Of a DNA stretch of 64,000 bases, positions 1-64,000 are shown piece by piece; position 1 is the stretch's first letter; every line of letters starts with the position of its first letter. Position numbers and translations under genes: made by a program. A model generated the notes under the pieces. It saw nothing but the letters and a program-made list of their open reading frames with translations, did not search any database and had not been told where the DNA came from. This DNA comes from Nonlabens antarcticus (GTDB taxonomy: Bacteria; Bacteroidota; Bacteroidia; Flavobacteriales; Flavobacteriaceae), in contig NZ_JADFCO010000066.1 of the NCBI RefSeq assembly GCF_015356755.1, positions 186,001 to 250,000 of the forward strand, given 5' to 3'.

Positions 1-1
1 G

Positions 2-1255
2 CGTGGTCAGGCCAAAACGAGATTAGCACGGTTGATGACCGGTTTGCTGGATGAATACATCCCATACGTTACAGAAAGTGAGATTCATGACGATCCATTC
101 CAGCCACTGTCTAGAACAGCGATCGAATTGATCAAGGAACATGGTGATGAAACCCCTATTTCTTGGTTGCACCGCGATGATCGATTCTATGAAAAACTAG
201 CCACTCCAGATGTTACCGTTGCTGACTTGATAGGAGATATCGACCCTATAAAAGCAGCAAACCTTAAGCTGAGTTATGCTGATGATCGCGTGATCCATTA
301 TGGAATGATACCGCGGGCAAACCGCTGTATTTTCGTCATCAATGAACTTCCAGATTTACAGGCAAGAATACAAGTAGCTCTTTTCAATATTTTACAGGAA
401 GGCGACATACAAATTCGCGGTTTTAAATTGAGACTTGCTCTTGATATGCAGTTTGTGTTCACTGCAAACCCAGAAGATTATACCAACCGTGGTAGTATAG
501 TTACTCCGTTGAAGGATAGAATAGGTTCTCAAATCTTGACCCATTACCCAGAGAACATTCAGATTGCCAAAACCATCACACAGCAAGAGGCTAAAAATGA
601 TGAGCGTACCAAAGATGGCGTTTATGTTCCTGAATTAGCAAAAGATCTCTTGGAACAAATCAGTTTTGCAGCTCGCGAGAGTGAGTATGTAGATGAAAAA
701 AGTGGTGTAAGTGCTCGTATGAGTATTACCGCTTATGAAAATCTATTAAGTACTGCAGAGCGCCGAGCGCTGATGAATGGCGATGATAAAACAACGGTGA
801 GACTATCTGATTTTGCTGGAGTAATTCCATCCATTACTGGTAAGATTGAGTTGGTGTATGAGGGCGAACAAGAAGGAGCTGCATTTGTAGCAAACGAACT
901 GATAGGCGAGGCAATCAAGACCTTATTCCCTGAATACTTTCCTGAATTGAAAAAGCTCAAAAAGCCAGACGAGGAAACTCCATATGATAAGTTGGTAGAA
1001 TGGTTCTTTAACAGCGATGCATTAGAATTATTGGATGAGTTAAATGATTCTGATTACAAAGAGTTGATTGATCAAGTTGGGCCATTAGAAGATCTCATCC
1101 AGAAATACCAACCAGAAACAACCAAAGAAGATCGCTATTTCCTAAAGGAGTTTATCCTTTGGGCACTGGTCGAGTTTGATAAGCTCAGTAAAAAGAGATT
1201 TACAGAGGGTTATCAGTTCAATGATTTATACAGTGATTTTGTGAAGGGGATTTAA
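2..1255 (+). CDS. MoxR/Mg-chelatase-I-like AAA+ ATPase (5' truncated)
   Basis: The gene is cut by the left edge: the frame is open from base 2 and begins inside a P-loop, GQAKTRLAR. The first candidate start inside the window, a TTG at 32, would remove that loop, so it is not the true start. Counting from that TTG, residues 98-105 (RCIFVINE) form a Walker B-like strand with Asn-Glu instead of Asp-Glu, 141-146 (FVFTAN) is sensor 1, and DR near 162-163 is a likely arginine-finger region. The ChlI/MoxR group of AAA+ proteins remodels partner proteins or metal-insertion complexes, usually with a von Willebrand A-domain partner; none is visible here, so it may lie upstream. The substrate is unknown. 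The family is secure, the role is not. Confidence 0.85.
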   Translation, partial: RGQAKTRLARLMTGLLDEYIPYVTESEIHDDPFQPLSRTAIELIKEHGDETPISWLHRDDRFYEKLATPDVTVADLIGDIDPIKAANLKLSYADDRVIHYGMIPRANRCIFVINELPDLQARIQVALFNILQEGDIQIRGFKLRLALDMQFVFTANPEDYTNRGSIVTPLKDRIGSQILTHYPENIQIAKTITQQEAKNDERTKDGVYVPELAKDLLEQISFAARESEYVDEKSGVSARMSITAYENLLSTAERRALMNGDDKTTVRLSDFAGVIPSITGKIELVYEGEQEGAAFVANELIGEAIKTLFPEYFPELKKLKKPDEETPYDKLVEWFFNSDALELLDELNDSDYKELIDQVGPLEDLIQKYQPETTKEDRYFLKEFILWALVEFDKLSKKRFTEGYQFNDLYSDFVKGI

Positions 1256-1291
1256 CTTCAGGATTATTTAATGCTGGATTTTTAAAGAGGT

Positions 1292-1996
1292 TTACTTTCG
1301 AGAGATCTTCAAAGCCTTAGCTTCCTTTTCGGTAGCTAGGGCTTCTTTTTTAGAGCCTAATTTGCTAAGTAAGTTTGATTTTATTACTAAATTTTTGCTG
1401 GACTTATTAATTTCAATCGCACGATTAATAAGGGAAAGTCCGGATAGTAAATCTTGTTTATCAGTTAAATTATCGCTGATTGAAGCGGCAGTTTGAGCCA
1501 GCAGTTCATCATGGTACCATAATTTGGTCAGATTTCGCTTAGTTAATTTGGGGTGCTTTCCTGTAACCACCTTGTATTTAGTAGGCACGGGTTGATAAGC
1601 TAATAATTCCTTTGTCGCTGGTCGTTTTGCGTTTCTAGCAATAAGGGCTTTCAGGTCGGTATCATTCATAGCACCGGTGTGCTGGTCAATGACCGTTCCA
1701 TTTTTAAGGAAGATGAATGTTGGAACGCCCGGAACCTTGAGAATATCGTCGGTTATGTTTTGATCAATATCCATTTTATATATTTTGCCGGGACTTTTAG
1801 GGTCTTTATCTATCGCCTCAATTGCAGGTTTCATCATACGGCAAGGTCCACACCAGGTAGCTGTGAAGTATAGTATTTTCATCTCGTTGTCAACCGCTAC
1901 GGCAGTAGTGGACACCTCGTCATCCATTATATATTGCTGCGCATTCATCTGTGAAATTGCAAGTAGTGAACAAAAACTGATAAGTATGTACTTCAT
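1292..1996 (-). CDS. Exported thioredoxin-family protein
   Basis: This 234-residue protein has a signal peptide (residues 1-19, ending MNA before QQ) and a thioredoxin fold with the redox motif WCGPC at 48-52 and the cis-proline loop GVPTF at 90-94. Thioredoxins of this kind reduce or rearrange disulfides, here in the periplasm. The 110 residues after the domain, rich in Lys, Leu and Ala and probably helical, are longer than in a plain thioredoxin and have no function I recognise. It is transcribed convergently with the upstream ATPase gene, with only a 36-base gap, and no partner reductase is nearby. The fold and active site are certain; the substrate is unknown. Confidence 0.85.
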   Translation of the reverse strand: MKYILISFCSLLAISQMNAQQYIMDDEVSTTAVAVDNEMKILYFTATWCGPCRMMKPAIEAIDKDPKSPGKIYKMDIDQNITDDILKVPGVPTFIFLKNGTVIDQHTGAMNDTDLKALIARNAKRPATKELLAYQPVPTKYKVVTGKHPKLTKRNLTKLWYHDELLAQTAASISDNLTDKQDLLSGLSLINRAIEINKSSKNLVIKSNLLSKLGSKKEALATEKEAKALKISRK

Positions 1997-2099
1997 TTTA
2001 ATGCTGTTTGTTGTGATGCTATCTAATTTTATACCAACTAAGATCGTGTGGAGATTTTGACGTAATTTATCTTGTTACTGCATTTAATTCTAATGTTTC

Positions 2100-2113
2100 G
2101 CTTTCGCGAAAGC
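2100..2113. repeat. 14-bp palindrome GCTTTCGCGAAAGC (representative of 14 exact copies)
   Basis: First exact copy of a self-complementary 14-mer. Other exact copies start at 6851, 17845, 25805, 29365, 33918, 34539, 39422, 44968, 48865, 54084, 54198, 57669 and 58864. Copies with one mismatch start at 6121, 10921 and 23597; copies with two mismatches start at 41038 and 45919. A more altered version lies near 4529. The flanking base is often C on the left and G on the right, extending the palindrome to 16 bp. Six copies inside genes encode AFAKA; others encode LSRK or FRES. Function is unknown. Confidence 0.95.
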
Positions 2114-2181
2114 GGAATTATAGAAAGATTATCTACCTCACCTCTAAACAACGAAAATACGAACTTCAAGCCTCAACTTAA

Positions 2182-2964
2182 ATGAGAACAATGAATAATA
2201 GAAAAGATCAACTGGAAGCGCTGGATCGACTGCTAACGATCATGGATACTCTGCGAGAAGAATGTCCATGGGACCGCAAGCAAACATTGCAATCCTTGCG
2301 TCATTTAACGATTGAGGAAACCTATGAACTGGGCGATGCGATCCTAGATAGTGATATGGATGAAATTCCAAAAGAACTGGGAGACTTGCTGCTCCACATC
2401 ATTTTCTACTCAAAAATAGGTTCAGAGACGGGTTCTTTTGATATTGCCAGCGTGGCTCATGGAATTTGCGATAAATTAGTTTCGCGTCATCCACATATAT
2501 ATGGAGATGTTGAGGTAAAAGATGCCGAGGAAGTCAAACAAAACTGGGAAGCGCTCAAGTTGAAAGAGGGAAGAAAAAGTGTATTGGAAGGTGTCCCTAA
2601 CAGTTTACCAGCGCTGGTAAAAAGTTCCAGAATACAGGAAAAAGTAGCCGGAGTAGGATTTGACTGGGAACGTCCGGAACAGGTTTTAGAAAAGCTAAAT
2701 GAAGAACTTGTAGAACTCAAGGTTGAGGTGGATAAAGGCGATCAAGACGCGGTAGAAGCAGAGTTTGGCGATGTGCTTTTCTCGCTCGTGAATTATGGTA
2801 AACATCTAGGCGTTAATGCAGAAGACGCTCTAGAACGAACCAATAAAAAATTTATCAAACGTTTTCAATACCTAGAATCTAAAGCTAAAGAATTAGGAAA
2901 GCCATTAAGCGACATGACTCTGGCGGAAATGGATGTGTATTGGAATGAGGCTAAGAAACTGTAG
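2182..2964 (+). CDS. mazG: Nucleoside triphosphate pyrophosphohydrolase MazG
   Basis: The 260-residue length is close to the familiar bacterial MazG (about 263 residues), a tandem all-alpha NTP pyrophosphatase that hydrolyses (d)NTPs to NMP and pyrophosphate. It helps clear damaged nucleotides and can influence (p)ppGpp stress signalling. The first metal-binding helix pair is EETYE (45-49) with ELGD (65-68). The second repeat carries EELVELK and EFGDVL in the C-terminal half. The N-terminal ECPWDRKQT matches the MazG signature. A second ATG at 2191 is an equally good start. The gene stands alone on the plus strand, with a palindromic copy 70 bases upstream and a shared terminator downstream. 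Confidence 0.95.
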   Translation: MRTMNNRKDQLEALDRLLTIMDTLREECPWDRKQTLQSLRHLTIEETYELGDAILDSDMDEIPKELGDLLLHIIFYSKIGSETGSFDIASVAHGICDKLVSRHPHIYGDVEVKDAEEVKQNWEALKLKEGRKSVLEGVPNSLPALVKSSRIQEKVAGVGFDWERPEQVLEKLNEELVELKVEVDKGDQDAVEAEFGDVLFSLVNYGKHLGVNAEDALERTNKKFIKRFQYLESKAKELGKPLSDMTLAEMDVYWNEAKKL

Positions 2965-3036
2965 TGGGATATGCGCGCGACGCTCGTGCCAATTTGAAAA
3001 GTTCAAAACATGAGAGAACGAAAATATACTTAAATT

Positions 3037-3063
3037 AAAACGGCGCCCATCGGGCGCCGTTTT
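3037..3063. terminator. Bidirectional intrinsic terminator
   Basis: A GC-rich hairpin, CGGCGCCC-at-CGGGCGCCG, is flanked by AAAA on the left and TTTT on the right, so it works on both strands. It lies between mazG (plus) and the Pmp3-like gene (minus), whose 3' ends face each other. Confidence 0.9.
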
Positions 3064-3091
3064 CTTTCTTTTTCATTGCAATTTTAGATGC

Positions 3092-3247
3092 TTATTTAGA
3101 GGTCACATAGAAAGCGTGAATTACTCCAGGCAAGACTCCTAAAATCGTCAGAATGACATTGATAATGAAATCTTTTCCCAACCCCTTGTTGAGAGCAACG
3201 CTCACGGGAGGTAAAAATATGTTGAGGATAATAGTTAAAATGCTCAT
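3092..3247 (-). CDS. YqaE/Pmp3 family small membrane protein
   Basis: This is a 51-residue gene. It starts MSILTIILNIFLPPVSVAL and ends AFYVTSK. Two hydrophobic segments (about residues 3-19 and 28-46) are joined by the short basic loop NKGLGKDF, and the FLPPVSV-then-Gly pattern is the Pmp3/YqaE proteolipid signature (Pfam Pmp3). Family members are small membrane hydrophobic proteins, in several organisms induced by salt or cold stress and thought to affect membrane potential. It lies between the terminator at 3037-3063 and purB, on the same strand as purB but 87 bases after it, so it is probably a separate or read-through unit. Confidence 0.9.
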   Translation of the reverse strand: MSILTIILNIFLPPVSVALNKGLGKDFIINVILTILGVLPGVIHAFYVTSK

Positions 3248-3334
3248 GTTAGTTAGTTTTAATTTGGCACTAAACTAGAAGCAACCGCCGCCGCATCCCG
3301 TTAATCTAAACCTAATTAGGTAGGAATTAACTTA

Positions 3335-4669
3335 TTAAATTCCAGTAAATGTTGCTGGAGTTATCACTCTCATTTCTTCCTTGATTGACTCATTAATATC
3401 AAGTTGTTCAATAAATGTCGCCATACTTTGAGCCGTGATTTTATCGTTAGTCCGCGTGAGTTCTTTGAGCGCTTCATAAGGATTAGGATATTTCTCCCTT
3501 CTTAAAATGGTCTGAATCGCTTCTGCAACTACCGCCCAATTTGCTTCTAGATCTGCAGCAATTTTTTGTTCATTTAATAAGAGTTTGCTCAACCCCTTAG
3601 CGGTTGATTTGAAAGCGATCAAGGTATGTGCCAGAGGAACTCCCACATTTCTAAGAACTGTAGAATCGGTTAAATCTCGTTGTAATCTAGATATGGGTAA
3701 TTTTGCGGCTAGATGTTCAAATAAGGCGTTTGCGATACCTAAATTTCCTTCACTGTTTTCAAAATCAATCGGGTTCACTTTGTGAGGCATGGCACTGGAG
3801 CCTATTTCTCCTGCTTTGATCTTTTGCTTAAAATAATCCATGGAGATGTACGTCCAGATATCTCGATCCAGATCAACGAGAATGGTATTGATCCTCTTAA
3901 ACGCGTCAAACAAGGACGCCATATAATCGTAATGTTCAATTTGAGTAGTTGGGAAGCTGTGCTTTAAACCCAATCTGTTTTCTACAAACTCATTCCCAAA
4001 TGCTTTCCAATCGATTGCTGGAAAGGCTACATGATGAGCATTGTAATTTCCTGTTGCACCACCAAATTTTGCTGCATGTGGAATGGTTTTCAATCCTTTC
4101 AACTGCTCTTGAAGACGTACCACAAACACCTTGAATTCTTTCCCTAAACGTGTAGGTGAGGCTGGCTGGCCGTGCGTTCTTGCTAGCATTGGGATATCAG
4201 CCCAGTTTGTGGCAAGTTGATCCAGCTGCTGGATCAGCGCTTCAATTTCTGGATAATAAACTTCTTCCACAGCTTCCTTAATGCTTAATGGAATTGCCGT
4301 ATTGTTGATATCTTGAGAAGTCAACCCGAAATGGATGAACTCTTTGTGACCCGCTAGGTCAAGGTCGTCAAACTTGCTTTTGAGAAAATATTCTACCGCC
4401 TTTACATCGTGATTGGTGGTTTTCTCAATCTCTTTAATGGCTTGCGCATCGTCAAGTGAGAAATCTTTGTAAAGAGTCCTCAAGGAAGTTTGAATTTTGT
4501 CGCTAAAAGGTTGCAGCTGGGAAATTCCGCTTTCGCTTAAAGCGATAAAGTATTCCACCTCAATCAACACACGATATTTGATCAGTGAGGCTTCAGAAAA
4601 AAAGGAGGCAAGGGATTCAACCTTAGATCGATAGCGGCCATCAATAGGCGATATTGCTTGTAAAGACAT
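3335..4669 (-). CDS. purB: Adenylosuccinate lyase
   Basis: PurB splits SAICAR to AICAR plus fumarate and adenylosuccinate to AMP plus fumarate, two steps of purine synthesis in the cytosol. The 444-residue sequence has the fumarase/aspartase superfamily signature SSAMPHKVNPIDFENSEGN at 291-309, with the catalytic serine loop. It also has TSQD at 117-120 and the THGQPA segment at 165-170 with the conserved His. A TAnnTTTG promoter box lies 20 bases upstream of the ATG. It lies 75 bases behind the helical-protein gene on the same strand. A degenerate copy of the window's palindrome sits inside the gene near 4529. Family and function are secure. Confidence 0.97.
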   Translation of the reverse strand: MSLQAISPIDGRYRSKVESLASFFSEASLIKYRVLIEVEYFIALSESGISQLQPFSDKIQTSLRTLYKDFSLDDAQAIKEIEKTTNHDVKAVEYFLKSKFDDLDLAGHKEFIHFGLTSQDINNTAIPLSIKEAVEEVYYPEIEALIQQLDQLATNWADIPMLARTHGQPASPTRLGKEFKVFVVRLQEQLKGLKTIPHAAKFGGATGNYNAHHVAFPAIDWKAFGNEFVENRLGLKHSFPTTQIEHYDYMASLFDAFKRINTILVDLDRDIWTYISMDYFKQKIKAGEIGSSAMPHKVNPIDFENSEGNLGIANALFEHLAAKLPISRLQRDLTDSTVLRNVGVPLAHTLIAFKSTAKGLSKLLLNEQKIAADLEANWAVVAEAIQTILRREKYPNPYEALKELTRTNDKITAQSMATFIEQLDINESIKEEMRVITPATFTGI

Positions 4670-4688
4670 AGTATAGCTTTAAAGCACG

Positions 4689-4696
4689 CAAAAATA
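4689..4696 (-). promoter_or_regulatory. -7 box TATTTTTG of purB
   Basis: It matches the Bacteroidetes -7 consensus TAnnTTTG exactly, 20 bases before the purB ATG on the minus strand. A convincing -33 TTTG at normal spacing is not visible. Confidence 0.55.
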
Positions 4697-4744
4697 GGAT
4701 TTTAGGGGTTAGCAATGACGGTTGTGTCAAGCAAATCTAGAGTG

Positions 4745-5308
4745 CTAATCGTTTAATCTTTTTAGGGTTTTCCCGCCAACGCTTTTGTAGCCTTTGCTTT
4801 CAGGATTAACGATATGTTCTTCTATAATTGCAGGCATCGCTGGATGAATCCAGTCAAATTCAGTTCCCAATAGGAACAGGGTATTAGTGGCAAAAGCTAG
4901 GTTTGCCGTCTTTCCATAAGCTGTCAGCAATTCATTAAAAGCTCCTTCCACTAGCTGATTGCGCATTTCTAGCGTCAGTATTTCTTTGATAGGGTGCTCT
5001 CGTTTAGAATAATAGGATTTGCAGAGTAACGTACCTATTTTCAATAACGAACGCATTGCTGAGTGATTAATTTTCATAGGAAACAACGCACAGATTTCTC
5101 CTAAATGCAAATAGCAATCGGCTTCAAAGAGCAGGTAGGATTGTTCTAGAGACCAGCAAGCCTGATGGGAAACTCCAGATTCTGGCTGACATAATTGAAT
5201 CAATTCTGGTAATAGATCCTCCTTAACGCAATAGGTTCCTATGCGAACTCGGGAATCTTTGTAAGCTAGAAGGTTTTGTAAATCTGTATGTAACGATTCA
5301 GAATCCAC
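4745..5308 (-). CDS. Conserved hypothetical helical protein
   Basis: I do not recognise a named domain. The 187-residue product is soluble, has no signal peptide, and its amphipathic helical pattern (Leu/Ala-rich stretches such as NELLTAYGKTANLAFATN) suggests a small HEAT-like solenoid. It starts at GTG. It lies three bases downstream of the sirtuin gene and upstream of purB, so it is very probably co-transcribed with the sirtuin. The purB neighbourhood suggests a housekeeping role, but that is only an inference. Confidence 0.7.
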   Translation of the reverse strand: MDSESLHTDLQNLLAYKDSRVRIGTYCVKEDLLPELIQLCQPESGVSHQACWSLEQSYLLFEADCYLHLGEICALFPMKINHSAMRSLLKIGTLLCKSYYSKREHPIKEILTLEMRNQLVEGAFNELLTAYGKTANLAFATNTLFLLGTEFDWIHPAMPAIIEEHIVNPESKGYKSVGGKTLKRLND

Positions 5309-5311
5309 AAA

Positions 5312-6007
5312 TTATTTAGAGTTATGCAAATTAGCATGAATCATGTCGCATGCCTTTTGCACCCCAGTACCAGCATTTTCTGCGATTACAGTTAATCCGT
5401 TGCTACTTTCTAAACTAGGTTGAGGATCTACTAAATAGATGGGACATTCCTCTGGCGCATAATGCATCAAACCAGCCGCTGGATAGACTTGTAAAGAAGT
5501 ACCTACTATAATCACGGCGTCTGCGGTTTGAATGGTTTCCATAGCCGCATCCATCGCAGGAACATCCTCGCCGAACCATACGATATGCGGTCGCATCTGT
5601 GAACCTGTGACAGATTTATGATCAATAGTCATGTCATCGATCCATTCCACAATATCCGATACATTATCAGACGGTCGGGCTTTGAGCAGCTCACCGTGCA
5701 AGTGCAATACGTTTGTGGAACCCGCGCGTTCATGGAGATCGTCCACGTTTTGAGTAATGACCTGAACTTCATAATTGCGCTCCAGTGCTGCAATGCAATG
5801 GTGCGCTTTGTTAGGGACGACTTCCTTCAATTGTGCGCGACGTTTGTTATAAAAATCCAACACTAATTTTGGATTAGTCTCCCAGCCTTCTGGTGAGGCA
5901 ACTTCCATCACATCGTGACCTTCCCACAATCCACCTGCATCTCTAAAGGTTGAGATCCCACTTTCTGCACTGACTCCAGCACCTGATAAAACGACTATTT
6001 TCTTCAT
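5312..6007 (-). CDS. cobB: NAD-dependent protein deacylase, Sir2/CobB family
   Basis: Sirtuins use NAD+ to remove acyl groups from lysines. The 231 residues include the NAD-binding GAGVSAESGISTFR (9-22), QNVDDLH with the Asn-Asp pair, and the HLHGEL segment with the catalytic His. The FYNKRR segment gives Tyr53 and Arg56, the Y-x-x-R pair that marks sirtuins acting on succinyl- or malonyl-lysine in the SIRT5/CobB class. The two Cys-x-x-Cys pairs of the usual zinc ribbon are missing, so the small domain must fold without zinc. It overlaps the methyltransferase gene upstream by four bases. A desuccinylase preference is inferred from the motif only. Confidence 0.92.
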   Translation of the reverse strand: MKKIVVLSGAGVSAESGISTFRDAGGLWEGHDVMEVASPEGWETNPKLVLDFYNKRRAQLKEVVPNKAHHCIAALERNYEVQVITQNVDDLHERAGSTNVLHLHGELLKARPSDNVSDIVEWIDDMTIDHKSVTGSQMRPHIVWFGEDVPAMDAAMETIQTADAVIIVGTSLQVYPAAGLMHYAPEECPIYLVDPQPSLESSNGLTVIAENAGTGVQKACDMIHANLHNSK

Positions 6008-7173
6008 GTACTTATTTTTTCTGCCTCGATTACCACAGCACCACGACCGTTGACGCTGGTGAAGAAGAGATATTCAAATTCACTTTCGGCTAAGTTATAT
6101 TTTGTGCGGATCTGTTTTACGCTTTCGCGAAAGTTTCTTGTCACTACGGCTCGTGCACTTTTTCCATACTCCCGCTTGATCGACTTGGGTTTATAATCCA
6201 GTACCTTTTTCACCTGGAATATACGGCCTGGAAATTCTACGAGTACATCAGATGTAAATAGATGAGCATCCTGATCAATTTTTTGAACCTGAAACTGACT
6301 GGAAATTTCTGCAAAAGCCTGAGTCTTCATAATCGCCGCATTGGGTTCATATAGATAGGTTCCAACTTCTATAGCTAGGTCAAAAATATTCTTGTCTTTA
6401 CTGTAAGTGAAGATGGGTTGGTTTGTTTCTAGATTTACCGCTGTGATTTTTAATTCTTTTTTTTCTTTTGACAGAATCCATAGCAATTCCTTGACTTCGT
6501 TTTTAACGGCAACTACATGAATTTCGGTTACATGATTCAGTTGTTTTAGCCCAGCGGTAAGGTCCAACATGGGCGAGGTCTTGATCATGATTTTGTTTAC
6601 CTTCTCAAAAAACAAATTCATGTGTTCTATGACATTCGGCTCATAATCGACTAAGAGGATGGCCTTGTTGGTAGTTTCCGTTTTACGGCTGGGGTCGAGG
6701 TAGAGCAGGTCAAAACGTTCTTCAACAGATTCTAAAAATGCTATACCGTCATTACAGTAGCTTTTTGTAGACAGTCTTAGTGCCTGAAAATTGTGGGATG
6801 CAATGTGTTGTAGCGACGCATTTTTTTCTACGTGAGTGGTCTGGGAATACGCTTTCGCGAAAGCGATGACATCAACACCCAGTCCGCCAGTGAGATCCGC
6901 CATAGCAGCTCCTTGAGTCAAACTGGCCTTGTAGTTTGCGGTAGTTTCAGAACTTGTCTGCTCTAGGTTGACATTGGGAGGGAAAAGTATCTGAGAATTC
7001 TCAAAAAGCTCTGGAAATTTGCTTTTTGATTTTTGAAATCCTACCAGTTGCTGTGCAAGATCCTTAGCATCGATGTCAAAAGGATGCGATCTTAAGATAA
7101 AACCTGCCGCAGACTCGTGAAGATGCGCCATCAAATACTCGCGCACTTGTGGCTTCAAAACTTCAGGGTTCAT
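6004..7173 (-). CDS. Class I SAM methyltransferase, PG_1098/THUMP-like family
   Basis: The 389-residue protein has a Rossmann methyltransferase core with SAM-binding motif I ADLTGGLGVD (92-101) and a later YLDPSRK (158-164), a DPxR variant of motif IV often seen in RNA or protein methyltransferases. The C-terminal half resembles the THUMP-like domain found in this Bacteroidetes family, which would suggest an RNA substrate. A perfect copy of the palindrome (6851-6864) encodes AFAKAY just after motif I, and a 13/14 copy sits at 6121. It overlaps the sirtuin gene by four bases and follows the permease gene by three, so these genes form one operon. The substrate is unproven. Confidence 0.85.
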   Translation of the reverse strand: MNPEVLKPQVREYLMAHLHESAAGFILRSHPFDIDAKDLAQQLVGFQKSKSKFPELFENSQILFPPNVNLEQTSSETTANYKASLTQGAAMADLTGGLGVDVIAFAKAYSQTTHVEKNASLQHIASHNFQALRLSTKSYCNDGIAFLESVEERFDLLYLDPSRKTETTNKAILLVDYEPNVIEHMNLFFEKVNKIMIKTSPMLDLTAGLKQLNHVTEIHVVAVKNEVKELLWILSKEKKELKITAVNLETNQPIFTYSKDKNIFDLAIEVGTYLYEPNAAIMKTQAFAEISSQFQVQKIDQDAHLFTSDVLVEFPGRIFQVKKVLDYKPKSIKREYGKSARAVVTRNFRESVKQIRTKYNLAESEFEYLFFTSVNGRGAVVIEAEKIST

Positions 7174-7176
7174 GAT

Positions 7177-8280
7177 CTATAAATTTTGGGTCAGTTTCTT
7201 AACGATTTTATATTCGCTCAAGAATTCCTTAGAAATAACTTTGATCGCGGTGTAGGTAGGAATTGCCAGAACGAGCCCGATAATGCCAAAAACAAGTCCC
7301 GCAATCAAAATAATGATAAAAATCTCCAATGGATGTGATCGCACGGATTTTCCAAAAATCAGTGGCTGATTCAAGAAATTATCGATCAATTGAATGATCC
7401 CATAACCTATAGAAACCACTATTAATTTAGGAAGAATGAAATCGGTAAAATTTGCTCCTAGATTGTCACTAATAACAAACGCGCACATTAAAAAATAACC
7501 AATGGCGGGTCCTAAATAAGGTATTAGATTCAACAACGCACAGAAAAAGGCGATAATCATCGCATTTTCAACTCCTAATGATAACAAGATGGCACTATAG
7601 AGTATAAACAAAATCACGATTTGTAAAATCAAACCGATAAAATATCTGGAAAGTAGTTGCTTGATTTTGGTGAAAGCGCGTAGGAATTGTCCCTCATTCC
7701 CTTTTTTTGAGAAAACAAGAACTCCTTCTAATAGCAAGCGGCTGTCTTTCAACAAAAAAAATGCAATAAAAAGTATGGAGAACATTCCAATCATAAAACT
7801 GCCCAATGTTCCAAAGAATCCATTGACAAATTGCGGAACCAAATCCATAGTAAGATTCTTCTTGACGAATTCCAGATTTTGAAGCCGTTCTAAAACATTG
7901 ACTCTACTGATTCCAAAATAATCACTAATCTGTTCATTGAGCACTTCCAGATTGCTTTTGACCTCTTCTATATCGATTTTAGAGATATTCTCCCCTTGCT
8001 CTGCAATTACAGGAATAACCATAAGAATAGCGCCGACGATGATGGTGAACAGGAAAATGAGCGTGAGAATAACGGAAAGAGTATTAGGAATTCTAACGCG
8101 GTCGCGCAAGAAGAGTACAATAGGCCTCCCAACTAACGACAGAACTGCGGCTACACCTATATAAAATAGAACCGACTGAATCTCCCAAAGAAACCAAGCA
8201 AGTAACATCACACCACCTATAATAAGTAAGGCTCTTAACAATCCAAAGGCGATTGCTCGCGATGTAGCTTTAGGTTCCAT
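7177..8280 (-). CDS. AI-2E family (PerM/YdiK-like) membrane protein
   Basis: The 367 residues contain about seven or eight membrane segments in the order typical of the AI-2E transporter family: a hydrophobic hairpin at 14-55, another near 66-90, a soluble helical part at about 92-145, then the conserved block LNLIPYLGPAIG and a final pair of helices before a basic tail. Members have been linked to autoinducer-2 export and, for others, to sodium/proton exchange, so the substrate cannot be assigned. It is the first gene of a minus-strand operon with the methyltransferase, the sirtuin and the helical protein. Confidence 0.88.
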   Translation of the reverse strand: MEPKATSRAIAFGLLRALLIIGGVMLLAWFLWEIQSVLFYIGVAAVLSLVGRPIVLFLRDRVRIPNTLSVILTLIFLFTIIVGAILMVIPVIAEQGENISKIDIEEVKSNLEVLNEQISDYFGISRVNVLERLQNLEFVKKNLTMDLVPQFVNGFFGTLGSFMIGMFSILFIAFFLLKDSRLLLEGVLVFSKKGNEGQFLRAFTKIKQLLSRYFIGLILQIVILFILYSAILLSLGVENAMIIAFFCALLNLIPYLGPAIGYFLMCAFVISDNLGANFTDFILPKLIVVSIGYGIIQLIDNFLNQPLIFGKSVRSHPLEIFIIILIAGLVFGIIGLVLAIPTYTAIKVISKEFLSEYKIVKKLTQNL

Positions 8281-8287
8281 AGTTTAA

Positions 8288-9001
8288 CTAGTTGGTAAAA
8301 ACGTATTTGATAATATTAGCTCCCATATCAAGCGCTTTTTTTCTTATTTCTGGTGGATCGTTGTGAACTTCTGGGCTTTCCCAGCCGTCTCCTAAATCGG
8401 TTTCAAATGTAAATAAAAGAACCAACCTATTTTCATGAAAGATACCCATCGCTTGAGGGCGTTTTCCATCATGTTCATGGATTTTAGGTAATCCATTTGG
8501 GAAACCTACATAGGAACTAAATATGGGATGCGACGCAGGAAGTTCACGCCATTGTTTATCTGGAAATAATCGTACTATTTCCTTTTCCAGATAAGGTTTC
8601 ATTCCATAATTATCGTCTATGTGTAAAAAACCACCGCTTAATAAGTAATTTCTCAAGTTCTCTACTTGAGAATCATTGAATACTACATTACCATGTCCAG
8701 TCATGTGTATAAACGGATACTGAAATATGTCAATGCTTTGTGGTTCCACAGTAGCAACATCTCTAGAAAGTGTTGTTCCTAAATTCTCATTACAATAATT
8801 TACGAGATTAGGTAAGGCTGTCGGGTTTGCATACCAATCGCCACCTCCATCGTATTTTAATAGGGCAATCTGTTGAGCGTTCACTTTGAAGCATGCTAAA
8901 ATCAACCATGATATCAAAGAAAGATTGCGAATAGATATATTCAAGTTTGTATAATAGTTAAATTTTATTCTGCTTATCTTAAGTTTTGAGTTAAGTTTCA
9001 T
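8288..9001 (-). CDS. DUF4159 domain exported protein
   Basis: An open frame reaches a GTG at 9016, but the ATG at 9001 is chosen. Even so, the n-region before the hydrophobic core (LSLISWLILACF) is unusually long. Signal cleavage is expected after KVNA. The mature part carries the DUF4159 pattern: GGGDWYANP, HMTGHGNVVF, GGFLHIDDNYG and TFETDLGDGWE. DUF4159 proteins have a glutamine-amidotransferase-like fold and unknown function. It ends seven bases before the AI-2E-type gene and is divergent from the DUF1223 gene. Confidence 0.8.
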   Translation of the reverse strand: MKLNSKLKISRIKFNYYTNLNISIRNLSLISWLILACFKVNAQQIALLKYDGGGDWYANPTALPNLVNYCNENLGTTLSRDVATVEPQSIDIFQYPFIHMTGHGNVVFNDSQVENLRNYLLSGGFLHIDDNYGMKPYLEKEIVRLFPDKQWRELPASHPIFSSYVGFPNGLPKIHEHDGKRPQAMGIFHENRLVLLFTFETDLGDGWESPEVHNDPPEIRKKALDMGANIIKYVFTN

Positions 9002-9031
9002 TAGTTTCACAATCACTGAAATTCCCTCAAA

Positions 9032-9793
9032 ATGATATTTAATCCACTAACGAGAATTATTCTCCCTATAGTAAGTTTGATTCTCGCCTTTTCGGTACTT
9101 GCGTTTCAACATAAAGAAAACCATAAACAAAGTAACGAAAAACAGCTGCAAAATGGTGTAACTGTGGTTGAATTATTCACTTCTCAAGGCTGTAGTAGTT
9201 GTCCGCCCGCAGATGAGCTTCTTGCTACTATTAAAAATGAGCAAAATGTGATCGCATTATCCTATCATGTGGATTACTGGAATCGATTGGGCTGGAAAGA
9301 TCCTTATTCTGATGCAGATTTTTCAAAATATCAAAGAGCATACGCAAAGCAGCTTAATTCTGGCGTTTACACGCCTCAAATGGTGGTAAATGGTCAAACG
9401 GAATTTGTGGGATCCCGTAAGTCTAGCTTACAAAAAAGCCTAAAAGCTAAATCTAACGTGACAGCTTTGAAAAATCCTAAGGTTAAAAGGACGGCGAATA
9501 AGATGAGCTTTGATTATGAAATTGATATGAATAAGGAGTTTAACTTTGCATATGCTTTACTGGTTTTAGAGGAGCATATTACCAATGTAACCAACGGTGA
9601 AAACTCTAATCGAAAATTAAAGAATACAAATATCGTCCTGCAGAAAGTGGACTTGAATAAAAAAATGGCTAAGGGCACTGGCGAATTTACGATTCCGGCA
9701 AATGCGGAAACAGGCGCTACCTATCGCGTTGCTATCATAATGCAGGATAAAAACCTAAAAATTCTAGCCGCAGGATGCTCTAGCCTTGGATAA
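9032..9793 (+). CDS. DUF1223 thioredoxin-like exported protein
   Basis: The 253 residues start with a hydrophobic N-terminal segment (about 9-25), followed by a thioredoxin-like domain beginning VVELFTSQGCSSCPPAD, with Cys54 and Cys57 as a CxxC pair. YTPQMVVNG (113-121) supplies the cis-proline-like loop. This is the DUF1223 family, whose members are exported and of unknown activity; a disulfide or metal-related role is a guess from the fold. The last 14 bases overlap the 3' end of rsmE on the opposite strand. It is divergent from the DUF4159 gene. Confidence 0.85.
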   Translation: MIFNPLTRIILPIVSLILAFSVLAFQHKENHKQSNEKQLQNGVTVVELFTSQGCSSCPPADELLATIKNEQNVIALSYHVDYWNRLGWKDPYSDADFSKYQRAYAKQLNSGVYTPQMVVNGQTEFVGSRKSSLQKSLKAKSNVTALKNPKVKRTANKMSFDYEIDMNKEFNFAYALLVLEEHITNVTNGENSNRKLKNTNIVLQKVDLNKKMAKGTGEFTIPANAETGATYRVAIIMQDKNLKILAAGCSSLG

Positions 9794-10487
9794 TAGAATT
9801 AAAAAGACTGACAGCGTACATGCCAGCAGTTTCAGTTCTCAAACGGGTATGGCCTAAATGAACAGGACGAAAATTATTGTTCAGTGCATTTTTTATTTCG
9901 GTAGGATTGAAATCTCCTTCTGGTCCTATAAGAATGCAGGTATTTAGATTAGGCTTCAATAGTTCTGAAAGATGGATTTTATCGGTTTCTTCGCAATGGG
10001 CAATAAGTTTCAATTCGGCTTCATTTGATGTAATAAAGTCCTCAAATCCAGTCAGCGGATTCAACATCGGTTTGTGAAGTTGTAGTGATTGCTTCATGGC
10101 ACTCACAATAATTTTTTCAAAGCGTTCCATTTTAATATGACGTCGCTCGCTATTTGCACATAATATAGGCGTGATGCTGGAAACTCCTAATTCGGTTGAT
10201 TTTTCCAAAAACCATTCCATGCGATCGTTCATTTTTGTAGGTGCGATCGCGATATGAAGCTGTGGGTTAGGAGCTGGAATTTTTTTGATATGCACTAGTT
10301 GCAGGTCGCAACGATTGCTGGTTAATTGGGTTATCGTACCGTCAAATAAATCACCCAGTCCATTAGTTATAGAAACCGTATCACCTACAGATTTCCTCAA
10401 CACCTTAGTAATATGTCTCGTATCCTCTTTTTCTAACGAAAGAAGGTCTGTTGTTAATGTCGCTTGTGGGAAATAAAATAATTGCAT
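9780..10487 (-). CDS. rsmE: 16S rRNA (uracil-1498-N3)-methyltransferase
   Basis: RsmE methylates U1498 of 16S rRNA near the decoding site. The 235 residues show an N-terminal PUA-like domain (about 1-70) and a SPOUT-class C-terminal methyltransferase with the trefoil-knot motifs IGPEGDF (187-193) and LRTETAGMYA (216-225), which bind SAM. It overlaps the stop of tsaD by one base, so the two are translated from one transcript. The 3' end is convergent with the DUF1223 gene. Confidence 0.95.
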   Translation of the reverse strand: MQLFYFPQATLTTDLLSLEKEDTRHITKVLRKSVGDTVSITNGLGDLFDGTITQLTSNRCDLQLVHIKKIPAPNPQLHIAIAPTKMNDRMEWFLEKSTELGVSSITPILCANSERRHIKMERFEKIIVSAMKQSLQLHKPMLNPLTGFEDFITSNEAELKLIAHCEETDKIHLSELLKPNLNTCILIGPEGDFNPTEIKNALNNNFRPVHLGHTRLRTETAGMYAVSLFNSIIQG

Positions 10488-11518
10488 TACATGGGAATTC
10501 TTGCGGTGGCGGTAATATCCAGACCTGCAAAATCTTGATCCAGATATTTATAGTATCCAGAAATACCGATCATAGCGGCATTATCTGTCGTGTATTCAAA
10601 GGGCGGTATAAATACTGTCCAGCCTTCTTTTTCTTTAGAAAGTAATTTTTCTCGGATTCCAGAATTTGCACTGACACCACCACCTATCGCTACAGATTTT
10701 ATTCCTGTTTGTTCCACGGCCTTTTCCAGTTTTTGAAATAAAATATTGATAATGGTAAACTGGATGCTGGCGCAGATGTCTTCTAGATTTTTCTTGATAA
10801 ACTCTGGATCTTCCTTGACATTTTTTTGAATAAAATATAAAACACTGGTTTTAAAACCGCTAAAGCTGTAGTCTAGGTTGGGAGCTTTGGGAATGGGAAA
10901 TTTGAAGGTGTGGGGATTTCCCTTTCGCGAAAGCGAATCCACCATAGGTCCAGCTGGATAGTCCAATCCTAGAATTTTACCCGTTTTATCAAAAGCTTCC
11001 CCCACGGCATCATCCATCGTACTGCCTATGACTTCCATTTTATGATGGTCTGTTACCTTAACAATCTGGGTATGTCCACCGCTAATGGTTAACGCAAGAA
11101 ATGGAAACTCTGGTTTTTTCTGTCCCTGATCAATAAAATGTGCTAAGATGTGCGCTTGCATATGATGTACTTCAATCAAGGGAATTTCTAAACCTAGCGA
11201 TAAACTCTTAGCAAAACTACTTCCCACCAACAAGCTGCCCATAAGTCCCGGGCCACGAGTAAATGCTATTGCAGTAAGTTGCTTTTTGTCGATATTTGCC
11301 TGAGCTAATGCGGTATGAACTACGGGCACAATATTAGATTGATGTGCACGGGAGGCCAGTTCAGGAACAACACCGCCGTATTGCTGATGTACTTTTTGAT
11401 TTGCTGTAACGTTAGATAATACCTTATCATTTTTGAGAATGGCACAAGAGGTGTCATCACAAGAGGATTCTATAGCAAGAAGGTAAGAGATCTGCGCTGG
11501 CATAGGTTGATCGGGCAT
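10487..11518 (-). CDS. tsaD: tRNA N6-adenosine threonylcarbamoyltransferase
   Basis: TsaD transfers threonylcarbamoyl to A37 of ANN-decoding tRNAs, the last step of t6A synthesis. The open frame reaches a TTG at 11539, but that codon overlaps a promoter box (11537-11544), so the ATG at 11518 (MPDQPMPAQ) or the one at 11503 is the likely start. Motifs are AIESSCDDTS at the N-terminus, GGVVPELASRAH, the metal-binding HMQAH, and DNAAMIG near the end. A 13/14 copy of the palindrome at 10921 encodes SLSRKG. It shares its promoter region with divergent tamB. Confidence 0.96.
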   Translation of the reverse strand: MPDQPMPAQISYLLAIESSCDDTSCAILKNDKVLSNVTANQKVHQQYGGVVPELASRAHQSNIVPVVHTALAQANIDKKQLTAIAFTRGPGLMGSLLVGSSFAKSLSLGLEIPLIEVHHMQAHILAHFIDQGQKKPEFPFLALTISGGHTQIVKVTDHHKMEVIGSTMDDAVGEAFDKTGKILGLDYPAGPMVDSLSRKGNPHTFKFPIPKAPNLDYSFSGFKTSVLYFIQKNVKEDPEFIKKNLEDICASIQFTIINILFQKLEKAVEQTGIKSVAIGGGVSANSGIREKLLSKEKEGWTVFIPPFEYTTDNAAMIGISGYYKYLDQDFAGLDITATARIPM

Positions 11519-11527
11519 AAAATTTGG

Positions 11528-11544
11528 TAATCTTTGCAAAAGTA
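11528..11544. promoter_or_regulatory. Overlapping divergent promoter boxes of tsaD and tamB
   Basis: On the minus strand 11544-11537 reads TACTTTTG, a perfect TAnnTTTG box for tsaD. On the plus strand, 11528-11536 reads TAATCTTTG, which is the same consensus with one extra spacer base, for tamB. The two boxes abut, so the promoters cannot be occupied at the same time without interference. Confidence 0.5.
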
Positions 11545-11555
11545 AATGATCTGTT

Positions 11556-14500
11556 ATTAAAAAGCTTTTTAAAATACTAGGGAGAATCCTACTGGTGCTG
11601 GTAGCGCTTTTTGTAATCCTTGTAATCGTTTTTTCTTTTCCGGCCGTGCAAACGAGAGCGGCCCATTTTTTAACGGATTATCTCAACGATACCTATGATG
11701 TAAATATTGACATTGAAACGGTAGCTATTACCTATTCTGGTAGTGTGGAACTGGGCGCGACCAGAGCACTGGACCATCATCAAGATACCGTTATTTCTTT
11801 TGAACACTTGTCCACATCAGTAATGAGCTTTTCTGAATTGGTTTCATCATCACCAGCTCTGGGAGACGTGAGCATAAATGAGCTGTACCTAAACATGCGT
11901 CGCTATAAGGGAGAAGAAAGTGATAATTTAAATATATTCCTAAACAAGTTTGCCACAGAGCCTAGTTCCCAGCAGCCTTTTACTTTAAATACGGGAACCA
12001 TCAACCTCACAAATGCCCAGATTAGGATAATTGATGATAACGCAAACCACCCGCAATTATTCGTAGCTAAAAACTTAAATCTAAATGCTGATAATTTCCG
12101 GATCGATGGTAATGAGATTTTCGCTGATATTCAAAGCGGGAATTTTGAGATGTTCAATGGTGCCGTTAGCGGTCCGGACGGCACTGAAGGTTTTACTGTC
12201 AAGCAATTAAAAGCTGATTTTTACTACTCGCCCGTTCAGATAAGAGCAGGTGACTTAAATATGGAAACTCTGGGATCTAGCATCACTGGAGATTTACAAA
12301 TGGACTATGAAGAGGGAGGGTTTTCTGATTTTGTAGAAAAGGTAATTTGGACGTTTGACATTAAGAAATCAAGTATCGCTACTAATGAAATCAATATATT
12401 TTATAATGAGTTTGCCCCAAATGAGACAGCGGCTATCGCTGGAAAAATGACGGGAACCTTAAATGATTTCAAAATCGCCGGCTTGTCTATGAATGCTCTA
12501 AGCGATTTGAGTATTGAGGGTGATATGCAGTTCCGTAATTTGATTAAGGAAGCGGATAATTTCTTTATCGACGGGACTTTTGACCAGTTACAAGTGAGCT
12601 ATATAGATCTCAAAAAATTGCTTCCTAATATTTTAGGCACTCAATTGCCAGCAACGCTCAATCAATTGGGAACTATCAATGCTAATGGATATGCTAGTGT
12701 AGACAGGGATAATGTTATTTCAAAGCTTTCTGCTACCAGTAGACAAGGGTTTGTAGATACAGATCTTAAACTGACAGAAATCCGTTCTGGTTACATAGGT
12801 TATTCCGGAAATATCAAAGCAACAAATTTCTATTTAGGCGGAATCGTAAATGCAAAAGACCTGGGAGCTGCGAGCTTAAATTTAACAATCAACGGCAGAG
12901 GTTTTGATCCTGAAACAGCTCGCTTAACTTTGAATGGTGCGATCTCTAGATTGTCTTACAATGGTTATAATTACAAGAACATTAAGGTAAATGGAGACCT
13001 TAGAAAGCCATTATTTAATGGTAAAGTTCTCATCAACGATCCTAATCTACAAATGGAATTTGATGGTTTGGTTGATATATCTAAAGAAATCAATACGTAC
13101 GATTTCAAGGCTTTCGTTGATTATGCAGACTTAAAAGCAACTAATATTTTCACAAGGGATAGCACAGCCATCTTGAAAGGAGAGATGGTTATAGATATGA
13201 ACGGCACGAATATTAATGATGCTGCCGGTACTATTAACTTCTCAGATGCTAGTTATCAGAACGATAATGACACTTATTTCTTTGAAGATTTTGTAATTGA
13301 AAGCACCTTTGAAGAGGAGGAACGTTTAATTACCATCAACAGTCCCGATATCATTGAAGGTGAAGTACGAGGGAAGTTTAAAATTGAAGAAATTCCAGAG
13401 TTATTCAAGAACTCTATCGGTAATGTTTATACCAATTATCGATCAAATAAAATCACAGAGAACCAATATCTAGATTATGAATTTAAAATCTATGATAAGA
13501 TTGTAGATCTATTTTTTCCAGATATCGCTTTAGGCGAAAACACAATATTGAAGGGACAAGTTGCAAGTAATGAGGCGCAGTTTAGGCTCACTTTCAGGTC
13601 ACCTCAAATTAAAGTTTACGATGTAGATTTAAAACAGGTCAACATTCAAGTAAACAACCAAAATCCATTATTCAATACGTACATCAAGATCGACGATGTA
13701 GACAATGGGTTTTATGATGTGAAAGATTTCCAGTTGATAAATGTGACGCGTCAGGATACATTATTGTTTAGAACAGAGTTTACAAGTAAGGAACAAGACG
13801 ATGATAAATACAACCTGAGTTTTTATCACACCATAAATGATGAAAATAAATCTGTTGTAGGAATCCGCAAGAGCGATTTGAAATTTCAGGGCAAAAAGTG
13901 GGTCATCAATCCTACTAATGAGAATGTGAAGTTGGTTTTTGATAATGATTTTAAGCAATTCGAACTGGACACACTCAAGGCACAGCATTTAAATGAACGA
14001 ATCACCGTTGCGGGCTTAGTAGAGGGAACTGGAAATAAGAATGTCAATTTAAAATTTGACGGCGTCCGTATTTCCAGTCTTACTAAACCTATTGACAGTT
14101 TAAAAATGCGCGGTAGGATTGACGGAGAGCTTAAGCTGGAGCAAGTGGCTGGAAATTATGCTCCATCAAGTGACTTCACTATAAGGGAATTTGAAGTCAA
14201 CAGCACGCCTCTGGGTGATTTTGACATGAAAGTAAAAGGGAATGAAGACCTAAGTATCTACAATGTCAATGCACAATTGAAGAATGACTCTAAAAGGACT
14301 TTCATCGCAGAAGGTTCTATAAATACCAAGGGAGAGTTTTCTACCATAGATGTAAATGCAGACTTCAATGAATTTAATTTACTAGCCTTGAGTCCGCTGG
14401 GTGGTGTTGTGATTGATCAAATTCGCGGGTTTGCAACGGGAAAAGCCAATGTAAAAGGAAAGTTAACGGAACCAGAAATAGACGGTAAGCTGATTTTGAA

Positions 14501-16013
14501 CAAAGCTGGACTGCGCATTCCCTATCTTAATACTGATTTTGATTTTGAAGAAGCTGCAGAAATCGATATTAAAAGCACCAGTTTTGATTTCGGAGAGATC
14601 CAGCTGCGAGATACTAAGTATAATACTACAGGACAGCTAACAGGTAAAATCAATCATAAAAATTTCGGGTTTTGGGAACTGGACTTGGCCTTAGAATCAG
14701 ACCGTCTTTTAGTTTTAGATACAGAACTCACAGAGGAATCATTGTATTATGGTACAGCATTTATTGATGGTAAAGCAACCATTACAGGCCCCACAAATGA
14801 ACTATTTATTGATGTTGTCGCGACTACAGGTGATGGAACTATCTTTAGAATACCTATAAATGACGGAGAATCCTTAGGCGATACATCTGCGATTTATTTC
14901 TTAAGTCCAGAAGAAAAAGAAGCACGATTATCTGGTAAGGAAACTGAGATCAAGGAAATCTCAGGGTTAGAACTGCGGTTTGATATGGAGGTAACTCCGA
15001 CAGCAACGGTCGAGGTAACTGTTGATCCTACAAACGGAAGTTACCTGCGCGGTAGTGGTTATGGGAATTTATTGCTAGAAATTAATACCACAGGGAAATT
15101 TGTAATGAACGGTGACTTTATCGTTACAGAAGGAATTTATAACTTCAAGTATGCCGGGATTGTAAATAAAGAATTTGTCATTGAACCCGGTGGAACAATT
15201 GATTGGAACGGCGATCCAACGGATGCTAATATCAACGTTAGCGCTTCTTACCTAACGAGAGCGAACCCATCTGTCTTGCTGGACAACCCCAACTTAAATG
15301 CACAGATTCCTGTAGAGGTCATCACAAAATTACAAGGAGATTTAAGCTTCTTTGACCCAGAGTTTGAAATAAGCTTCCCTAATGTCAACAGCGTTGTGAA
15401 GTCTGAGCTACAGTACCGTCTTGAGGATAAATCACAAAGACAATTGCAAGCACTATCCCTTATTACCGCTGGATCCTTTTACAATCCTAATAGCATAGGG
15501 CAAAATGCAGTGACCGGTAACCTAGTTGAAAGCTTATCAGGAATAGTGAATGATATTGTAAGTAGTGGGGACAGTCGTCTGGATTTTGGGGTGACTTATG
15601 AAGCTTCAGAGCGCAATCCTAATTCAGACATACAACGATCTGACCGATTTGGAATTACATTGACAACACAAATAAGTGATCGGGTATTTATAAATGGCAA
15701 GTTAGGAGTTCCGGTGGGAAGTACTACTACTTCAGAACGCGCAATTATCGGGAATGTGGAGATTGAGTTCCTGCTGAGTAAATCTGGGGATCTGAGACTA
15801 AAAATATTCAATAGAGAAAATGCTCTGCAGCAGATAGGCCAGCAAGAAGGATATGATCAAGGAGTAGGTCTAGAATACAGTATTGATTTCAACAGCATCA
15901 AGGAGCTTTATAAGAAGCTGTTTTATAAGAATATTACGAAGTCCCCATCACTTCAAAAAAGAGAATCAGATGAACAGTTCAAATCTGATGAGGATATAAA
16001 AGGCGGGATTTAG
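11556..16013 (+). CDS. tamB: Translocation/assembly module TamB-like protein
   Basis: TamB-like proteins are very long, inner-membrane-anchored, beta-rich periplasmic proteins of the AsmA superfamily that help outer-membrane assembly and lipid transport. This one has 1485 residues from the chosen start: an N-terminal anchor, long beta-strand repeats, and a C-terminal TamB domain (about the last 400 residues, including IPVEVITKLQGDLSFFDPEF). The first canonical start codon is GTG at 11595, but it removes the basic residues KKLFK and GR before the membrane helix. The ATT at 11556 gives MKKLFKILGRILLVLV, the expected anchor with positive-inside charge, and fits the promoter at 11528-11536. The GTG does have an AGGGAG upstream, so it remains possible. 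It ends two bases from the DUF721 gene on the other strand. Confidence 0.88.
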   Translation: MKKLFKILGRILLVLVALFVILVIVFSFPAVQTRAAHFLTDYLNDTYDVNIDIETVAITYSGSVELGATRALDHHQDTVISFEHLSTSVMSFSELVSSSPALGDVSINELYLNMRRYKGEESDNLNIFLNKFATEPSSQQPFTLNTGTINLTNAQIRIIDDNANHPQLFVAKNLNLNADNFRIDGNEIFADIQSGNFEMFNGAVSGPDGTEGFTVKQLKADFYYSPVQIRAGDLNMETLGSSITGDLQMDYEEGGFSDFVEKVIWTFDIKKSSIATNEINIFYNEFAPNETAAIAGKMTGTLNDFKIAGLSMNALSDLSIEGDMQFRNLIKEADNFFIDGTFDQLQVSYIDLKKLLPNILGTQLPATLNQLGTINANGYASVDRDNVISKLSATSRQGFVDTDLKLTEIRSGYIGYSGNIKATNFYLGGIVNAKDLGAASLNLTINGRGFDPETARLTLNGAISRLSYNGYNYKNIKVNGDLRKPLFNGKVLINDPNLQMEFDGLVDISKEINTYDFKAFVDYADLKATNIFTRDSTAILKGEMVIDMNGTNINDAAGTINFSDASYQNDNDTYFFEDFVIESTFEEEERLITINSPDIIEGEVRGKFKIEEIPELFKNSIGNVYTNYRSNKITENQYLDYEFKIYDKIVDLFFPDIALGENTILKGQVASNEAQFRLTFRSPQIKVYDVDLKQVNIQVNNQNPLFNTYIKIDDVDNGFYDVKDFQLINVTRQDTLLFRTEFTSKEQDDDKYNLSFYHTINDENKSVVGIRKSDLKFQGKKWVINPTNENVKLVFDNDFKQFELDTLKAQHLNERITVAGLVEGTGNKNVNLKFDGVRISSLTKPIDSLKMRGRIDGELKLEQVAGNYAPSSDFTIREFEVNSTPLGDFDMKVKGNEDLSIYNVNAQLKNDSKRTFIAEGSINTKGEFSTIDVNADFNEFNLLALSPLGGVVIDQIRGFATGKANVKGKLTEPEIDGKLILNKAGLRIPYLNTDFDFEEAAEIDIKSTSFDFGEIQLRDTKYNTTGQLTGKINHKNFGFWELDLALESDRLLVLDTELTEESLYYGTAFIDGKATITGPTNELFIDVVATTGDGTIFRIPINDGESLGDTSAIYFLSPEEKEARLSGKETEIKEISGLELRFDMEVTPTATVEVTVDPTNGSYLRGSGYGNLLLEINTTGKFVMNGDFIVTEGIYNFKYAGIVNKEFVIEPGGTIDWNGDPTDANINVSASYLTRANPSVLLDNPNLNAQIPVEVITKLQGDLSFFDPEFEISFPNVNSVVKSELQYRLEDKSQRQLQALSLITAGSFYNPNSIGQNAVTGNLVESLSGIVNDIVSSGDSRLDFGVTYEASERNPNSDIQRSDRFGITLTTQISDRVFINGKLGVPVGSTTTSERAIIGNVEIEFLLSKSGDLRLKIFNRENALQQIGQQEGYDQGVGLEYSIDFNSIKELYKKLFYKNITKSPSLQKRESDEQFKSDEDIKGGI

Positions 16014-16015
16014 AT

Positions 16016-16315
16016 TTATCTAAGAACAAGTGATTTGATGACTTCCTTACCTAAATGATTGTTCAGGTTTTCTACGATTTTACTGCGGCCATAGGAAAGT
16101 TCTTGTCTAAGTACTGAAGATGATAAGTCAATAAATAATTTCTCTCCTGTAAACTTGATTTGAGTTGTATAACTCATCACACCTGGACCCATCACTTCTT
16201 TCCAGGCCTCGTTAACATCGACTTTAATAAAACCCGAGTTCAATTTATGTTGCGACTTGAAATCCTTTAAGGCGTCGCTCATACTCAAAAAATCCTCCTT
16301 CTTATTGTTTCTCAT
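16016..16315 (-). CDS. DUF721 domain protein
   Basis: This 99-residue protein belongs to the DUF721 (DciA-like) family, small proteins with a KH-like fold. DciA loads the replicative helicase in many bacteria that lack DnaC; whether short flavobacterial members do so is not shown. SMSDALKDFKSQHKLNSG and VNEAWKEVMGP are the visible family signature at the N-terminus. It overlaps the upstream lipoprotein gene by 14 bases and, with recF, forms a three-gene operon, which suits a replication role. Confidence 0.85.
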   Translation of the reverse strand: MRNNKKEDFLSMSDALKDFKSQHKLNSGFIKVDVNEAWKEVMGPGVMSYTTQIKFTGEKLFIDLSSSVLRQELSYGRSKIVENLNNHLGKEVIKSLVLR

Positions 16316-16718
16316 TAGGCTCGTATGGTTGATAATAGTAAACAGTTCCGTTTTCGTGAACTAAAATTAATTCTTCTTTTGTGGCTTCCTTTAATATTTG
16401 CGTGTAGGATTTATCTCCCTCTTCAAAAATTAGGATCAGTTGATTCTCACGCATTTCCCACACAAATCGTACGGTTTCTCCATAAGAAACAAATCTACCA
16501 TCAAAGGTAGGGCTCACACGACTCTTAGTTCCACCATTTTCATTGACTTCAAAGAAATCCATGTGATTTGTAAAAGGGAATATCTTCTCTTCTCCGTCTG
16601 GTTTTTCAACCCGTTCTATGTTCCAATAACCTTTTAGGTTCTCCAGTTTTACGTCTGTACTTTGATCACTGCAGCTTGTGGTAATCAAGGCTATAATGAT
16701 GATCCATAGATATTTCAT
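16302..16718 (-). CDS. Lipocalin-like lipoprotein
   Basis: The 138-residue product has a lipoprotein signal ending ITTSC (Cys16) and a beta-rich mature part ([19 protein letters not shown], then alternating strands such as [27 protein letters not shown]) of the lipocalin-like type common in Bacteroidetes. Its ligand is unknown. It overlaps recF by four bases and the DUF721 gene by 14, so it is in the recF operon, but a link to DNA repair is unlikely because the protein is exported. Confidence 0.75.
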
Positions 16719-17797
16719 AACTCAAACATTTTATACGATTGGTTGACATTTTTTATGACCGCTTCAGTACGATCTCGATTTGTGTCACTAATAAATAGCT
16801 GGCCGAATTGCTCATCATTCACCATGGCGATCAATTGCGAAACCCGGTCTTCATCTAATTTATCAAAAATGTCGTCGAGTAGTAAAATGGGCACGGTACC
16901 ACTTTTACTCTTGATAAACTCAAATTGGGCCAACTTTAGTGCCGTAAGAAAACTTTTTTGTTGCCCCTGACTGCCAAATTTTTTGACAGCATGTTTATCA
17001 AGAGAAAATAATAAATCGTCCTTATGAATACCCACGGTACTATATTGAACCTGTAAATCTTTTTGTTGTGCAGCTTTGAATACGGCAGCAGGGTCTCCAT
17101 CATTGAAGTCTGACTTATAATAGATTTCTACAATTTCATCAGTTTTTCTAGAGATTTGAGCATAAAAATCTTTGAAAATAGGAGTGAAGGTGGTCAGGAA
17201 TTCTACGCGTATTTTGTGGATATAGTTTCCTAATTGAAGCATTTGTTCATCATAAACTGCTAGGGCATCACCATCAAATTTACGATTTGCTGCAAAGTAT
17301 TTGAGCAATGCATTGCGTTGTTGCAACAGCTTGTTGTATTTGATCAAGCGCGTCAAATACTGATTGTTTTCCAGAGAAATCACACCGTCCAGAAACCTAC
17401 GTCTCGTGTCACTTCCCTCGATTATCAAATCCCTATCAGCGGGAGAAATAATTACCAGCGGCAGTAATCCTATATGATCACTGATTTTGTCATAAATTTT
17501 GCCATTACGTTTTGCCACTCTTTTATTCCCACGTTTAGCACTAACAACCACATTTTCCTCCTTTTCATCCTTTTCAAACTTTCCATTGATCACAAAGAAT
17601 TCTGCATCATGATGGATGTTTTGAAGTGTGATGGGGTTAAAATAGCTTTTTGCAAATGCCAGGTGATAAATGGCGTCTAGAACGTTCGTTTTACCGACTC
17701 CATTGTTGCCCACAAAACAATTGATTTTCTCATCCATCACAAAATCAGCGCTTTCAAAGCTTTTGTAATTGATTAAGCTGAGTGATTTGAGGTGCAT
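16715..17797 (-). CDS. recF: DNA replication/repair protein RecF
   Basis: RecF helps load RecA at gapped DNA together with RecO and RecR. The 360 residues show an SMC-like ATPase head: Walker [10 protein letters not shown] at 30-38, the signature GSQGQQKSF, and Walker [12 protein letters not shown] at about 305-315. It is the first gene of a minus-strand operon with the lipoprotein and DUF721 genes. A perfect palindrome copy (17845) lies 47 bases upstream, between recF and the divergent TPR gene. The assignment is secure. Confidence 0.96.
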
Positions 17798-17953
17798 AGG
17801 TTTACTGCTTAACTAATTGTGAATGTGAAAGTTGAGGTAAGTTCGCTTTCGCGAAAGCGATATAATTTTCCTCCTGCTGCAAGTAATGCAAATTTAAGGT
17901 TTGGCGGGTAGAAGATTAAGTGTCTGCACGTTTTTTAATATAGATAAAAATGA

Positions 17954-17961
17954 TATTTTTG
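17954..17961 (+). promoter_or_regulatory. -7 box TATTTTTG of the TPR-ribH operon
   Basis: Exact TAnnTTTG match with a T-rich -33 region at 17931-17936. Transcription would begin near 17968, just before the ATG at 17982, which rules out the longer open frame that begins at 17901. Confidence 0.6.
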
Positions 17962-17981
17962 CCCGTTCAATAAATTTGATA

Positions 17982-18761
17982 ATGGCCGCATACAATAAAA
18001 GAGGTTACAAGCCTAAAACTAGTAAGGAAAAGGAAGCAGTTGAAGAAACCGACAGTGCTACAGCTGAGGTTTTTACAACTTTAGATGAAGGTGCTGGTAA
18101 AACGGAGGCATGGGTTGAAAAAAACCAAAAAATCATTCTGTATGTAGTAATTGCTATTGCGGTTATCGCTGCTTTATCATGGGTCTATACAGAATTTGTG
18201 CATGCTCCTAAAGCAGACGAAGCTCTGGAAGAATCCACACAAGCAAACTTTTTCTATGACCAAGCGATAAACGCTACAGGTGAGGAGCAAGACTCTCTTT
18301 TTAACCTCGCACTGGATGGTGGTGAAGGGAAATACGGGCTTTTAAAAATTGCTGATGAATACTCAGGAACGGATGCGGGAAATATTGCTAATTACCAGAT
18401 AGGTATGGCTTATCTAAATCTAGGTGGGGTTAATTATCAAAAAGCGATCGACTTTCTAACGTCTTATGACGGCGATGGTTCTATTATGGAAGCTTATGCA
18501 AATGCAGGAATAGGTGACGCACTAGTTCAAGTAGGCCAAGAAAAAGATGCGGTTTCTTATTACAACAAAGCTGCAGATATCGTTCCTAATGAATTTACGA
18601 CTCCTAAATATTTATTGAAAGCTGCACAAGCTTCCTTAAATACAGGAGATAATAGCACTGCGATCAAGAATCTAGAGCGCATTGAAGAAGAGTTTCCAGA
18701 AGCTCAAGAGGCTCAAACTGCACAAGTGCTTTTAGGTCAGGCTCAAGCTGCTTCTAACTAG
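17982..18761 (+). CDS. Membrane-anchored TPR protein
   Basis: The 259-residue protein starts MAAYNKRGYKPKT. It has a single membrane segment at 51-70 (IILYVVIAIAVIAALSWVYT) and a C-terminal region of helical pairs typical of tetratricopeptide repeats, for example NYQIGMAYLNLGGVNYQKA and ALVQVGQEKDAVSYYNKAA. TPR arrays bind proteins; this architecture resembles YfgM-like proteins. The start is fixed by the promoter at 17954. It is three bases ahead of ribH and shares its transcript; the pairing probably reflects operon history rather than a joint function. Confidence 0.85.
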   Translation: MAAYNKRGYKPKTSKEKEAVEETDSATAEVFTTLDEGAGKTEAWVEKNQKIILYVVIAIAVIAALSWVYTEFVHAPKADEALEESTQANFFYDQAINATGEEQDSLFNLALDGGEGKYGLLKIADEYSGTDAGNIANYQIGMAYLNLGGVNYQKAIDFLTSYDGDGSIMEAYANAGIGDALVQVGQEKDAVSYYNKAADIVPNEFTTPKYLLKAAQASLNTGDNSTAIKNLERIEEEFPEAQEAQTAQVLLGQAQAASN

Positions 18762-18764
18762 ACT

Positions 18765-19277
18765 ATGGCAACGGCTGGAAAGGATTTATCTGCATACGAC
18801 AAACAATCATTGCCTGATGCGTCAAAATTGCGCATAGGAATTGTTGTAGCAGAATGGAATGAAGATATAACGGAGAATCTTTTTAAAGGAGCTTTTTCTA
18901 CTCTTGTGGATTGTGGTGTGGATTCTGAAGCGATTTTTAGATGTGACGTCCCTGGATCGTTTGAGTTGATTTACGGTTGTCGTAAGATGCAGGAATCTAC
19001 TTATGGTGCTTCAAGACCAACTAAAGCACTTGATGCTGTTATCGCGATAGGAAGTGTCATACGTGGTGAGACGGCTCATTTTGACTTTGTTTGTCAGGGT
19101 GTCACTAGCGGTATCAAAGATCTCAATCTCAATAAGACTCGTATTCCAGTTATATTCTGTGTGTTGACAGACGATACTCGTGAGCAATCTATCGCACGCA
19201 GTGGTGGAATTCATGGGAATAAAGGTTCTGAAGCTGCTATAGCGGCAATAAAGATGGCAGCGTTGAAGAATAGCTAG
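18765..19277 (+). CDS. ribH: 6,7-dimethyl-8-ribityllumazine synthase
   Basis: RibH condenses 3,4-dihydroxybutanone phosphate with the ribityl pyrimidine to make lumazine, the step before riboflavin. The 170-residue sequence carries AEWNEDI (29-35), DVPGSFELIYG (61-71) and SVIRGETAHFDFV (97-109) with the catalytic His105, and GNKGSEAA near the end. The family forms pentamers or 60-mer shells. No FMN riboswitch is visible upstream; the gene is expressed from the TPR gene's promoter. The other riboflavin genes are not in this window. Confidence 0.97.
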   Translation: MATAGKDLSAYDKQSLPDASKLRIGIVVAEWNEDITENLFKGAFSTLVDCGVDSEAIFRCDVPGSFELIYGCRKMQESTYGASRPTKALDAVIAIGSVIRGETAHFDFVCQGVTSGIKDLNLNKTRIPVIFCVLTDDTREQSIARSGGIHGNKGSEAAIAAIKMAALKNS

Positions 19278-19509
19278 TACATTCTTGAAATCCTAATACT
19301 GGTTCTATAATTTTAATTGTCAAATATTATAAGGATTTAAATCCTATCGCTCTTAAGTGTTGTTATTTTGAACTTCTATTGATATTTTCCAACTATTGAG
19401 TTCTGTCTATTAATTTAGAATTCCAAAACTGACGCTTAAACCTGTTGTTGAAAGAATCGAAAATTTTGCTCATTGTGCAAATATGATTTGAAAATAAGGA
19501 ACGATATCT

Positions 19510-19731
19510 TCACTCTATAATTTCATAATCGATATCCAGTTTCCGCAAATCACGAAGTGCCGAACCACGATTTTTATCTTCAATTTCAATATCTACAGGA
19601 TCTCCTTCCAGAAGAATACTTGTAAGTTCGTTAGCAAGGGAATCGCCTACAGTAGAAATTCCAGCAATACATTTTGATATCGCTCTTCGATCAGGTCTTT
19701 GAGCGTCGCAGGATAATAAATTAATTTTCAT
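19510..19731 (-). CDS. Small protein, weakly L7/L12 C-domain-like
   Basis: This 73-residue protein starts MKINLLSCDAQ. Its pattern, a helix with Gly-containing turn, then LLEGDPVDIEIEDKNRGSA and LRDLRKLDIDYEIIE, resembles the alpha-alpha-beta-alpha-beta C-terminal domain of ribosomal protein L7/L12, but the similarity is by eye and weak. It stands alone, between ribH and the periplasmic cluster. It could be a chance frame; codon use looks ordinary and the ATG is well placed. Confidence 0.5.
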   Translation of the reverse strand: MKINLLSCDAQRPDRRAISKCIAGISTVGDSLANELTSILLEGDPVDIEIEDKNRGSALRDLRKLDIDYEIIE

Positions 19732-20234
19732 GAGGATATTTATTTCTGCAAGATAGTAGAGTTGTCCTACACTGGGGTTTTAATGTGTTAAGTTTAATTG
19801 AGATTGATCTGACTCCGCAAAGCTTCCAATTTGAATATCAAAAATTATAAAATTCTTTTAAGACTAGATATAGCGATCAAATATCTCAATTTTGGAAGGC
19901 TATAGTATTATTCATTATGCTTTTATAGTCCAGAGATGTCATTTGTCTGATGTATAAAAAAGCAATTCAAAGCGGTCGTTAAAGTGAGTAATACAACTAA
20001 GTTTTATGATGAGGGTCTAGGTTATTTATACAAATGCATTGATAATGCGATAATTCGGATGGTTAATTAAATACAACAGTATACTAAGATTACTCAAGAA
20101 TTCTTAAGTGTGCTCAATGGCTTCTTTTCATCGACACCTACGATTAAAAAGCTTTAGAATAAAAAAGCCATAGAAGGGATGTGAATCCTAACTATGGCTA
20201 TAAACTGTGCTAGTATTTCACTTACTGTACTTAT
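19732..20234. other. Intergenic stretch, 500 bases
   Basis: AT-rich with no credible gene on either strand. The only structure seen is the terminator at 20161-20199 at its right end. Confidence 0.6.
20161..20199 (-). terminator. Terminator of the HIUase/HbpS operon
   Basis: On the minus strand the stem AGCCATAG/CTATGGCT, with an 18-base loop, is followed directly by a run of six T. It lies 35 bases after the stop of the hydroxyisourate hydrolase gene. Confidence 0.75.
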
Positions 20235-20648
20235 TTAGTTCCCTCTATAAGTGGAGTAACCGAACGCAGAAAGGGTAATAGGTACATGATAATGATTATC
20301 TCCCTTTAATTCAAAAACTACTTCTATGAATGGATAGAAACTTTCCTGTCCCAGTTCCTTAAAATATGGTGCGGTATGATATGTCAGTTTGTAAATACCC
20401 TCGTGATCAATGTTCTTTTCTTCTTTTAAGAAATCATTGATACGTCCATTTTTATCTGTATTTTTTTCATCAATGGCAACCCATAGACCATTAGTGTCTT
20501 GTTTAGAAAGACTGATGGTAACGTTTGTCGCTGGTAAACCTTGCGAAACATCTAAAATATGACTTGATAACTGATATTTTGCTTCTTGTGCATAGGTAAA
20601 TGTTGTTGCTAAAACCATTAGCATCGATAGTAAGAATGTATTTTTCAT
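20235..20648 (-). CDS. uraH: Exported 5-hydroxyisourate hydrolase (transthyretin-like)
   Basis: HIUase opens 5-hydroxyisourate, the unstable product of urate oxidation. The 137 residues start with a signal peptide (cleavage after TYA, residue 20), so the enzyme acts in the periplasm. The mature part keeps the family's catalytic residues: SSHILD with His30, NGRI with Arg69, NHYHVP with His119 and His121, and a C-terminal YRGN (134-137) in place of the usual YRGS. The Ser-to-Asn change at the last residue is a mild variant. No uricase or OHCU decarboxylase gene is in the window. It is the last gene of a run with two HbpS-like genes. Confidence 0.88.
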   Translation of the reverse strand: MKNTFLLSMLMVLATTFTYAQEAKYQLSSHILDVSQGLPATNVTISLSKQDTNGLWVAIDEKNTDKNGRINDFLKEEKNIDHEGIYKLTYHTAPYFKELGQESFYPFIEVVFELKGDNHYHVPITLSAFGYSTYRGN

Positions 20649-20679
20649 GAGGTTATTTTTATATGTATAAAAGTTGACT

Positions 20680-21165
20680 TTATTGCTTCATTATTTTTAA
20701 TCCGGCCATAGCGATGCGTACGTCCTCACTGCCATGAGCTCCTCCTACACCTATACCACCCACTACTTTTCCATTGATATAAATAGGAACGCCGCCGTCC
20801 AAAATCAAAATATTTTCATCTAAGTAGCGGATATCTTGAGGGATTGTACCGTCTTTAACTCCTTTTGCAATTTCTGCGGTTTCTCTTTTTTGGGAGTTTG
20901 CGGTATATGCTTTTTTATAACTCGCTCTAATAGTATGTACTCCTGCATCTTGATGTCTCAATACAGACAATGTTTGCCCAGATTTGTCAACTACAGTTAT
21001 GGTCACAAATAAGTTTTCTTTTGTTGCTTGCGCAAAAGCAGCTTGTACTATTCTTCCAGCCATTTCTCCAGTAAGCACCGGTTCTTGCGTAATGTTTTCT
21101 TGAGCGTAAATCATAGATGTCATAAGTGTCAAAAGAATTATAAACGTATTTTTCATAATTGTCAT
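20680..21165 (-). CDS. Exported GlcG/HbpS family heme-binding-type protein
   Basis: This 161-residue protein has a signal peptide ([13 protein letters not shown], cleavage before QEN) and an HbpS/GlcG domain with the family's closing block [19 protein letters not shown]. HbpS from Streptomyces binds heme and protects from oxidative stress; GlcG itself has no settled function. An ATG three codons in (MKNTF) is also a possible start. It overlaps the following copy by four bases. Heme binding here is inferred from family only. Confidence 0.85.
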
Positions 21166-21692
21166 TGTTTTTTAACTGAAAATCCAAGAGTTTCAACTGC
21201 ATCTTTAGCCACATTATGATCGGTTTCACCACCACCAGCTCCGGAGACGCCTATACTTCCGATTAATGCTCCATCTTTCCAAATAGGCACGCCACCGCCC
21301 AAAAGCAATAGTTCTGGTAATGTATTTAGATTTTCTGCTGTAAGATCGCTAGCAGCTTTTTTCATCAGTTCAAAACTTGGTGTTTTTGTTGAAAGAGCGG
21401 TAAATGCTTTTCTGCGGGAAGCTTCGGTATTATGAGGACCCACATTATCACCTTTTATAAGTAGTATCGTAACACCACTAGCATCGAGTACAGCTAGGGA
21501 AATTTGTTTGTCTAATTTAGAAGCTGTTTCAATCGCAACTCTCGACAATGCAAAAGCGCCTTCTTGTGTTAAATGATCAACCGATTTAACGTACGTATTC
21601 ACTTTCGAGAATGGCTTATTAGAATCTGGTTTGATTTGAGCAAAAGTCAGTACGGGAACTAAGGCAAGAATTAATAGGCACTTTTTCATCAA
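21162..21692 (-). CDS. Exported GlcG/HbpS family protein, second copy
   Basis: The 176-residue protein has a signal peptide ([18 protein letters not shown], then QIK) and a GlcG/HbpS domain ending [20 protein letters not shown]. It is clearly paralogous to the next gene but divergent in sequence, so the two could form a hetero-oligomer. It is the first gene of the three-gene operon that ends with uraH and lies 61 bases downstream of the regulator gene on the same strand. Confidence 0.85.
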
Positions 21693-21753
21693 AGATTTGT
21701 TTCTACAAAGTTAGGACCTGAATATTGCATAAAAGTTGTCCTATGTCAACGTT

Positions 21754-22323
21754 TTATAATTTTGATTTTACCCTGCTCAAAGTGGAAGGGGAAATACCTA
21801 AATAGGATGCAACCATTTTATTAGATACGTTGAGTAACAACTTAGGTTGATATTTAATAATCCACCTGACTTTATCTAAAGCATCAAAACCTTGAAATCC
21901 GTAAATTCTTTTTTGGGCCATAATAAAACCAAGCTCTAATATTTCTGTGTATATTTTTGAGAATTGGGGAATAGTATCAACTAAGTGATAAAAACCAGTT
22001 CTTGAAATGCACAGCAGTTCGGATTTCTCAATCGTTTGTAGGTATTCTTTGGCTGGCTGTTGATCTATAAAGCTAGGTAGAGCAGTAGCGAAATTCCCCT
22101 CAAACGCAAAATACCTTGAATTTTCAATGCCTTCTTTTGAATTGGTGAACAATCGAATACATCCTTTATTTATAAAATAATAATGTTTTGACACTTCATC
22201 ATAATTGAGAAGTATCTCACCCCTTTCAGCATGAATCAGGCTAAAAAAGGAACAGATTTCCTGAAGCGTTTTAGGTTTAATTTCAGATTTATTTTTTATA
22301 AAATTTTCAAGTACTTCGTACAT
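21754..22323 (-). CDS. Crp/Fnr family transcriptional regulator
   Basis: The 189 residues consist of a cyclic-nucleotide-binding-like beta roll (about 20-120; RGEILLNYDEVSKHYYFINKG) and a C-terminal helix-turn-helix, MVASYLGISPSTLSRVKSKL, at 170-189. No Cys cluster for an iron-sulfur centre is visible, and the phosphate-binding cassette typical of cAMP binding is not clear, so the effector is unknown. Its location directly upstream of the HbpS-HbpS-uraH operon makes it the likely local regulator, possibly responding to redox or heme. Confidence 0.85.
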   Translation of the reverse strand: MYEVLENFIKNKSEIKPKTLQEICSFFSLIHAERGEILLNYDEVSKHYYFINKGCIRLFTNSKEGIENSRYFAFEGNFATALPSFIDQQPAKEYLQTIEKSELLCISRTGFYHLVDTIPQFSKIYTEILELGFIMAQKRIYGFQGFDALDKVRWIIKYQPKLLLNVSNKMVASYLGISPSTLSRVKSKL

Positions 22324-22817
22324 TATTGATCTGTGCTATGGTTGCTTTTTAAGACTCGCAATTTTCCTCGATTTAATATAGTTTTGACTATCCTATCTAC
22401 CAATAGATTGAAAAGTGTTATCTGTTTTTAGCGTATAACATATTCGAAAATCAGTGAGCTTTCAAATAGAATGATGATTGTTTCAATTTTTAAAAAGTCA
22501 TTATTTTTTAAAAACCTTAGCGCCGTAGGTATCAAAAATTAAATGAGTCTTTGCATATAAAGTTTATTGTCAAAATTATTTTATCATTTTACTTGAGAGC
22601 TTTTTTAAAACACCTTTTACATCTTGAGATCGTTGCTAAAATTTATTGATGGACAAATAATACCACTGCTAAAACCGATTTCTAAAATAAAGGGTTTTTA
22701 GAGTTTCGTTTCATGGAATGTATAGTTTTCCTCTATTGAGTTAGAATTCATAAATCATGAGTATCGATGATAATAGGATAGAAGACTATGAGTGTCTTGG
22801 GCAATGAGATTGTGTCT
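22324..22817. other. Intergenic stretch, 494 bases
   Basis: AT-rich, no gene, no repeat seen. It should hold the promoter of the Crp-like gene, but I see no clear TAnnTTTG box close to its start. Confidence 0.5.
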
Positions 22818-23201
22818 TTAAAGAATCTTTATTGGGACCTTATTCTCATCCATCGCAACAAAGGTGAACATACCAGAAACTGCTTTCTCTCGATAATTTG
22901 AATACATTTCTTCAACATAAATATCTACGCTCACTTTTAAACTTGTGTTTCCAACGTGCACCACGTTACCAGTTAATTCAATGATAGTTCCTGCTGGGAT
23001 GGGTCTTTGGAAATCAATTTTATCACTGCTGACGGTTACCATTTGCTGACGACTGAATCGGGTTGCTGTTATAAAAGCAGTTTCATCCATCAATTGCATT
23101 GCGGTTCCTCCAAAAAGAGTATCGTAATGATTGGTAGTATTTGGAAACACTGCTTTGAAAATGGTAGTGGATGACTTCTTTTTACGCTCTTTTATATTCA
23201 T
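22818..23201 (-). CDS. Acyl-CoA thioesterase, YciA-type hotdog fold
   Basis: The 127-residue protein has the single hotdog domain of the acyl-CoA hydrolase (YciA/BFIT-like) group: NHYDTLFGGTAMQLMDE (24-40) with the catalytic Asp39, then a SSDKIDFQRPIPAG strand that lines the CoA site. The enzymes cut acyl-CoAs into free CoA and fatty acid in the cytosol. It stands alone, separated by about 500 bases on either side, so its regulation is independent. Confidence 0.9.
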   Translation of the reverse strand: MNIKERKKKSSTTIFKAVFPNTTNHYDTLFGGTAMQLMDETAFITATRFSRQQMVTVSSDKIDFQRPIPAGTIIELTGNVVHVGNTSLKVSVDIYVEEMYSNYREKAVSGMFTFVAMDENKVPIKIL

Positions 23202-23706
23202 GAGATGTTGTACTTGAAAATATTTTAAGACGAATGTTTAATTCTCCTTAAGATTTCTTTCGATTTATGTTATCTAAACTGATATCAAATGGGATTATCT
23301 AATATCTCGTCGATCAATTCAGTTTAAAGTTAAGGTTACTATTCTACTTATAAACAGTTTGGTTTTTGCGAGAGGAATAAACACGAGTAAGTTGGGAGTC
23401 TTCGAATTTTTATTGTCGATGTTTAATCGACGATCTTGAGAATGCTTCCAACCAAATCGGTTATAAATACGTTATTCAGATTATAAATTTCATAGCGGAG
23501 AGCTACGGCCGCGGGCAATTGGCGTGTATCGGTGCATTAACCCATGGCTTAAAAGTAAAGGTTTAATGATGACTAATAAAAACTTGAGCAGGACACACTT
23601 TCGCGAAAGCGTTGTTAAACAAAAATCCTCGCGTATATGGAAATATTTTTAGTATTCAAAATATAATCACCCAACGCTCAAAGCTTATTAACAGTATTGA
23701 TTTTGT
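23202..23706. other. Intergenic stretch with a palindrome copy
   Basis: It holds a 13/14 copy of the window's palindrome at 23597-23610 and nothing else that I can name. Confidence 0.6.
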
Positions 23707-23910
23707 TTATGGTGTATCGCTTTCTTGACGTGCTTTCCACCATCGATATAATTGAAAAAAGCCAAAGGCAATTAACAGTCCAGCAAGTACAACTTGATAG
23801 GTTTCCATTAGTTCTACACCATAAAAATGATCATACATCTTCCAGGACCCTATACCTATAAAGGCAATGGCTAACATAAAATTATAGTTGGCTTTTGTAT
23901 TTTCATTCAT
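23707..23910 (-). CDS. Two-helix small membrane protein, tandem paralogue
   Basis: The 67-residue product has two hydrophobic segments (about 11-24 and 38-56) and a charged tail. The stretch IGIGSWKMYDHFYG, METYQVVLAG and then FGFFQLY matches the preceding gene's IGFGGYRFYLHYTG, MESWQMILSG and YGLFVAY position by position, so the two are duplicates. It overlaps that gene by eight bases. Function is unknown. Confidence 0.75.
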   Translation of the reverse strand: MNENTKANYNFMLAIAFIGIGSWKMYDHFYGVELMETYQVVLAGLLIAFGFFQLYRWWKARQESDTP

Positions 23911-24109
23911 TTTCTACATCGTTCTCTTGAGTAATAACACTGTAAGCCACAAAAAGCCCGTAGAGCACCACCGCGCCTGAAAGGATCATTTGCCACGACT
24001 CCATAATGGTCTGCCCTGTATAGTGTAAGTAGAATCTATAACCACCAAAACCTATCATGAGCATTGCAAAAATGCCGCCTATTAATGGATTGCGTTTGCG
24101 TGCCGCCAT
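23903..24109 (-). CDS. Two-helix small membrane protein
   Basis: The 68-residue protein starts MAARKRNPLIGG, with two membrane segments and a charged C-terminus. The open frame continues upstream to a TTG at 24166, but those codons run through the hairpin of a terminator (24134-24163), so the ATG at 24109 is the real start. It is paralogous to the next gene, and the pair forms a two-gene unit. Confidence 0.75.
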   Translation of the reverse strand: MAARKRNPLIGGIFAMLMIGFGGYRFYLHYTGQTIMESWQMILSGAVVLYGLFVAYSVITQENDVENE

Positions 24110-24133
24110 ATCTATATATTTAAAGTACAAGAT

Positions 24134-24163
24134 AAAAAAACGCCTCGAGATCGAGGCGTTTTC
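24134..24163. terminator. Intrinsic terminator, both strands
   Basis: A hairpin, CGCCTCGA-ga-TCGAGGCG, is flanked by seven A on the left and TTTT on the right. On the minus strand it ends in seven T and closes the transcript from the gene at 24401-25120. Confidence 0.9.
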
Positions 24164-24400
24164 CAACTTAAAACTAACTATTAACGTGAAAGCAAACCTT
24201 CACAATTTAAAAACTATAAGACATTAGACGTGAATACTTTAAAGTACTTACATTTCATAAAAAGGAGCATTTATCACGTTTAAAATTTATGATATGTATT
24301 TAGATCTGTACTTAGACGGGTTATGAAAGGGTAATGGTGCATAAAATACTATTGACGGCGTCGCCACATCCTTAAATAAACCATCAATAACTCTTAAAAA

Positions 24401-25120
24401 TTATGCGTTAAAGTACTTACTGTTCCAGATTACGGTATTAAAGTTTTTGCCTGCTGCAAATGTGTAATACAATACCATGCTAGCAATGGATTTGAACGTA
24501 AAAATAAAAATAAGCAAGAATTGGACACCCGTAGCATCTTCTGCAAACAGACCGTTGGGAACTAGGTAAGCGACTAACAAGCTGACTAACATGGTAAAAA
24601 TGGTGAGGTTTTCAAGACTTTTAAAAGGCCACGCCCATGCTTTTCTAAAAAAGTTAAGATCATTTCCCCACTTATGGATTAAATAAAAATAGCCGTTACC
24701 TATAGGAGCAAAGAGTAGGGGGTCATCTGCGTTTTCTAACTTGAACATTTTAGAAGGAGCTACTATTTTAAAACCTCTTAGGGTCATTTCATGTTCCTTC
24801 TCCAGTTGCTTAATAATAGTAAGTGCTTCTTGTGGGATCTCGTTCTTGAAATATTTAGTATCTAGAAAACGCAGTCTGTAATCTATACAAATCTCGCGTA
24901 TTTGATCGACGTGAAAAATGCGATCTGTTTCTAGAAGATCAAAATTAAAGGCGTTGCGCGGTGTAGGTTTTTGAGGACTCTTCATTCTAGCAATGATCTC
25001 GTCCTCCTTGCGGTCATCCTCCGCTAGGATCGCTGCAACCTGTTCCAGAATATGGGACTCTTTGTACGACTTATTGCGCACTTGTTGCAATTTCTGTTCA
25101 ATATTCGTCCGACTCAACAT
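24401..25120 (-). CDS. Conserved hypothetical membrane protein
   Basis: The 239-residue product has an N-terminal soluble part (about 1-155), opening MLSRTNIEQKLQQVRN with a likely coiled-coil, and two C-terminal membrane segments (about 165-190 and 200-225). I see no known domain. The frame reaches a start at 25138 but the ATG at 25120 looks better. It lies 137 bases downstream of pheT on the same strand and ends at the terminator at 24134-24163. Confidence 0.75.
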   Translation of the reverse strand: MLSRTNIEQKLQQVRNKSYKESHILEQVAAILAEDDRKEDEIIARMKSPQKPTPRNAFNFDLLETDRIFHVDQIREICIDYRLRFLDTKYFKNEIPQEALTIIKQLEKEHEMTLRGFKIVAPSKMFKLENADDPLLFAPIGNGYFYLIHKWGNDLNFFRKAWAWPFKSLENLTIFTMLVSLLVAYLVPNGLFAEDATGVQFLLIFIFTFKSIASMVLYYTFAAGKNFNTVIWNSKYFNA

Positions 25121-25257
25121 AAGGGTTCCTTTTAGCAATTGAAAGTTAGAAATTTCTTAAATATATTCCTACACCTTTATTATGTCGTGTCATGTGGCTT
25201 GACCTATCAAGCGGGTTATAATTTTTTTACAGGCATTAAAATATTAGTTGCAATCGA

Positions 25258-27681
25258 CTATCGCAAAACCGCTCCTGCTTGTTTCTCTAGCTGTAGGCGC
25301 AATTTGTCCATGGATTTATCAATTTGTTTGTCTGTTAATGTCTTTTCAGAATCTTGTAGTACAAAACTTAATGCATAGGATTTTTTTCCTTCTGGCAATT
25401 GATCGCCTTCAAATACATCAAATAACTTTACAGATTTCAACAAACTTTTCTCGGTTTGGAACGCTATATTTTCTAATGTCTTAAACTCCGTTTGAACATC
25501 TACTAGTAATGCCAGATCGCGGTGCACCGCTGGAGATTTTGAAATCGCGCTTATAGGCTCGCGCTCTCGTTGGATGATTTTAACCACGTCACTCCAGTAA
25601 AAGTTAGCATAATAAACAGGCACATCAATGTCAAATTCTCGCGCCACTTTTTTCTTCACGATTCCTATGTCTACTAATTTGCTACCGCTGCTTAAGGCAA
25701 GTCCTTCGCTCAAGAAGTCCATTTTGGTTACTTTTTCGCTCACGGTTTTAATTCCCAGTCGGTTCAAGATGGCGATGACGGCACCTTTAAGGTAGAAAAA
25801 GTCCGCTTTCGCGAAAGCAGAATTCCACGAGCTTTCCTGCACATTACCTACCGTAAGGATGGATAAATGTTTCTGCTCTGTGTACGATCCTTTTTGAAAC
25901 TCGTGATAGGAATTTCCAAATTCAAAGAATTTTAGATCACTCTGCTTGCGATTGAGGTTGAAAGCAACTGCTTCCAGGCCACCATACAGCAAACTCTGGC
26001 GCAATACTGATAAATCATTGCTCAAAGGATTTAATATTTTTACCTCATTCTTAGGCGAGATCTGATCTGTCAACTCGTGGTATTTGCTGGAAGTAAGGCT
26101 GTTTGCCATCATTTCAGTAAACCCTTGACCTATCAATTGCTGGGCAATAATATTTTCTAGCTTATAATTGTCCAGTTTAGAACTGGTAGCAATCGTCGCA
26201 TTTAATTTTGTAGAAGTTTCAATACGGTCATAACCGTAAACGCGCAGGATTTCTTCAATCACATCCACAGGTCTGCACACGTCGTTTCTATAAGCGGGAA
26301 TACTTAATCCTAAACCAGCTTCTGTCACATTTTTGACGTTGATATCGAGGGTTCTCAAAATATCCTTAATCTCAATGCGGTCGATTTCTTGACCTATTAA
26401 AGAGTCCACCTTGGCAAAAGGAAGAAATACTTCACAATCTTCGATCTTATGTGGGTATAAATCTGTGATATCACTAGCGATCTCACCACCTGCAATTTCT
26501 TTGATTAAAATCGCTGCTCTCTTCAATGCATCCTCAGTAATATTAGGATCAATACCACGCTCAAAGCGGAAAGAAGCATCTGTATTAAAACCGTGTCGTT
26601 TTGCCGTTTTCCGAATGCTAACAGGATTGAAATAAGCACTTTCTAAAAATATAGATGTGGTATTTTTAGTAACACCACTATTCTGACCGCCATAAACACC
26701 GGCGATACATAAAGGTTTTTCAGCATCGCAGATCATCAGATCTTCTTCATGCAATTCATGAACTGCACCATCCAGTGTGGTGAATGGTGTTCCAGTTGGC
26801 ATGGTTTGCACAACAATTTTTTGTCCTGTAATTTTTGTTGCATCAAAAGCGTGAAGCGGTTGTCCCAGCTCATGCATTACATAATTTGTAATGTCCACGA
26901 CATTATTTTTAGGAGCAATTCCTATAGCCTTTAAGCGATTTTGCAACCAGGCTGGGGAAGTAGTAATCGTGATTCCCTTAATGTTAACGCCGCAATATCT
27001 GGGAGCTAGCTCTGGATTAAGAACTTCAATGTCAAACCGATCAGCACGAGAATTCACATAGAAATTGCTGAGTGATGGCGTGATGAACTCGGGAGCCTGT
27101 TCATGAACTGATATTCCAGCACGCAAATCTCTTGCAACACCCAGATGCGACATGGCGTCAGCACGGTTAGGTGTTAAGCCTATTTCAATAACGTGATCGT
27201 TCTCGATTTCAAAAACATCAGCAAGTGGCGTTCCAACTTCTAGTGCGTCATCCAGCACCATGATGCCATCGTGGGAAGCACCCAGTCCCAGCTCGTCCTC
27301 GGCACAAATCATTCCATGGCTTTCCTCACCGCGTATCTTTCCTTTTTTTATGGTCCAGGCTTCGCCTTTGTCATCATAAAGAATGGTGCCTATAGTGGCA
27401 ACCGGAACCTTTTGACCGGTAGCTACATTTTTAGCACCGCAAACAATCTGCACCGTTCCTGTTCCTATATCAACTTTGGTAAGATTTAATTTATCGGCAT
27501 TGGGATGTTTGAAACATTCTATAACTTTACCTACAACAATGCCTTTCAAACCACCTTTTACACTTTCAAAGGGAGTTACACCTTCCACTTCTAGACCTAA
27601 CGAAGTCAATAGGGCTGTGTGTTTCTCTAGATCTTCGGCAACGTTAAGAAACTGTCTAAGCCAGTTGTAGGAAATCTTCAT
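25258..27681 (-). CDS. pheT: Phenylalanine-tRNA ligase beta subunit
   Basis: PheT is the beta chain of the alpha2-beta2 PheRS that charges tRNA-Phe. The 807 residues start MKISYNWLRQFL. The domain order is the EMAP-like tRNA-binding domain (about 40-150), B3/4 editing domain (about 210-360), B5, the catalytic-like core, and a C-terminal FDX-ACB anticodon-binding domain. The open frame continues 16 codons further, but a -7 box at 27702-27709 lies inside that extension, so the ATG at 27681 is right. A perfect palindrome copy (25805) encodes AFAKAD. pheS is not in the window. Confidence 0.96.
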   Translation of the reverse strand: MKISYNWLRQFLNVAEDLEKHTALLTSLGLEVEGVTPFESVKGGLKGIVVGKVIECFKHPNADKLNLTKVDIGTGTVQIVCGAKNVATGQKVPVATIGTILYDDKGEAWTIKKGKIRGEESHGMICAEDELGLGASHDGIMVLDDALEVGTPLADVFEIENDHVIEIGLTPNRADAMSHLGVARDLRAGISVHEQAPEFITPSLSNFYVNSRADRFDIEVLNPELAPRYCGVNIKGITITTSPAWLQNRLKAIGIAPKNNVVDITNYVMHELGQPLHAFDATKITGQKIVVQTMPTGTPFTTLDGAVHELHEEDLMICDAEKPLCIAGVYGGQNSGVTKNTTSIFLESAYFNPVSIRKTAKRHGFNTDASFRFERGIDPNITEDALKRAAILIKEIAGGEIASDITDLYPHKIEDCEVFLPFAKVDSLIGQEIDRIEIKDILRTLDINVKNVTEAGLGLSIPAYRNDVCRPVDVIEEILRVYGYDRIETSTKLNATIATSSKLDNYKLENIIAQQLIGQGFTEMMANSLTSSKYHELTDQISPKNEVKILNPLSNDLSVLRQSLLYGGLEAVAFNLNRKQSDLKFFEFGNSYHEFQKGSYTEQKHLSILTVGNVQESSWNSAFAKADFFYLKGAVIAILNRLGIKTVSEKVTKMDFLSEGLALSSGSKLVDIGIVKKKVAREFDIDVPVYYANFYWSDVVKIIQREREPISAISKSPAVHRDLALLVDVQTEFKTLENIAFQTEKSLLKSVKLFDVFEGDQLPEGKKSYALSFVLQDSEKTLTDKQIDKSMDKLRLQLEKQAGAVLR

Positions 27682-27701
27682 AAAAGGTTGATTTAAGCCC
27701 G

Positions 27702-27709
27702 CAAAGATA
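27702..27709 (-). promoter_or_regulatory. -7 box TATCTTTG of pheT
   Basis: Exact TAnnTTTG match, 20 bases upstream of the pheT ATG. No phenylalanine attenuator was recognised. Confidence 0.6.
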
Positions 27710-27830
27710 GTGGTAATCACGCTTTCCACGAGCTTGGTAGGGAATAAGTTTCTTCAATTTACAAAGGCCCAAGAACTGCAGCATTACCATAAATTAGAAT
27801 ATTTGCAACTTATTTCCAGTTCAGTGTTTT

Positions 27831-27953
27831 GTTCTATTTAAAATTAAAATTCAAATAAAGCTCCTCGCCTCAGAAGAGGAGAGGACAGATTGGCCTCGTT
27901 TTTTAGAACGATTCAATCAGGAGTGTTTGAAAGTGTTGAGAATTAAAGACTAG
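27831..27953. repeat. Direct repeat, first copy, 120 bp
   Basis: First of two near-identical copies (second at 28056-28180). It holds the hairpin CTCCTC/GAGGAG and a small hairpin CGTTT/GAACG, then CAATCAGGAGTG. The gap of about 100 bases between the copies holds another short inverted pair, CTTTCCT/AGGAAAAG. No gene lies between 27682 and 28238. Confidence 0.85.
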
Positions 27954-28055
27954 TTCAGAATCTTTATCAGTTCACAGGATCTTCAACCTATCCGTCTCTG
28001 CCGCTATCACGACAGATCCACCTTTCCTCTTCTCAGGAAAAGAATTTTGAAACCG

Positions 28056-28180
28056 TGTTCTATCTAAAAATTAAAATTCAAATACAACTCCTCGCCTCAG
28101 AAGAGGAGAGGACAGATTGGCCTCGTTCTTTAGAACGATGCAATCAGGAGTGGTTGAAGGTGTTGCAAATCAAACTCTAG
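28056..28180. repeat. Direct repeat, second copy
   Basis: It matches 27831-27953 along its length with scattered base changes. The loop hairpin here is a perfect CGTTC/GAACG, while the first copy pairs through a G-T wobble. Confidence 0.85.
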
Positions 28181-28238
28181 TTTTTTGGTAGAGAGTGAAT
28201 TCGTGCATAAATCAACATTCAGTTATAGGTCCGGACGT

Positions 28239-29054
28239 TTAATATTCCCACTTCCTCAATTTGTTGAGGGCTTCCATTTCCTCGCGGGTTTCTGCAGGAA
28301 TGACTTTTAGAAAGGAAACATGCTGCTCGATCGCATATTCGATTTGTTCGACGATTTTTTCTACGCTATCATTTTCATAATCAATCTCTAGGGGTTCTTT
28401 AATGACCATGGATTGGAGAATATTGCGCTTCTTTATACGCAACCCTTTCTTATCAAAACTACGGCGAAAACCATCGATAACCACGGGTACCACAATGGGT
28501 TTGTAGTGCTTAATTATATGTGCTGTTCCCTTGCGTATAGGTTTAAAAGGTTTAGTCGTTCCTTGAGGAAAGGTAATGACCCACCCGTCATCCAGTGCAA
28601 CACCTATATTTTTAGTATCATCAGGATTTACGTTACGAGAAACTTCCTGTCCTTCTGCCCTCCAAGTGCGTTCCACTGTTACTGCGCCTGCATAGGCCAT
28701 TATTTTTGGAAGAATGCCGCTTTCCATTGTTTCTTTTGCCGCTACATAATACATGTTGAGTTTAGGATGCCACAGATAACCCACATTTTTAATAGTGTCT
28801 TCCCTACCAGATAACGATGCGTTAAATACATGGAACATGCTCACGACATCTGCAAAATAGGTTTGATGGTTAGAGACAAAAAGTACGCCGGTAGGAGGTA
28901 GTTTTTTAATGATCTCACTACCCTCAATCTGTAATTCATTGAAACCTCTATACCGTCTGTGAGAGAGACCTCCCGCGATACGAATCAACCACAGTTTGAT
29001 AAAAAGTATATGACCAAAAGGATTTCGCTTGAACAATCCCATAAATAAATTCAA
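28239..29054 (-). CDS. PlsC-type 1-acylglycerol-3-phosphate acyltransferase
   Basis: These enzymes acylate lysophosphatidic acid to phosphatidic acid at the inner membrane. The 271 residues include the active-site box NHQTYFAD (62-69), which has five residues between His and Asp instead of four, and FPQGTTKP (162-169) in place of FPEGTR. The rest, including an N-terminal hydrophobic stretch, is typical of the family. The unusual box might alter acceptor choice, so the substrate is not certain. It follows a repeat pair on the 3' side. Confidence 0.88.
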   Translation of the reverse strand: MNLFMGLFKRNPFGHILFIKLWLIRIAGGLSHRRYRGFNELQIEGSEIIKKLPPTGVLFVSNHQTYFADVVSMFHVFNASLSGREDTIKNVGYLWHPKLNMYYVAAKETMESGILPKIMAYAGAVTVERTWRAEGQEVSRNVNPDDTKNIGVALDDGWVITFPQGTTKPFKPIRKGTAHIIKHYKPIVVPVVIDGFRRSFDKKGLRIKKRNILQSMVIKEPLEIDYENDSVEKIVEQIEYAIEQHVSFLKVIPAETREEMEALNKLRKWEY

Positions 29055-29138
29055 ATTTGAACAAGAAGCTAAGGTAATAAATACAGTGGTTATCCCGCTA
29101 TATTTTATAGAGCCGGAAGTAAAAGAATCTACGTTTTA

Positions 29139-29786
29139 CTAAGAGTTGCGCGTCTGCAAAAACATTTCTCTAAACTCATAAAGCATCATCGCCGTCGCAC
29201 CCCAGACAATCTGATTCTGTAATAAAAAGCACGGAACATCAACATTTTCCATATAACTGGTTGATAGGTTATGAGAGGTTATATTTTTAGAGTCTAAAAG
29301 TTCCACCAAGGGCACTTCAATGATAGATTTCACCTCGCTGGGTTGTGGCGTGAAGGATAATTTCGCTTTCGCGAAAGCGAGATAAGGTCGCACCATATAA
29401 TTACTGGGAGGGATATAAATAGGGGTTGCCGCGCGTATCAAATGTTGATCTTCCATAGCTATACCTACTTCCTCCCAGGTTTCCCGCAAGGCCGTGATGG
29501 AGAAATCTGCATCTTCCTTTTCTGCCTTACCACCTGGAAATGCGATCTGACCGCTGTGTTTGCCTTTTGAAAGCATGCGCTCGATCAAAACGAAATACGG
29601 CGCATCGTTTTTAGGGTACAATAACATCATCGTGGCTGCTTCTTTAGGAGTTTTTGCAGCCATCGTTGCACGCTGTAATTCTTCTAACCGATCGACCGCT
29701 GCCATTTCTAGCTGGGCTTTCTGGCCGGGCAAGGGCATTTTGGTTAATTTTGGAACAATATCTAAAAAGTCGCTGAATGAAGTCAA
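29139..29786 (-). CDS. CoA pyrophosphatase, Nudix family
   Basis: The 215-residue protein carries the Nudix box, beginning PGGKAEKEDADFS (84-96) and continuing ALRETWEEVGI (99-109), preceded by the CoA-specific segment LIERMLSKGKHSGQIAFPGG. The reaction splits CoA to 3',5'-ADP and 4'-phosphopantetheine. The start is a TTG; it keeps the N-terminal SDFLDIVPKL of the family, whereas the ATG at 29738 would remove it. A perfect palindrome (29365) encodes LAFAKAK. It overlaps the divergent cyclophilin gene by ten bases at the 5' ends, an unusual arrangement. Confidence 0.9.
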   Translation of the reverse strand: MTSFSDFLDIVPKLTKMPLPGQKAQLEMAAVDRLEELQRATMAAKTPKEAATMMLLYPKNDAPYFVLIERMLSKGKHSGQIAFPGGKAEKEDADFSITALRETWEEVGIAMEDQHLIRAATPIYIPPSNYMVRPYLAFAKAKLSFTPQPSEVKSIIEVPLVELLDSKNITSHNLSTSYMENVDVPCFLLQNQIVWGATAMMLYEFREMFLQTRNS

Positions 29787-30508
29787 AGTGGATCTGTTTA
29801 CTGATGCTAATTCTAATTACCGCATCCTGTAAAGATAATGCAGTAGAAAATAAGGAACAGGAACAAAAAGAAGAAGTGGCAGAGCCCACAAAGGAGGAAA
29901 AAACGAAACAATCGTTAGCGGAATTTTACAAACCCAAAATGAACCGGGACGGTGACACGCTGCTTAGTTACATTCCCCAGGACAGCGTCAAAGCATTTTT
30001 TACCCGCTATGGAAAGAAAAACCCGGAAACGAAAATCCGCATGTCAACGAAATATGGAGATATTGATATGGAACTTTTTAGGGAAACGCCTATCTACCGC
30101 GCCAGTTTCATTTACCTTATTAAAAACGGCTATTTTGATGAAACGGTCGTATATCGCACAGTTCCTGGATTTATTGTGCAAGCGGGAGACAGCGATAACA
30201 TCATTACGGCAGAAAAACGTGGTAGCGCGGGAGATTATAAACTCGAGCCCCATTTTTTACCCAATGTAAAACACGCTTACGGAACGCTAAGCAGCGCCAA
30301 ACAATGGGAAGATAACCCGGAAGACTTGCACAATCCGTTTGATTTTTTCATTTCCTTACGAGCTACAGATCATTTGGACGGTGAGCATACCATTTTTGGC
30401 CAGGTCATTTCTGGAATGGACGTCGCCGAAAAAATATCCAAAGAAAAAACCGATAGCGCCGAATGGCCGCTGGTGGATGTTTATATTAAAATGAGTGTTG
30501 TTGAGTAG
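29777..30508 (+). CDS. Cyclophilin-type peptidyl-prolyl isomerase lipoprotein
   Basis: The 243-residue protein has a lipoprotein signal (ILITASC, Cys18), a charged linker (20-75), and a cyclophilin domain from about residue 88: STKYGDIDMELF, then VYRTVPGFIVQAGD with the catalytic Arg127. It should catalyse proline isomerisation in the periplasm while anchored by lipid. The 5' end overlaps the Nudix gene by ten bases on the other strand, so expression of the two may interfere. Confidence 0.92.
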   Translation: MKSKWICLLMLILITASCKDNAVENKEQEQKEEVAEPTKEEKTKQSLAEFYKPKMNRDGDTLLSYIPQDSVKAFFTRYGKKNPETKIRMSTKYGDIDMELFRETPIYRASFIYLIKNGYFDETVVYRTVPGFIVQAGDSDNIITAEKRGSAGDYKLEPHFLPNVKHAYGTLSSAKQWEDNPEDLHNPFDFFISLRATDHLDGEHTIFGQVISGMDVAEKISKEKTDSAEWPLVDVYIKMSVVE

Positions 30509-30743
30509 ATTTTGCCATTATCCAGAGTTCAAAGTATTGAGTTCTAAGTCCCTTTAGAGTTGGCCCAGATTTCTGTCTTGTTTTGAAGAAATCGCAGTTT
30601 GTCGTTTTAATTATAGATTGTAAGCAGTGATCAAGTTTAAATTTAAGTTTTGGTTTCTGTTCAAGTTTACAACATTTCACCTGTCCTGCAGACATCTTTC
30701 CAAAGGGAAGAAATTCAAAATCTATAGAAGCATTAGAAACAAA

Positions 30744-30786
30744 CTTATTTCCTCAATAAGGTAATGCCGGAGGCAAAGGGGCCTGC
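30744..30786. repeat. Double-hairpin element, copy E1
   Basis: Stem 1 is CTTATT/AATAAG with a TCCTC loop; stem 2 is TGCC-gga-GGCA; GGGGCCTGC follows. The same layout with different stem bases occurs at 31014, 53010 and in the 53.1-53.9 kb array. Confidence 0.7.
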
Positions 30787-30790
30787 ACAA

Positions 30791-30886
30791 TAGTGAATAT
30801 CTTAAAATTTACAGTCTTCAACTTTAATCAAATAGTAAGGCACAACTGTTCTCGACTGCGCTCTAACTGACATTTAAAGAGCGATT
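30791..30886. repeat. Direct repeat following E1
   Basis: Nearly repeated at 31058-31152, including TACAGTCTTCAACTTTA and TTCTCGACTGCGCTC. The latter motif also appears at about 37311-37336 and 37427-37456. Confidence 0.75.
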
Positions 30887-31013
30887 CGTCTATGAAGGAT
30901 AATTAAGATTTCGTATAAAGTGTAGAGAATATGATTACGAATCGTTTTGAGTGAATTGGATTACATTCCAAACATATGGAAAATTGACCAGCGAATTTTT
31001 TTAAAAAAACTTG

Positions 31014-31050
31014 TTTCCCAACTGGGAAAATACCGAAGATCATGGGGTTT
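31014..31050. repeat. Double-hairpin element, copy E2 (eroded)
   Basis: Stem 1 is TTTCCC-aact-GGGAAA. The second stem is lost (ACCGAAGAT), and the following GGGGTTTGC aligns with E1. Confidence 0.6.
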
Positions 31051-31057
31051 GCTTAAG

Positions 31058-31152
31058 AGTGAATATCTATAAATTACAGTCTTCAACTTTATTCAAAATA
31101 GTACTACACAACTGTTCTCGGCTGCGCTCTAACTGACATTTGAAAAGCGATT
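31058..31152. repeat. Direct repeat following E2
   Basis: Second copy of the 30791-30886 block, with scattered substitutions. Confidence 0.75.
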
Positions 31153-31214
31153 AATCAATAATCGGCAATCTATTCTTGCAGTATTCAATCGCATCTAACA
31201 ATTTTAGACTAAGA

Positions 31215-32273
31215 CTAATTCTTATAAACAATGGCATTAATATTCATTCCTGCGCCTACACTAGCAAACATAACGACATCGCCTCTTTCCACTTTGTGGT
31301 CTTTCATTTTACCTTTCATCACTAGATCCATAACCGTTGGAACTGTCGCAACGCTACTGTTACCTAGTTTGTGGATGATCATAGGCATAATGTGTTGAGG
31401 CATTTCCATACCATACAATTTGTAGAAACGAGTCACGATGGCCTCATCCATTTTTTCATTAGCTTGATGAATAAAAATTTTCTTCAAATCTTTAATATCA
31501 ACACCAGACTGATCTAACGCTGCTTTCATTCCTTCTGGAACTTTTGAAAGTGCGAAATTATAGATCCGTCTACCGTACATTTTAATATACTGTGTTTTAC
31601 TTTCTACATTAACATTGTATGATTTTTGGTTGAAAATAAAGAAAGCTTCCTCCTCCGTAAAAGTGGCTGTAGACTGTCCTATAATTCCTCGTTCGTCTGT
31701 GCTAGGTTCTACAATAACGGCACCGGCGCCATCAGAATATATCATGCTATCACGATCGTGAGGATCAACAACTCTAGAAAGAGCTTCCGCACCTATCACC
31801 AAAACCTTTTTAGCGAGTCCTGATTTGATAAAGGAATCAGCTTGAGTAAGACCTAAAATCCATCCCGGACAACCGAACAAAACATCATAAGCGACGCACT
31901 TAGGATTCCTAATGCCTAATTTTTTCTTTACTCTAGTGGCAAGACTGGGAACCATATCACTGCTACCGCCATCTGGTTTGACGTCACCATAATTATGAGC
32001 AACAATAATGAAATCGATCGTTTCTGGATCTGTTTTAGCATCCTCGATAGCTTTTAGTGCCGCGCTAGCAGCAATATCACTGGTAAAAAGATCATCACTA
32101 ATGTAACGTCGTTCTTCAATACCTGTGATAGCAACGAATTTCTTAATAATGGTCGCATTGTCACTCCCAAAGGAAGTACCGTCATTGTTGAGAAAATGAT
32201 GTCCCATGAACTCTTCATTCGTTCTTACAACATCAGGAATGTAACTTCCTACTCCAGTAATTTTGGCTTTCAT
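31215..32273 (-). CDS. 3-oxoacyl-ACP synthase III-like protein
   Basis: The 352-residue thiolase-fold protein keeps the KAS III triad: Cys135 in FGCPGW, His269 in IHQANEKM and Asn305 in HKLGNSS. KAS III enzymes condense an acyl-CoA starter with malonyl-ACP. This sequence is longer than typical FabH and stands outside a fatty-acid operon, so it may instead make a specialised beta-ketoacyl product. No acyl carrier protein is nearby. The family is secure; the substrate is not. Confidence 0.88.
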   Translation of the reverse strand: MKAKITGVGSYIPDVVRTNEEFMGHHFLNNDGTSFGSDNATIIKKFVAITGIEERRYISDDLFTSDIAASAALKAIEDAKTDPETIDFIIVAHNYGDVKPDGGSSDMVPSLATRVKKKLGIRNPKCVAYDVLFGCPGWILGLTQADSFIKSGLAKKVLVIGAEALSRVVDPHDRDSMIYSDGAGAVIVEPSTDERGIIGQSTATFTEEEAFFIFNQKSYNVNVESKTQYIKMYGRRIYNFALSKVPEGMKAALDQSGVDIKDLKKIFIHQANEKMDEAIVTRFYKLYGMEMPQHIMPMIIHKLGNSSVATVPTVMDLVMKGKMKDHKVERGDVVMFASVGAGMNINAIVYKN

Positions 32274-32392
32274 AATTTATAATAAAAGGTAAAAAAAGAG
32301 ATAATTCCTCAAACTTCCTAGTTCCTAGCGGTTTTTTCTATGCATGCATAGTAAATTTATGTTTCTCGAGCGTCGTTCACGATACCCCTTTT

Positions 32393-35230
32393 TTACATAT
32401 ATTCCTCCATGGGTGCACAAGTACACATCAAATTACGGTCTCCATAAGCATCATCTGCACGACGAACGGTAGGCCAGAATTTATTGTCAGATACCCATTC
32501 TAAAGGATAAGCGGCTTGTTCTCTGGAGTAAGGAAATTCCCATTCGTTTGAAGTCAACATCATCATGGTATGTGGTGCATTTTTCAAAACGTTGTTAGGT
32601 TCATCTGCACTGCAACGTATAATTTCTTCTTTAATGGAAATCATCGCTTCGCAGAACCGATCGATTTCTGCTTTGCTCTCAGATTCGGTAGGTTCTATCA
32701 TCATCGTTCCATTTACTGGAAAGGAAACTGTAGGGGAGTGGAAACCATAATCCATTAATCGTTTTGCAATGTCCACGACTTCAATACCATGTTCTTTAAA
32801 AGGACGACAGTCGATAATCATCTCATGTGCCGCGCGGCCTTTTTCTCCAGAATACAGACATTCATAGCTCCCTTTCAAGCGCTCCTTGATGTAATTTGCA
32901 TTCACAATGGCATACTCGGTCGACTTTTTCAAGCCATCAGCTCCCAGCATACAGATATATCCGTAAGATATCAAGCAAGCTAAAGCGCTACCAAAAGGAG
33001 CCGCACTAATAGGAGTGATCGCTTGATCACCACCCGTAGGAATGATAGGATTTGTAGGTAAAAATGGAACCAATTGTGGAGCGACACAGATAGGGCCTAC
33101 TCCAGGACCACCACCACCATGTGGAATGGCAAATGTTTTATGAAGGTTCAAGTGACAAACGTCTGCGCCTATATTCCCAGGATTAGTCAAACCTACTTGA
33201 GCATTCATATTTGCTCCATCCATGTAAACCTGTCCACCATTCTCATGAATCATGGATGTAATTTCTTTTATCGCACTTTCATAAACACCATGAGTTGATG
33301 GATATGTTACCATCAAAGCACTCAAGTTGTCTTTATGTTTTTCGGCTTTTTCCCGTAAATCATCTACATCGATGTTTCCATTTTCTAAAGCTTTTGTGAC
33401 GACTACTTTCATACCGGCCATTACAGCACTTGCAGGGTTTGTTCCATGAGCGCTAGAAGGGATCAAACAAATATTTCTGTGATGATCACCTCTAGATAGA
33501 TGATAGGCACGTATCGCCATTAATCCTGCAAATTCTCCTTGTGCACCAGAATTTGGTTGTAAAGAGGTACCTGCAAAACCTGTAGCTTCATTGAGTTGAA
33601 GCTCTAACTTTTTCAACATTTTCTGATACCCAGCCGCTTGATCGAGCGGTACAAAAGGGTGAATATTACCCCATTGCGGGTTAGATAACGGCAACATTTC
33701 TGATGCTGCGTTGAGTTTCATAGTACAAGATCCCAATGCGATCATCGAGTGATTCAAGGCAAGATCTTTACGCTCTAATTTCTTAATGTAACGCATCAAT
33801 TCCGTTTCACTGTGATAGGAATTGAATACTTCATAAGTCATAAAGTCCGTCTGACGTCCTGCTCCCACGTGGGATTCTTCAAGAAGTTCTGTTATTTTAG
33901 AGGCATCTTTACTTACCGCTTTCGCGAAAGCGGAAACGATATCATTCAAATCTGCTAATGACGTGGTTTCGTTAATAGAAACCTGAACTGTATCAGCATC
34001 AGGATAGTAGAAATTCAGTTCTTTTTCAAGAGCAATTTTACGAACGGCATCTGCTGGTGTTTTAAAACTAAGAGTATCAAAATAATGTTCGTTAGTTTGA
34101 TAAATACCTAATTTCTCAATGGCGTCTGCCAGAGTAGCTGTGTGTTTATGAACCTTTCCGGCAATGTATTTCAAACCACGTGGTCCGTGATAAACGGCAT
34201 ACATTCCAGCCATAACTGCTAGCAATACTTGAGCGGTACAAATATTAGATGTTGCCTTGTCGCGTTTGATGTGTTGTTCTCTGGTTTGTAAGGCCATGCG
34301 CAAGGCACGTTTACCATCCATATCTTTAGTGACGCCTATAATGCGCCCTGGAATCTGTCTTTTGAATTCTTCTCGAGTTGCAAAGAATGCAGCATGTGGT
34401 CCACCGTAGCCTAATGGAATTCCAAAACGCTGGGTAGTTCCCACCACTACATCTGCGCCCCAGTGTCCAGGTGCTTCTAACACTACTAATGAAAGAATAT
34501 CTGCGGCTACTGCTATACGGATTCCTTTATCTTGACACGCTTTCGCGAAAGCGGAATAATCAACAACCTTTCCACTCGCACCAGGATATTGCAGTAAAAT
34601 CCCATAAAAAGAATCGTCCTTATCAATCTCCTGCGGGTTTCCTTCTACCAACTCGATTCCCAGTGGGATCGCGCGGGTTTTCAATAATTCCTTAGTCTGT
34701 GGCATTACATCTTCATCAACGAAGAATTTTATGTGATCATTTTTCTTTTGATCTCGATCACGCACGGAAAAAAGAAGCGTCATAGCCTCTGCAGCAGCAG
34801 TGGATTCATCCAGTAAAGAAGCGTTTGCAAGCTCCATTCCTGTCAGGTCTGTAACCATCGTTTGATAGTTTAACAGCGCCTCAAGACGGCCTTGAGCAAT
34901 TTCAGCTTGATACGGAGTATAGGCAGTGTACCAGCCTGGATTTTCTAATACATTACGTTGTATCACCGCTGGAACTATTGCGGCATTGTAACCCAGGCCT
35001 ATAAAACTGCGGTACTGTTTGTTCTCTGCACCCAGCTTATTGATGTGGGAAGCAAATTCATATTCACTCATGGCGGCATCTAACTCTAGATCGTTTTTCA
35101 AACGAATTCCAGAAGGGATGGTTTCATGGATGAGTTGATCAATGCTGTCCACACCTATAGTGTCAAGCATAGGTTGTAAATCTGCGCGGCGTGGGCCTAT
35201 ATGTCTGAGGGCAAAACGGTCTGTATTCAT
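32393..35230 (-). CDS. gcvP: Glycine dehydrogenase (P protein)
   Basis: This is the full-length, single-chain P protein of the glycine cleavage system (945 residues), which decarboxylates glycine on PLP and passes the aminomethyl group to lipoyl-H protein. The PLP lysine is Lys698 in HLNLHKTFAIPHGGGGPG. Two perfect palindrome copies lie inside the gene (33918 and 34539), both read as SAFAKA. gcvT and gcvH are not in the window, and I see no glycine riboswitch in the leader. A promoter box lies 30 bases upstream. Confidence 0.97.
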   Translation of the reverse strand: MNTDRFALRHIGPRRADLQPMLDTIGVDSIDQLIHETIPSGIRLKNDLELDAAMSEYEFASHINKLGAENKQYRSFIGLGYNAAIVPAVIQRNVLENPGWYTAYTPYQAEIAQGRLEALLNYQTMVTDLTGMELANASLLDESTAAAEAMTLLFSVRDRDQKKNDHIKFFVDEDVMPQTKELLKTRAIPLGIELVEGNPQEIDKDDSFYGILLQYPGASGKVVDYSAFAKACQDKGIRIAVAADILSLVVLEAPGHWGADVVVGTTQRFGIPLGYGGPHAAFFATREEFKRQIPGRIIGVTKDMDGKRALRMALQTREQHIKRDKATSNICTAQVLLAVMAGMYAVYHGPRGLKYIAGKVHKHTATLADAIEKLGIYQTNEHYFDTLSFKTPADAVRKIALEKELNFYYPDADTVQVSINETTSLADLNDIVSAFAKAVSKDASKITELLEESHVGAGRQTDFMTYEVFNSYHSETELMRYIKKLERKDLALNHSMIALGSCTMKLNAASEMLPLSNPQWGNIHPFVPLDQAAGYQKMLKKLELQLNEATGFAGTSLQPNSGAQGEFAGLMAIRAYHLSRGDHHRNICLIPSSAHGTNPASAVMAGMKVVVTKALENGNIDVDDLREKAEKHKDNLSALMVTYPSTHGVYESAIKEITSMIHENGGQVYMDGANMNAQVGLTNPGNIGADVCHLNLHKTFAIPHGGGGPGVGPICVAPQLVPFLPTNPIIPTGGDQAITPISAAPFGSALACLISYGYICMLGADGLKKSTEYAIVNANYIKERLKGSYECLYSGEKGRAAHEMIIDCRPFKEHGIEVVDIAKRLMDYGFHSPTVSFPVNGTMMIEPTESESKAEIDRFCEAMISIKEEIIRCSADEPNNVLKNAPHTMMMLTSNEWEFPYSREQAAYPLEWVSDNKFWPTVRRADDAYGDRNLMCTCAPMEEYM

Positions 35231-35259
35231 AGTGCTTATGTGGTCTATTTTAGAGGTTA

Positions 35260-35267
35260 CAAAAGTA
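35260..35267 (-). promoter_or_regulatory. -7 box TACTTTTG of gcvP
   Basis: Exact TAnnTTTG match on the minus strand, 29 bases before the gcvP ATG. Confidence 0.55.
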
Positions 35268-35355
35268 GTCGATTAGGGTTTAAAACCTAACAAGATCACG
35301 ACCAGTTAGCGGGTGTTTTTTCAACGTAAATGTGTAAGTTGTTAACGATGCGAAC

Positions 35356-35363
35356 TACCTTTG
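35356..35363 (+). promoter_or_regulatory. -7 box TACCTTTG, possibly for a leaderless mRNA
   Basis: An exact TAnnTTTG match ends four bases before the ATG at 35368. If it is used with normal spacing, transcription begins at or very near that ATG, so the mRNA would have almost no leader. Confidence 0.5.
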
Positions 35364-35367
35364 TATC

Positions 35368-36201
35368 ATGTCCCATATCAAGCGATGTTTTGAGTTTTAC
35401 ATCAGTAGCAGTTTGCACGTGAGCTTTTGCTACGTTGCATTTTATACCATAGTTGCTTTTTACGGAGGTTTTACACCTGGATACGTTGAGTTCATTGCGG
35501 TGGGAACAGCAACTCTAGCGGGTTATAACGTGGCAAAATATATTCATCTTATAGGAAACCGCTTTCGTTTTCATTATCCCATAAAGATTATTACAGTCAT
35601 TTGTGGTGTTGTTGCTTTAGTGACAGTGATTGACCTAGGAATGTATGCAGTACTGTTGTTCGGCTTTTGTGCGGTGCTGACCAGTCTCTATTCTTTGCCA
35701 GAAATTCTAGGCCGAAGCTTCCGGCAGATTCCAATCATCAAGTTGGTCACCATTGGAATTTCTTGGTCTGTTATGGCAGTGGTTTTACCTAGGATTTTAA
35801 TGGATGTAAGTGCATATGGACCTGTGTTTTATGAGAAATGGAGCATCGGGCTCATGTTCTGGGAAGCTCTAGAATATTCGCTATTTGTAATTGCATTATG
35901 CATCCCATTTGAAATAAGAGATCTAAAATATGATTCTCCACAATTGCGCACATTGCCTCAATTAATAGGGACTACATATTCTAAATGGGTTGGCTTTGTG
36001 TTGTTGATCCTTTGCGGGCTCATTGAGTTTGTGCAATATAACGACAGCCCATTGCAAGCCATTGCTACCTTGATTGCTCTAACCATTACCGGCTTTGCTG
36101 TTTCTAGAGCTGGTGCGTTTAAGAGTGACTATTATGCTAGTTTCTTTGTGGAGTCTATTCCTATTTTATGGCTAGGGATTTATATGCTTTTGAATTTTTA
36201 G
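35368..36201 (+). CDS. UbiA-superfamily-like membrane protein
   Basis: The 277-residue protein has about eight membrane segments. FEIRDLKYDSPQLRTLPQLIG (near 181-201) resembles the second Asp-rich motif of UbiA prenyltransferases. The first motif is replaced by AGYNVAKYIHL (51-61), which lacks acidic residues, so metal-pyrophosphate binding is doubtful. It may be a catalytically altered relative. Its stop overlaps the anti-sigma gene's stop by four bases on the opposite strand. Confidence 0.65.
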   Translation: MSHIKRCFEFYISSSLHVSFCYVAFYTIVAFYGGFTPGYVEFIAVGTATLAGYNVAKYIHLIGNRFRFHYPIKIITVICGVVALVTVIDLGMYAVLLFGFCAVLTSLYSLPEILGRSFRQIPIIKLVTIGISWSVMAVVLPRILMDVSAYGPVFYEKWSIGLMFWEALEYSLFVIALCIPFEIRDLKYDSPQLRTLPQLIGTTYSKWVGFVLLILCGLIEFVQYNDSPLQAIATLIALTITGFAVSRAGAFKSDYYASFFVESIPILWLGIYMLLNF

Positions 36202-36446
36202 CGAGACATCTGTTCTTTCAAACGGGATTTTATCGTTTCCTTCTGATCATTAGAAAGTTTGATCCATTGCAAATTGCTCATCCTTTTTGAAAAAGTATGA
36301 TTTTTCTTATCGAACTGACGGCACCCGGGACAATGTGAGGTGTGCAGTTTCAATCGAAATTTCTCCTTAGGGTTGAGATCCCGATATTGATCGCGTGTGC
36401 TCAACACGTGCGCTTCATTACAATTTAAAAATACTCTAGCTATCAT
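36198..36446 (-). CDS. Small zinc-binding anti-sigma factor
   Basis: This 82-residue protein has the ZAS pattern His-x3-Cys-x2-Cys: His35, Cys39 and Cys42 (HTSHCPGC), plus Cys9 and His13 that could complete the zinc site. Zinc anti-sigma factors hold an ECF sigma until a redox or other signal releases it. The gene overlaps the sigma gene by four bases, the usual arrangement for such pairs. No membrane segment is present, so it is a cytosolic type. Cognate pairing is inferred from the location. Confidence 0.75.
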   Translation of the reverse strand: MIARVFLNCNEAHVLSTRDQYRDLNPKEKFRLKLHTSHCPGCRQFDKKNHTFSKRMSNLQWIKLSNDQKETIKSRLKEQMSR

Positions 36447-37012
36447 TTCTCATTCTCATTGAACCATTTGTCTTTCAGGCATTCCATAAGTTGCACTCTG
36501 GCGCGGTGCAAGATTACCCATAAATTTGACGCCGTGATATTATGTTCCTTACAAATCGTTTCTGTTTCTAAATTATCTATTGATTTTTGTATAAATATTG
36601 TGGCGTATCGTTCTGGTAATGAACTAATACAAGCATTTAGAGCCTCGCCTAATTCTCGCTGCTCAATCTCATCTTCAATCGTGGGATTGCGCAAATCACT
36701 CACTCTTTCTTCTAGCCAGTCACCTTCCTGGTCACTCGTTTCCATATAACTGACGCGAACTTCCGCTTTTCCCTTTTTACTGTTTTGCTTTCGGTATTGA
36801 TCGATAATTTTGCGTTTCAAAATTGAAATCAACCAGGTTCTTTCTGTACTATTTCCTTGAAATCTATGGGCACTCTTCAATCCAGCTAAGAAAGTTTCAG
36901 ACACTAAATCTTGTGCCAGATCAGAATCATTGATTCTTGTAATGGTATAATTAAACAAGTAGTCACCGTAGCGATCTACCCACTTTTCTGGAACTAATTT
37001 TACTTCAGGCAT
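36443..37012 (-). CDS. ECF-type RNA polymerase sigma factor
   Basis: The 189 residues contain sigma region 2 (about 15-75; YLFNYTITRINDSDLAQDLVSETF, then ERTWLISILKRKIIDQYRK) and region 4 (about 130-180; LPERYATIFIQKS, then the helix ICKEHNITASNLWVILHRAR). It is translated with the downstream anti-sigma gene. The regulon is unknown; I found no autoregulatory site in the 450-base region ahead of it. Confidence 0.9.
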   Translation of the reverse strand: MPEVKLVPEKWVDRYGDYLFNYTITRINDSDLAQDLVSETFLAGLKSAHRFQGNSTERTWLISILKRKIIDQYRKQNSKKGKAEVRVSYMETSDQEGDWLEERVSDLRNPTIEDEIEQRELGEALNACISSLPERYATIFIQKSIDNLETETICKEHNITASNLWVILHRARVQLMECLKDKWFNENEK

Positions 37013-37467
37013 CTTTATTTTAAATCACTAATTTCAAATCATAAAATCACAATTGGCAAATCTTGACTTGCTTTGCAAATCGTGAATCTAAATTGCCAAC
37101 TTTTTAACTTCCTGCTTTGAGCTCACATCAAAACCTTTAATCTCAAAACGTTCTCGGCTTTACTCGGAAGTAAATTGAAAAATTATCAAATCTTCATTTG
37201 CAAATTACAACTTCGTTATTTGTGTATCGACAGGAATACGTCTTATCTCTCTTCTTTTTTGTTTTTGTTCTCTGTTCCTTTTATTTTCTATAACCACCTC
37301 AACACTTAAACTCTTCTCGACTGCGCTCGAACTGACATTAGAAAAATCTGAATTTTAAAATCCAGAGCTCGCGAGTCGTTCTAGTTTAATCTTTTCTGCT
37401 TCTTTTGTCAAAATTTCAACTCCTAAACTGTTCTCGACTGCGCTCGAACTGACTTTTTTAATAATTA
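37013..37467. other. Intergenic region with TTCTCGACTGCGCTC repeats
   Basis: It contains two good copies (37311-37336 and 37427-37456) and one degenerate copy (near 37146) of the motif also seen at 30843 and 31108. No gene is visible. Confidence 0.65.
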
Positions 37468-39528
37468 CTAATTAATAACAAGACCCGCTCGTTTCAATAG
37501 AGCGTCAATCTTAGGTTCATTACCACGGAATCTTTTGTATAATACCATAGGGTTTTCAGTACCTCCTCTGGAAAGAACATTATTTTTAAAACTTGTAGCG
37601 GTTTCTTTATGAAATATTCCTCGTTCCTGAAACAACTCAAAAGCATCTGCATCTAATACCTCTGCCCATTTGTAGGAATAATATCCAGCACTATAACCGC
37701 CTTGAAAAATGTGTGCAAATGCAGTACTCATACAGCTATTTTCTACATCTGGATACAAATCGGTTTGATCAAATGTCTTGCGTTCATGTTCTTTCACATC
37801 TGCTATTCCTGTAGGGTCGATTCCATGCCAGTCCATATCTAACATTCCGAAAGACAACTGTCTCAAGGTTTGTAATCCTTCATGAAAATTTGATGCTTTC
37901 TTGATCTTGTCTATAAATTTTGCAGGAATAACTTCGTCTGTTTCATAATGACGGGCAAACAATTCCAAAGCTTCTTTTTCATAACACCAGTTTTCTAAAA
38001 TCTGGCTGGGCAGTTCCACAAAATCCCAAAAAACAGAAGTTCCCGACAAACTGCGGTAATTGGTATCGGCTAACATGCCGTGTAGCGCATGACCGAATTC
38101 GTGAAATAATGTAGTAACCTCGTTAAATGTTAGTAACGATGGCTTAGTAGCAGTAGGCTTGGTAAAATTACAAACGATAGAAATATGAGGTCTGCTATTG
38201 TTCCCATTTTCCACATATTGATCTTTGAAGCTGGTCATCCATGCACCGTTTCGTTTTCCTTTTCTAGGGAAAAAGTCGGCGTAAAATATAGAGTTTAAGG
38301 ATTCATCTTCATTTTTTACCTCATAAGTCATCACATCTTTATGATAGGTCTGTATGTCATTCGTTTTATGGAAAGTCAACCCATAAAGTCTTTGTGCTAC
38401 TTCAAAAGCACCGTTTATAACATTTTCAAGTTTGAAGTAGGGCTTGAGCAATTCATCATCCAGCTCAAAATACTCCTTTTTCATTTTTTCAGAAAAATAC
38501 CCGCCGTCCCATTTTTGTAATCGGTCAATGGGATCAAGGTTGTTCTTTGCTAAATATTCATCAGCGTATTCCTGTAGCTCACGGAATTCTTTCTCGGCCG
38601 CTGGTTTCGCTTTTTCCAGTAATTCTTCAGAAAAAGTGGTCACTTTTTCCGGCGTCATTGCCATGCGTTCTTCCAGCACAAAATGAGCATGCGTTTTGTA
38701 CCCCAATAAGTTAGCGCGCTCAAAACGTAACTGGGATATTTTTAAAACATTTTCCTCATTGCTCAGTTTTCCTTTATATGCTCTTGCGCCGAAGGCTCTG
38801 GACATCCTTTCCCTCAGGCTGCGATCATCAGCATAGGTCATAAAAGGGATGTAACTGGGGTAATCTAGGGTAAAAACATACCCTTGCTTATCACGACTTT
38901 TTGCTTCTTCTTGAGCCGCTTCAAGCGCTGTATCTGGAATTCCAGACAAATCTTTTTTGTCAGTAATGTGAAGCTCAAATTCTTGAGTCGCAGCGAGAAC
39001 GTTCTCGCCAAATCCTAAAGACAATTGCGAAAGCTCTGCATCAATTTCTCGCAGTCGTTCTTTCTTATCATCGGCTAGGTTTGCACCGTTGCGGGAAAAT
39101 TGTTTGTATTGCTTTTCTAAAAGTGTGGTTTGCTCTGGATCAAGAGAAAGTTCCTCCCGACTATCGTAAACCGATTTAACTCTGGCAAAAAGTTCTTTAT
39201 TTAAGGTCACATCATTACCAAATTTTGAGAGTTGCGGACTTACCACACGGGCAATACGCTGGATCTCATCATTTGTTTCTGCACTGTTTAAGTTGAAAAA
39301 TATAGAGCTAATTCTACTTAGTTTATCGCCACTTCGGTCCAATTGCTCAATAGTGTTTCCAAAGGTTGCCGGATCGTTGTTGCTCGTTATCAGATCAATG
39401 TCTGCTTGTGCTAGCGATATCGCTTTCGCGAAAGCGGGCTCAAAATGGGATGTCGTAATATCAGAAAAAGGAGCCGTTTGAAATGGCGTATCAAATTCCT
39501 GTAATAATGGATTGTTTTCTATGCTCAT
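37468..39528 (-). CDS. M3 family oligopeptidase
   Basis: The 686-residue protein is a thimet-type metallopeptidase (oligopeptidase A or dipeptidyl carboxypeptidase group). The zinc motif HEFGH is at 476-480, and the third ligand Glu lies in FVELPSQ further on. It has no signal peptide, so it should act in the cytosol on short peptides. A perfect palindrome copy (39422) encodes PAFAKAIS near the N-terminus. Which of the two activities it has cannot be settled by eye. Confidence 0.92.
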   Translation of the reverse strand: MSIENNPLLQEFDTPFQTAPFSDITTSHFEPAFAKAISLAQADIDLITSNNDPATFGNTIEQLDRSGDKLSRISSIFFNLNSAETNDEIQRIARVVSPQLSKFGNDVTLNKELFARVKSVYDSREELSLDPEQTTLLEKQYKQFSRNGANLADDKKERLREIDAELSQLSLGFGENVLAATQEFELHITDKKDLSGIPDTALEAAQEEAKSRDKQGYVFTLDYPSYIPFMTYADDRSLRERMSRAFGARAYKGKLSNEENVLKISQLRFERANLLGYKTHAHFVLEERMAMTPEKVTTFSEELLEKAKPAAEKEFRELQEYADEYLAKNNLDPIDRLQKWDGGYFSEKMKKEYFELDDELLKPYFKLENVINGAFEVAQRLYGLTFHKTNDIQTYHKDVMTYEVKNEDESLNSIFYADFFPRKGKRNGAWMTSFKDQYVENGNNSRPHISIVCNFTKPTATKPSLLTFNEVTTLFHEFGHALHGMLADTNYRSLSGTSVFWDFVELPSQILENWCYEKEALELFARHYETDEVIPAKFIDKIKKASNFHEGLQTLRQLSFGMLDMDWHGIDPTGIADVKEHERKTFDQTDLYPDVENSCMSTAFAHIFQGGYSAGYYSYKWAEVLDADAFELFQERGIFHKETATSFKNNVLSRGGTENPMVLYKRFRGNEPKIDALLKRAGLVIN

Positions 39529-39590
39529 AAATGTAAAAATACGAGCCAGAAATCTTAGGATTTATAGGGATTTGTTAAATGCAAGCCATT

Positions 39591-39830
39591 TTAGAACTGA
39601 AAATGCCCATATGCGAAAAATAGCACGGCGGCAACCACATGAATCCACCCCAGATAGTTAATATCCTTTTTAGTATACTGACGGTTGATGATGATCGCCA
39701 TAATAAAATGCACAGCTCCCGTAACCAGAAAATGCCATTTTACAAAATGATGTAGTGTCAATTCATAGCCTAAAAGGAACACCGTAAGCCCGATAATTAT
39801 TAAAGAGGAAAACAAAAATGGTCTACTCAC
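39591..39830 (-). CDS. Three-helix small membrane protein
   Basis: The 79-residue product has three hydrophobic segments (about 7-24, 32-48 and 60-77) and no known domain. It overlaps purE by eight bases and would be translated with it. A link to purine synthesis is unlikely; it is probably a neighbour by chance. Confidence 0.7.
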   Translation of the reverse strand: MSRPFLFSSLIIIGLTVFLLGYELTLHHFVKWHFLVTGAVHFIMAIIINRQYTKKDINYLGWIHVVAAVLFFAYGHFQF

Positions 39831-40317
39831 CAGATTTCATTTGTAGGGCTGCATCCATCACTTTGTTCTTTAGAGAATCTTTGTATTCTATGATCCGTTC
39901 GCGCACGTCATCTTGAGTAGCTCCTAAAATTTGTGCCGCGAGAATTCCTGCATTTTTAGCGCCATTGAGGGCAACCGTTGCAACAGGAACGCCACCAGGC
40001 ATTTGCAATATCGATAAAACACTATCCCAACCATCGATAGAATTGCTGGATTTCACTGGTACGCCTATGACCGGCAATGGCGATAAACTGGCAACCATTC
40101 CTGGCAAGTGAGCAGCACCGCCGGCACCCGCAATAATAACGGCAATACCACGCTTATGTGCATTCTGACCAAATTCAAACATTTTTTCAGGGGTGCGATG
40201 GGCGCTTACCACATCCACCTCTATTTCAATTTTTAATTCTTTTAGGATGTCGATAGCGTCCTGCATTACCGGCAGGTCGCTGGTGGATCCCATAATGATG
40301 GCGACTTTATTATTCAT
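39823..40317 (-). CDS. purE: 5-(carboxyamino)imidazole ribonucleotide mutase
   Basis: PurE converts N5-CAIR to CAIR in purine synthesis. The 164 residues have GSTSD (10-14), SAHRTPEK (38-45) with the catalytic His, and AGAGGAAHLPGM (63-74). The gene overlaps the small membrane protein gene, and purK is not next to it in this window. Together with purB it is one of two purine genes here, but the two lie 35 kb apart. Confidence 0.96.
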   Translation of the reverse strand: MNNKVAIIMGSTSDLPVMQDAIDILKELKIEIEVDVVSAHRTPEKMFEFGQNAHKRGIAVIIAGAGGAAHLPGMVASLSPLPVIGVPVKSSNSIDGWDSVLSILQMPGGVPVATVALNGAKNAGILAAQILGATQDDVRERIIEYKDSLKNKVMDAALQMKSGE

Positions 40318-40461
40318 GTGGTAAATTTATGAAACTGTGGAATACGGAGGGACAATACAGCGCTAAAACTGATATCCTTTTCTTTACGTATATAGAGTTA
40401 ACATAGCTGCAACACATTGTGGAATGGTTGTGGATTAATTTTAACCTATAAAATAATAATC

Positions 40462-40989
40462 ATGATAAAGAATATATTTCTAGGAATGCTTGCCATTGCA
40501 GCAATCTCCTGTAAGTCAAATGCACAAGAAAATTCTACTGATGGAGAGCCTATGGCAGCTGCATCACAAGAGTATAAAGTATTGAAAACTGATGCAGAAT
40601 GGAAGACCGTTTTAACGGCGGAAGAGTACAGCATCTTGCGTGAGGCCGGCACAGAGCGACCTTTTTCTAGTCCGTTAAATGATCAAAAAAGTCCAGGAAC
40701 TTTAGTTTGTGCAGCTTGTAAAGCACCGGTTTACGATAACGCCCATAAATTTATGTCAGGAACTGGATGGCCTAGTTACGACCGCGCGATAGAAGGTCAA
40801 ATTGTCTTGGATAGCGATATGAAAATAGGCTACAAAAGAGATGAGGCAAAATGCGCTACTTGTGGCAGTCACTTAGGTCACATTTTCAATGATGGTCCAG
40901 AAGAAACTACAGGTAAAAGACATTGCATTAATGGAGTTGCGTTAGAATTTGTGCCTGAGGGACAAGAGCTTCCAGCATTAAGAAAGTAA
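40462..40989 (+). CDS. Lipoprotein methionine sulfoxide reductase B
   Basis: The 175-residue MsrB has a lipoprotein signal (AAISC, Cys17), so it repairs methionine-R-sulfoxide in the periplasm. The start at 40462 gives the proper signal; the frame reaches a start at 40417 that would add 15 residues. Two CxxC zinc pairs (83/86 and 131/134) and the catalytic Cys155 in GKRHCING are present. The usual resolving cysteine is Thr101 (GTGWPS, where the second copy has GCGWPS), so its recycling needs another route. A terminator follows at 41006-41036. Confidence 0.9.
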   Translation: MIKNIFLGMLAIAAISCKSNAQENSTDGEPMAAASQEYKVLKTDAEWKTVLTAEEYSILREAGTERPFSSPLNDQKSPGTLVCAACKAPVYDNAHKFMSGTGWPSYDRAIEGQIVLDSDMKIGYKRDEAKCATCGSHLGHIFNDGPEETTGKRHCINGVALEFVPEGQELPALRK

Positions 40990-41005
40990 AACAGTAATAA
41001 TTCAT

Positions 41006-41036
41006 AAAAGCTCTCGACTTAGGTTGGGAGCTTTTT
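41006..41036 (+). terminator. Terminator after the lipoprotein msrB
   Basis: An AAAAGCTCTC-GAC stem pairs with GTT-GGGAGCTTTTT and ends in five T. It is followed at once by a partial palindrome copy (GCTTTCGCGAAA). Confidence 0.75.
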
Positions 41037-41118
41037 CGCTTTCGCGAAAATTGAAATTATATGTTTACCTTACTTAAATCGATATTTTCGATAATAAAGA
41101 TTACCTAAACAAAAAGCC

Positions 41119-41496
41119 ATGACAGAACAAGAATATAAAGACAAGCTAACTCCAGAACAATATAGAGTTTTAAGAGAAAAAGGAACAGAGCGCCCTCATA
41201 CTGGTGAATATAATACCCATTATGAAGATGGTGTCTACAGTTGTGCAGCCTGTGGAAATGCCTTGTATAAATCCAAATCTAAATTTGAAAGCGGTTGCGG
41301 TTGGCCTTCTTTTGATGAAGAGATTGAAGGTGCGATTGAACGTAAACGAGACACGACTCATGGAATGATGCGCACAGAAATTATGTGTGCCAACTGTGGG
41401 AGTCACCTAGGTCACGTTTTCAACGACGGTCCCACGAACACAGGAATTAGACATTGTGTGAATAGTGTGAGCCTTGATTTTGAGAAAGAAGCGTAA
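41119..41496 (+). CDS. msrB: Cytosolic methionine sulfoxide reductase B
   Basis: This 125-residue MsrB has no signal peptide. It has CxxC pairs 42/45 and 90/93, the catalytic Cys113 in IRHCVNS, and the resolving Cys60 in GCGWPS, all of which fit a standard thioredoxin-linked enzyme. It lies downstream of the exported paralogue but after a terminator, so the two are probably regulated separately. It reduces methionine-R-sulfoxide in cytosolic proteins. Confidence 0.93.
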   Translation: MTEQEYKDKLTPEQYRVLREKGTERPHTGEYNTHYEDGVYSCAACGNALYKSKSKFESGCGWPSFDEEIEGAIERKRDTTHGMMRTEIMCANCGSHLGHVFNDGPTNTGIRHCVNSVSLDFEKEA

Positions 41497-41660
41497 ACTG
41501 AATTTAAACTCAAGCCTTAAACTTAAATCTAAATCAGTTTTGTCGCCATTGACGTTTTAAGTTTTAGCACCTATTTTAATGATAGATAGGATCTTATCAT
41601 AATAAAGACTTAAGAAGCAGTATTCCAATTGTGAATCACACTTGACTTCAGAGCATAATT

Positions 41661-41712
41661 AAAGCTCCAATTCTATTTTCCTATTAATTATGGAAAAAGG
41701 ATTGGAGCTTTT
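41661..41712 (+). terminator. Long hairpin ending in TTTT
   Basis: AAAGCTCCAAT and TTTTCC on the left arm pair with GGAAAA and ATTGGAGCTTTT on the right arm, a stem of about 20 pairs with few mismatches around a 10-base loop. It lies 165 bases after the cytosolic msrB and may close a longer transcript. Confidence 0.65.
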
Positions 41713-41899
41713 CTACGATTGGTAAGTACTGATGAATTAAGCTCGTTTTCTCAAAATTTGTAACCAACGCAATTCGAGGTGTATTTTCTCTAATTATCAG
41801 ATCTAATCCTCTTTTTTTATTTTTGATTTTTTTCAGGTTTAGTTCGACTTTCAACCTGCCTAACATCATCAGAATAACCTTCTATAAGTTAGGATGTAG

Positions 41900-41907
41900 T
41901 AACTTTG
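41900..41907 (+). promoter_or_regulatory. -7 box TAACTTTG of ftsY
   Basis: Exact TAnnTTTG match. It overlaps the TTG at 41905, excluding that codon as a start, and leaves the ATG at 41926 as the first start downstream. Confidence 0.6.
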
Positions 41908-41925
41908 CAAAACCAACTATCAATT

Positions 41926-42879
41926 ATGAGTTTTTTCAAGAAAATATTTAATAAAGAAAAGAAGGAAAGCCTGGATAAAGGGCTGGAAAAAACTAAATCC
42001 AGCTTTATGGACAAGCTGGGAAAAGCCGTTGCTGGAAAGTCAAAAGTAGATGATGATCTTTTGGACGACCTGGAAGATGTTTTGGTTTCCAGTGATATAG
42101 GAGTGGCAACCACCATTAAAATTATCAAACGGATTGAAGAACGTGTCGCCCGTGATAAATATCTGGGAACTGAAGAACTAAACAAGATCATGCGGGAAGA
42201 GATTGCCGGATTGATGAGTGAAGTGAATAGCGGTGATGCTACAGAATTTGTGATACCTAAGCAGGATGGGCCATATGTGATTATGGTGGTAGGTGTGAAC
42301 GGCGTGGGTAAAACCACGACCATTGGAAAGCTGGCGCATCAGTTCAAGAAAGCAGGTTTAAAAGTTGTAGTAGGAGCAGGAGATACCTTTAGAGCTGCCG
42401 CCGTAGAGCAATTACAAATATGGGCAGATCGTGTGGTCGTGGAAATCGTTAAACAAAAAATGGGTAGTGATCCCGCCAGTGTTGCCTTTGACACCTTACA
42501 AAGTGCCGTTGCAAATAAAGCAGATGTTGTTTTACTCGACACCGCTGGAAGGTTGCACAATAAAGTCAACTTAATGAATGAGTTGACTAAAATCAAACGG
42601 GTCATGGAAAAAGTGATCCCCAATGCACCTCATGATGTCATGTTAGTTCTCGATGGCTCTACTGGTCAAAATGCTTTCGAACAAGCTAAACAATTCACTG
42701 CTGCTACAGAAGTAACCTCTCTTGCGATTACAAAATTAGATGGTACCGCAAAAGGTGGTGTTGTCATAGGAATTTCAGACCAATTTCAAATTCCTGTTCG
42801 TTATATAGGTGTAGGAGAGAAAATGGAAGATCTACAAGTGTTCAATAAAATAGAGTTTGTGGACAGCTTCTTTAATTAA
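41926..42879 (+). CDS. ftsY: Signal recognition particle receptor FtsY
   Basis: FtsY brings SRP-bound ribosomes to the membrane for co-translational insertion. The 317 residues show a short charged A region and a complete NG GTPase domain: GVNGVGKTTT (G1), DTFRAAAVEQL, DTAGRLHNK (G3) and TKLDGTAKGG (G4/G5 region). The acidic N-terminal domain is short, as is normal in Bacteroidetes. A terminator follows 22 bases downstream. Confidence 0.97.
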   Translation: MSFFKKIFNKEKKESLDKGLEKTKSSFMDKLGKAVAGKSKVDDDLLDDLEDVLVSSDIGVATTIKIIKRIEERVARDKYLGTEELNKIMREEIAGLMSEVNSGDATEFVIPKQDGPYVIMVVGVNGVGKTTTIGKLAHQFKKAGLKVVVGAGDTFRAAAVEQLQIWADRVVVEIVKQKMGSDPASVAFDTLQSAVANKADVVLLDTAGRLHNKVNLMNELTKIKRVMEKVIPNAPHDVMLVLDGSTGQNAFEQAKQFTAATEVTSLAITKLDGTAKGGVVIGISDQFQIPVRYIGVGEKMEDLQVFNKIEFVDSFFN

Positions 42880-42900
42880 TTCACGATTATAAATAAATAA

Positions 42901-42937
42901 AAAGCTCTCGCCAGAACATAGTTCGCCCGAGAGCTTT
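42901..42937 (+). terminator. Terminator after ftsY
   Basis: AAAGCTCTCG pairs with CGAGAGCTTT across a 17-base loop. It resembles the terminator after the lipoprotein msrB in its stem sequence. Confidence 0.8.
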
Positions 42938-42960
42938 ACTTTTAAATAAACATTTTTCCA

Positions 42961-44616
42961 ATGAAGCACTTGCTATTTATTTTCGCTTTAAGCGTGATGA
43001 TTTCGTCTTGTAAAACAGGTAATGACTCTAAAGTTAATAGAATTCCAACTGCTCAAGTTCAGACAGATTCTATAGAGGAACTTGATCTCAAAGTTCTGGA
43101 TTCTAAATATATCAATCGCGATAGTGTTTTTGCAGGTTTAGAGGCAGACGTATTGAATTTTAGTACAAGCTCTTCTAACGGCACCCGTAAAATAGAGCTG
43201 TTAAACAAGCTGGTTCAAAAGAAAAGCATACCTGAAATCCAACAAAGTATTTACGATGGGAAGTTTAGTTACGAAGATTTGTCGCTGTATTACTTGTACA
43301 GAATCTATACTTATGATCGCAATAATGAGAAATCCTTAAATGCTGTGATCGCATTAAACCCGAAAGTTCTAGAGCAAGCTCGTCAAGCAGATGTGAGACT
43401 CGCTCAAATGAAAGATTACGGCGAGACTTTAGACCCATACAACATTACTGGAATGCCCATTTTATTAAAGGACAACATTAATACTGCGGATATGCCTACT
43501 ACAGCAGGAGCGGCGGTCATGATGGATAATCAAACATCAGATGCAGTAATAGTAACAAATTTAAAAAATGCCGGTGCTCTAATTCTAGGTAAGGCAAACC
43601 TGAGTGAGTGGGCCTACTTTTTTTGTGGAGATTGCCCTAGCGGGTGGAGTGCCGTGGGTGGTCAGACTTTGAGTCCCTATGGTCGAAAGGTTTTTGATAC
43701 CGGCGGATCGAGTAGTGGTAGTGGTGTTTCTGTAGCTGCTAATTTTGCCGTGGCAGCAGTCGGTTCAGAAACTAGTGGTTCTATTCTTTCTCCAGCCTCT
43801 CAGAATTCGATTGTAGGATTGAAGCCTACTGTGGGAACACTTTCTGGAAACGGAATTGTACCCATTTCCAGCTACCTCGACACCGCTGGACCTATGGCCA
43901 AAAATGTTGTGGATGCTGCGATCCTTTTAAATGCCATGCGAGGTGCAGAACAAGATGTGATCGAAGCAGAGTTGATCCCAAAACTCAACAGCTACAGCTT
44001 AGCGGGAAAACGATTTGGTGTTTTCAAGGATTTCATGGAAAAGCCGTTATATGCGGCGGCTATTCAAGATATTAGAAATCAGCGGGCAATAATCGTTGAA
44101 CTAGATCAAAAAAATATCCAACTCAGCGGCTTTTTAAAACTCTTAAATGCCGATATGAAACAGGATTTACCCAAGTATTTTAAGACTGCGGCAAATTCCA
44201 AATACAAAAATTGGGACGTTTTTAAAGTGATGCAGGAAAATAGAAAGGATTCTATAAACGCAATGCCTTACGGGCAAAAGCTTTTTCAGGGAATTCTAGT
44301 TGAACCAGAAATGACAGATGCTGAATTTGACGCTTTCAAAAAAGACATGACTCAAAAAGCTCAAGATCACTTGAACAGTTACTTTGAAAAAAACAATCTG
44401 GACGGTTTATTGTCTATCAATAATTATACAGCAGGTGTTGCTGCAGCTGGGTTTTTCCCTGCTATGACAGTACCTATGGGTTACGATAAAGATGGAAAAC
44501 CATTTGGTTTGACTTTTATAGCTCCTACAGGAAAGGACCGTGAACTTTTTGGATGGGCAGCCGCTTATGAGCGCGTAAGTAAAAGGCGCAAAATGCCGAC
44601 AGACTATCAAAAGTAG
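42961..44616 (+). CDS. Amidase-signature lipoprotein
   Basis: The 551-residue enzyme has a lipoprotein signal (MISSC, Cys17) and an amidase-signature domain starting near residue 105. The Ser-cisSer-Lys triad is Lys170 (ILLKDNI), Ser250 (GGSSSGSG) and the nucleophile Ser274 (TSGSIL). Amidase-signature enzymes hydrolyse a wide range of amides; the exported location points to nutrient or cell-wall amides, but the substrate is unknown. It is followed by a three-helix protein four bases after its stop. Confidence 0.9.
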   Translation: MKHLLFIFALSVMISSCKTGNDSKVNRIPTAQVQTDSIEELDLKVLDSKYINRDSVFAGLEADVLNFSTSSSNGTRKIELLNKLVQKKSIPEIQQSIYDGKFSYEDLSLYYLYRIYTYDRNNEKSLNAVIALNPKVLEQARQADVRLAQMKDYGETLDPYNITGMPILLKDNINTADMPTTAGAAVMMDNQTSDAVIVTNLKNAGALILGKANLSEWAYFFCGDCPSGWSAVGGQTLSPYGRKVFDTGGSSSGSGVSVAANFAVAAVGSETSGSILSPASQNSIVGLKPTVGTLSGNGIVPISSYLDTAGPMAKNVVDAAILLNAMRGAEQDVIEAELIPKLNSYSLAGKRFGVFKDFMEKPLYAAAIQDIRNQRAIIVELDQKNIQLSGFLKLLNADMKQDLPKYFKTAANSKYKNWDVFKVMQENRKDSINAMPYGQKLFQGILVEPEMTDAEFDAFKKDMTQKAQDHLNSYFEKNNLDGLLSINNYTAGVAAAGFFPAMTVPMGYDKDGKPFGLTFIAPTGKDRELFGWAAAYERVSKRRKMPTDYQK

Positions 44617-44619
44617 TTC

Positions 44620-44949
44620 ATGATAGAAAACAATAAACCACCATTATTTACCGCTAAAAGCCTCCGCATATTTACGAGAATCGTTGCCATTTATGCAGGA
44701 TTTTACATAATCACGGTCATTGCAAAAACGATTAGCGATCCTTTAAGTGAAAACCCGCTCGCGCCATCTAACGGGTATGCGCCACTTTATTTTTTAGCTG
44801 GCGTCCATTTATTGATGTTGGGAGCTAATCTTGCTATTGTATTGACTAAAAATTTTAATTGGTTTGTGCCATCTATCAGTGCCGCAATCATGATCCTTTC
44901 TAGAGTTTATTACGAGGATATTGCATTGTGGGTGTGGAGTTGGACATAG
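44620..44949 (+). CDS. Small membrane protein after the amidase
   Basis: The 109-residue product has three hydrophobic segments (about 17-37, 51-70 and 78-105) and no recognised domain. It lies in the same operon as the amidase, with a three-base gap. A perfect palindrome copy (44968) lies 18 bases past its stop. Confidence 0.7.
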   Translation: MIENNKPPLFTAKSLRIFTRIVAIYAGFYIITVIAKTISDPLSENPLAPSNGYAPLYFLAGVHLLMLGANLAIVLTKNFNWFVPSISAAIMILSRVYYEDIALWVWSWT

Positions 44950-45061
44950 AATGGTTAATGGTTTTCCGCTTTCGCGAAAGCGAACTTTATCAACAAACCC
45001 TAACACCATTGGAAGGGTAGGATATTAACAACCTACCGCACTACAACCTACTTACTTGTCG

Positions 45062-45069
45062 TAAATTTG
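45062..45069 (+). promoter_or_regulatory. -7 box TAAATTTG of rimO
   Basis: Exact TAnnTTTG match ending eight bases before the rimO ATG, which gives a very short leader. Confidence 0.5.
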
Positions 45070-45077
45070 CAGCCGCT

Positions 45078-46388
45078 ATGAGAACAAAATCAAGAAAGAA
45101 GAATCGCATTAACGTTATCACGCTGGGATGTTCCAAGAATGTCTATGACAGCGAGGTGCTTATGGGTCAATTGAAGGCCAGTGGCAAGGACGTGGTGCAT
45201 GAAGAAGAAGGTAATATCGTGGTCATCAATACCTGCGGTTTTATTGATAATGCCAAAGAGGAGTCTGTCAATACCATCCTTGATTTTGTAGATCGCAAGA
45301 GCCGTGGTGAGGTAGATCAGGTCTTTGTTTCCGGTTGTTTGTCTGAACGCTACAAGCCAGACTTGATGAAGGAAATCCCAGATGTGGATCAATATTTTGG
45401 TACTACAGAACTTCCTTCTTTGCTCAAAGCTCTAGGGGCTGATTATAAACATGAGCTCATAGGCGAGCGCGTTACAACGACGCCTAAGAATTATGCCTAT
45501 TTTAAGATTGCCGAAGGTTGTGATCGTCCCTGTTCCTTCTGCGCGATTCCATTGATGCGCGGTGGGCATAAGAGTACACCCATTGAAAATTTGATCATTG
45601 AAGCAGAAAAACTGGCCGCCAAAGGTGTTAAAGAACTTATACTTATTGCGCAGGACTTGACCTATTACGGTCTAGACCTCTATAAAAAACGCCGCCTTGC
45701 AGATCTATTGCGCGAATTGGCCAAAGTCGACGGCATTGAATGGATCCGTATGCACTATGCGTTTCCTACTGGTTTCCCGGTAGATGTTCTCGATGTGATG
45801 AATGAGGAACCTAAGGTTTGTAATTATCTAGATATCCCTTTACAACACATTTCCACGCCTGTTTTAAAGTCCATGCGACGCGGTACTACGTTTGAAAAGA
45901 CAAATGCTTTGTTGGACCGCTTCCGCGAAAGTGTGCCTAACATGGCTATCCGTACAACCTTAATAGTGGGTTATCCCGGAGAAACTGAGGAAGATTTTGA
46001 AATCCTTAAACAATGGGTAACAGACCAGCGTTTTGAGCGCATGGGGTGTTTTACCTATTCGCATGAAGAAAATACGCATGCTTACAAATTAGAAGATGAC
46101 GTACCCGCAGAAGTCAAGCAGGAACGCGCTAACGAAATTATGGAGATCCAATCTCAGATTTCATGGGAACTGAATCAGCAGAAAATCGGTCAACAATTTA
46201 GAGTGATGATTGACCGCAAACGCGGGAATCATTTTGTAGGAAGAACCGAATTTGATAGTCCAGATGTGGATAACGAAGTCTTAATTGATGCCAGCGCACA
46301 TTATTGTAGTGTGGGCGAATTTGTAATGGTAGAAATTACCGAAGCGGAAGATTTTGACTTGTATGCTGTTCCTGTAGCGCAGGATTAA
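45078..46388 (+). CDS. rimO: Ribosomal protein S12 methylthiotransferase RimO
   Basis: RimO adds a methylthio group to Asp89 of ribosomal protein S12. The 436 residues have the N-terminal UPF0004 domain with Cys18, Cys53 and Cys87 for one iron-sulfur cluster, the radical SAM motif CDRPCSFC (148-155) for the other, and a C-terminal TRAM domain (about 370-436). A degenerate palindrome (45919) encodes RFRES. The stop overlaps the small gene on the other strand by four bases. Confidence 0.96.
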   Translation: MRTKSRKKNRINVITLGCSKNVYDSEVLMGQLKASGKDVVHEEEGNIVVINTCGFIDNAKEESVNTILDFVDRKSRGEVDQVFVSGCLSERYKPDLMKEIPDVDQYFGTTELPSLLKALGADYKHELIGERVTTTPKNYAYFKIAEGCDRPCSFCAIPLMRGGHKSTPIENLIIEAEKLAAKGVKELILIAQDLTYYGLDLYKKRRLADLLRELAKVDGIEWIRMHYAFPTGFPVDVLDVMNEEPKVCNYLDIPLQHISTPVLKSMRRGTTFEKTNALLDRFRESVPNMAIRTTLIVGYPGETEEDFEILKQWVTDQRFERMGCFTYSHEENTHAYKLEDDVPAEVKQERANEIMEIQSQISWELNQQKIGQQFRVMIDRKRGNHFVGRTEFDSPDVDNEVLIDASAHYCSVGEFVMVEITEAEDFDLYAVPVAQD

Positions 46389-46558
46389 AATTTTGAATCC
46401 TTATCGCGACGAGCTCGTTTTTGACGAACACTGTTTTTAAAATTGCGCCGCTTGCGATCCTTCACAGAACGCTGCCGGGATTTATTCCATCCTAAAAATA
46501 TAAAGAAGGCAAGAATTACGGCAGCTACGTAGATATAATCTTGATATTCAGCAAACAT
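46385..46558 (-). CDS. Small one-helix basic membrane protein
   Basis: The 57-residue frame was read directly from the minus strand. It starts MFAEYQDYIYVAAVILAFF, has a single membrane helix (about 9-23) and a strongly basic tail (KDRKRRNFKNSVRQKRARR). It has an ATG and a TAA stop that overlaps the rimO stop by four bases. The charge pattern is unlike random sequence and would let the tail touch the ribosome or nucleic acid. It is a candidate gene, without family evidence. Confidence 0.55.
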   Translation of the reverse strand: MFAEYQDYIYVAAVILAFFIFLGWNKSRQRSVKDRKRRNFKNSVRQKRARRDKDSKF

Positions 46559-47000
46559 AGAATTGATACTTGATTGGAAAATTTAAAGGTAGGAAAAAAT
46601 CCGATTGCCAATTCTTGATTTGCGCATGCAAATCATATGATCGATTTTCTGTTTTAGATTAAAATTTATATCATTACCGGACACTCTTCATTTATCCGGT
46701 ACTTAATTCATTTCAGTATTCAGATCTCTTGATACGCAGGTCAAATCTAGTCTGGATTTGTGATTTAGATTTCCTTGATTTTTGTTAATCAGAACATTAC
46801 ATATAGTTCCAGGAGATGCTGAAATAAGTCCAGAAGGACAAAGACCTTGTAAAATGTAATTTTTACACTACACTTATTTTACCTTTCTTGCATCCTACGA
46901 GCTTTTGCGAGATGAATGTACGTCCAAAGGACAATGGCGCTTGTCATTCTGGGTTGCTCATAAGCAAGTTCAAAATCATTCAATATAATCCCTCGCAATT

Positions 47001-47140
47001 TGTCACCCTGAACTTGGTTCAGGGTCTCTTAAATCGGAAGTCAAATGCTGTCAGCAGTTGTGATTGAGAATCTGTCGGTAATTGCTGGCCTGAATATTCT
47101 AGCCAGTTCCAGGAGATGCTGAAACGAGTTCAGCATGACA
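47001..47140. repeat. Composite repeat with terminal inverted repeats, copy 1
   Basis: It begins TGTCACCCTGAA and ends TTCAGCATGACA, which are inverted matches at 10 of 12 positions. Two hairpins, CCTGAAC-ttg-GTTCAGG and TGCTGAA-acgag-TTCAGCA, lie at its ends. No reading frame lies inside it. Confidence 0.8.
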
Positions 47141-47231
47141 AAAGCATCGGGAATGTTTAACGAGTTTAGGTTGACAGCCTTTCAAATACTTGTCACCTTG
47201 AGATTACCCAGCAGTATAAGTTCTCTACGTT

Positions 47232-47368
47232 TGTCACCTTGAATTAAGTTCAGGGTCCGAAGAGTAGGTCAAATCAAGTCAGGAGGTGTATTTCAGAATT
47301 AATTGATTGTTGTTAGTCTTAATATTCCAGCCAGTTCCAGAAGGTGCTGAAACGAGTTCAGCATGACA
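47232..47368. repeat. Composite repeat, copy 2
   Basis: Same ends and order as copy 1, 137 bp. Confidence 0.8.
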
Positions 47369-47502
47369 AAAGCGTCCCGAATGTTAAAACGAGTTCAGCA
47401 TGACAGTCTAAACCGAGTCGTCTTAATTGGCAATTGGGAATCAAGATTTGCGTCAGCAAATCAATAATTGGCAATATCTAAAAACTGGCATTGTAGAATA
47501 AA

Positions 47503-48192
47503 TCAACGATTTCTCACATCAGTTTCTACCACACCATCACGCAGACGTATGACTCTATGCGCATGTTCTGCAATTTCCTCTTCGTGAGTAACTAGGATTA
47601 CTGTATTTCCATCGGCATGAATCTTGTCGAAAAGTGCCATGATTTCCACACCTGTTTTAGAATCAAGGTTTCCCGTGGGCTCATCGGCTAGGATAATGGA
47701 GGGGTTGTTGACCAGTGCACGACCTACGGCAACGCGTTGACGTTGACCTCCAGAAAGCTGGTTAGGCTGGTGGTCCATACGATCAGCTAGACCTACACTG
47801 GTAAGTACGCTGGTGGCTCTAGCATTGCGATCTTTTTTAGACATCCCTGCATAAATCATGGGAAGCGCCACGTTATCAAGAGCTGTAGTTCTAGGTAATA
47901 AATTAAAGGTTTGAAAAACAAAACCAATTTCCTTGTTGCGGATTTCCGCGAGTTGGTCATCACTCAGGCTGGAGACATCAGTGCCGTTAAGATGGTATGT
48001 TCCAGACGTTGCCGTATCTAGACAACCTAATAGATTCATCAATGTAGATTTTCCAGAACCAGAAGGTCCCATAAAAGCGATGTAATCACCACGTTTAATA
48101 TCCAGATCGATCCCCTTAAGAACTTTCACTTCTTCTTGACCTAGTTTGAAATTACGTACGATGTTGCGTATTTCGATGACATTTTCACTCAT
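47503..48192 (-). CDS. ABC transporter ATPase, LolD/MacB type
   Basis: The 229-residue nucleotide-binding subunit has Walker [10 protein letters not shown] (42-50), the signature [15 protein letters not shown] and Walker [14 protein letters not shown]. It belongs to the LolD/FtsE/MacB group that drives extraction or export of lipoproteins, toxins or peptides. No permease gene is adjacent, so the partner is unknown. It lies between two repeat-rich stretches. Confidence 0.9.
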
Positions 48193-48240
48193 AATTGATC
48201 CGCTGCTTATTATTCATAGGACGCAAGATGCACCCAGTCG

Positions 48241-49020
48241 TTACAGATTGATATAAAAACATTGCTGGCCTTGCTCTTTTCTAAAAAATAACAAGCCCCA
48301 TTGATAGGTATTGAGGCTAGCCGTGACTTTGGGATGTTTAGTTAACTGTTGCCAGGCGTGGGTCATATCTTTTGACCAGTAAATATCGTCAATGATAATG
48401 ACCGTGTCATTATTACAATAGGGCAGCAGTTGCTCAAAATAGCCAATAGTTGCCGCACCGTTGTGATGGCCATCAATAAATACAAGCCCATAGGTTCCCG
48501 ATGGTTTTACCTTTAATTTGTCCATAAAGAAATCCCTGAAAGTTCCCTGAATCAGTTGGACATTCCCCACACCATTTTCTCGCAATCGTTCCTGCGCATA
48601 AGTGGCAACCTCAGGACTACCCTCAACGCTGGTCACGTGATGCGACCCCAGGGCCAGTCCGATGGTGCCCATTCCCAGAGAAGTTCCCAATTCTAAGGCA
48701 CGTTCCACTTTAAAGTAATATGCGATCCTATAAAGTAACTCTGCTTGTCTGGCAGAGCTGGAATTATGTTTGAGAATTTGCGTAGTCTCCCTCAACTCGT
48801 TTTGTAAACGTTTACTGCCAGCACCGTGATCTTCAATCTGTAGTTGTTGATTGTGGTCAAGCACGCTTTCGCGAAAGCAAACTAACCTTCCATATGCAGC
48901 ATAAACAGCATTATCATGCAGGCAATCCCGATTGAATTCAAAGATAAATGGAGAGTGAATCCCATGTAAATGAATGGATTTAAGCCGGTAGTGGATGTAA
49001 TGTTTGAGTTGGTGTAGCAC
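48241..49020 (-). CDS. Class I SAM methyltransferase
   Basis: The 259-residue protein resembles O-methyltransferases of the Methyltransf_24 type: ALELGTSLGMGTIGLALGS is motif I, FIDGHHNGAATIGYF and IIDDIYWSKDM are later motifs. A perfect palindrome copy (48865) encodes FRESV near the N-terminus. The substrate is unknown. It lies 48 bases upstream of the LolD-like ATPase gene, so the two might be co-transcribed. Confidence 0.85.
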   Translation of the reverse strand: MLHQLKHYIHYRLKSIHLHGIHSPFIFEFNRDCLHDNAVYAAYGRLVCFRESVLDHNQQLQIEDHGAGSKRLQNELRETTQILKHNSSSARQAELLYRIAYYFKVERALELGTSLGMGTIGLALGSHHVTSVEGSPEVATYAQERLRENGVGNVQLIQGTFRDFFMDKLKVKPSGTYGLVFIDGHHNGAATIGYFEQLLPYCNNDTVIIIDDIYWSKDMTHAWQQLTKHPKVTASLNTYQWGLLFFRKEQGQQCFYINL

Positions 49021-49024
49021 GGTA

Positions 49025-49032
49025 CAAAAATA
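49025..49032 (-). promoter_or_regulatory. -7 box TATTTTTG of the methyltransferase gene
   Basis: Exact TAnnTTTG match on the minus strand, four bases before the start codon, which would give a very short or absent leader. Confidence 0.45.
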
Positions 49033-49054
49033 CGCATTGCCATTTGTTGATTTT

Positions 49055-49214
49055 TGTCACCCTAAATTTATTTCAGGGTCTCTTGAAGCAGCGGTCAAAT
49101 CTGGTCAATTGTTAGTATTAGGAATCTGCTAGGTTTTACCCACTGCATGATTCAGAAAAGCTCCAAGAGATTCTAATTACTGACATAAATTTAGCATAGG
49201 TAAATTCAACATGA
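49055..49214. repeat. Composite repeat, copy 3 (diverged)
   Basis: Keeps TGTCACCCT at the start and CAACATGACA at the end, with a diverged middle. Confidence 0.6.
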
Positions 49215-49284
49215 CAAATTCCTATTGGATTTATTGTCATATCATCAATCGTTAGTGATTCCTTCTAGAAAACCAGCCCAATTT

Positions 49285-49668
49285 CTAGCGGAGATTCCGC
49301 CCTTCTGACAATTCATTCCAATCAGGATTTTCCTTTTCAATTAGATTAATTTTCCATTGGCGATGCCAATTTTTCAACTGTTTTTCACCAGCGATCGCAT
49401 CGTTAACATATTGGAAATCCTCAATGTGAATCAACTTATGAGCTTGATATTTCTTAGTAAATTTTGAACCTTCATCTAGTCGATGACGTCTCAATCGATC
49501 GTCGATTCCACTAGTCATTCCTATATAAAGCACTCCACTTTTTTCATTAGTTAAAATATAGGTACTGTAATTGTGGTAATATCTCTTGGATATGCTTGAA
49601 TGTAAGGATTTTAAATTTGATGTCCATTGTCGGTTCAGATGCATGATAAATAAAAATTCTTGGGACAA
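49285..49668 (-). CDS. GIY-YIG nuclease domain protein
   Basis: This 127-residue protein contains the GIY-YIG core, YSTYILTNEKSGVLYIGMTS (about 35-54), an Arg further on (DDRLRRHR) and a Glu in GEKQLKNW. Such single-domain proteins (UPF0213 group) are probable DNA endonucleases of unknown role. The first 34 residues are atypical, so the true start may be the ATG at 49644 or later. It sits between composite repeats, which is suggestive but not evidence of mobility. Confidence 0.8.
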   Translation of the reverse strand: MSQEFLFIMHLNRQWTSNLKSLHSSISKRYYHNYSTYILTNEKSGVLYIGMTSGIDDRLRRHRLDEGSKFTKKYQAHKLIHIEDFQYVNDAIAGEKQLKNWHRQWKINLIEKENPDWNELSEGRNLR

Positions 49669-49681
49669 ACACCTCGCAACC

Positions 49682-49821
49682 TGTCACCCTGAATTTATTT
49701 CAGGGTCTCTTGATACGGAGGTCTAATTTGATCGGCAGTTCCGATTGCGAAATCGTTGATTGTTGGTAGCCTGATTATTCCATCCAGTTCCAGGAGATGC
49801 TGAAATACATTCAGCATGACA
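49682..49821. repeat. Composite repeat, copy 4
   Basis: 140 bp, same ends as copy 1. Confidence 0.8.
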
Positions 49822-49838
49822 AATATTTGTTCTCAACC

Positions 49839-50000
49839 TGTCACCCTGAATTCAGTTCAGGGTCTCTCGAAGCGGAGGTTAAATCTGGTCGCGAGTAAGA
49901 ATTCAGGACCTGTTGATTCCTGATAATATTTACATTCCAGCCAGTTCCAGGAGATGCTGAATACTGAACTAAATTCAGCACAGGCGAATTCAGCATGACA
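49839..50000. repeat. Composite repeat, copy 5
   Basis: 162 bp. It has an extra insertion near its right end, where the TTCAGCA arm is repeated. Confidence 0.75.
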
Positions 50001-50091
50001 GACAAATCAATGAATACGGAACCAATTTTAGCACAGGCAAGTTTAGTACGACCATAAATCGTGGATACTGAAAACTGTTACTGAAAACTCC

Positions 50092-51981
50092 CTAAACTCC
50101 CAATCGCTCTGTTAGTTCCAGCCATTCCATTTCTTTCACTTCTAAATCTTCCTTGATCGTGGCCAGTTTGATGCTGTTCTGGGTCATGACATCTGGATCT
50201 ATGGAATCATCTAAAAAACTATCCTGCAATTTCTTGCGTTCGGTTTCCAGTTGTTTGATTTTGTTTTCCAGTCTGGAAAGTTCCTTTTGGTCTTCTCTGG
50301 AAGTTCCAGGAGGAGCCATTTTCTTTTCCGTTTTTACCACCGCTTTTGCTGCTGGCTTTTCTTCGATGGCTTTAGGCGTTTCTTTAGACAAGGCAATGTC
50401 GGTACTTCCCACGTAGGCGCGGAAATCGCTGTAGTTACCAGGAAAGTCTGTAATTTCTCCAGATTGATTGAAGACAAGTAGGTGATCCACAATTTTATCC
50501 ATGAAATACCTGTCGTGGCTTACCACGATGATACATCCCGGGAAATCCATTAGGAAGTTCTCAAGAACATTTAAGGTTGGAATGTCCAGGTCATTGGTAG
50601 GCTCATCAAGAATCAGGAAATTCGGATTTTGAATCAGGATGGTACATAAATACAGTCGCTTGCGTTCGCCACCACTTAGTTTCTCAACGAAATCGTGTTT
50701 CTTTTTGTTGTCAAAAAGAAAACGTTCCAGCAACTGGCTTGCGCTGATGATTTTCCCTTTGTTTAGCGGTATGTATTCGCCATATTCTTTAACGACATCA
50801 ATTACCTTTTGACCAGGTTTGATGTTCATCCCGTCTTGCGTATAGTAACCGATTTTCACCGTCTCTCCAATACTCACTTTTCCAGAATCCGGAGCGAGGT
50901 TACCATTGATAATATTCAGGAAGGTGGATTTTCCAGTTCCATTTTTACCGATGATTCCTACACGTTCACCGTGTTGGAAATTATAATTGAAATTTTCAAT
51001 CAGCTTCTTATCACCGAAGGCTTTGGAAATTTTATGCAGCTCCACGATTTTAGTACCTAATCGCTGCATACTTATTTCAAGCTCTACTTGATGTTCCTGA
51101 CGTCTGTTAAACGCAGCTTCCTTAATCGTGTAGAAATCATCAATTCGAGATTTAGATTTAGTAGTTCGCGCTTTTGGCTGGCGACGCATCCATTGTAATT
51201 CCTTTTTATAGAGTTGTTGGGCTTTTTCCTGAGTAGTTTGCTCAATCTCTAAACGTTCTTCTTTTTTCTCCACATAATAGGAGTAGTTTCCTTTATAGGT
51301 ATAGAGATTCCCGTTATCCAGCTCGATAATCTCATTACAAACGCGGTCTAGGAAATATCTATCGTGCGTTACCATAAGTATGGTGTAATTTTCTTGCTTG
51401 AAATATTCCTCCAGCCATTCGATCATTTCTAGATCCAGGTGGTTGGTAGGCTCATCCATTATTAATAGCTGCGGATCAGAAAGCAGGGCAACCGCCATGG
51501 CAATCCTCTTTTTTTGTCCACCACTTAGTTTCCCTACCTTTTGGGTAAGATCATCCAGTTTTAGTTTGGATAAAATCTGCTTGTATTTGGTTTCAAAATC
51601 CCAAGCTTGTGCCACCTCCATTTGGTCAAACGCTTTTTGGTAGGCATCTCCATCGTCCATGTTTAGCATCGCCTTTTCATAACGGGCAATAATGCCAATA
51701 GTAGGAATATCAGAAGCTAAAATCACCTCTTCAATCGTTTGGTTTGGGTCTAGGTCAGGATCTTGGGAAAGGAAAGCCATGCGCAAATCATTACGACGGT
51801 TGACACTACCCGAATCTGGTTTTTCTTTACCTGCAATAATATTGAGCAGCGAGGTTTTTCCGTAGCCATTTTTGGCCACAAAACCTATTTTTTGCCCTTG
51901 GTTGATTCCCAGCGACACATTTTCAAAAAGCGCTTTGTCGGCAAAGGCTCTCGATACATTTTCAACACTCAAATAATTCAT
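50092..51981 (-). CDS. ABC-F family ATPase (Uup-like)
   Basis: The 629-residue protein has two ABC cassettes and no membrane segments. Cassette 1: AKNGYGKTS (36-44; Ala replaces the first Gly), LSGGQKKRIAMA and LLIMDEPTNHLDL. Cassette 2: GKNGTGKSTFLN, LSGGERKRLYLC and LILDEPTNDLDI. The C-terminal 70 residues form a predicted coiled coil. ABC-F proteins act on ribosomes or DNA structures; Uup-like members bind branched DNA or stalled ribosomes. A promoter box lies at 52006-52013. Confidence 0.93.
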   Translation of the reverse strand: MNYLSVENVSRAFADKALFENVSLGINQGQKIGFVAKNGYGKTSLLNIIAGKEKPDSGSVNRRNDLRMAFLSQDPDLDPNQTIEEVILASDIPTIGIIARYEKAMLNMDDGDAYQKAFDQMEVAQAWDFETKYKQILSKLKLDDLTQKVGKLSGGQKKRIAMAVALLSDPQLLIMDEPTNHLDLEMIEWLEEYFKQENYTILMVTHDRYFLDRVCNEIIELDNGNLYTYKGNYSYYVEKKEERLEIEQTTQEKAQQLYKKELQWMRRQPKARTTKSKSRIDDFYTIKEAAFNRRQEHQVELEISMQRLGTKIVELHKISKAFGDKKLIENFNYNFQHGERVGIIGKNGTGKSTFLNIINGNLAPDSGKVSIGETVKIGYYTQDGMNIKPGQKVIDVVKEYGEYIPLNKGKIISASQLLERFLFDNKKKHDFVEKLSGGERKRLYLCTILIQNPNFLILDEPTNDLDIPTLNVLENFLMDFPGCIIVVSHDRYFMDKIVDHLLVFNQSGEITDFPGNYSDFRAYVGSTDIALSKETPKAIEEKPAAKAVVKTEKKMAPPGTSREDQKELSRLENKIKQLETERKKLQDSFLDDSIDPDVMTQNSIKLATIKEDLEVKEMEWLELTERLGV

Positions 51982-52005
51982 GGAAATTCAATCTGGAATA
52001 GTTTG

Positions 52006-52013
52006 CAAAAGTA
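52006..52013 (-). promoter_or_regulatory. -7 box TACTTTTG of the ABC-F gene
   Basis: Exact TAnnTTTG match, 24 bases upstream of the start codon. Confidence 0.55.
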
Positions 52014-52184
52014 CGTCATTTCGATCCTTTATAGGTTATGAATTTGATGACTCGCGTTCCCTCGCGAGAACTCTCGTAACGACCAACGGATTGACAGTTG
52101 ACGGATGGCGATTTTTTAATAATTAGGAATAGCCGCTAATACAACTAAATACTCATAAGTTTCCATATAACTCAACTTTTAGAT

Positions 52185-52192
52185 TATATTTG
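52185..52192 (+). promoter_or_regulatory. -7 box TATATTTG of the toxin-antitoxin operon
   Basis: Exact TAnnTTTG match, with TTTC at 52160-52163 as a possible -33 element (21-base spacer). Transcription would begin near 52198. Confidence 0.55.
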
Positions 52193-52220
52193 TCTTTTAG
52201 GGATCAGATAATCAAACGCA

Positions 52221-52553
52221 ATGAAACCGAAATTTGAAGTTGTTTTCCTTGAGCAGGCAATTGACTTTATGTCCAAACTGGACGCCAAGGCGAAAAAGAA
52301 AATTTATTACAATTTGGATAAAGCGAAATTACAAAATGACCCAAAACTGTTTAAGAAACTGACGGATGATATTTGGGAATTCCGAACGCTTTACCAAGGA
52401 TTTCAATATCGACTTTTTGCGTTTTGGGATAAAACAGACAAATCTGAAACGCTTGTGTTATCGACACACGGAATTATAAAGAAGGTTAGTAAGGTAACAA
52501 AAGCAGAAATTGAGAAAGCGATGAAAATCAGAGCAGAATATTTTGAACAATAA
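52221..52553 (+). CDS. RelE/HigB-type toxin (Gp49-like)
   Basis: The 110-residue protein has the phage-derived Gp49-like (HigB) pattern: a basic N-terminal helix (DAKAKKKIYYNLDKAK), then the strand block IWEFRTLYQGFQYRLFAFW and STHGIIKKVSKV, ending with a charged helix. Such toxins cut mRNA on the ribosome. The toxin comes before its antitoxin, the order typical of higBA. The activity is inferred from family and context. Confidence 0.85.
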   Translation: MKPKFEVVFLEQAIDFMSKLDAKAKKKIYYNLDKAKLQNDPKLFKKLTDDIWEFRTLYQGFQYRLFAFWDKTDKSETLVLSTHGIIKKVSKVTKAEIEKAMKIRAEYFEQ

Positions 52554-52562
52554 ATAAAAGTC

Positions 52563-52895
52563 ATGGAAACAAAAAACGAAAAAATGAAAATGATGACCCT
52601 TGACCAAATGAAGGACCAAGATATTGGAAAGATAGGAACAGTTGAACGTGACAAATATGAATTTGACCTACGAATGGAAGTTCTCGGCGATATGATAAAG
52701 TCTGTACGAAAACAAAGAAAACTAACCCAAGAACAACTCGGCGAACTGATAGGCGTTCAAAAATCGCAAATCTCAAAACTTGAAAGAAATACAAAAAATG
52801 TAACTATTGAAACGATTTTGAAAGTGTTCAGAGCATTAAAAGCGGATGTTAAATTTACCGTGGAAATGAACGAATTTGAATTTAAGATGGCGTAA
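52563..52895 (+). CDS. HigA-type antitoxin with HTH
   Basis: The 110 residues carry an XRE/HTH_3 domain at about 43-95: MIKSVRKQRKLTQEQLG and IGVQKSQISKLERNTKNV. It should bind the toxin and repress its own promoter. It starts nine bases after the toxin's stop. The acidic N-terminal extension of 35 residues is longer than in many HigA proteins and may be the toxin-binding part. Confidence 0.85.
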   Translation: METKNEKMKMMTLDQMKDQDIGKIGTVERDKYEFDLRMEVLGDMIKSVRKQRKLTQEQLGELIGVQKSQISKLERNTKNVTIETILKVFRALKADVKFTVEMNEFEFKMA

Positions 52896-53009
52896 AAGTA
52901 CCACTGGAAAGTCCGTTTATAAGAACATCCATCTCTTATCTACCCTCGGAGCGAAGAGGATACATTCTACTCCATTTCAGTTTTAAAGTGCGATTTTCAC
53001 TTCTGCTTT

Positions 53010-53038
53010 CTTCCCTTTGGGAAGATGCCCAACGGGCA
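53010..53038. repeat. Double-hairpin element, copy E3
   Basis: Stem 1 is CTTCCC-ttt-GGGAAG and stem 2 TGCCC-aac-GGGCA. Its layout equals that of E1, with different bases that preserve pairing. Confidence 0.7.
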
Positions 53039-53084
53039 GATGGGTTGGAACATGCTAAAGATTTTCAACCAGAAACCCACCTAA

Positions 53085-53941
53085 CCCATCACATCTTGTT
53101 TCCTCTGCCGGAGGAAATGCCGAAGGCAAAGGAGGCCTGCGCCCTGTTTTTATTTTTCGTTTTATTTTTTATTCGGAGGAAATGTCGAAGACAAAGGAGG
53201 CCAGCACCTGAGTAATTGATTTTGATTTTCATTTTGTTTTTATTTTTATTCAGGAGGAAAGACCGAAGAAAAAGAGAATTTGATCCAGGTTGAATTTCAA
53301 TACAAAAGAAGATCCTGAACAAACCACATCTCGACTTTCGCTCGATATGATTATGGGATTTGTAATATTTGAGAATGTCTCAAGACCCAGCAATCCCATC
53401 ACATCTTGTTTCCTCTGCCGGAGGAAATGTCGAAGACAAAGGAGGCCAGCGCATGAGTAATTGTTTTTGATTTTCATTTTGTTTTTATTCTTATTCAGGA
53501 GGAAATACCGAAGAAAAAGAGAGTTTGATCCAGGTCGAATTTCCTAACAAAGAAAACCCTGAACAAACCACATTTCGACTTTCGCTCGATATGATTATGA
53601 GATTTGTAATATTTGAGAATGTCTCAAGACCCAGCAACCCCATCACATCTTGTTTCCTCTGCCGGAGGAAATGCCGAAGGCAAAGGAGGCCTGCGTCCAG
53701 TTTTTATTTTTATTTTTCGTTTTCTTTTTATTTTTACTCAGGAGGAAATGTCGAAGGCAACGACGGATTGATCCAGAGCAGATTTCGATGCCAAAGAAAA
53801 CTTTGAACAAACCACATTTCGACTTTCGCTCGATATGATTATGGGATTTGTAATATTTGAGAATGCCTCAAGACCCAGCAACCCCATCACATCTTGTTTC
53901 CTCTGCCGGAGGAAATGTCGAAGACAAAGGAGGCCTGCGCA
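53085..53941. repeat. Tandem array of double-hairpin units
   Basis: Four full heads start near 53085, 53395, 53638 and 53882; the last three are 243-245 bases apart. Each head contains TTTCCTC-tgccg-GAGGAAA, then a second stem that is TGCC-gaa-GGCA (first and third) or TGTC-gaa-GACA (second and fourth), then AAAGGAGGCC. The spacer ends with TCGACTTTCGCTCGATATGA and GTCTCAAGACCCAGCA. The first unit is longer because a second half-head (53174-53206) is inserted. Confidence 0.85.
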
Positions 53942-54075
53942 AGAGTAAATACCAATCTTTCTGCCCAATTGAATTTCACAAGAAGAACACTATAACAAGT
54001 AACTTCCACAAAAACCAACTTGCAATCGATCAATCAGTTACTGTGAGATTTCTCATTTTTTTAAAATGAAACAAG

Positions 54076-54217
54076 TGAATTAAGCTTTCGCGAAAGCGAA
54101 CTCAATACACATAGTGAAACAACGACTTGATAACACGGACTATTCTCAATGGGTAAACTATTACAAAAAGCCTCAATATTATAGGAAAGTGAATTAAGCT
54201 TTCGCGAAAGCGAACTC
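54076..54217. repeat. Duplicated block GTGAATTAA plus palindrome
   Basis: Two copies of GTGAATTAA, the full GCTTTCGCGAAAGC palindrome and GAACTC occur at 54076 and 54190, 114 bases apart. The region between differs. Confidence 0.75.
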
Positions 54218-54433
54218 CTTCTCCATAAGGCAACAAAAAATAAAATGGCAAAAGGTGCCATTCCGCATTAAATGCGGAATCTCCTGTCGCAAGTTGATAA
54301 CTTAATAACACGTATTCCAACTTTTATTTCCAGCACTAATTTTCAGAGCTGTGTTCATTTTAGCGCCGTTTTAAGTTTAGGCTAGGCTATCAATTAAGAT
54401 AATTTTATATTTACCGCTTATACAAACGAGAAT

Positions 54434-55219
54434 ATGCGTAAAGCAACGCTGGTTATGATTGTGGGAATGTTGCTGATGACCGCTTCCTGCATCCCGGTTT
54501 CCAAAATTACGTATCTGCAAGAATCCAAGTCTAATGTAGCGGATACGCTGATGACCGCGAGACGACTGCAGCCGCCATACCGACTGCAGGTCAATGATGT
54601 GCTCAATATAACGATGACCAACAGCCCTGATCCCAGACTGGAAGAATTGTTTTCTGGAACTACTGGAGAAGCAGAGGCTGGAGCGGGAACTGCCGGTTAT
54701 GGGGTGGATTTGCGTGGTGATATTCGACTGCCAGAGATAGGAAACGTAAAAGCCATAGGGCTCACTACCGATGAACTGCAGGAAAAACTAAAGGAGATTA
54801 TCCTTGAAAAATATGTAAAGGAGGAAACGGAATTGTTTCTGACCGTAAAACTTTCGGGAATTTCCTACACGATGGTGGGCGAGGTGAGTGGTTCTGGTCT
54901 GAATACTGTCCAACGGGAACAGGTCAATATTATTGAGGCAATTGCAGATAGCGGTGGCGTACCGGTTACCGGAGATCTAACAGCGGTAAAAATTATACGA
55001 AATTATCCCGATGGGGTAAAGGTTCACAAACTGGATCTGACTGATCTGGACGTGGTGTATTCTCCTTATTATTATATCCAGCCTAATGATATGATCGTGG
55101 TGGATCCACTGCCACAAAAAGTTATAGGAACTGGAACTACTGGGTTGAGCACTTTTGGTACGATTGTTACCGTGCTTAGTGCACTGGTGACCTCGATTTT
55201 ATTATTTACGCGACTGTAG
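54434..55219 (+). CDS. Polysaccharide export outer-membrane lipoprotein (Wza-like)
   Basis: The 261-residue protein has a lipoprotein signal (MTASC, Cys19), a Poly_export domain (about 48-115; YRLQVNDVLNITM) and a SLBB-like region (LTVKLSGISYTMVGEVSGSG). It ends with a membrane segment (STFGTIVTVLSALVTSILL). It is shorter than E. coli Wza. Outer-membrane export channels of this kind carry capsular or exopolysaccharides. It is the first gene of the locus, one base ahead of the kinase gene. Confidence 0.93.
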   Translation: MRKATLVMIVGMLLMTASCIPVSKITYLQESKSNVADTLMTARRLQPPYRLQVNDVLNITMTNSPDPRLEELFSGTTGEAEAGAGTAGYGVDLRGDIRLPEIGNVKAIGLTTDELQEKLKEIILEKYVKEETELFLTVKLSGISYTMVGEVSGSGLNTVQREQVNIIEAIADSGGVPVTGDLTAVKIIRNYPDGVKVHKLDLTDLDVVYSPYYYIQPNDMIVVDPLPQKVIGTGTTGLSTFGTIVTVLSALVTSILLFTRL

Positions 55220-57664
55220 ATGGAAGAAGAAAAGGAAGTTAGCGCATTATCAGGCATCTTTGATGTCAAGCAGTTTCTGCAAAAATTGTTGGGGCTGTGG
55301 TGGTTGTTTTTGCTGTGCATGATTATAGGACTTGCGTATGCCTATTATAAAAACCAATTCATACAAACATATTTTCAGGTAGATTCCCTGATCAGTATCA
55401 AGGACAATACAAACCCTTTGTTTACTAGTAATCAGAGTTTGACTTTTAATTGGGGTGGCACGACGGATAAGGTGACTACCGCCATCACCCAATTCAAATC
55501 GCGATCTCATGCAGAACATGTCGTGGACCGGCTGCAGTTTTATGTGAGTTATATCAAGGAAGGCGATTACTACAATAAGGACGCCTACAAACAGACTCCG
55601 TTTTTTGTGTATGCAGATACCAGCGCGGCACAACTGTACCAGCAGGATATCCGAATCAAAGTATTGGATCAAAAAAAGTTTGAGATGAGTGCCAGTTTTG
55701 GTGGGGACACCGCCAGCGGTTTTGACTATAATGCTAAAGAAAATGTAACCGTTAGCGTCCCACAGGGCGAGTGGAAACAGGAATTCAATTTTGGTGAAAA
55801 AATAGATCTGCCGTTCTTCAAAGGAACCATTGACAGGCGAGCCGAAACCATTGGAACCGGCGAATGGTTGATTCGGTTTGAAGATTATTGGGCTACCGTC
55901 ATGGGTTACAAAGGAATCAGTGTAAGCCAGCAGCCGGAAGGATCTTCTATTCTCGCTATGAGCCTGCAGGGACGTAACAAACAACGGTTGATTGATTATA
56001 TCAACAACAGCTGTGAGGTTTTGGTAACCGAGGAACTGCGCAAGAAAAACAAGTATGCCGTCAGTACCATCGAATACATCGACAGCAGTTTACAAAAGCA
56101 AAGCGCGCTGCTGAAAGAATCGGAATCGGAGTTAGAGGCGTTTCGTGGGAACAGCCAGTTGGTCGATGCCGCAAGTCAGAATACCGATTTCAATGACAAA
56201 CTCACTGGTTTTGAGATCCAAAAGAGAGATTTACTCAATCGCATCAATTATTACGAGAGTCTGGAAACCTATTTGCAGCGAAAATCAGATTATACCGCCA
56301 TCCAGGCGCCGTCTGTTGTGGGTATTTCAGAAGGAAGTATCGGGCAGTATGTAGGTCAACTGGTTCAGCTTTCGCAAGAGCGAAAAAGAAGAGAATCCAC
56401 TCTAAAACCAGATGCTCCCGTATTTAGAGATCTAGACCGACAAATTGATGCAGTAAAAACAGTGATTTATGAAAATATCACCAGTTCTACCGCATTGCTC
56501 AACAGCGAGCTGGGCGGGATCAATCGGGAAATTAATAAACTGGATTCACAAATCAAGAGCTTGCCTAAGGAACAACAGGAATTTCTAAAGATTCAGCGGC
56601 AGTTTGATATTACCCAGCAAGCCTACAACGTATTTCAGGCAAAACGTGCCGAAGCCGAGCTGGTAAAAGCCGCAAACGTATCTGACGTTTATATCATTGA
56701 TGCTGCCAAGGATACCGGTCAGGGCGGGAGCAGCCGCGATAGTAATATTAATTACTTAATGGCGCTGCTGGTAGGAATTGCGATTCCCGTGACAGCTGCC
56801 TTTATTCTAACGCTGCTGGACAGCTTTATCCATACGCCCAAAGAGTTGGAGAATTTATCTCCCGTGCCTTTGATAGGCGTGATAGGCCAGACCAGTCAGG
56901 TGAGCAATCTAGTGGTGTATGAGCAACCTAGATCATCAGTGGCAGAAGCTTTTAGAGGCCTGCGCTCCAGCCTTCATTTTATTTATAATCAGGAGGCCGT
57001 TCAGGATTCCAGGACCATTATGGTGACCAGTAGTGTGAGCGGCGAGGGGAAGACATTTACCAGTATCAATCTCGCTTGTATTTTTGCATTGAGTGGGAAA
57101 CGCACCCTTTTGGTAGGGATGGATTTGAGGAAACCCAAGATTTTTGACGACTTCAATCTGGACAATGATCTGGGCGTTTCTAATTATCTGGTGAAGGATG
57201 CGACGCTCAACGAAATTATTAAATCTTCAGGGATCGAGAATCTCGACATCATCCTTTCTGGCCCGGTGCCTCCCAATCCCAGCGAACTCATACTGACCAC
57301 CAGGGCGGGAGATATGCTGGAAGAACTGCGCAAGAATTATGATTATATCATTCTGGATACACCGCCACTGGGGCTAGTTTCTGATGCTATGGAAATCTCT
57401 AAGCATGCAGATGCGTCCCTATATGTCGTGCGTCAGGGCTATACTAAAAAAGGAATGCTGGACATTATCAACGATAAATACATCAAGGGAGAATTGGGCA
57501 ACGTGAGTTTGCTGTTCAACTATTTTAACGACCGCGCCCGTTATGGTTATGGATACGGCTACGGTTATGGCGCGTACGGGAATGGCTATCATGAGAATGA
57601 AGCTCCCAAGACTGCTGCGTATCGTTTAAAGAATCAGATCAGGAAATTGTTCCGTCGCAAGTAA
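55220..57664 (+). CDS. Polysaccharide co-polymerase and tyrosine autokinase (Wzc-like)
   Basis: This 814-residue BY-kinase has two membrane segments (about 24-43 and 512-535) around a long helical periplasmic part, then a cytosolic ATPase: Walker A SSVSGEGKT (604-612), Walker A' with Asp635 in LLVGMDLRKP, Walker B with Asp713 in IILDTPPLG. The C-terminus carries the tyrosine cluster at 775-790 (RYGYGYGYGYGAYGNGY) that is autophosphorylated in this family. It controls chain length and export. A phosphatase (Wzb) is not visible next to it. Confidence 0.95.
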   Translation: MEEEKEVSALSGIFDVKQFLQKLLGLWWLFLLCMIIGLAYAYYKNQFIQTYFQVDSLISIKDNTNPLFTSNQSLTFNWGGTTDKVTTAITQFKSRSHAEHVVDRLQFYVSYIKEGDYYNKDAYKQTPFFVYADTSAAQLYQQDIRIKVLDQKKFEMSASFGGDTASGFDYNAKENVTVSVPQGEWKQEFNFGEKIDLPFFKGTIDRRAETIGTGEWLIRFEDYWATVMGYKGISVSQQPEGSSILAMSLQGRNKQRLIDYINNSCEVLVTEELRKKNKYAVSTIEYIDSSLQKQSALLKESESELEAFRGNSQLVDAASQNTDFNDKLTGFEIQKRDLLNRINYYESLETYLQRKSDYTAIQAPSVVGISEGSIGQYVGQLVQLSQERKRRESTLKPDAPVFRDLDRQIDAVKTVIYENITSSTALLNSELGGINREINKLDSQIKSLPKEQQEFLKIQRQFDITQQAYNVFQAKRAEAELVKAANVSDVYIIDAAKDTGQGGSSRDSNINYLMALLVGIAIPVTAAFILTLLDSFIHTPKELENLSPVPLIGVIGQTSQVSNLVVYEQPRSSVAEAFRGLRSSLHFIYNQEAVQDSRTIMVTSSVSGEGKTFTSINLACIFALSGKRTLLVGMDLRKPKIFDDFNLDNDLGVSNYLVKDATLNEIIKSSGIENLDIILSGPVPPNPSELILTTRAGDMLEELRKNYDYIILDTPPLGLVSDAMEISKHADASLYVVRQGYTKKGMLDIINDKYIKGELGNVSLLFNYFNDRARYGYGYGYGYGAYGNGYHENEAPKTAAYRLKNQIRKLFRRK

Positions 57665-57668
57665 TAAC

Positions 57669-57682
57669 GCTTTCGCGAAAGC
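57669..57682. repeat. Palindrome copy between wzc-like and wzm-like genes
   Basis: Exact copy five bases after the kinase stop. It could pause or end transcription as a short stem, but no T run follows. Confidence 0.85.
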
Positions 57683-57719
57683 GGAACTAAAAAGATTCCT
57701 GTCTGCACGGGAAGTAACT

Positions 57720-58574
57720 ATGAGTGAGGAAGAGTGGTTGTATGAGATCAAACCGAAGGCCAAGTTTATCGACCTGAATCTGGCCGAAATCTGGCGCTAT
57801 CGGGATTTGATGGTTTTGTTCGTCAAGAGAGACGTGACAACGGTTTACAAACAGACCATTCTGGGGCCTTTATGGTTTATTATCCAGCCACTATTTACTA
57901 GTGTGATATTCACGCTTATTTTTAATGAGGTGGCGGGTATTGATAATGGAGAAATCCCCAATTTTTTATTCAATCTTACTGGGGTAACCCTATGGAATTA
58001 TTTTAGGGATTCGCTAGATAGTACGAGCAAGACCTTCACATCAAACGCCAGCCTTTTTGGCAAGGTATATTTCCCACGAGTGATCGTGCCGTTTTCAAGG
58101 ACAGTATCGGGAATGCTTACGTTTTGGATACAGTTTGTGATCTTGATTATTTTCTATGTATTCTACGCGATAAAGGGCATGGACGTGAGGCCGTCTATCT
58201 GGTTGCCCGCAATCCTGTTACTACTGGCGGGAGTCATCATGCTGGCTATGGGATTGGGAATGATATTAAGCGCCTTTACCACGAAATACCGCGATCTTAC
58301 CATTCTTATTGGTTTTGGTCTCAATTTATTGATGTACATAAGTGCGGTCATGTATAGCTTGGATGAGGCTCGGGATAAGTTGAAAGAATATTACTGGGCG
58401 GTAGAGTGGAATCCCATTGCCCATATCGTGGAGAGTTATCGCAGCCTGTGGTTTGATACACAACCCGTGTATTGGGCCGGCATTATCATTGCCCTAGCAG
58501 TAGGTTCAGTTGCCTTTGTCATAGGTCTGATCATTTTTAATAAAACGGAAAAGACGTTTATAGATACGGTATAA
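57720..58574 (+). CDS. ABC transporter permease for polysaccharide export (Wzm-like)
   Basis: The 284-residue ABC-2-type permease has six membrane segments, with the family's N-terminal amphipathic start (EIWRYRDLMVLFVKRDVT) and GPLWFIIQPLFT. It forms the channel with the ATPase encoded at 59398. The stop and the next gene's ATG overlap by one base (TAATG). Use of this transporter with a Wza/Wzc pair is unusual. Confidence 0.93.
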   Translation: MSEEEWLYEIKPKAKFIDLNLAEIWRYRDLMVLFVKRDVTTVYKQTILGPLWFIIQPLFTSVIFTLIFNEVAGIDNGEIPNFLFNLTGVTLWNYFRDSLDSTSKTFTSNASLFGKVYFPRVIVPFSRTVSGMLTFWIQFVILIIFYVFYAIKGMDVRPSIWLPAILLLLAGVIMLAMGLGMILSAFTTKYRDLTILIGFGLNLLMYISAVMYSLDEARDKLKEYYWAVEWNPIAHIVESYRSLWFDTQPVYWAGIIIALAVGSVAFVIGLIIFNKTEKTFIDTV

Positions 58575-59401
58575 TGGCAAGTGATATTCGATTGTACTGG
58601 TGGAGTGAGATTTTTATCCAAAAAAAGTGTAGGGAGAACTACGGCGATTTGCTGGGTAAATATCTGGCGGAGAAGATTTCTGGTAAAAATGCAACTTGGG
58701 TAAGAGCCAGTAAGTTCTATATTAAAAACGTGTGGCAACCGGTTTACGTTACTATTGGCAGTATTTTGGAACACGTGGGTCGCCATTGCATCGTGTGGGG
58801 TAGTGGTATCAACCATAGGGATTCCCAAATTGCCAATGCTACCTTTATGGCGGTAAGGGGTCCGCTTTCGCGAAAGCGTTTACTCGACCTGGGCTACAAT
58901 TGTCCTGAGGTTTACGGCGACCCTGCCTTATTGCTGCCACGGTTTTACCAACCAAAAGGGCAGAAGCAGTTCAAACTGGGCATTATACCACACATAAGTG
59001 ATTACAAACAGGTGAGCGAGATGTACAATGGATCGCAAGGTATCAAGGTCATTGATTTTAATACCAACGATATTGAGCAAACGACGGATGAACTGTGTTC
59101 CTGTGAGCAGATTATTTCTTCCTCACTGCATGGCGTGATTGTCGCGCATGCCTATGGGATTCCAGCAGTACAGGTTCAGTTCTCGCATAGAATATATGGT
59201 GATGGTGTGAAGTACCACGATTATTTCCTATCGGTTGGATTAGCCGCCTACAATCCCTACTTTGTGGAAGAATTTTGCGACAGGGATTTTTGGGTTAATT
59301 TTATCGAAGAGCATCCCCATAAATTGCCCAACGCAACAAACGTGGAAAAACTGCAAAACGGATTAATGGATGCCTGTCCATTTAAAGCTGAAAGATCATG
59401 A
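58574..59401 (+). CDS. Polysaccharide pyruvyltransferase family protein
   Basis: The 275 residues carry the PS_pyruv_trans pattern: WWSEIFIQKKCRENYGD at the start, RGPLSRKRLLDLGY with GDPALL, then SSSLHGVIVAHAYGIPAV. Members add pyruvate ketals to sugars using phosphoenolpyruvate. A perfect palindrome copy (58864) encodes PLSRKR in the middle of the domain. It overlaps the Wzt-like gene by four bases. The true donor and acceptor are not known. Confidence 0.85.
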   Translation: MASDIRLYWWSEIFIQKKCRENYGDLLGKYLAEKISGKNATWVRASKFYIKNVWQPVYVTIGSILEHVGRHCIVWGSGINHRDSQIANATFMAVRGPLSRKRLLDLGYNCPEVYGDPALLLPRFYQPKGQKQFKLGIIPHISDYKQVSEMYNGSQGIKVIDFNTNDIEQTTDELCSCEQIISSSLHGVIVAHAYGIPAVQVQFSHRIYGDGVKYHDYFLSVGLAAYNPYFVEEFCDRDFWVNFIEEHPHKLPNATNVEKLQNGLMDACPFKAERS

Positions 59402-60696
59402 GTGACGTTATTCTAAAGATAGAGAACCTTTCCAAACAGTACCGGCTGGGTAACGTGGGGACAGGCACGCTATCCCATGATCTCAATAGGGCGTGGGCAA
59501 AAGTACGCGGGAAGGAAGATCCATACTTGAAGATAGGTGCGGTAAATGATCGCGGTGCCACGGCAAGCTCTGATTACGTTTGGGCATTAAAGGATATCAA
59601 CTTTGAAGTCAAGCGAGGAGAGATCCTGGGAATCATAGGTAAGAATGGTGCGGGAAAATCTACTTTATTAAAAATCCTGTCGAGAGTCACGAGTCCCACA
59701 ACGGGAAGCATTAAAGTAGGTGGCCGTATGGCCAGCCTGCTAGAGGTAGGCACGGGAATGCACCCAGAGTTGACCGGCAGGGAAAATATTTATTTGAATG
59801 GCGCCATTATGGGCATGACCAAAGCAGAAATTTCATCTAAAATTGACGAAATCGTAGAGTTCTCCGGTTGCCAGATGTACATTGACACGCCGGTTAAACG
59901 TTATTCCAGCGGTATGGGCGTGCGACTGGGGTTTGCCGTGGCGGCATTTTTAGAACCCGATATTTTAGTAGTGGATGAGGTGCTCGCTGTAGGTGATGCC
60001 GAGTTTCAAAAGAAGGCGATTGGGAAGATGCAGGATATTTCAAATACTAGGGGTAGGACGGTGCTTTTAGTTAGTCACGACATGAAGACTATAGAAAAAT
60101 TAGCTTCACGTTGCGTATTGCTGGAAAATGGGGTTATTAAATCGGTTGGCGAGACATCTTCTATAATTAATCTGTACTTGGATGGCTCAATTCTAGGACA
60201 AACATCGAAAGTCTACAAAGAAAATACTGGAAATGACTTTGCCTGCATAAAAGAGGTTAAGATTATAAATAGTAACAAAGTTATTGAAGGAGATTTTGAG
60301 GTCAGTGAAGATATTTTTATAAAAGTCACCTATTTAGATACAGGAAAGTTTAGTTCTAATGTAACATCGATAATCCATATAATTAACGAGCGTGGAGAAA
60401 CTATATTTGCATCAAATGATTATGAGGATAAAAACTGGGACAAAATAGAAAGGAATAATACTACAATTGATAGCGTTTGCAAAATCCCAAGCTATTTTTT
60501 AAAGGAAGGAACTTACACGGTTTTAATTGCTTTAGGAAGTTATAATCCAAACTTAATCCATTTTATTGAAAAAGCCGCTTTGACGTTTAGAATAATAAAT
60601 AACCCATCTGTGGAAAAGGGGTATTATAATGTCTCTATAAATTGGCCTGGAATCATTAGGCCTCGATTAACGTGGAATGTAAAACGAGCTTCATGA
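59398..60696 (+). CDS. ABC transporter ATPase for polysaccharide export (Wzt-like)
   Basis: The 432-residue protein has an N-terminal ABC domain (1-250; Walker A GKNGAGKST at 81-89, signature YSSGMGVRLGFA, Walker B ILVVDEVLAVGD) and a C-terminal beta-sandwich (about 270-432) of the Wzt_C type, which binds the end of the polysaccharide chain. The first part is as GC-rich as the neighbours, whereas from about 60200 the gene turns visibly AT-rich. This suggests that the specificity domain was replaced together with the downstream genes. Confidence 0.93.
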   Translation: MSDVILKIENLSKQYRLGNVGTGTLSHDLNRAWAKVRGKEDPYLKIGAVNDRGATASSDYVWALKDINFEVKRGEILGIIGKNGAGKSTLLKILSRVTSPTTGSIKVGGRMASLLEVGTGMHPELTGRENIYLNGAIMGMTKAEISSKIDEIVEFSGCQMYIDTPVKRYSSGMGVRLGFAVAAFLEPDILVVDEVLAVGDAEFQKKAIGKMQDISNTRGRTVLLVSHDMKTIEKLASRCVLLENGVIKSVGETSSIINLYLDGSILGQTSKVYKENTGNDFACIKEVKIINSNKVIEGDFEVSEDIFIKVTYLDTGKFSSNVTSIIHIINERGETIFASNDYEDKNWDKIERNNTTIDSVCKIPSYFLKEGTYTVLIALGSYNPNLIHFIEKAALTFRIINNPSVEKGYYNVSINWPGIIRPRLTWNVKRAS

Positions 60697-61319
60697 AAGG
60701 TTATACTAGGTTGAAGCGTATTTTTCAAAAAGTAGGTTTTATTAAAACAAGTAAGCCTATTCCAAAATTTTATACTCAAGAAATTTTTTCAAATAAACCT
60801 TTTCAAATAGGTCAAAAAACCTATGGATTTCCAAGAGTGATGTTTGCTAATAAATCTGCAAATCTTGTTATAGGAAGTTATTGCTCTATTTCTGAAGGTG
60901 TTACTATTTTTTTAGGTGGTAATCACCGACCCGATTGGATAACAACCTATCCATTTGGTAGCTTACATAAATATTATCCTGATGATAAAAATATAGAAGG
61001 GCATCCCAGTACAAAGGGTGATGTAACTATTGGTAATGATGTTTGGATCGGATATGGAGCTACAATATTATCTGGTGTATCTGTTGGTAATGGAGCTATA
61101 TTAGGCGCTCATTCCGTTTTAACTAAGAATATTGGAGATTACGAAATTTGGGCTGGAAATCCTGCGAAGTTTATAAAAAAGCGATTTCACGATGATCAAA
61201 TCAAAGCTCTTACCAAAATACAATGGTGGAACTGGAATGATAATAAAGTGAAAGAATCGATTCTTGACTTATGCTCAAATGGTATAGATGAATTTATTAA
61301 GAATAATTATGTTGAGTAG
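60693..61319 (+). CDS. CatB-related O-acetyltransferase
   Basis: This 208-residue left-handed beta-helix enzyme belongs to the xenobiotic/antibiotic acetyltransferase group. The hexapeptide ladder runs through GNDVWIGYGATILSGVSVG, and GGNHRPDW holds the catalytic His. The likely acceptor is a sugar of the polysaccharide. The ATG at 60693 overlaps the upstream stop as ATGA; an upstream ATG at 60672 is less likely. It is in the AT-rich section of the locus. Confidence 0.88.
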   Translation: MKGYTRLKRIFQKVGFIKTSKPIPKFYTQEIFSNKPFQIGQKTYGFPRVMFANKSANLVIGSYCSISEGVTIFLGGNHRPDWITTYPFGSLHKYYPDDKNIEGHPSTKGDVTIGNDVWIGYGATILSGVSVGNGAILGAHSVLTKNIGDYEIWAGNPAKFIKKRFHDDQIKALTKIQWWNWNDNKVKESILDLCSNGIDEFIKNNYVE

Positions 61320-62100
61320 CATTATAAATAGATTAAAAGGAATAAAATTGGCTCTTAAAAAGTCAGACATATCTTCTACTTACTTACTAGGTTCTAAATA
61401 CAAGGATAGTAGCCATTATAAAGATGGTCAAAAAGCTAATTTAATACAAAATTCGAGTATCGTTAAAAGGCACGAGATTATAAATTTTTTACTTAAAAAA
61501 AGGCAAAATCCACTCTATTTAGAAATAGGAGTAAGAAATCCGAATGACAACTTCAACCTAATTAGATGCGATCAAAAATATGGAGTTGATCCAGGTCTAG
61601 AATTTGGTTCAAACCCTGTAGAGTTTAGAATAACCAGCGATATGTTCTTTGAGAAATTATCTAACGGTGATTTATTAAATACTTCCATAAAATTTGACAT
61701 TATTTTTATAGATGGGCTTCATCAAGCAGACCAAGTAATGCGGGATATTAAAAATTCATTGAACTATCTTACTGATGATGGGTTTGTTATTTTACATGAT
61801 TGCAATCCACCTACAGAGTTTCATGCTTCTGAAAATTATGGGTTTGTTTTATCTCCTTCTATGGGTGCATGGAATGGCACTACTTGGAAAGCATTTGTAG
61901 AGATAAGAAAAGACAAATCAATAAATTCCTGTTGTATCGATACCGATTGGGGAATAGGTGTCATAAATAAATCAGTAAAGCTATTTCCTACATCTACGGT
62001 AAGTAACCCCTTTTTTGAATATCATATTTTTGCAGAAAAAAGAAAAGAATCTTTAGGTTTAATTTCTTATAAACAATTCAAAAATTATTTCAAACATTAA
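61309..62100 (+). CDS. Class I SAM-type methyltransferase
   Basis: The 263-residue protein contains a Rossmann core with YLEIGVRNPNDNFNL, VDPGLEFG, then FDIIFIDGLHQADQVMRDI and FVILHDCNPPTEFH. These fit a Methyltransf_24-type sugar or small-molecule methyltransferase. The ATG at 61309 overlaps the previous gene by 11 bases; an ATG at 61288 would overlap by 32. The base composition is strongly AT-rich. Confidence 0.8.
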   Translation: MLSSIINRLKGIKLALKKSDISSTYLLGSKYKDSSHYKDGQKANLIQNSSIVKRHEIINFLLKKRQNPLYLEIGVRNPNDNFNLIRCDQKYGVDPGLEFGSNPVEFRITSDMFFEKLSNGDLLNTSIKFDIIFIDGLHQADQVMRDIKNSLNYLTDDGFVILHDCNPPTEFHASENYGFVLSPSMGAWNGTTWKAFVEIRKDKSINSCCIDTDWGIGVINKSVKLFPTSTVSNPFFEYHIFAEKRKESLGLISYKQFKNYFKH

Positions 62101-62953
62101 AAGCCTATCTGTCATAATTGTCAATTACAACACTCCCGATTTAGTCAAGCAAGCTATTGAATCAATATATGAATTTGTTAAAGGCATTCAATTTGAGATT
62201 ATAGTAATTGATAATGCTTCAACAAAAGGAGATATTAAAAAAGTTGTACAAGATTTTAAGGTAGTTGTGCTTATTGAGAATAAGGAGAACTTAGGTTTTG
62301 GTAGAGCTAATAATTTAGGATTCAAATCTTCAATAGGGGAATATGTTTTTCTTTTAAATTCAGATGCTTATTTAATCGATAATTCTTCAATTCCTAAGAT
62401 GATCCAATACTTGGAACAACATCAAAATGTTGGCATAGTTGGACCTAATTTCATAAAAGAAAACGGTTCAAAAGCTTATGCCTATGGTAATTTATTAAAA
62501 ATTAGAAAAGTATTAAGTGACATCGGACTATTTACAATCTCGAATAAAAATATCGACAATTATGCTACTTATAAAGTGTCTGATAGTTTGATGCCAAAGG
62601 AGGTAGGATATTTAGCTGCTGCAGGTATAATAATTAAAAGATCTGTAATCGAAAAGCTTGGTTTATTCGACCCCAAATTTTTTCTTTATTTTGAGGACAT
62701 GGAATTAGGCTGGCGTTATAAAAAATACGGTTATAAAAGTATAATTCTTCCAAAAGCAACTATCGTACATTTAGGAGGAGAATCCACAACAGAAAAAAGT
62801 GAATATTTGCAAAAGCTTATCGTAGAAAGCAAAAGTTATTATTTAAAAAAGACCTTGAATGTTTTCCAGTATCACTTCCTGAAAATTGTCGATTTATCAT
62901 ACATTTCAATAAAATATTTTAATCGAAAATTGAAACTTTTTTTAAAGAATTAG
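62096..62953 (+). CDS. Family 2 glycosyltransferase starting at ATT
   Basis: The 285-residue GT-A fold enzyme has its complete N-terminal strand (SLSVIIVNYNTPDL), the nucleotide Asp segment IVIDNAS, the LLNSDAY metal site and the C-terminal FLYFEDMELGWRYKKYG. The first GTG, at 62267, lies inside the domain and would remove the nucleotide-binding strand. The frame is open up to a stop at 62060-62062, with no ATG, GTG or TTG in it. The ATT at 62096 overlaps the TAA of the previous gene and gives MKSLSVIIVNYN, a normal family start. ATT initiation is inferred. Confidence 0.85.
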   Translation: MKSLSVIIVNYNTPDLVKQAIESIYEFVKGIQFEIIVIDNASTKGDIKKVVQDFKVVVLIENKENLGFGRANNLGFKSSIGEYVFLLNSDAYLIDNSSIPKMIQYLEQHQNVGIVGPNFIKENGSKAYAYGNLLKIRKVLSDIGLFTISNKNIDNYATYKVSDSLMPKEVGYLAAAGIIIKRSVIEKLGLFDPKFFLYFEDMELGWRYKKYGYKSIILPKATIVHLGGESTTEKSEYLQKLIVESKSYYLKKTLNVFQYHFLKIVDLSYISIKYFNRKLKLFLKN

Positions 62954-62996
62954 TTAAACGCTTATATTGCAGTCAGTAATAATTTCTATCAAAACA

Positions 62997-63926
62997 ATGC
63001 CCACAACCCTAATTACTGGAGCCGCAGGAAATGTAGGAAGTTCTCTATGCCACTATCTTTTAAAGTATGGTCATCATGTAGTTGCTGTAGATAATTTAAG
63101 TACGGGTTCACTTGATAAAATTCCTTTTGAAAAAAATCCGTTTTTTACTTTTATCCAAGCAGATGTAAATGACTATCACGTGTTATCCCATATTATGTGT
63201 TCTCGCACTATCGATTATGTATTTCATTATGCAGCTATGGTGGGAGTACAACGCACGCTGGATCACCCCATTATGGTGCTTAACGATATTGACGGAATTA
63301 AAAATATTCTTGAACTTTCCAAAAATACGGGTGTTAAGAAAGTTGTTTTCTCCTCGAGCTCTGAGGTTTATGGTGAGCCGGTAAGCCTTCCACAAATAGA
63401 AAATGAGACACCGCTTAATTCTAAGTTGCCCTATGCCGTAGTTAAAAACGTCGGCGAGGCCTATGTTCGATCCTATTATCAGCAATATGGTTTGGAGTAC
63501 AACATATTTAGATTCTTCAATACCTATGGACCGCAGCAAAGTGTAGATTTTGTGATCCCAAAACTATTGGAACAAGCATTGAATAACGAGGATATAACAA
63601 TTTATGGTGATGGAGAACAATCGCGTACATTTTGTTACATTGATGACAACATTGAAGCATGTTATAAAATATTTCAAGACGATGCGTTGAGCAACGATGT
63701 TTTTAATATAGGGAGCGATGTAGTTTTTACAGTAAGAGAGCTGGTCGACGTTATAATAAAAGTAACTGCCAGTTTATCTACCGTTGTTCACTTGCCAGCT
63801 TTAAAAGAGGGGGATATGACCAGAAGGCAGCCTGATATTTCTAAAATGCGAGCCGTTCTCGATAGAGACCTGATAAATCTAGAATCTGGAATCCAGAAAC
63901 TTTTAGATCATAAAAAGCATGCGTAA
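62997..63926 (+). CDS. NAD-dependent sugar epimerase/dehydratase
   Basis: The 309-residue extended SDR enzyme has the NAD-binding TGAAGNVGSS (7-16), the acidic residue Asp32, SSSEVYGEP with the Ser of the triad, and YAVVK (146-150; Tyr146, Lys150). It resembles UDP-sugar 4-epimerases and dTDP-glucose dehydratases; the substrate cannot be fixed. The ATG at 62997 is preferred to the longer frame start at 62967. Its composition returns to that of the left part of the locus. Confidence 0.92.
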   Translation: MPTTLITGAAGNVGSSLCHYLLKYGHHVVAVDNLSTGSLDKIPFEKNPFFTFIQADVNDYHVLSHIMCSRTIDYVFHYAAMVGVQRTLDHPIMVLNDIDGIKNILELSKNTGVKKVVFSSSSEVYGEPVSLPQIENETPLNSKLPYAVVKNVGEAYVRSYYQQYGLEYNIFRFFNTYGPQQSVDFVIPKLLEQALNNEDITIYGDGEQSRTFCYIDDNIEACYKIFQDDALSNDVFNIGSDVVFTVRELVDVIIKVTASLSTVVHLPALKEGDMTRRQPDISKMRAVLDRDLINLESGIQKLLDHKKHA

Positions 63927-64000
63927 AGGAGACAATAAATCTCGCAAGGTGCTGGTGGAAAAAAATGTGAGCCAGCATCGCGTTCTTATTCCCGTTTACA
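63919..64000 (+). CDS. Partial gene, possibly a glycosyltransferase
   Basis: The frame begins at an ATG that overlaps the epimerase stop by eight bases and runs off the right edge after 27 codons. The visible end, HRVLIPVY, after a basic leader is reminiscent of the N-terminus of some family 2 glycosyltransferases in this phylum, but 27 residues are too few to be sure. Confidence 0.5.
   Translation, partial: MRKGDNKSRKVLVEKNVSQHRVLIPVY

Follow-up and report, generated by a model that had tools for sequence, protein, structure and literature searches.

The 64-kb stretch of the Nonlabens antarcticus genome analysed here (hereafter the window, meaning the whole stretch at its full length) is dotted with one word, GCTTTCGCGAAAGC, and the question that it raises is what keeps so many copies of a perfect palindrome in place. 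The window contains 14 exact copies, and 21 matches when up to two mismatches are allowed (14 exact, 3 with one mismatch and 4 with two), compared with a mean of 0.18 and a maximum of 2 in dinucleotide shuffles of the same DNA (n = 100, ≤2 mismatches). This confirms the very high density claimed by the first-pass annotation, which had put the imperfect copies at five or more; we count seven. A genome-wide count, a check proposed by that annotation, shows neither confinement to the window nor a level near random: the 3.27-Mb genome holds 611 copies, whereas the word read backwards does not occur in it. A continuous 550-kb part of the same contig holds 104 copies (0.0009–0.004 expected from Markov models of order 1–4), which together with the shuffles speaks against a chance origin, and exact copies outnumber one-mismatch forms by 104 to 21. 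The density is approximately 0.2 per kb, or about one copy per five thousand letters.

Copies in the window and extent of the site

Listed ORFs hold 8 of the 14 exact window copies, and 6 of these 8 are read in the frame AFAKA: those in a PG_1098/THUMP-like ORF at 6004–7173 (6851–6864), pheT (25805–25818), a Nudix gene (29365–29378), gcvP (33918–33931, with a second copy at 34539–34552) and an M3 peptidase gene (39422–39435). The shared frame proposed for genic copies therefore stands for these six, but a Methyltransf_24 ORF reads its copy as CFRES (48865–48878) and a polysaccharide pyruvyl transferase-like ORF reads its own as LSRK (58864–58877). The other exact copies lie between divergent thioredoxin-like and MazG genes (2100–2113), between divergent ORFs (17845–17858), directly past the ORF ends at 44949 (44968–44981) and 57664 (57669–57682), and in an intergenic doublet (54084–54097 and 54198–54211) in which a 31-bp duplicated stretch encloses each member. 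Three copies have one mismatch, at an outer base (6121–6134, 10921–10934 and 23597–23610). Those with two mismatches include 41038–41051, which is exact at the same place in four other Nonlabens regions (L241, L242, L243 and L248), and 45919–45932, in which one mismatch falls on the third T.

The word sits at the centre of a longer site. Its extension to the 16-mer CGCTTTCGCGAAAGCG is seen at 10 of the 14 window copies, and the whole is a double-stranded palindrome of approximately 24 bp, AKTYC-GCTTTCGCGAAAGC-GRAMT, with a strict part of 14–16 bp, half-sites that vary mostly independently and flank pairing that is clear at the second base only. Beyond these ~24 bp, pooled flanks show mere base preferences (T at −10, for instance, is found in 76% of G002 copies), on which grounds we rejected the idea that GCTTTCGCGAAAGC is a piece of a longer repeat. 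Folded position 4 is mutated in 20 of 45 one-mismatch copies pooled from five genomes and in 6 of 21 from the 550 kb, where the outer base is mutated most often (9). We considered a reading in which the tolerant third T would mark the free base of a GNAA mini-hairpin.

Placement and conservation of copies

Copies are found all round the chromosome (the word is present in 41 of 42 20-kb stretches sampled round two complete Nonlabens chromosomes), which lends no support to the replication role suggested earlier in the form of a regional site. Copies closer than 2 kb are rarer than chance; gaps below 1 kb number 6 in the 550 kb of N. antarcticus (17.8 expected), 7 in G019 (19.6 expected) and 1 in G002 (14.2 expected). 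Evenness is lost once the contig with a motif-free island is counted (coefficient of variation (CV) of 1.25 versus 1.08 under the null) and is weak in G234, from another genus (P = 0.09 for the CV). Gaps longer than 10 kb have a lower GC content in a small sample. Intergenic density exceeds coding density by 2–7-fold overall (4.8-fold in N. antarcticus, 5–7-fold in G019 and G002).

The annotation also proposed comparing copy positions, and across species retention lies far above that of random 14-mers. Copies are kept in place in 9 of 11 cases in G019, 6 of 10 in G002 and 40 of 69 site-by-genome comparisons from 16 gcvP regions, compared with 2–3% of random 14-mers. The Nudix and M3 peptidase copies are kept in 8 and 12, respectively, of the 18 other Nonlabens regions compared. 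The gcvP copy at 33918 is found at this position in 15 of the 19 gcvP genes from Nonlabens (N. antarcticus included) and in G234, with identical synonymous codons in 16 genomes. Three Nonlabens genomes that lack it have the copy at 34539, and 20 of 21 motif-rich genomes have at least one gcvP copy at one of three alternative places; the density of copies, rather than one fixed place, thus seems to be kept. The word is under a DNA-level constraint that is genome-wide, over-evenly spaced and positionally conserved. The synonymous codons of gcvP and the retention across species strongly support the earlier proposal of selection on the word as DNA, or its upkeep as DNA through biased exchange.

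Taxonomic range, islands and a second word

The 22 other Nonlabens genomes searched contain 288–857 copies each and two further Flavobacteriaceae genomes contain 408 and 857, whereas each of the remaining 391 family genomes drawn has at most 19; among the genomes searched, the high-density word is limited to three genera. Within Nonlabens, density varies approximately twofold (487 copies in 3.7 Mb versus 728 in 2.9 Mb). A gcvP tree places G234 beside Nonlabens (SH-aLRT of 83) and G250 nearby, in a position that the tree does not settle. On this tree, a single origin of the word in the three genera is possible rather than proven.

Neither a newly gained 53-kb defence/transfer island with a T4SS coupling protein, BREX and OLD-like genes nor two related Nonlabens phages contain a copy of GCTTTCGCGAAAGC. 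Metal-efflux islands hold clusters of copies in genomes that have just 3–8, and these islands look like DNA from a motif-rich donor. Another iterated word, TTCCGAAGAA, reaches high counts in 19 of 257 family genomes; in the five motif-rich genomes of that draw it is close to its control or lower, and it is scarce in N. antarcticus. By this pattern, TTCCGAAGAA and GCTTTCGCGAAAGC look like genus dialects. Among the papers listed in searches of an open-access library, we recognised none on GCTTTCGCGAAAGC in bacteria or on an established uptake sequence of Flavobacteriaceae; two that contain fragments of the word look incidental, to judge by their titles. In an unrelated study, TTTCGCGAAA lies within words that are absent from human and some animal genomes (PMC8034619).

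A possible uptake tag or compaction site

Of the functions suggested earlier, uptake and nucleoid binding remain; we place uptake first, with a compaction site as a close rival. Our leading reading, a tentative one, is that GCTTTCGCGAAAGC could serve self-recognition in the manner of DNA-uptake sequences. A natural transformation machinery that works without pili would have a receptor that prefers fragments bearing the word, and their recombination into the chromosome would spread copies. Incoming intact copies would repair decayed ones, and copies would settle about one recombination-fragment length apart, where genes tolerate them. That a receptor reads the word and biased uptake maintains it we infer from the density, the restriction to three genera, the few short gaps, the intergenic enrichment, the retention of positions, the absence from the 53-kb island and phages, the dialect-like TTCCGAAGAA and a set of candidate genes. 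ComEC is present in 25 of 25 motif-rich genomes and DUF5689 in 9 of 9, and a DUF5689/CarboxypepD_reg outer-membrane pair is adjacent in one genome from each of the three motif-rich genera; a comparable pair is needed for transformation in Riemerella (PMC8459023). R. columbina is reported to favour its own DNA, in a study whose k-mer search went up to 10 bp (PMC7965970). The uptake reading is weakened by candidate genes that are as widespread in motif-poor genera (DUF5689 in 18 of 20), by a DUF5689 tree in which branching does not follow the motif and by the limits on evenness noted above.

The known uptake sequences, DUS of Neisseriaceae and USS of Pasteurellaceae, resemble GCTTTCGCGAAAGC in several ways. 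The literature on them describes many copies, core-genome enrichment in Neisseria, positions that are permissive or intergenic and conserved across species, and rarity in DNA gained recently (PMC2397512), as well as dialects between genera (PMC3630211), for which GCTTTCGCGAAAGC and TTCCGAAGAA offer a parallel. For spacing, the comparison points both ways: that of Neisseria is fragment-sized (PMC2397512) and a relatively even spread is expected of biased uptake (PMC7811141), but PMC1939737 calls known uptake sequences less even, and the evenness of GCTTTCGCGAAAGC does not extend to the contig with the 53-kb island. GCTTTCGCGAAAGC likewise has hundreds of near-perfect copies genome-wide, permissive places conserved between species, rarity in recent DNA (in a small sample of one 53-kb island and two phages) and hosts with some competence machinery (ComEC, DUF5689 and a barrel neighbour). 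The differences are equally clear. The GCTTTCGCGAAAGC site is longer (14–16 bp strict, ~24 bp overall) and sparser. Type IV pilus machinery is expected for DUS and USS, whereas no match to the type IV pilus ATPase PF00437 exceeds the cut-off in any of the nine motif-rich genomes tested, which makes known pilus-based receptors inapplicable. According to PMC1939737, DUS and USS are not palindromes and are less even than expected of compaction sites, whereas GCTTTCGCGAAAGC is palindromic and even, so that by those marks the word fits a compaction site better than an uptake tag. The gradual molecular drive set out there would also leave many one-mismatch forms, and these are few here.

With somewhat less confidence, we propose that DNA uptake in Flavobacteriaceae may be sequence-specific and independent of type IV pili, with dialects that differ between genera: Nonlabens and two related genera would use a palindromic tag of ~24 bp, and tags of the TTCCGAAG type would be those of at least 19 of the genomes sampled. 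Uptake tags are on record for Neisseriaceae and Pasteurellaceae (PMC7811141 and PMC1939737), and type IV pili serve DNA uptake in Neisseria species and Haemophilus influenzae (PMC7965970). If the proposal is true, a further lineage of uptake sequences, evolved independently and with a dyad-symmetric tag unlike theirs, would join these two classic ones. An uptake tag would give Bacteroidota a sequence bait for a new DNA receptor, in the absence of the pilus ATPase, and a new lineage in which to test if biased uptake is enough by itself to create iterated words.

The main rival, which we regard as a serious if rather doubtful contender, is that a genus-level protein binds the sites and compacts, shapes or segregates the chromosome, with spacing and gene-level retention selected directly. 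A long symmetric site with mostly independent halves is well matched to a protein that binds double-stranded DNA as a dimer. The even spacing, conserved places and scarcity of decayed forms agree with this, and palindromy and evenness are the marks that PMC1939737 finds missing from known uptake sequences. Set against it are the twofold density range inside Nonlabens, the iteration of a different word at another density in related genera and a narrow search in which no candidate protein was found. parS, Noc sites and matS are palindromes of 13–16 bp with dimeric protein readers, and they are few and regional. GCTTTCGCGAAAGC shares their palindromy but occurs in hundreds of copies all round the chromosome, and the ParB_N matches in nine motif-rich genomes (three in G000, two in G019 and one in each of the others) include no extra paralogue common to them, for which reason we rejected a ParB paralogue as the reader. 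As a compaction site, the word would be unusually regular and genome-wide, with hundreds of copies.

We consider it improbable that GCTTTCGCGAAAGC is a site of the HIP1 type, maintained by repair that is coupled to a methyltransferase. Like HIP1 and its alternates in cyanobacteria, it is a highly iterated GC-rich palindrome; PMC4390886 describes palindromic extensions in some genomes and alternates that replace HIP1 in others. The earlier label 'HIP1-like' holds as description only: HIP1 is GCGATCGC, differing in sequence and length, and goes with GATC and CGATCG methyltransferases. Neither methyltransferase family searched is universal among motif-rich genomes, and we rejected both as partners: PF01555 has no match in G005, G010 and G250, and PF00145 has none in G000, G010, G020, G022 and G234, so that G010 has neither, yet 563 copies. 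A methyltransferase site would be much shorter than the constraint of ~24 bp, and outside the sites TCGCGA occurs about as often as expected (76 versus 58 in the 550 kb), which further weakens the methylation option raised at first.

A Chi-like recombination or repair signal inside the cell would account for dense, evenly spaced copies, and we rate it just as poorly: Chi sites are directional but GCTTTCGCGAAAGC is palindromic, and related genera iterate another word.

There is very little to recommend a transcription signal, whether terminator, promoter element or RNA hairpin. Many intergenic copies do lie near gene ends (in N. antarcticus, the distance to a stop is below 60 bp in 22 of 42 cases and that to a start in 20 of 46), and in L329 each of seven successive intergenic gaps holds one copy, a run that duplication may explain in part, stretches there being 66–74% alike. 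However, ORFs hold 59 of the 104 copies in the 550 kb, and tandem, divergent and convergent gaps all hold copies, with no orientation standing out across genomes. The mixed contexts, ORF copies and weak flank pairing disfavour a hairpin or terminator, and a promoter element was rejected because copies are not in excess between divergent genes when genomes are pooled.

A hitch-hiking part of a mobile element would fit the clusters in metal-efflux islands, but is scarcely credible given copies in Nonlabens housekeeping genes such as gcvP and pheT, the little that they have in common beyond ~24 bp and the resemblance of those islands to DNA received from a motif-rich donor. Whether uptake tag or compaction site, the word may mark donor DNA, and its clusters flag metal-efflux islands in other genera.

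Abundance and genomic spread of the palindrome

The first-pass annotation reported 14 exact copies of the 14-mer palindrome GCTTTCGCGAAAGC in the window, at least five mismatched copies and a density far above chance. All of this is borne out: besides the 14 exact copies, the window has 7 that differ at one or two bases, a total of 21 against 0.18 in dinucleotide shuffles. The whole genome holds 611 copies and none of the reversed control word; one contiguous 550-kb stretch contains 104 of them, for a Markov-model expectation of at most 0.004. Near-perfect copies predominate over mismatched forms, with exact:one:two mismatches of 104:21:14 in those 550 kb, 100:12:6 and 86:9:1 in the Nonlabens genomes G019 and G002, and 20:2:4 and 64:19:30 in G250 and G234, motif-rich Flavobacteriaceae from two further genera; the site in G234 looks looser or decaying. 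In 824 kb, the real word gives 183:31:22, and composition-matched shuffled palindromes average 0, 0.1 and 1.3.

All 22 other Nonlabens genomes carry 288–857 copies. Relatives from other genera have zero in 35 of 36 cases and 6 in the remaining one. A draw of 397 family genomes found the word genome-wide in four Nonlabens (source genome included), G234 (408 copies) and G250 (857); the other 391 have 1–19 copies (74 genomes) or zero. Across the phylum, 16 of 296 genomes have any copy, at most 4 each apart from the source genome. A gcvP tree places G234 as the sister of Nonlabens with modest support, and G250 nearby in an unresolved position. The closest named record to the source genome is Nonlabens xylanidelens (gcvP identity, 87%), to which another Nonlabens genome, G007, is 99.9% identical over 19.8 kb.

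Sampling of 20-kb stretches around two complete chromosomes, those of G019 and G002, found the word in 41 of 42; copy numbers per stretch vary less than their mean, and by eye they show no trend along the arms or towards the terminus. Close pairs are scarce: gaps shorter than 1 kb number 6 versus 17.8 expected in the source genome, 7 versus 19.6 in G019, 1 versus 14.2 in G002, 1 versus 7.7 in G234 and 0 versus 3.7 in G250. The evenness statistic fails once contig C58 of the source genome is included, because C58 has a 53-kb stretch without exact copies, and the spacing coefficient of variation is not clearly under random in G234 (P = 0.09) or the window alone (P = 0.09). Gaps longer than 10 kb are lower in GC than the remainder (0.368 versus 0.384, P = 0.014). 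With a simple ORF caller, density in the source genome is 0.60 per kb between genes versus 0.12 within them, and intergenic density is about 2–7 times genic in the window and four other genomes. Six tandem ORFs of ~800 amino acids in comparison stretch L329 have one copy in each of seven consecutive flanking gaps; some stretches in this locus are 66–74% alike, so duplication may account for part of this pattern.

Conservation and anatomy of the site

Where the DNA can be aligned, the source genome's copies are identical at 9 of 11 positions in G019, 6 of 10 in G002 and 1 of 2 in G234. In the gcvP regions of 16 other Nonlabens, 40 of 69 site-by-genome comparisons are identical, 6 have one mismatch, 5 two and 18 more; random 14-mers are identical in 0.9–3.1%. 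Of 21 motif-rich genomes, 16 (G234 among them) keep one gcvP copy at the same column with the same codons, GCT TTC GCG AAA GC. Three Nonlabens that lack it have a copy at column 227, and G250 has its copy at column 401; a single Nonlabens is without any. It appears that gene-level density, rather than one fixed site, is kept.

The window has 8 copies within ORFs, and the pentapeptide AFAKA is read in 6 of them, in line with the frame reported earlier. Among 82 motif-poor gcvP sequences, IFAEA is the commonest pentapeptide at the site (13; I/V/L-FAEA, 20 in total) and xFAKA occurs in a few. Gain of the copy therefore probably altered the protein in part (first residue to A, E to K). Two Nonlabens gcvP genes encode AFAKA without the DNA word. 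It is the DNA word, and not the peptide, that is conserved, and the proposed selection as DNA holds to this extent: the palindrome is a genuine feature of the entire genome and is maintained as DNA.

Flanks were pooled from copies of three Nonlabens species (138 coding and 104 non-coding, some mutually orthologous). The half-site 5′ of the core extends as A-K-T-Y-C, most clearly among non-coding copies; the first flank base is C in 90–96% of copies. Some preferences extend farther outward; in G002, for example, 76% of copies have T at −10. The two halves covary clearly at the second flank base (P = 0.008 in coding copies, 0.0015 in non-coding ones) and marginally at the sixth base of coding copies (P = 0.047) and the seventh in G234 (P = 0.036); elsewhere they vary independently. 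The site therefore resembles a palindrome in double-stranded DNA more than a hairpin.

Acquired DNA, phages and efflux islands

Eight proteins scanned from the 53-kb motif-free stretch of C58 include T4SS coupling, ThiF, OLD-like and BREX proteins, a content that marks it as acquired DNA. Two related Nonlabens phages of 35 kb each have zero copies, with up to two mismatches allowed. In L318–L319 (C58, 45601–85600), this motif-free island encodes PglZ, BrxC and an Eco57I-type methylase (BREX-like); in addition to the OLD-like and T4SS coupling proteins, there is one that resembles an ADP-ribosyltransferase/glycohydrolase.

Stretches were examined from 10 of the 74 low-copy family genomes. Eight (3–8 copies each) have mutually homologous stretches, with some copies outside the shared parts; stretches of the other two, G393 and G220, had no homology match to them. 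Nine proteins from two islands comprise RND efflux, outer-membrane efflux, membrane-fusion, multicopper oxidase and heavy-metal ATPase types. The simplest reading is that the islands are cargo from motif-rich donors, and GCTTTCGCGAAAGC could act as a signature of donor DNA. L096–L103 and L105–L109 are homologous copper/heavy-metal efflux islands bearing the Nonlabens word in these eight genomes.

Candidate functions and related words

We infer the function of GCTTTCGCGAAAGC: an uptake-type tag would jointly account for how dense the copies are, where they lie, how well they are conserved, why new DNA lacks them and why dialects exist. A chromosome-compaction site fits at least as well the palindromy, even spacing and scarcity of decayed copies; uptake sequences known so far are said in PMC1939737 to be non-palindromic and less even, unlike GCTTTCGCGAAAGC. 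ParB is present in 29 of 29 genomes tested (three ParB_N matches in the source genome, two in G019), and no second ParB copy common to motif-rich genomes was found among them. The suggested methylation role loses two candidate families, as neither PF01555 nor PF00145 methyltransferases occur in every motif-rich genome.

For the uptake-type tag, PMC8459023 reports that Riemerella anatipestifer transformation uses ComEC, DprA, ComF and RecA together with four further proteins unlike known transformation machinery: DUF5689, its CarboxypepD_reg outer-membrane neighbour, HHH and DUF1343. ComEC occurs in 25 of 25 motif-rich genomes. DUF5689 occurs in 9 of 9, likewise in 18 of 20 others, and lies adjacent to CarboxypepD_reg in the source genome, G234 and G250; its tree does not follow the motif and thus does not pick out a specificity factor. 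PF00437 exceeds the cut-off in 0 of 9 motif-rich genomes, with weaker matches in all 9. R. columbina prefers its own DNA, with no tag established in the part of PMC7965970 available, where k-mers were counted up to 10 bp only. In three genera, a divergent ORF of 368–393 amino acids neighbours the DUF5689/barrel pair (L372, 9506–10621; L374, 2643–3749; L373, 2424–3605) and possibly belongs to an uptake locus; the L372 ORF, the one scanned, is an endonuclease/exonuclease/phosphatase-family protein.

Other words are iterated in the family. Non-palindromic TTCCGAAG, with AT-rich flanks, occurs 16 times in 22.8 kb of Arcticiflavibacter, where 0.64 would be expected. TTCCGAAGAA is high (at least 90 copies and at least 5× control, a threshold chosen after seeing counts) in 19 of 257 family genomes spanning 16 genera; it is scarce in the five motif-rich genomes of the same draw (pooled, 30 versus 88 control copies) and numbers 7 versus 6 in the source genome. 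Iterated words that differ between genera resemble the Neisseriaceae uptake-sequence (DUS) dialects and likewise the alternate forms of the cyanobacterial palindrome HIP1, as described in PMC3630211 and PMC4390886, respectively. TTCCGAAG(AA) is iterated in Arcticiflavibacter, Aequorivita and genus g95 (L019, 16 sites, for example near 3621; L022; L024; L332–L335), and ATTTCAGAA is also plentiful in g95. The 10-mer ACTCTAAAAC occurs 35 times versus 0.17 expected in pooled Chryseobacterium loci (L079, L083, L084, L086 and L089) and may be a tandem array. Within the window, tandem degenerate repeats of ~245 bp (53075–53948) lie in a 1.5-kb intergenic region and are related to a stretch of L326.
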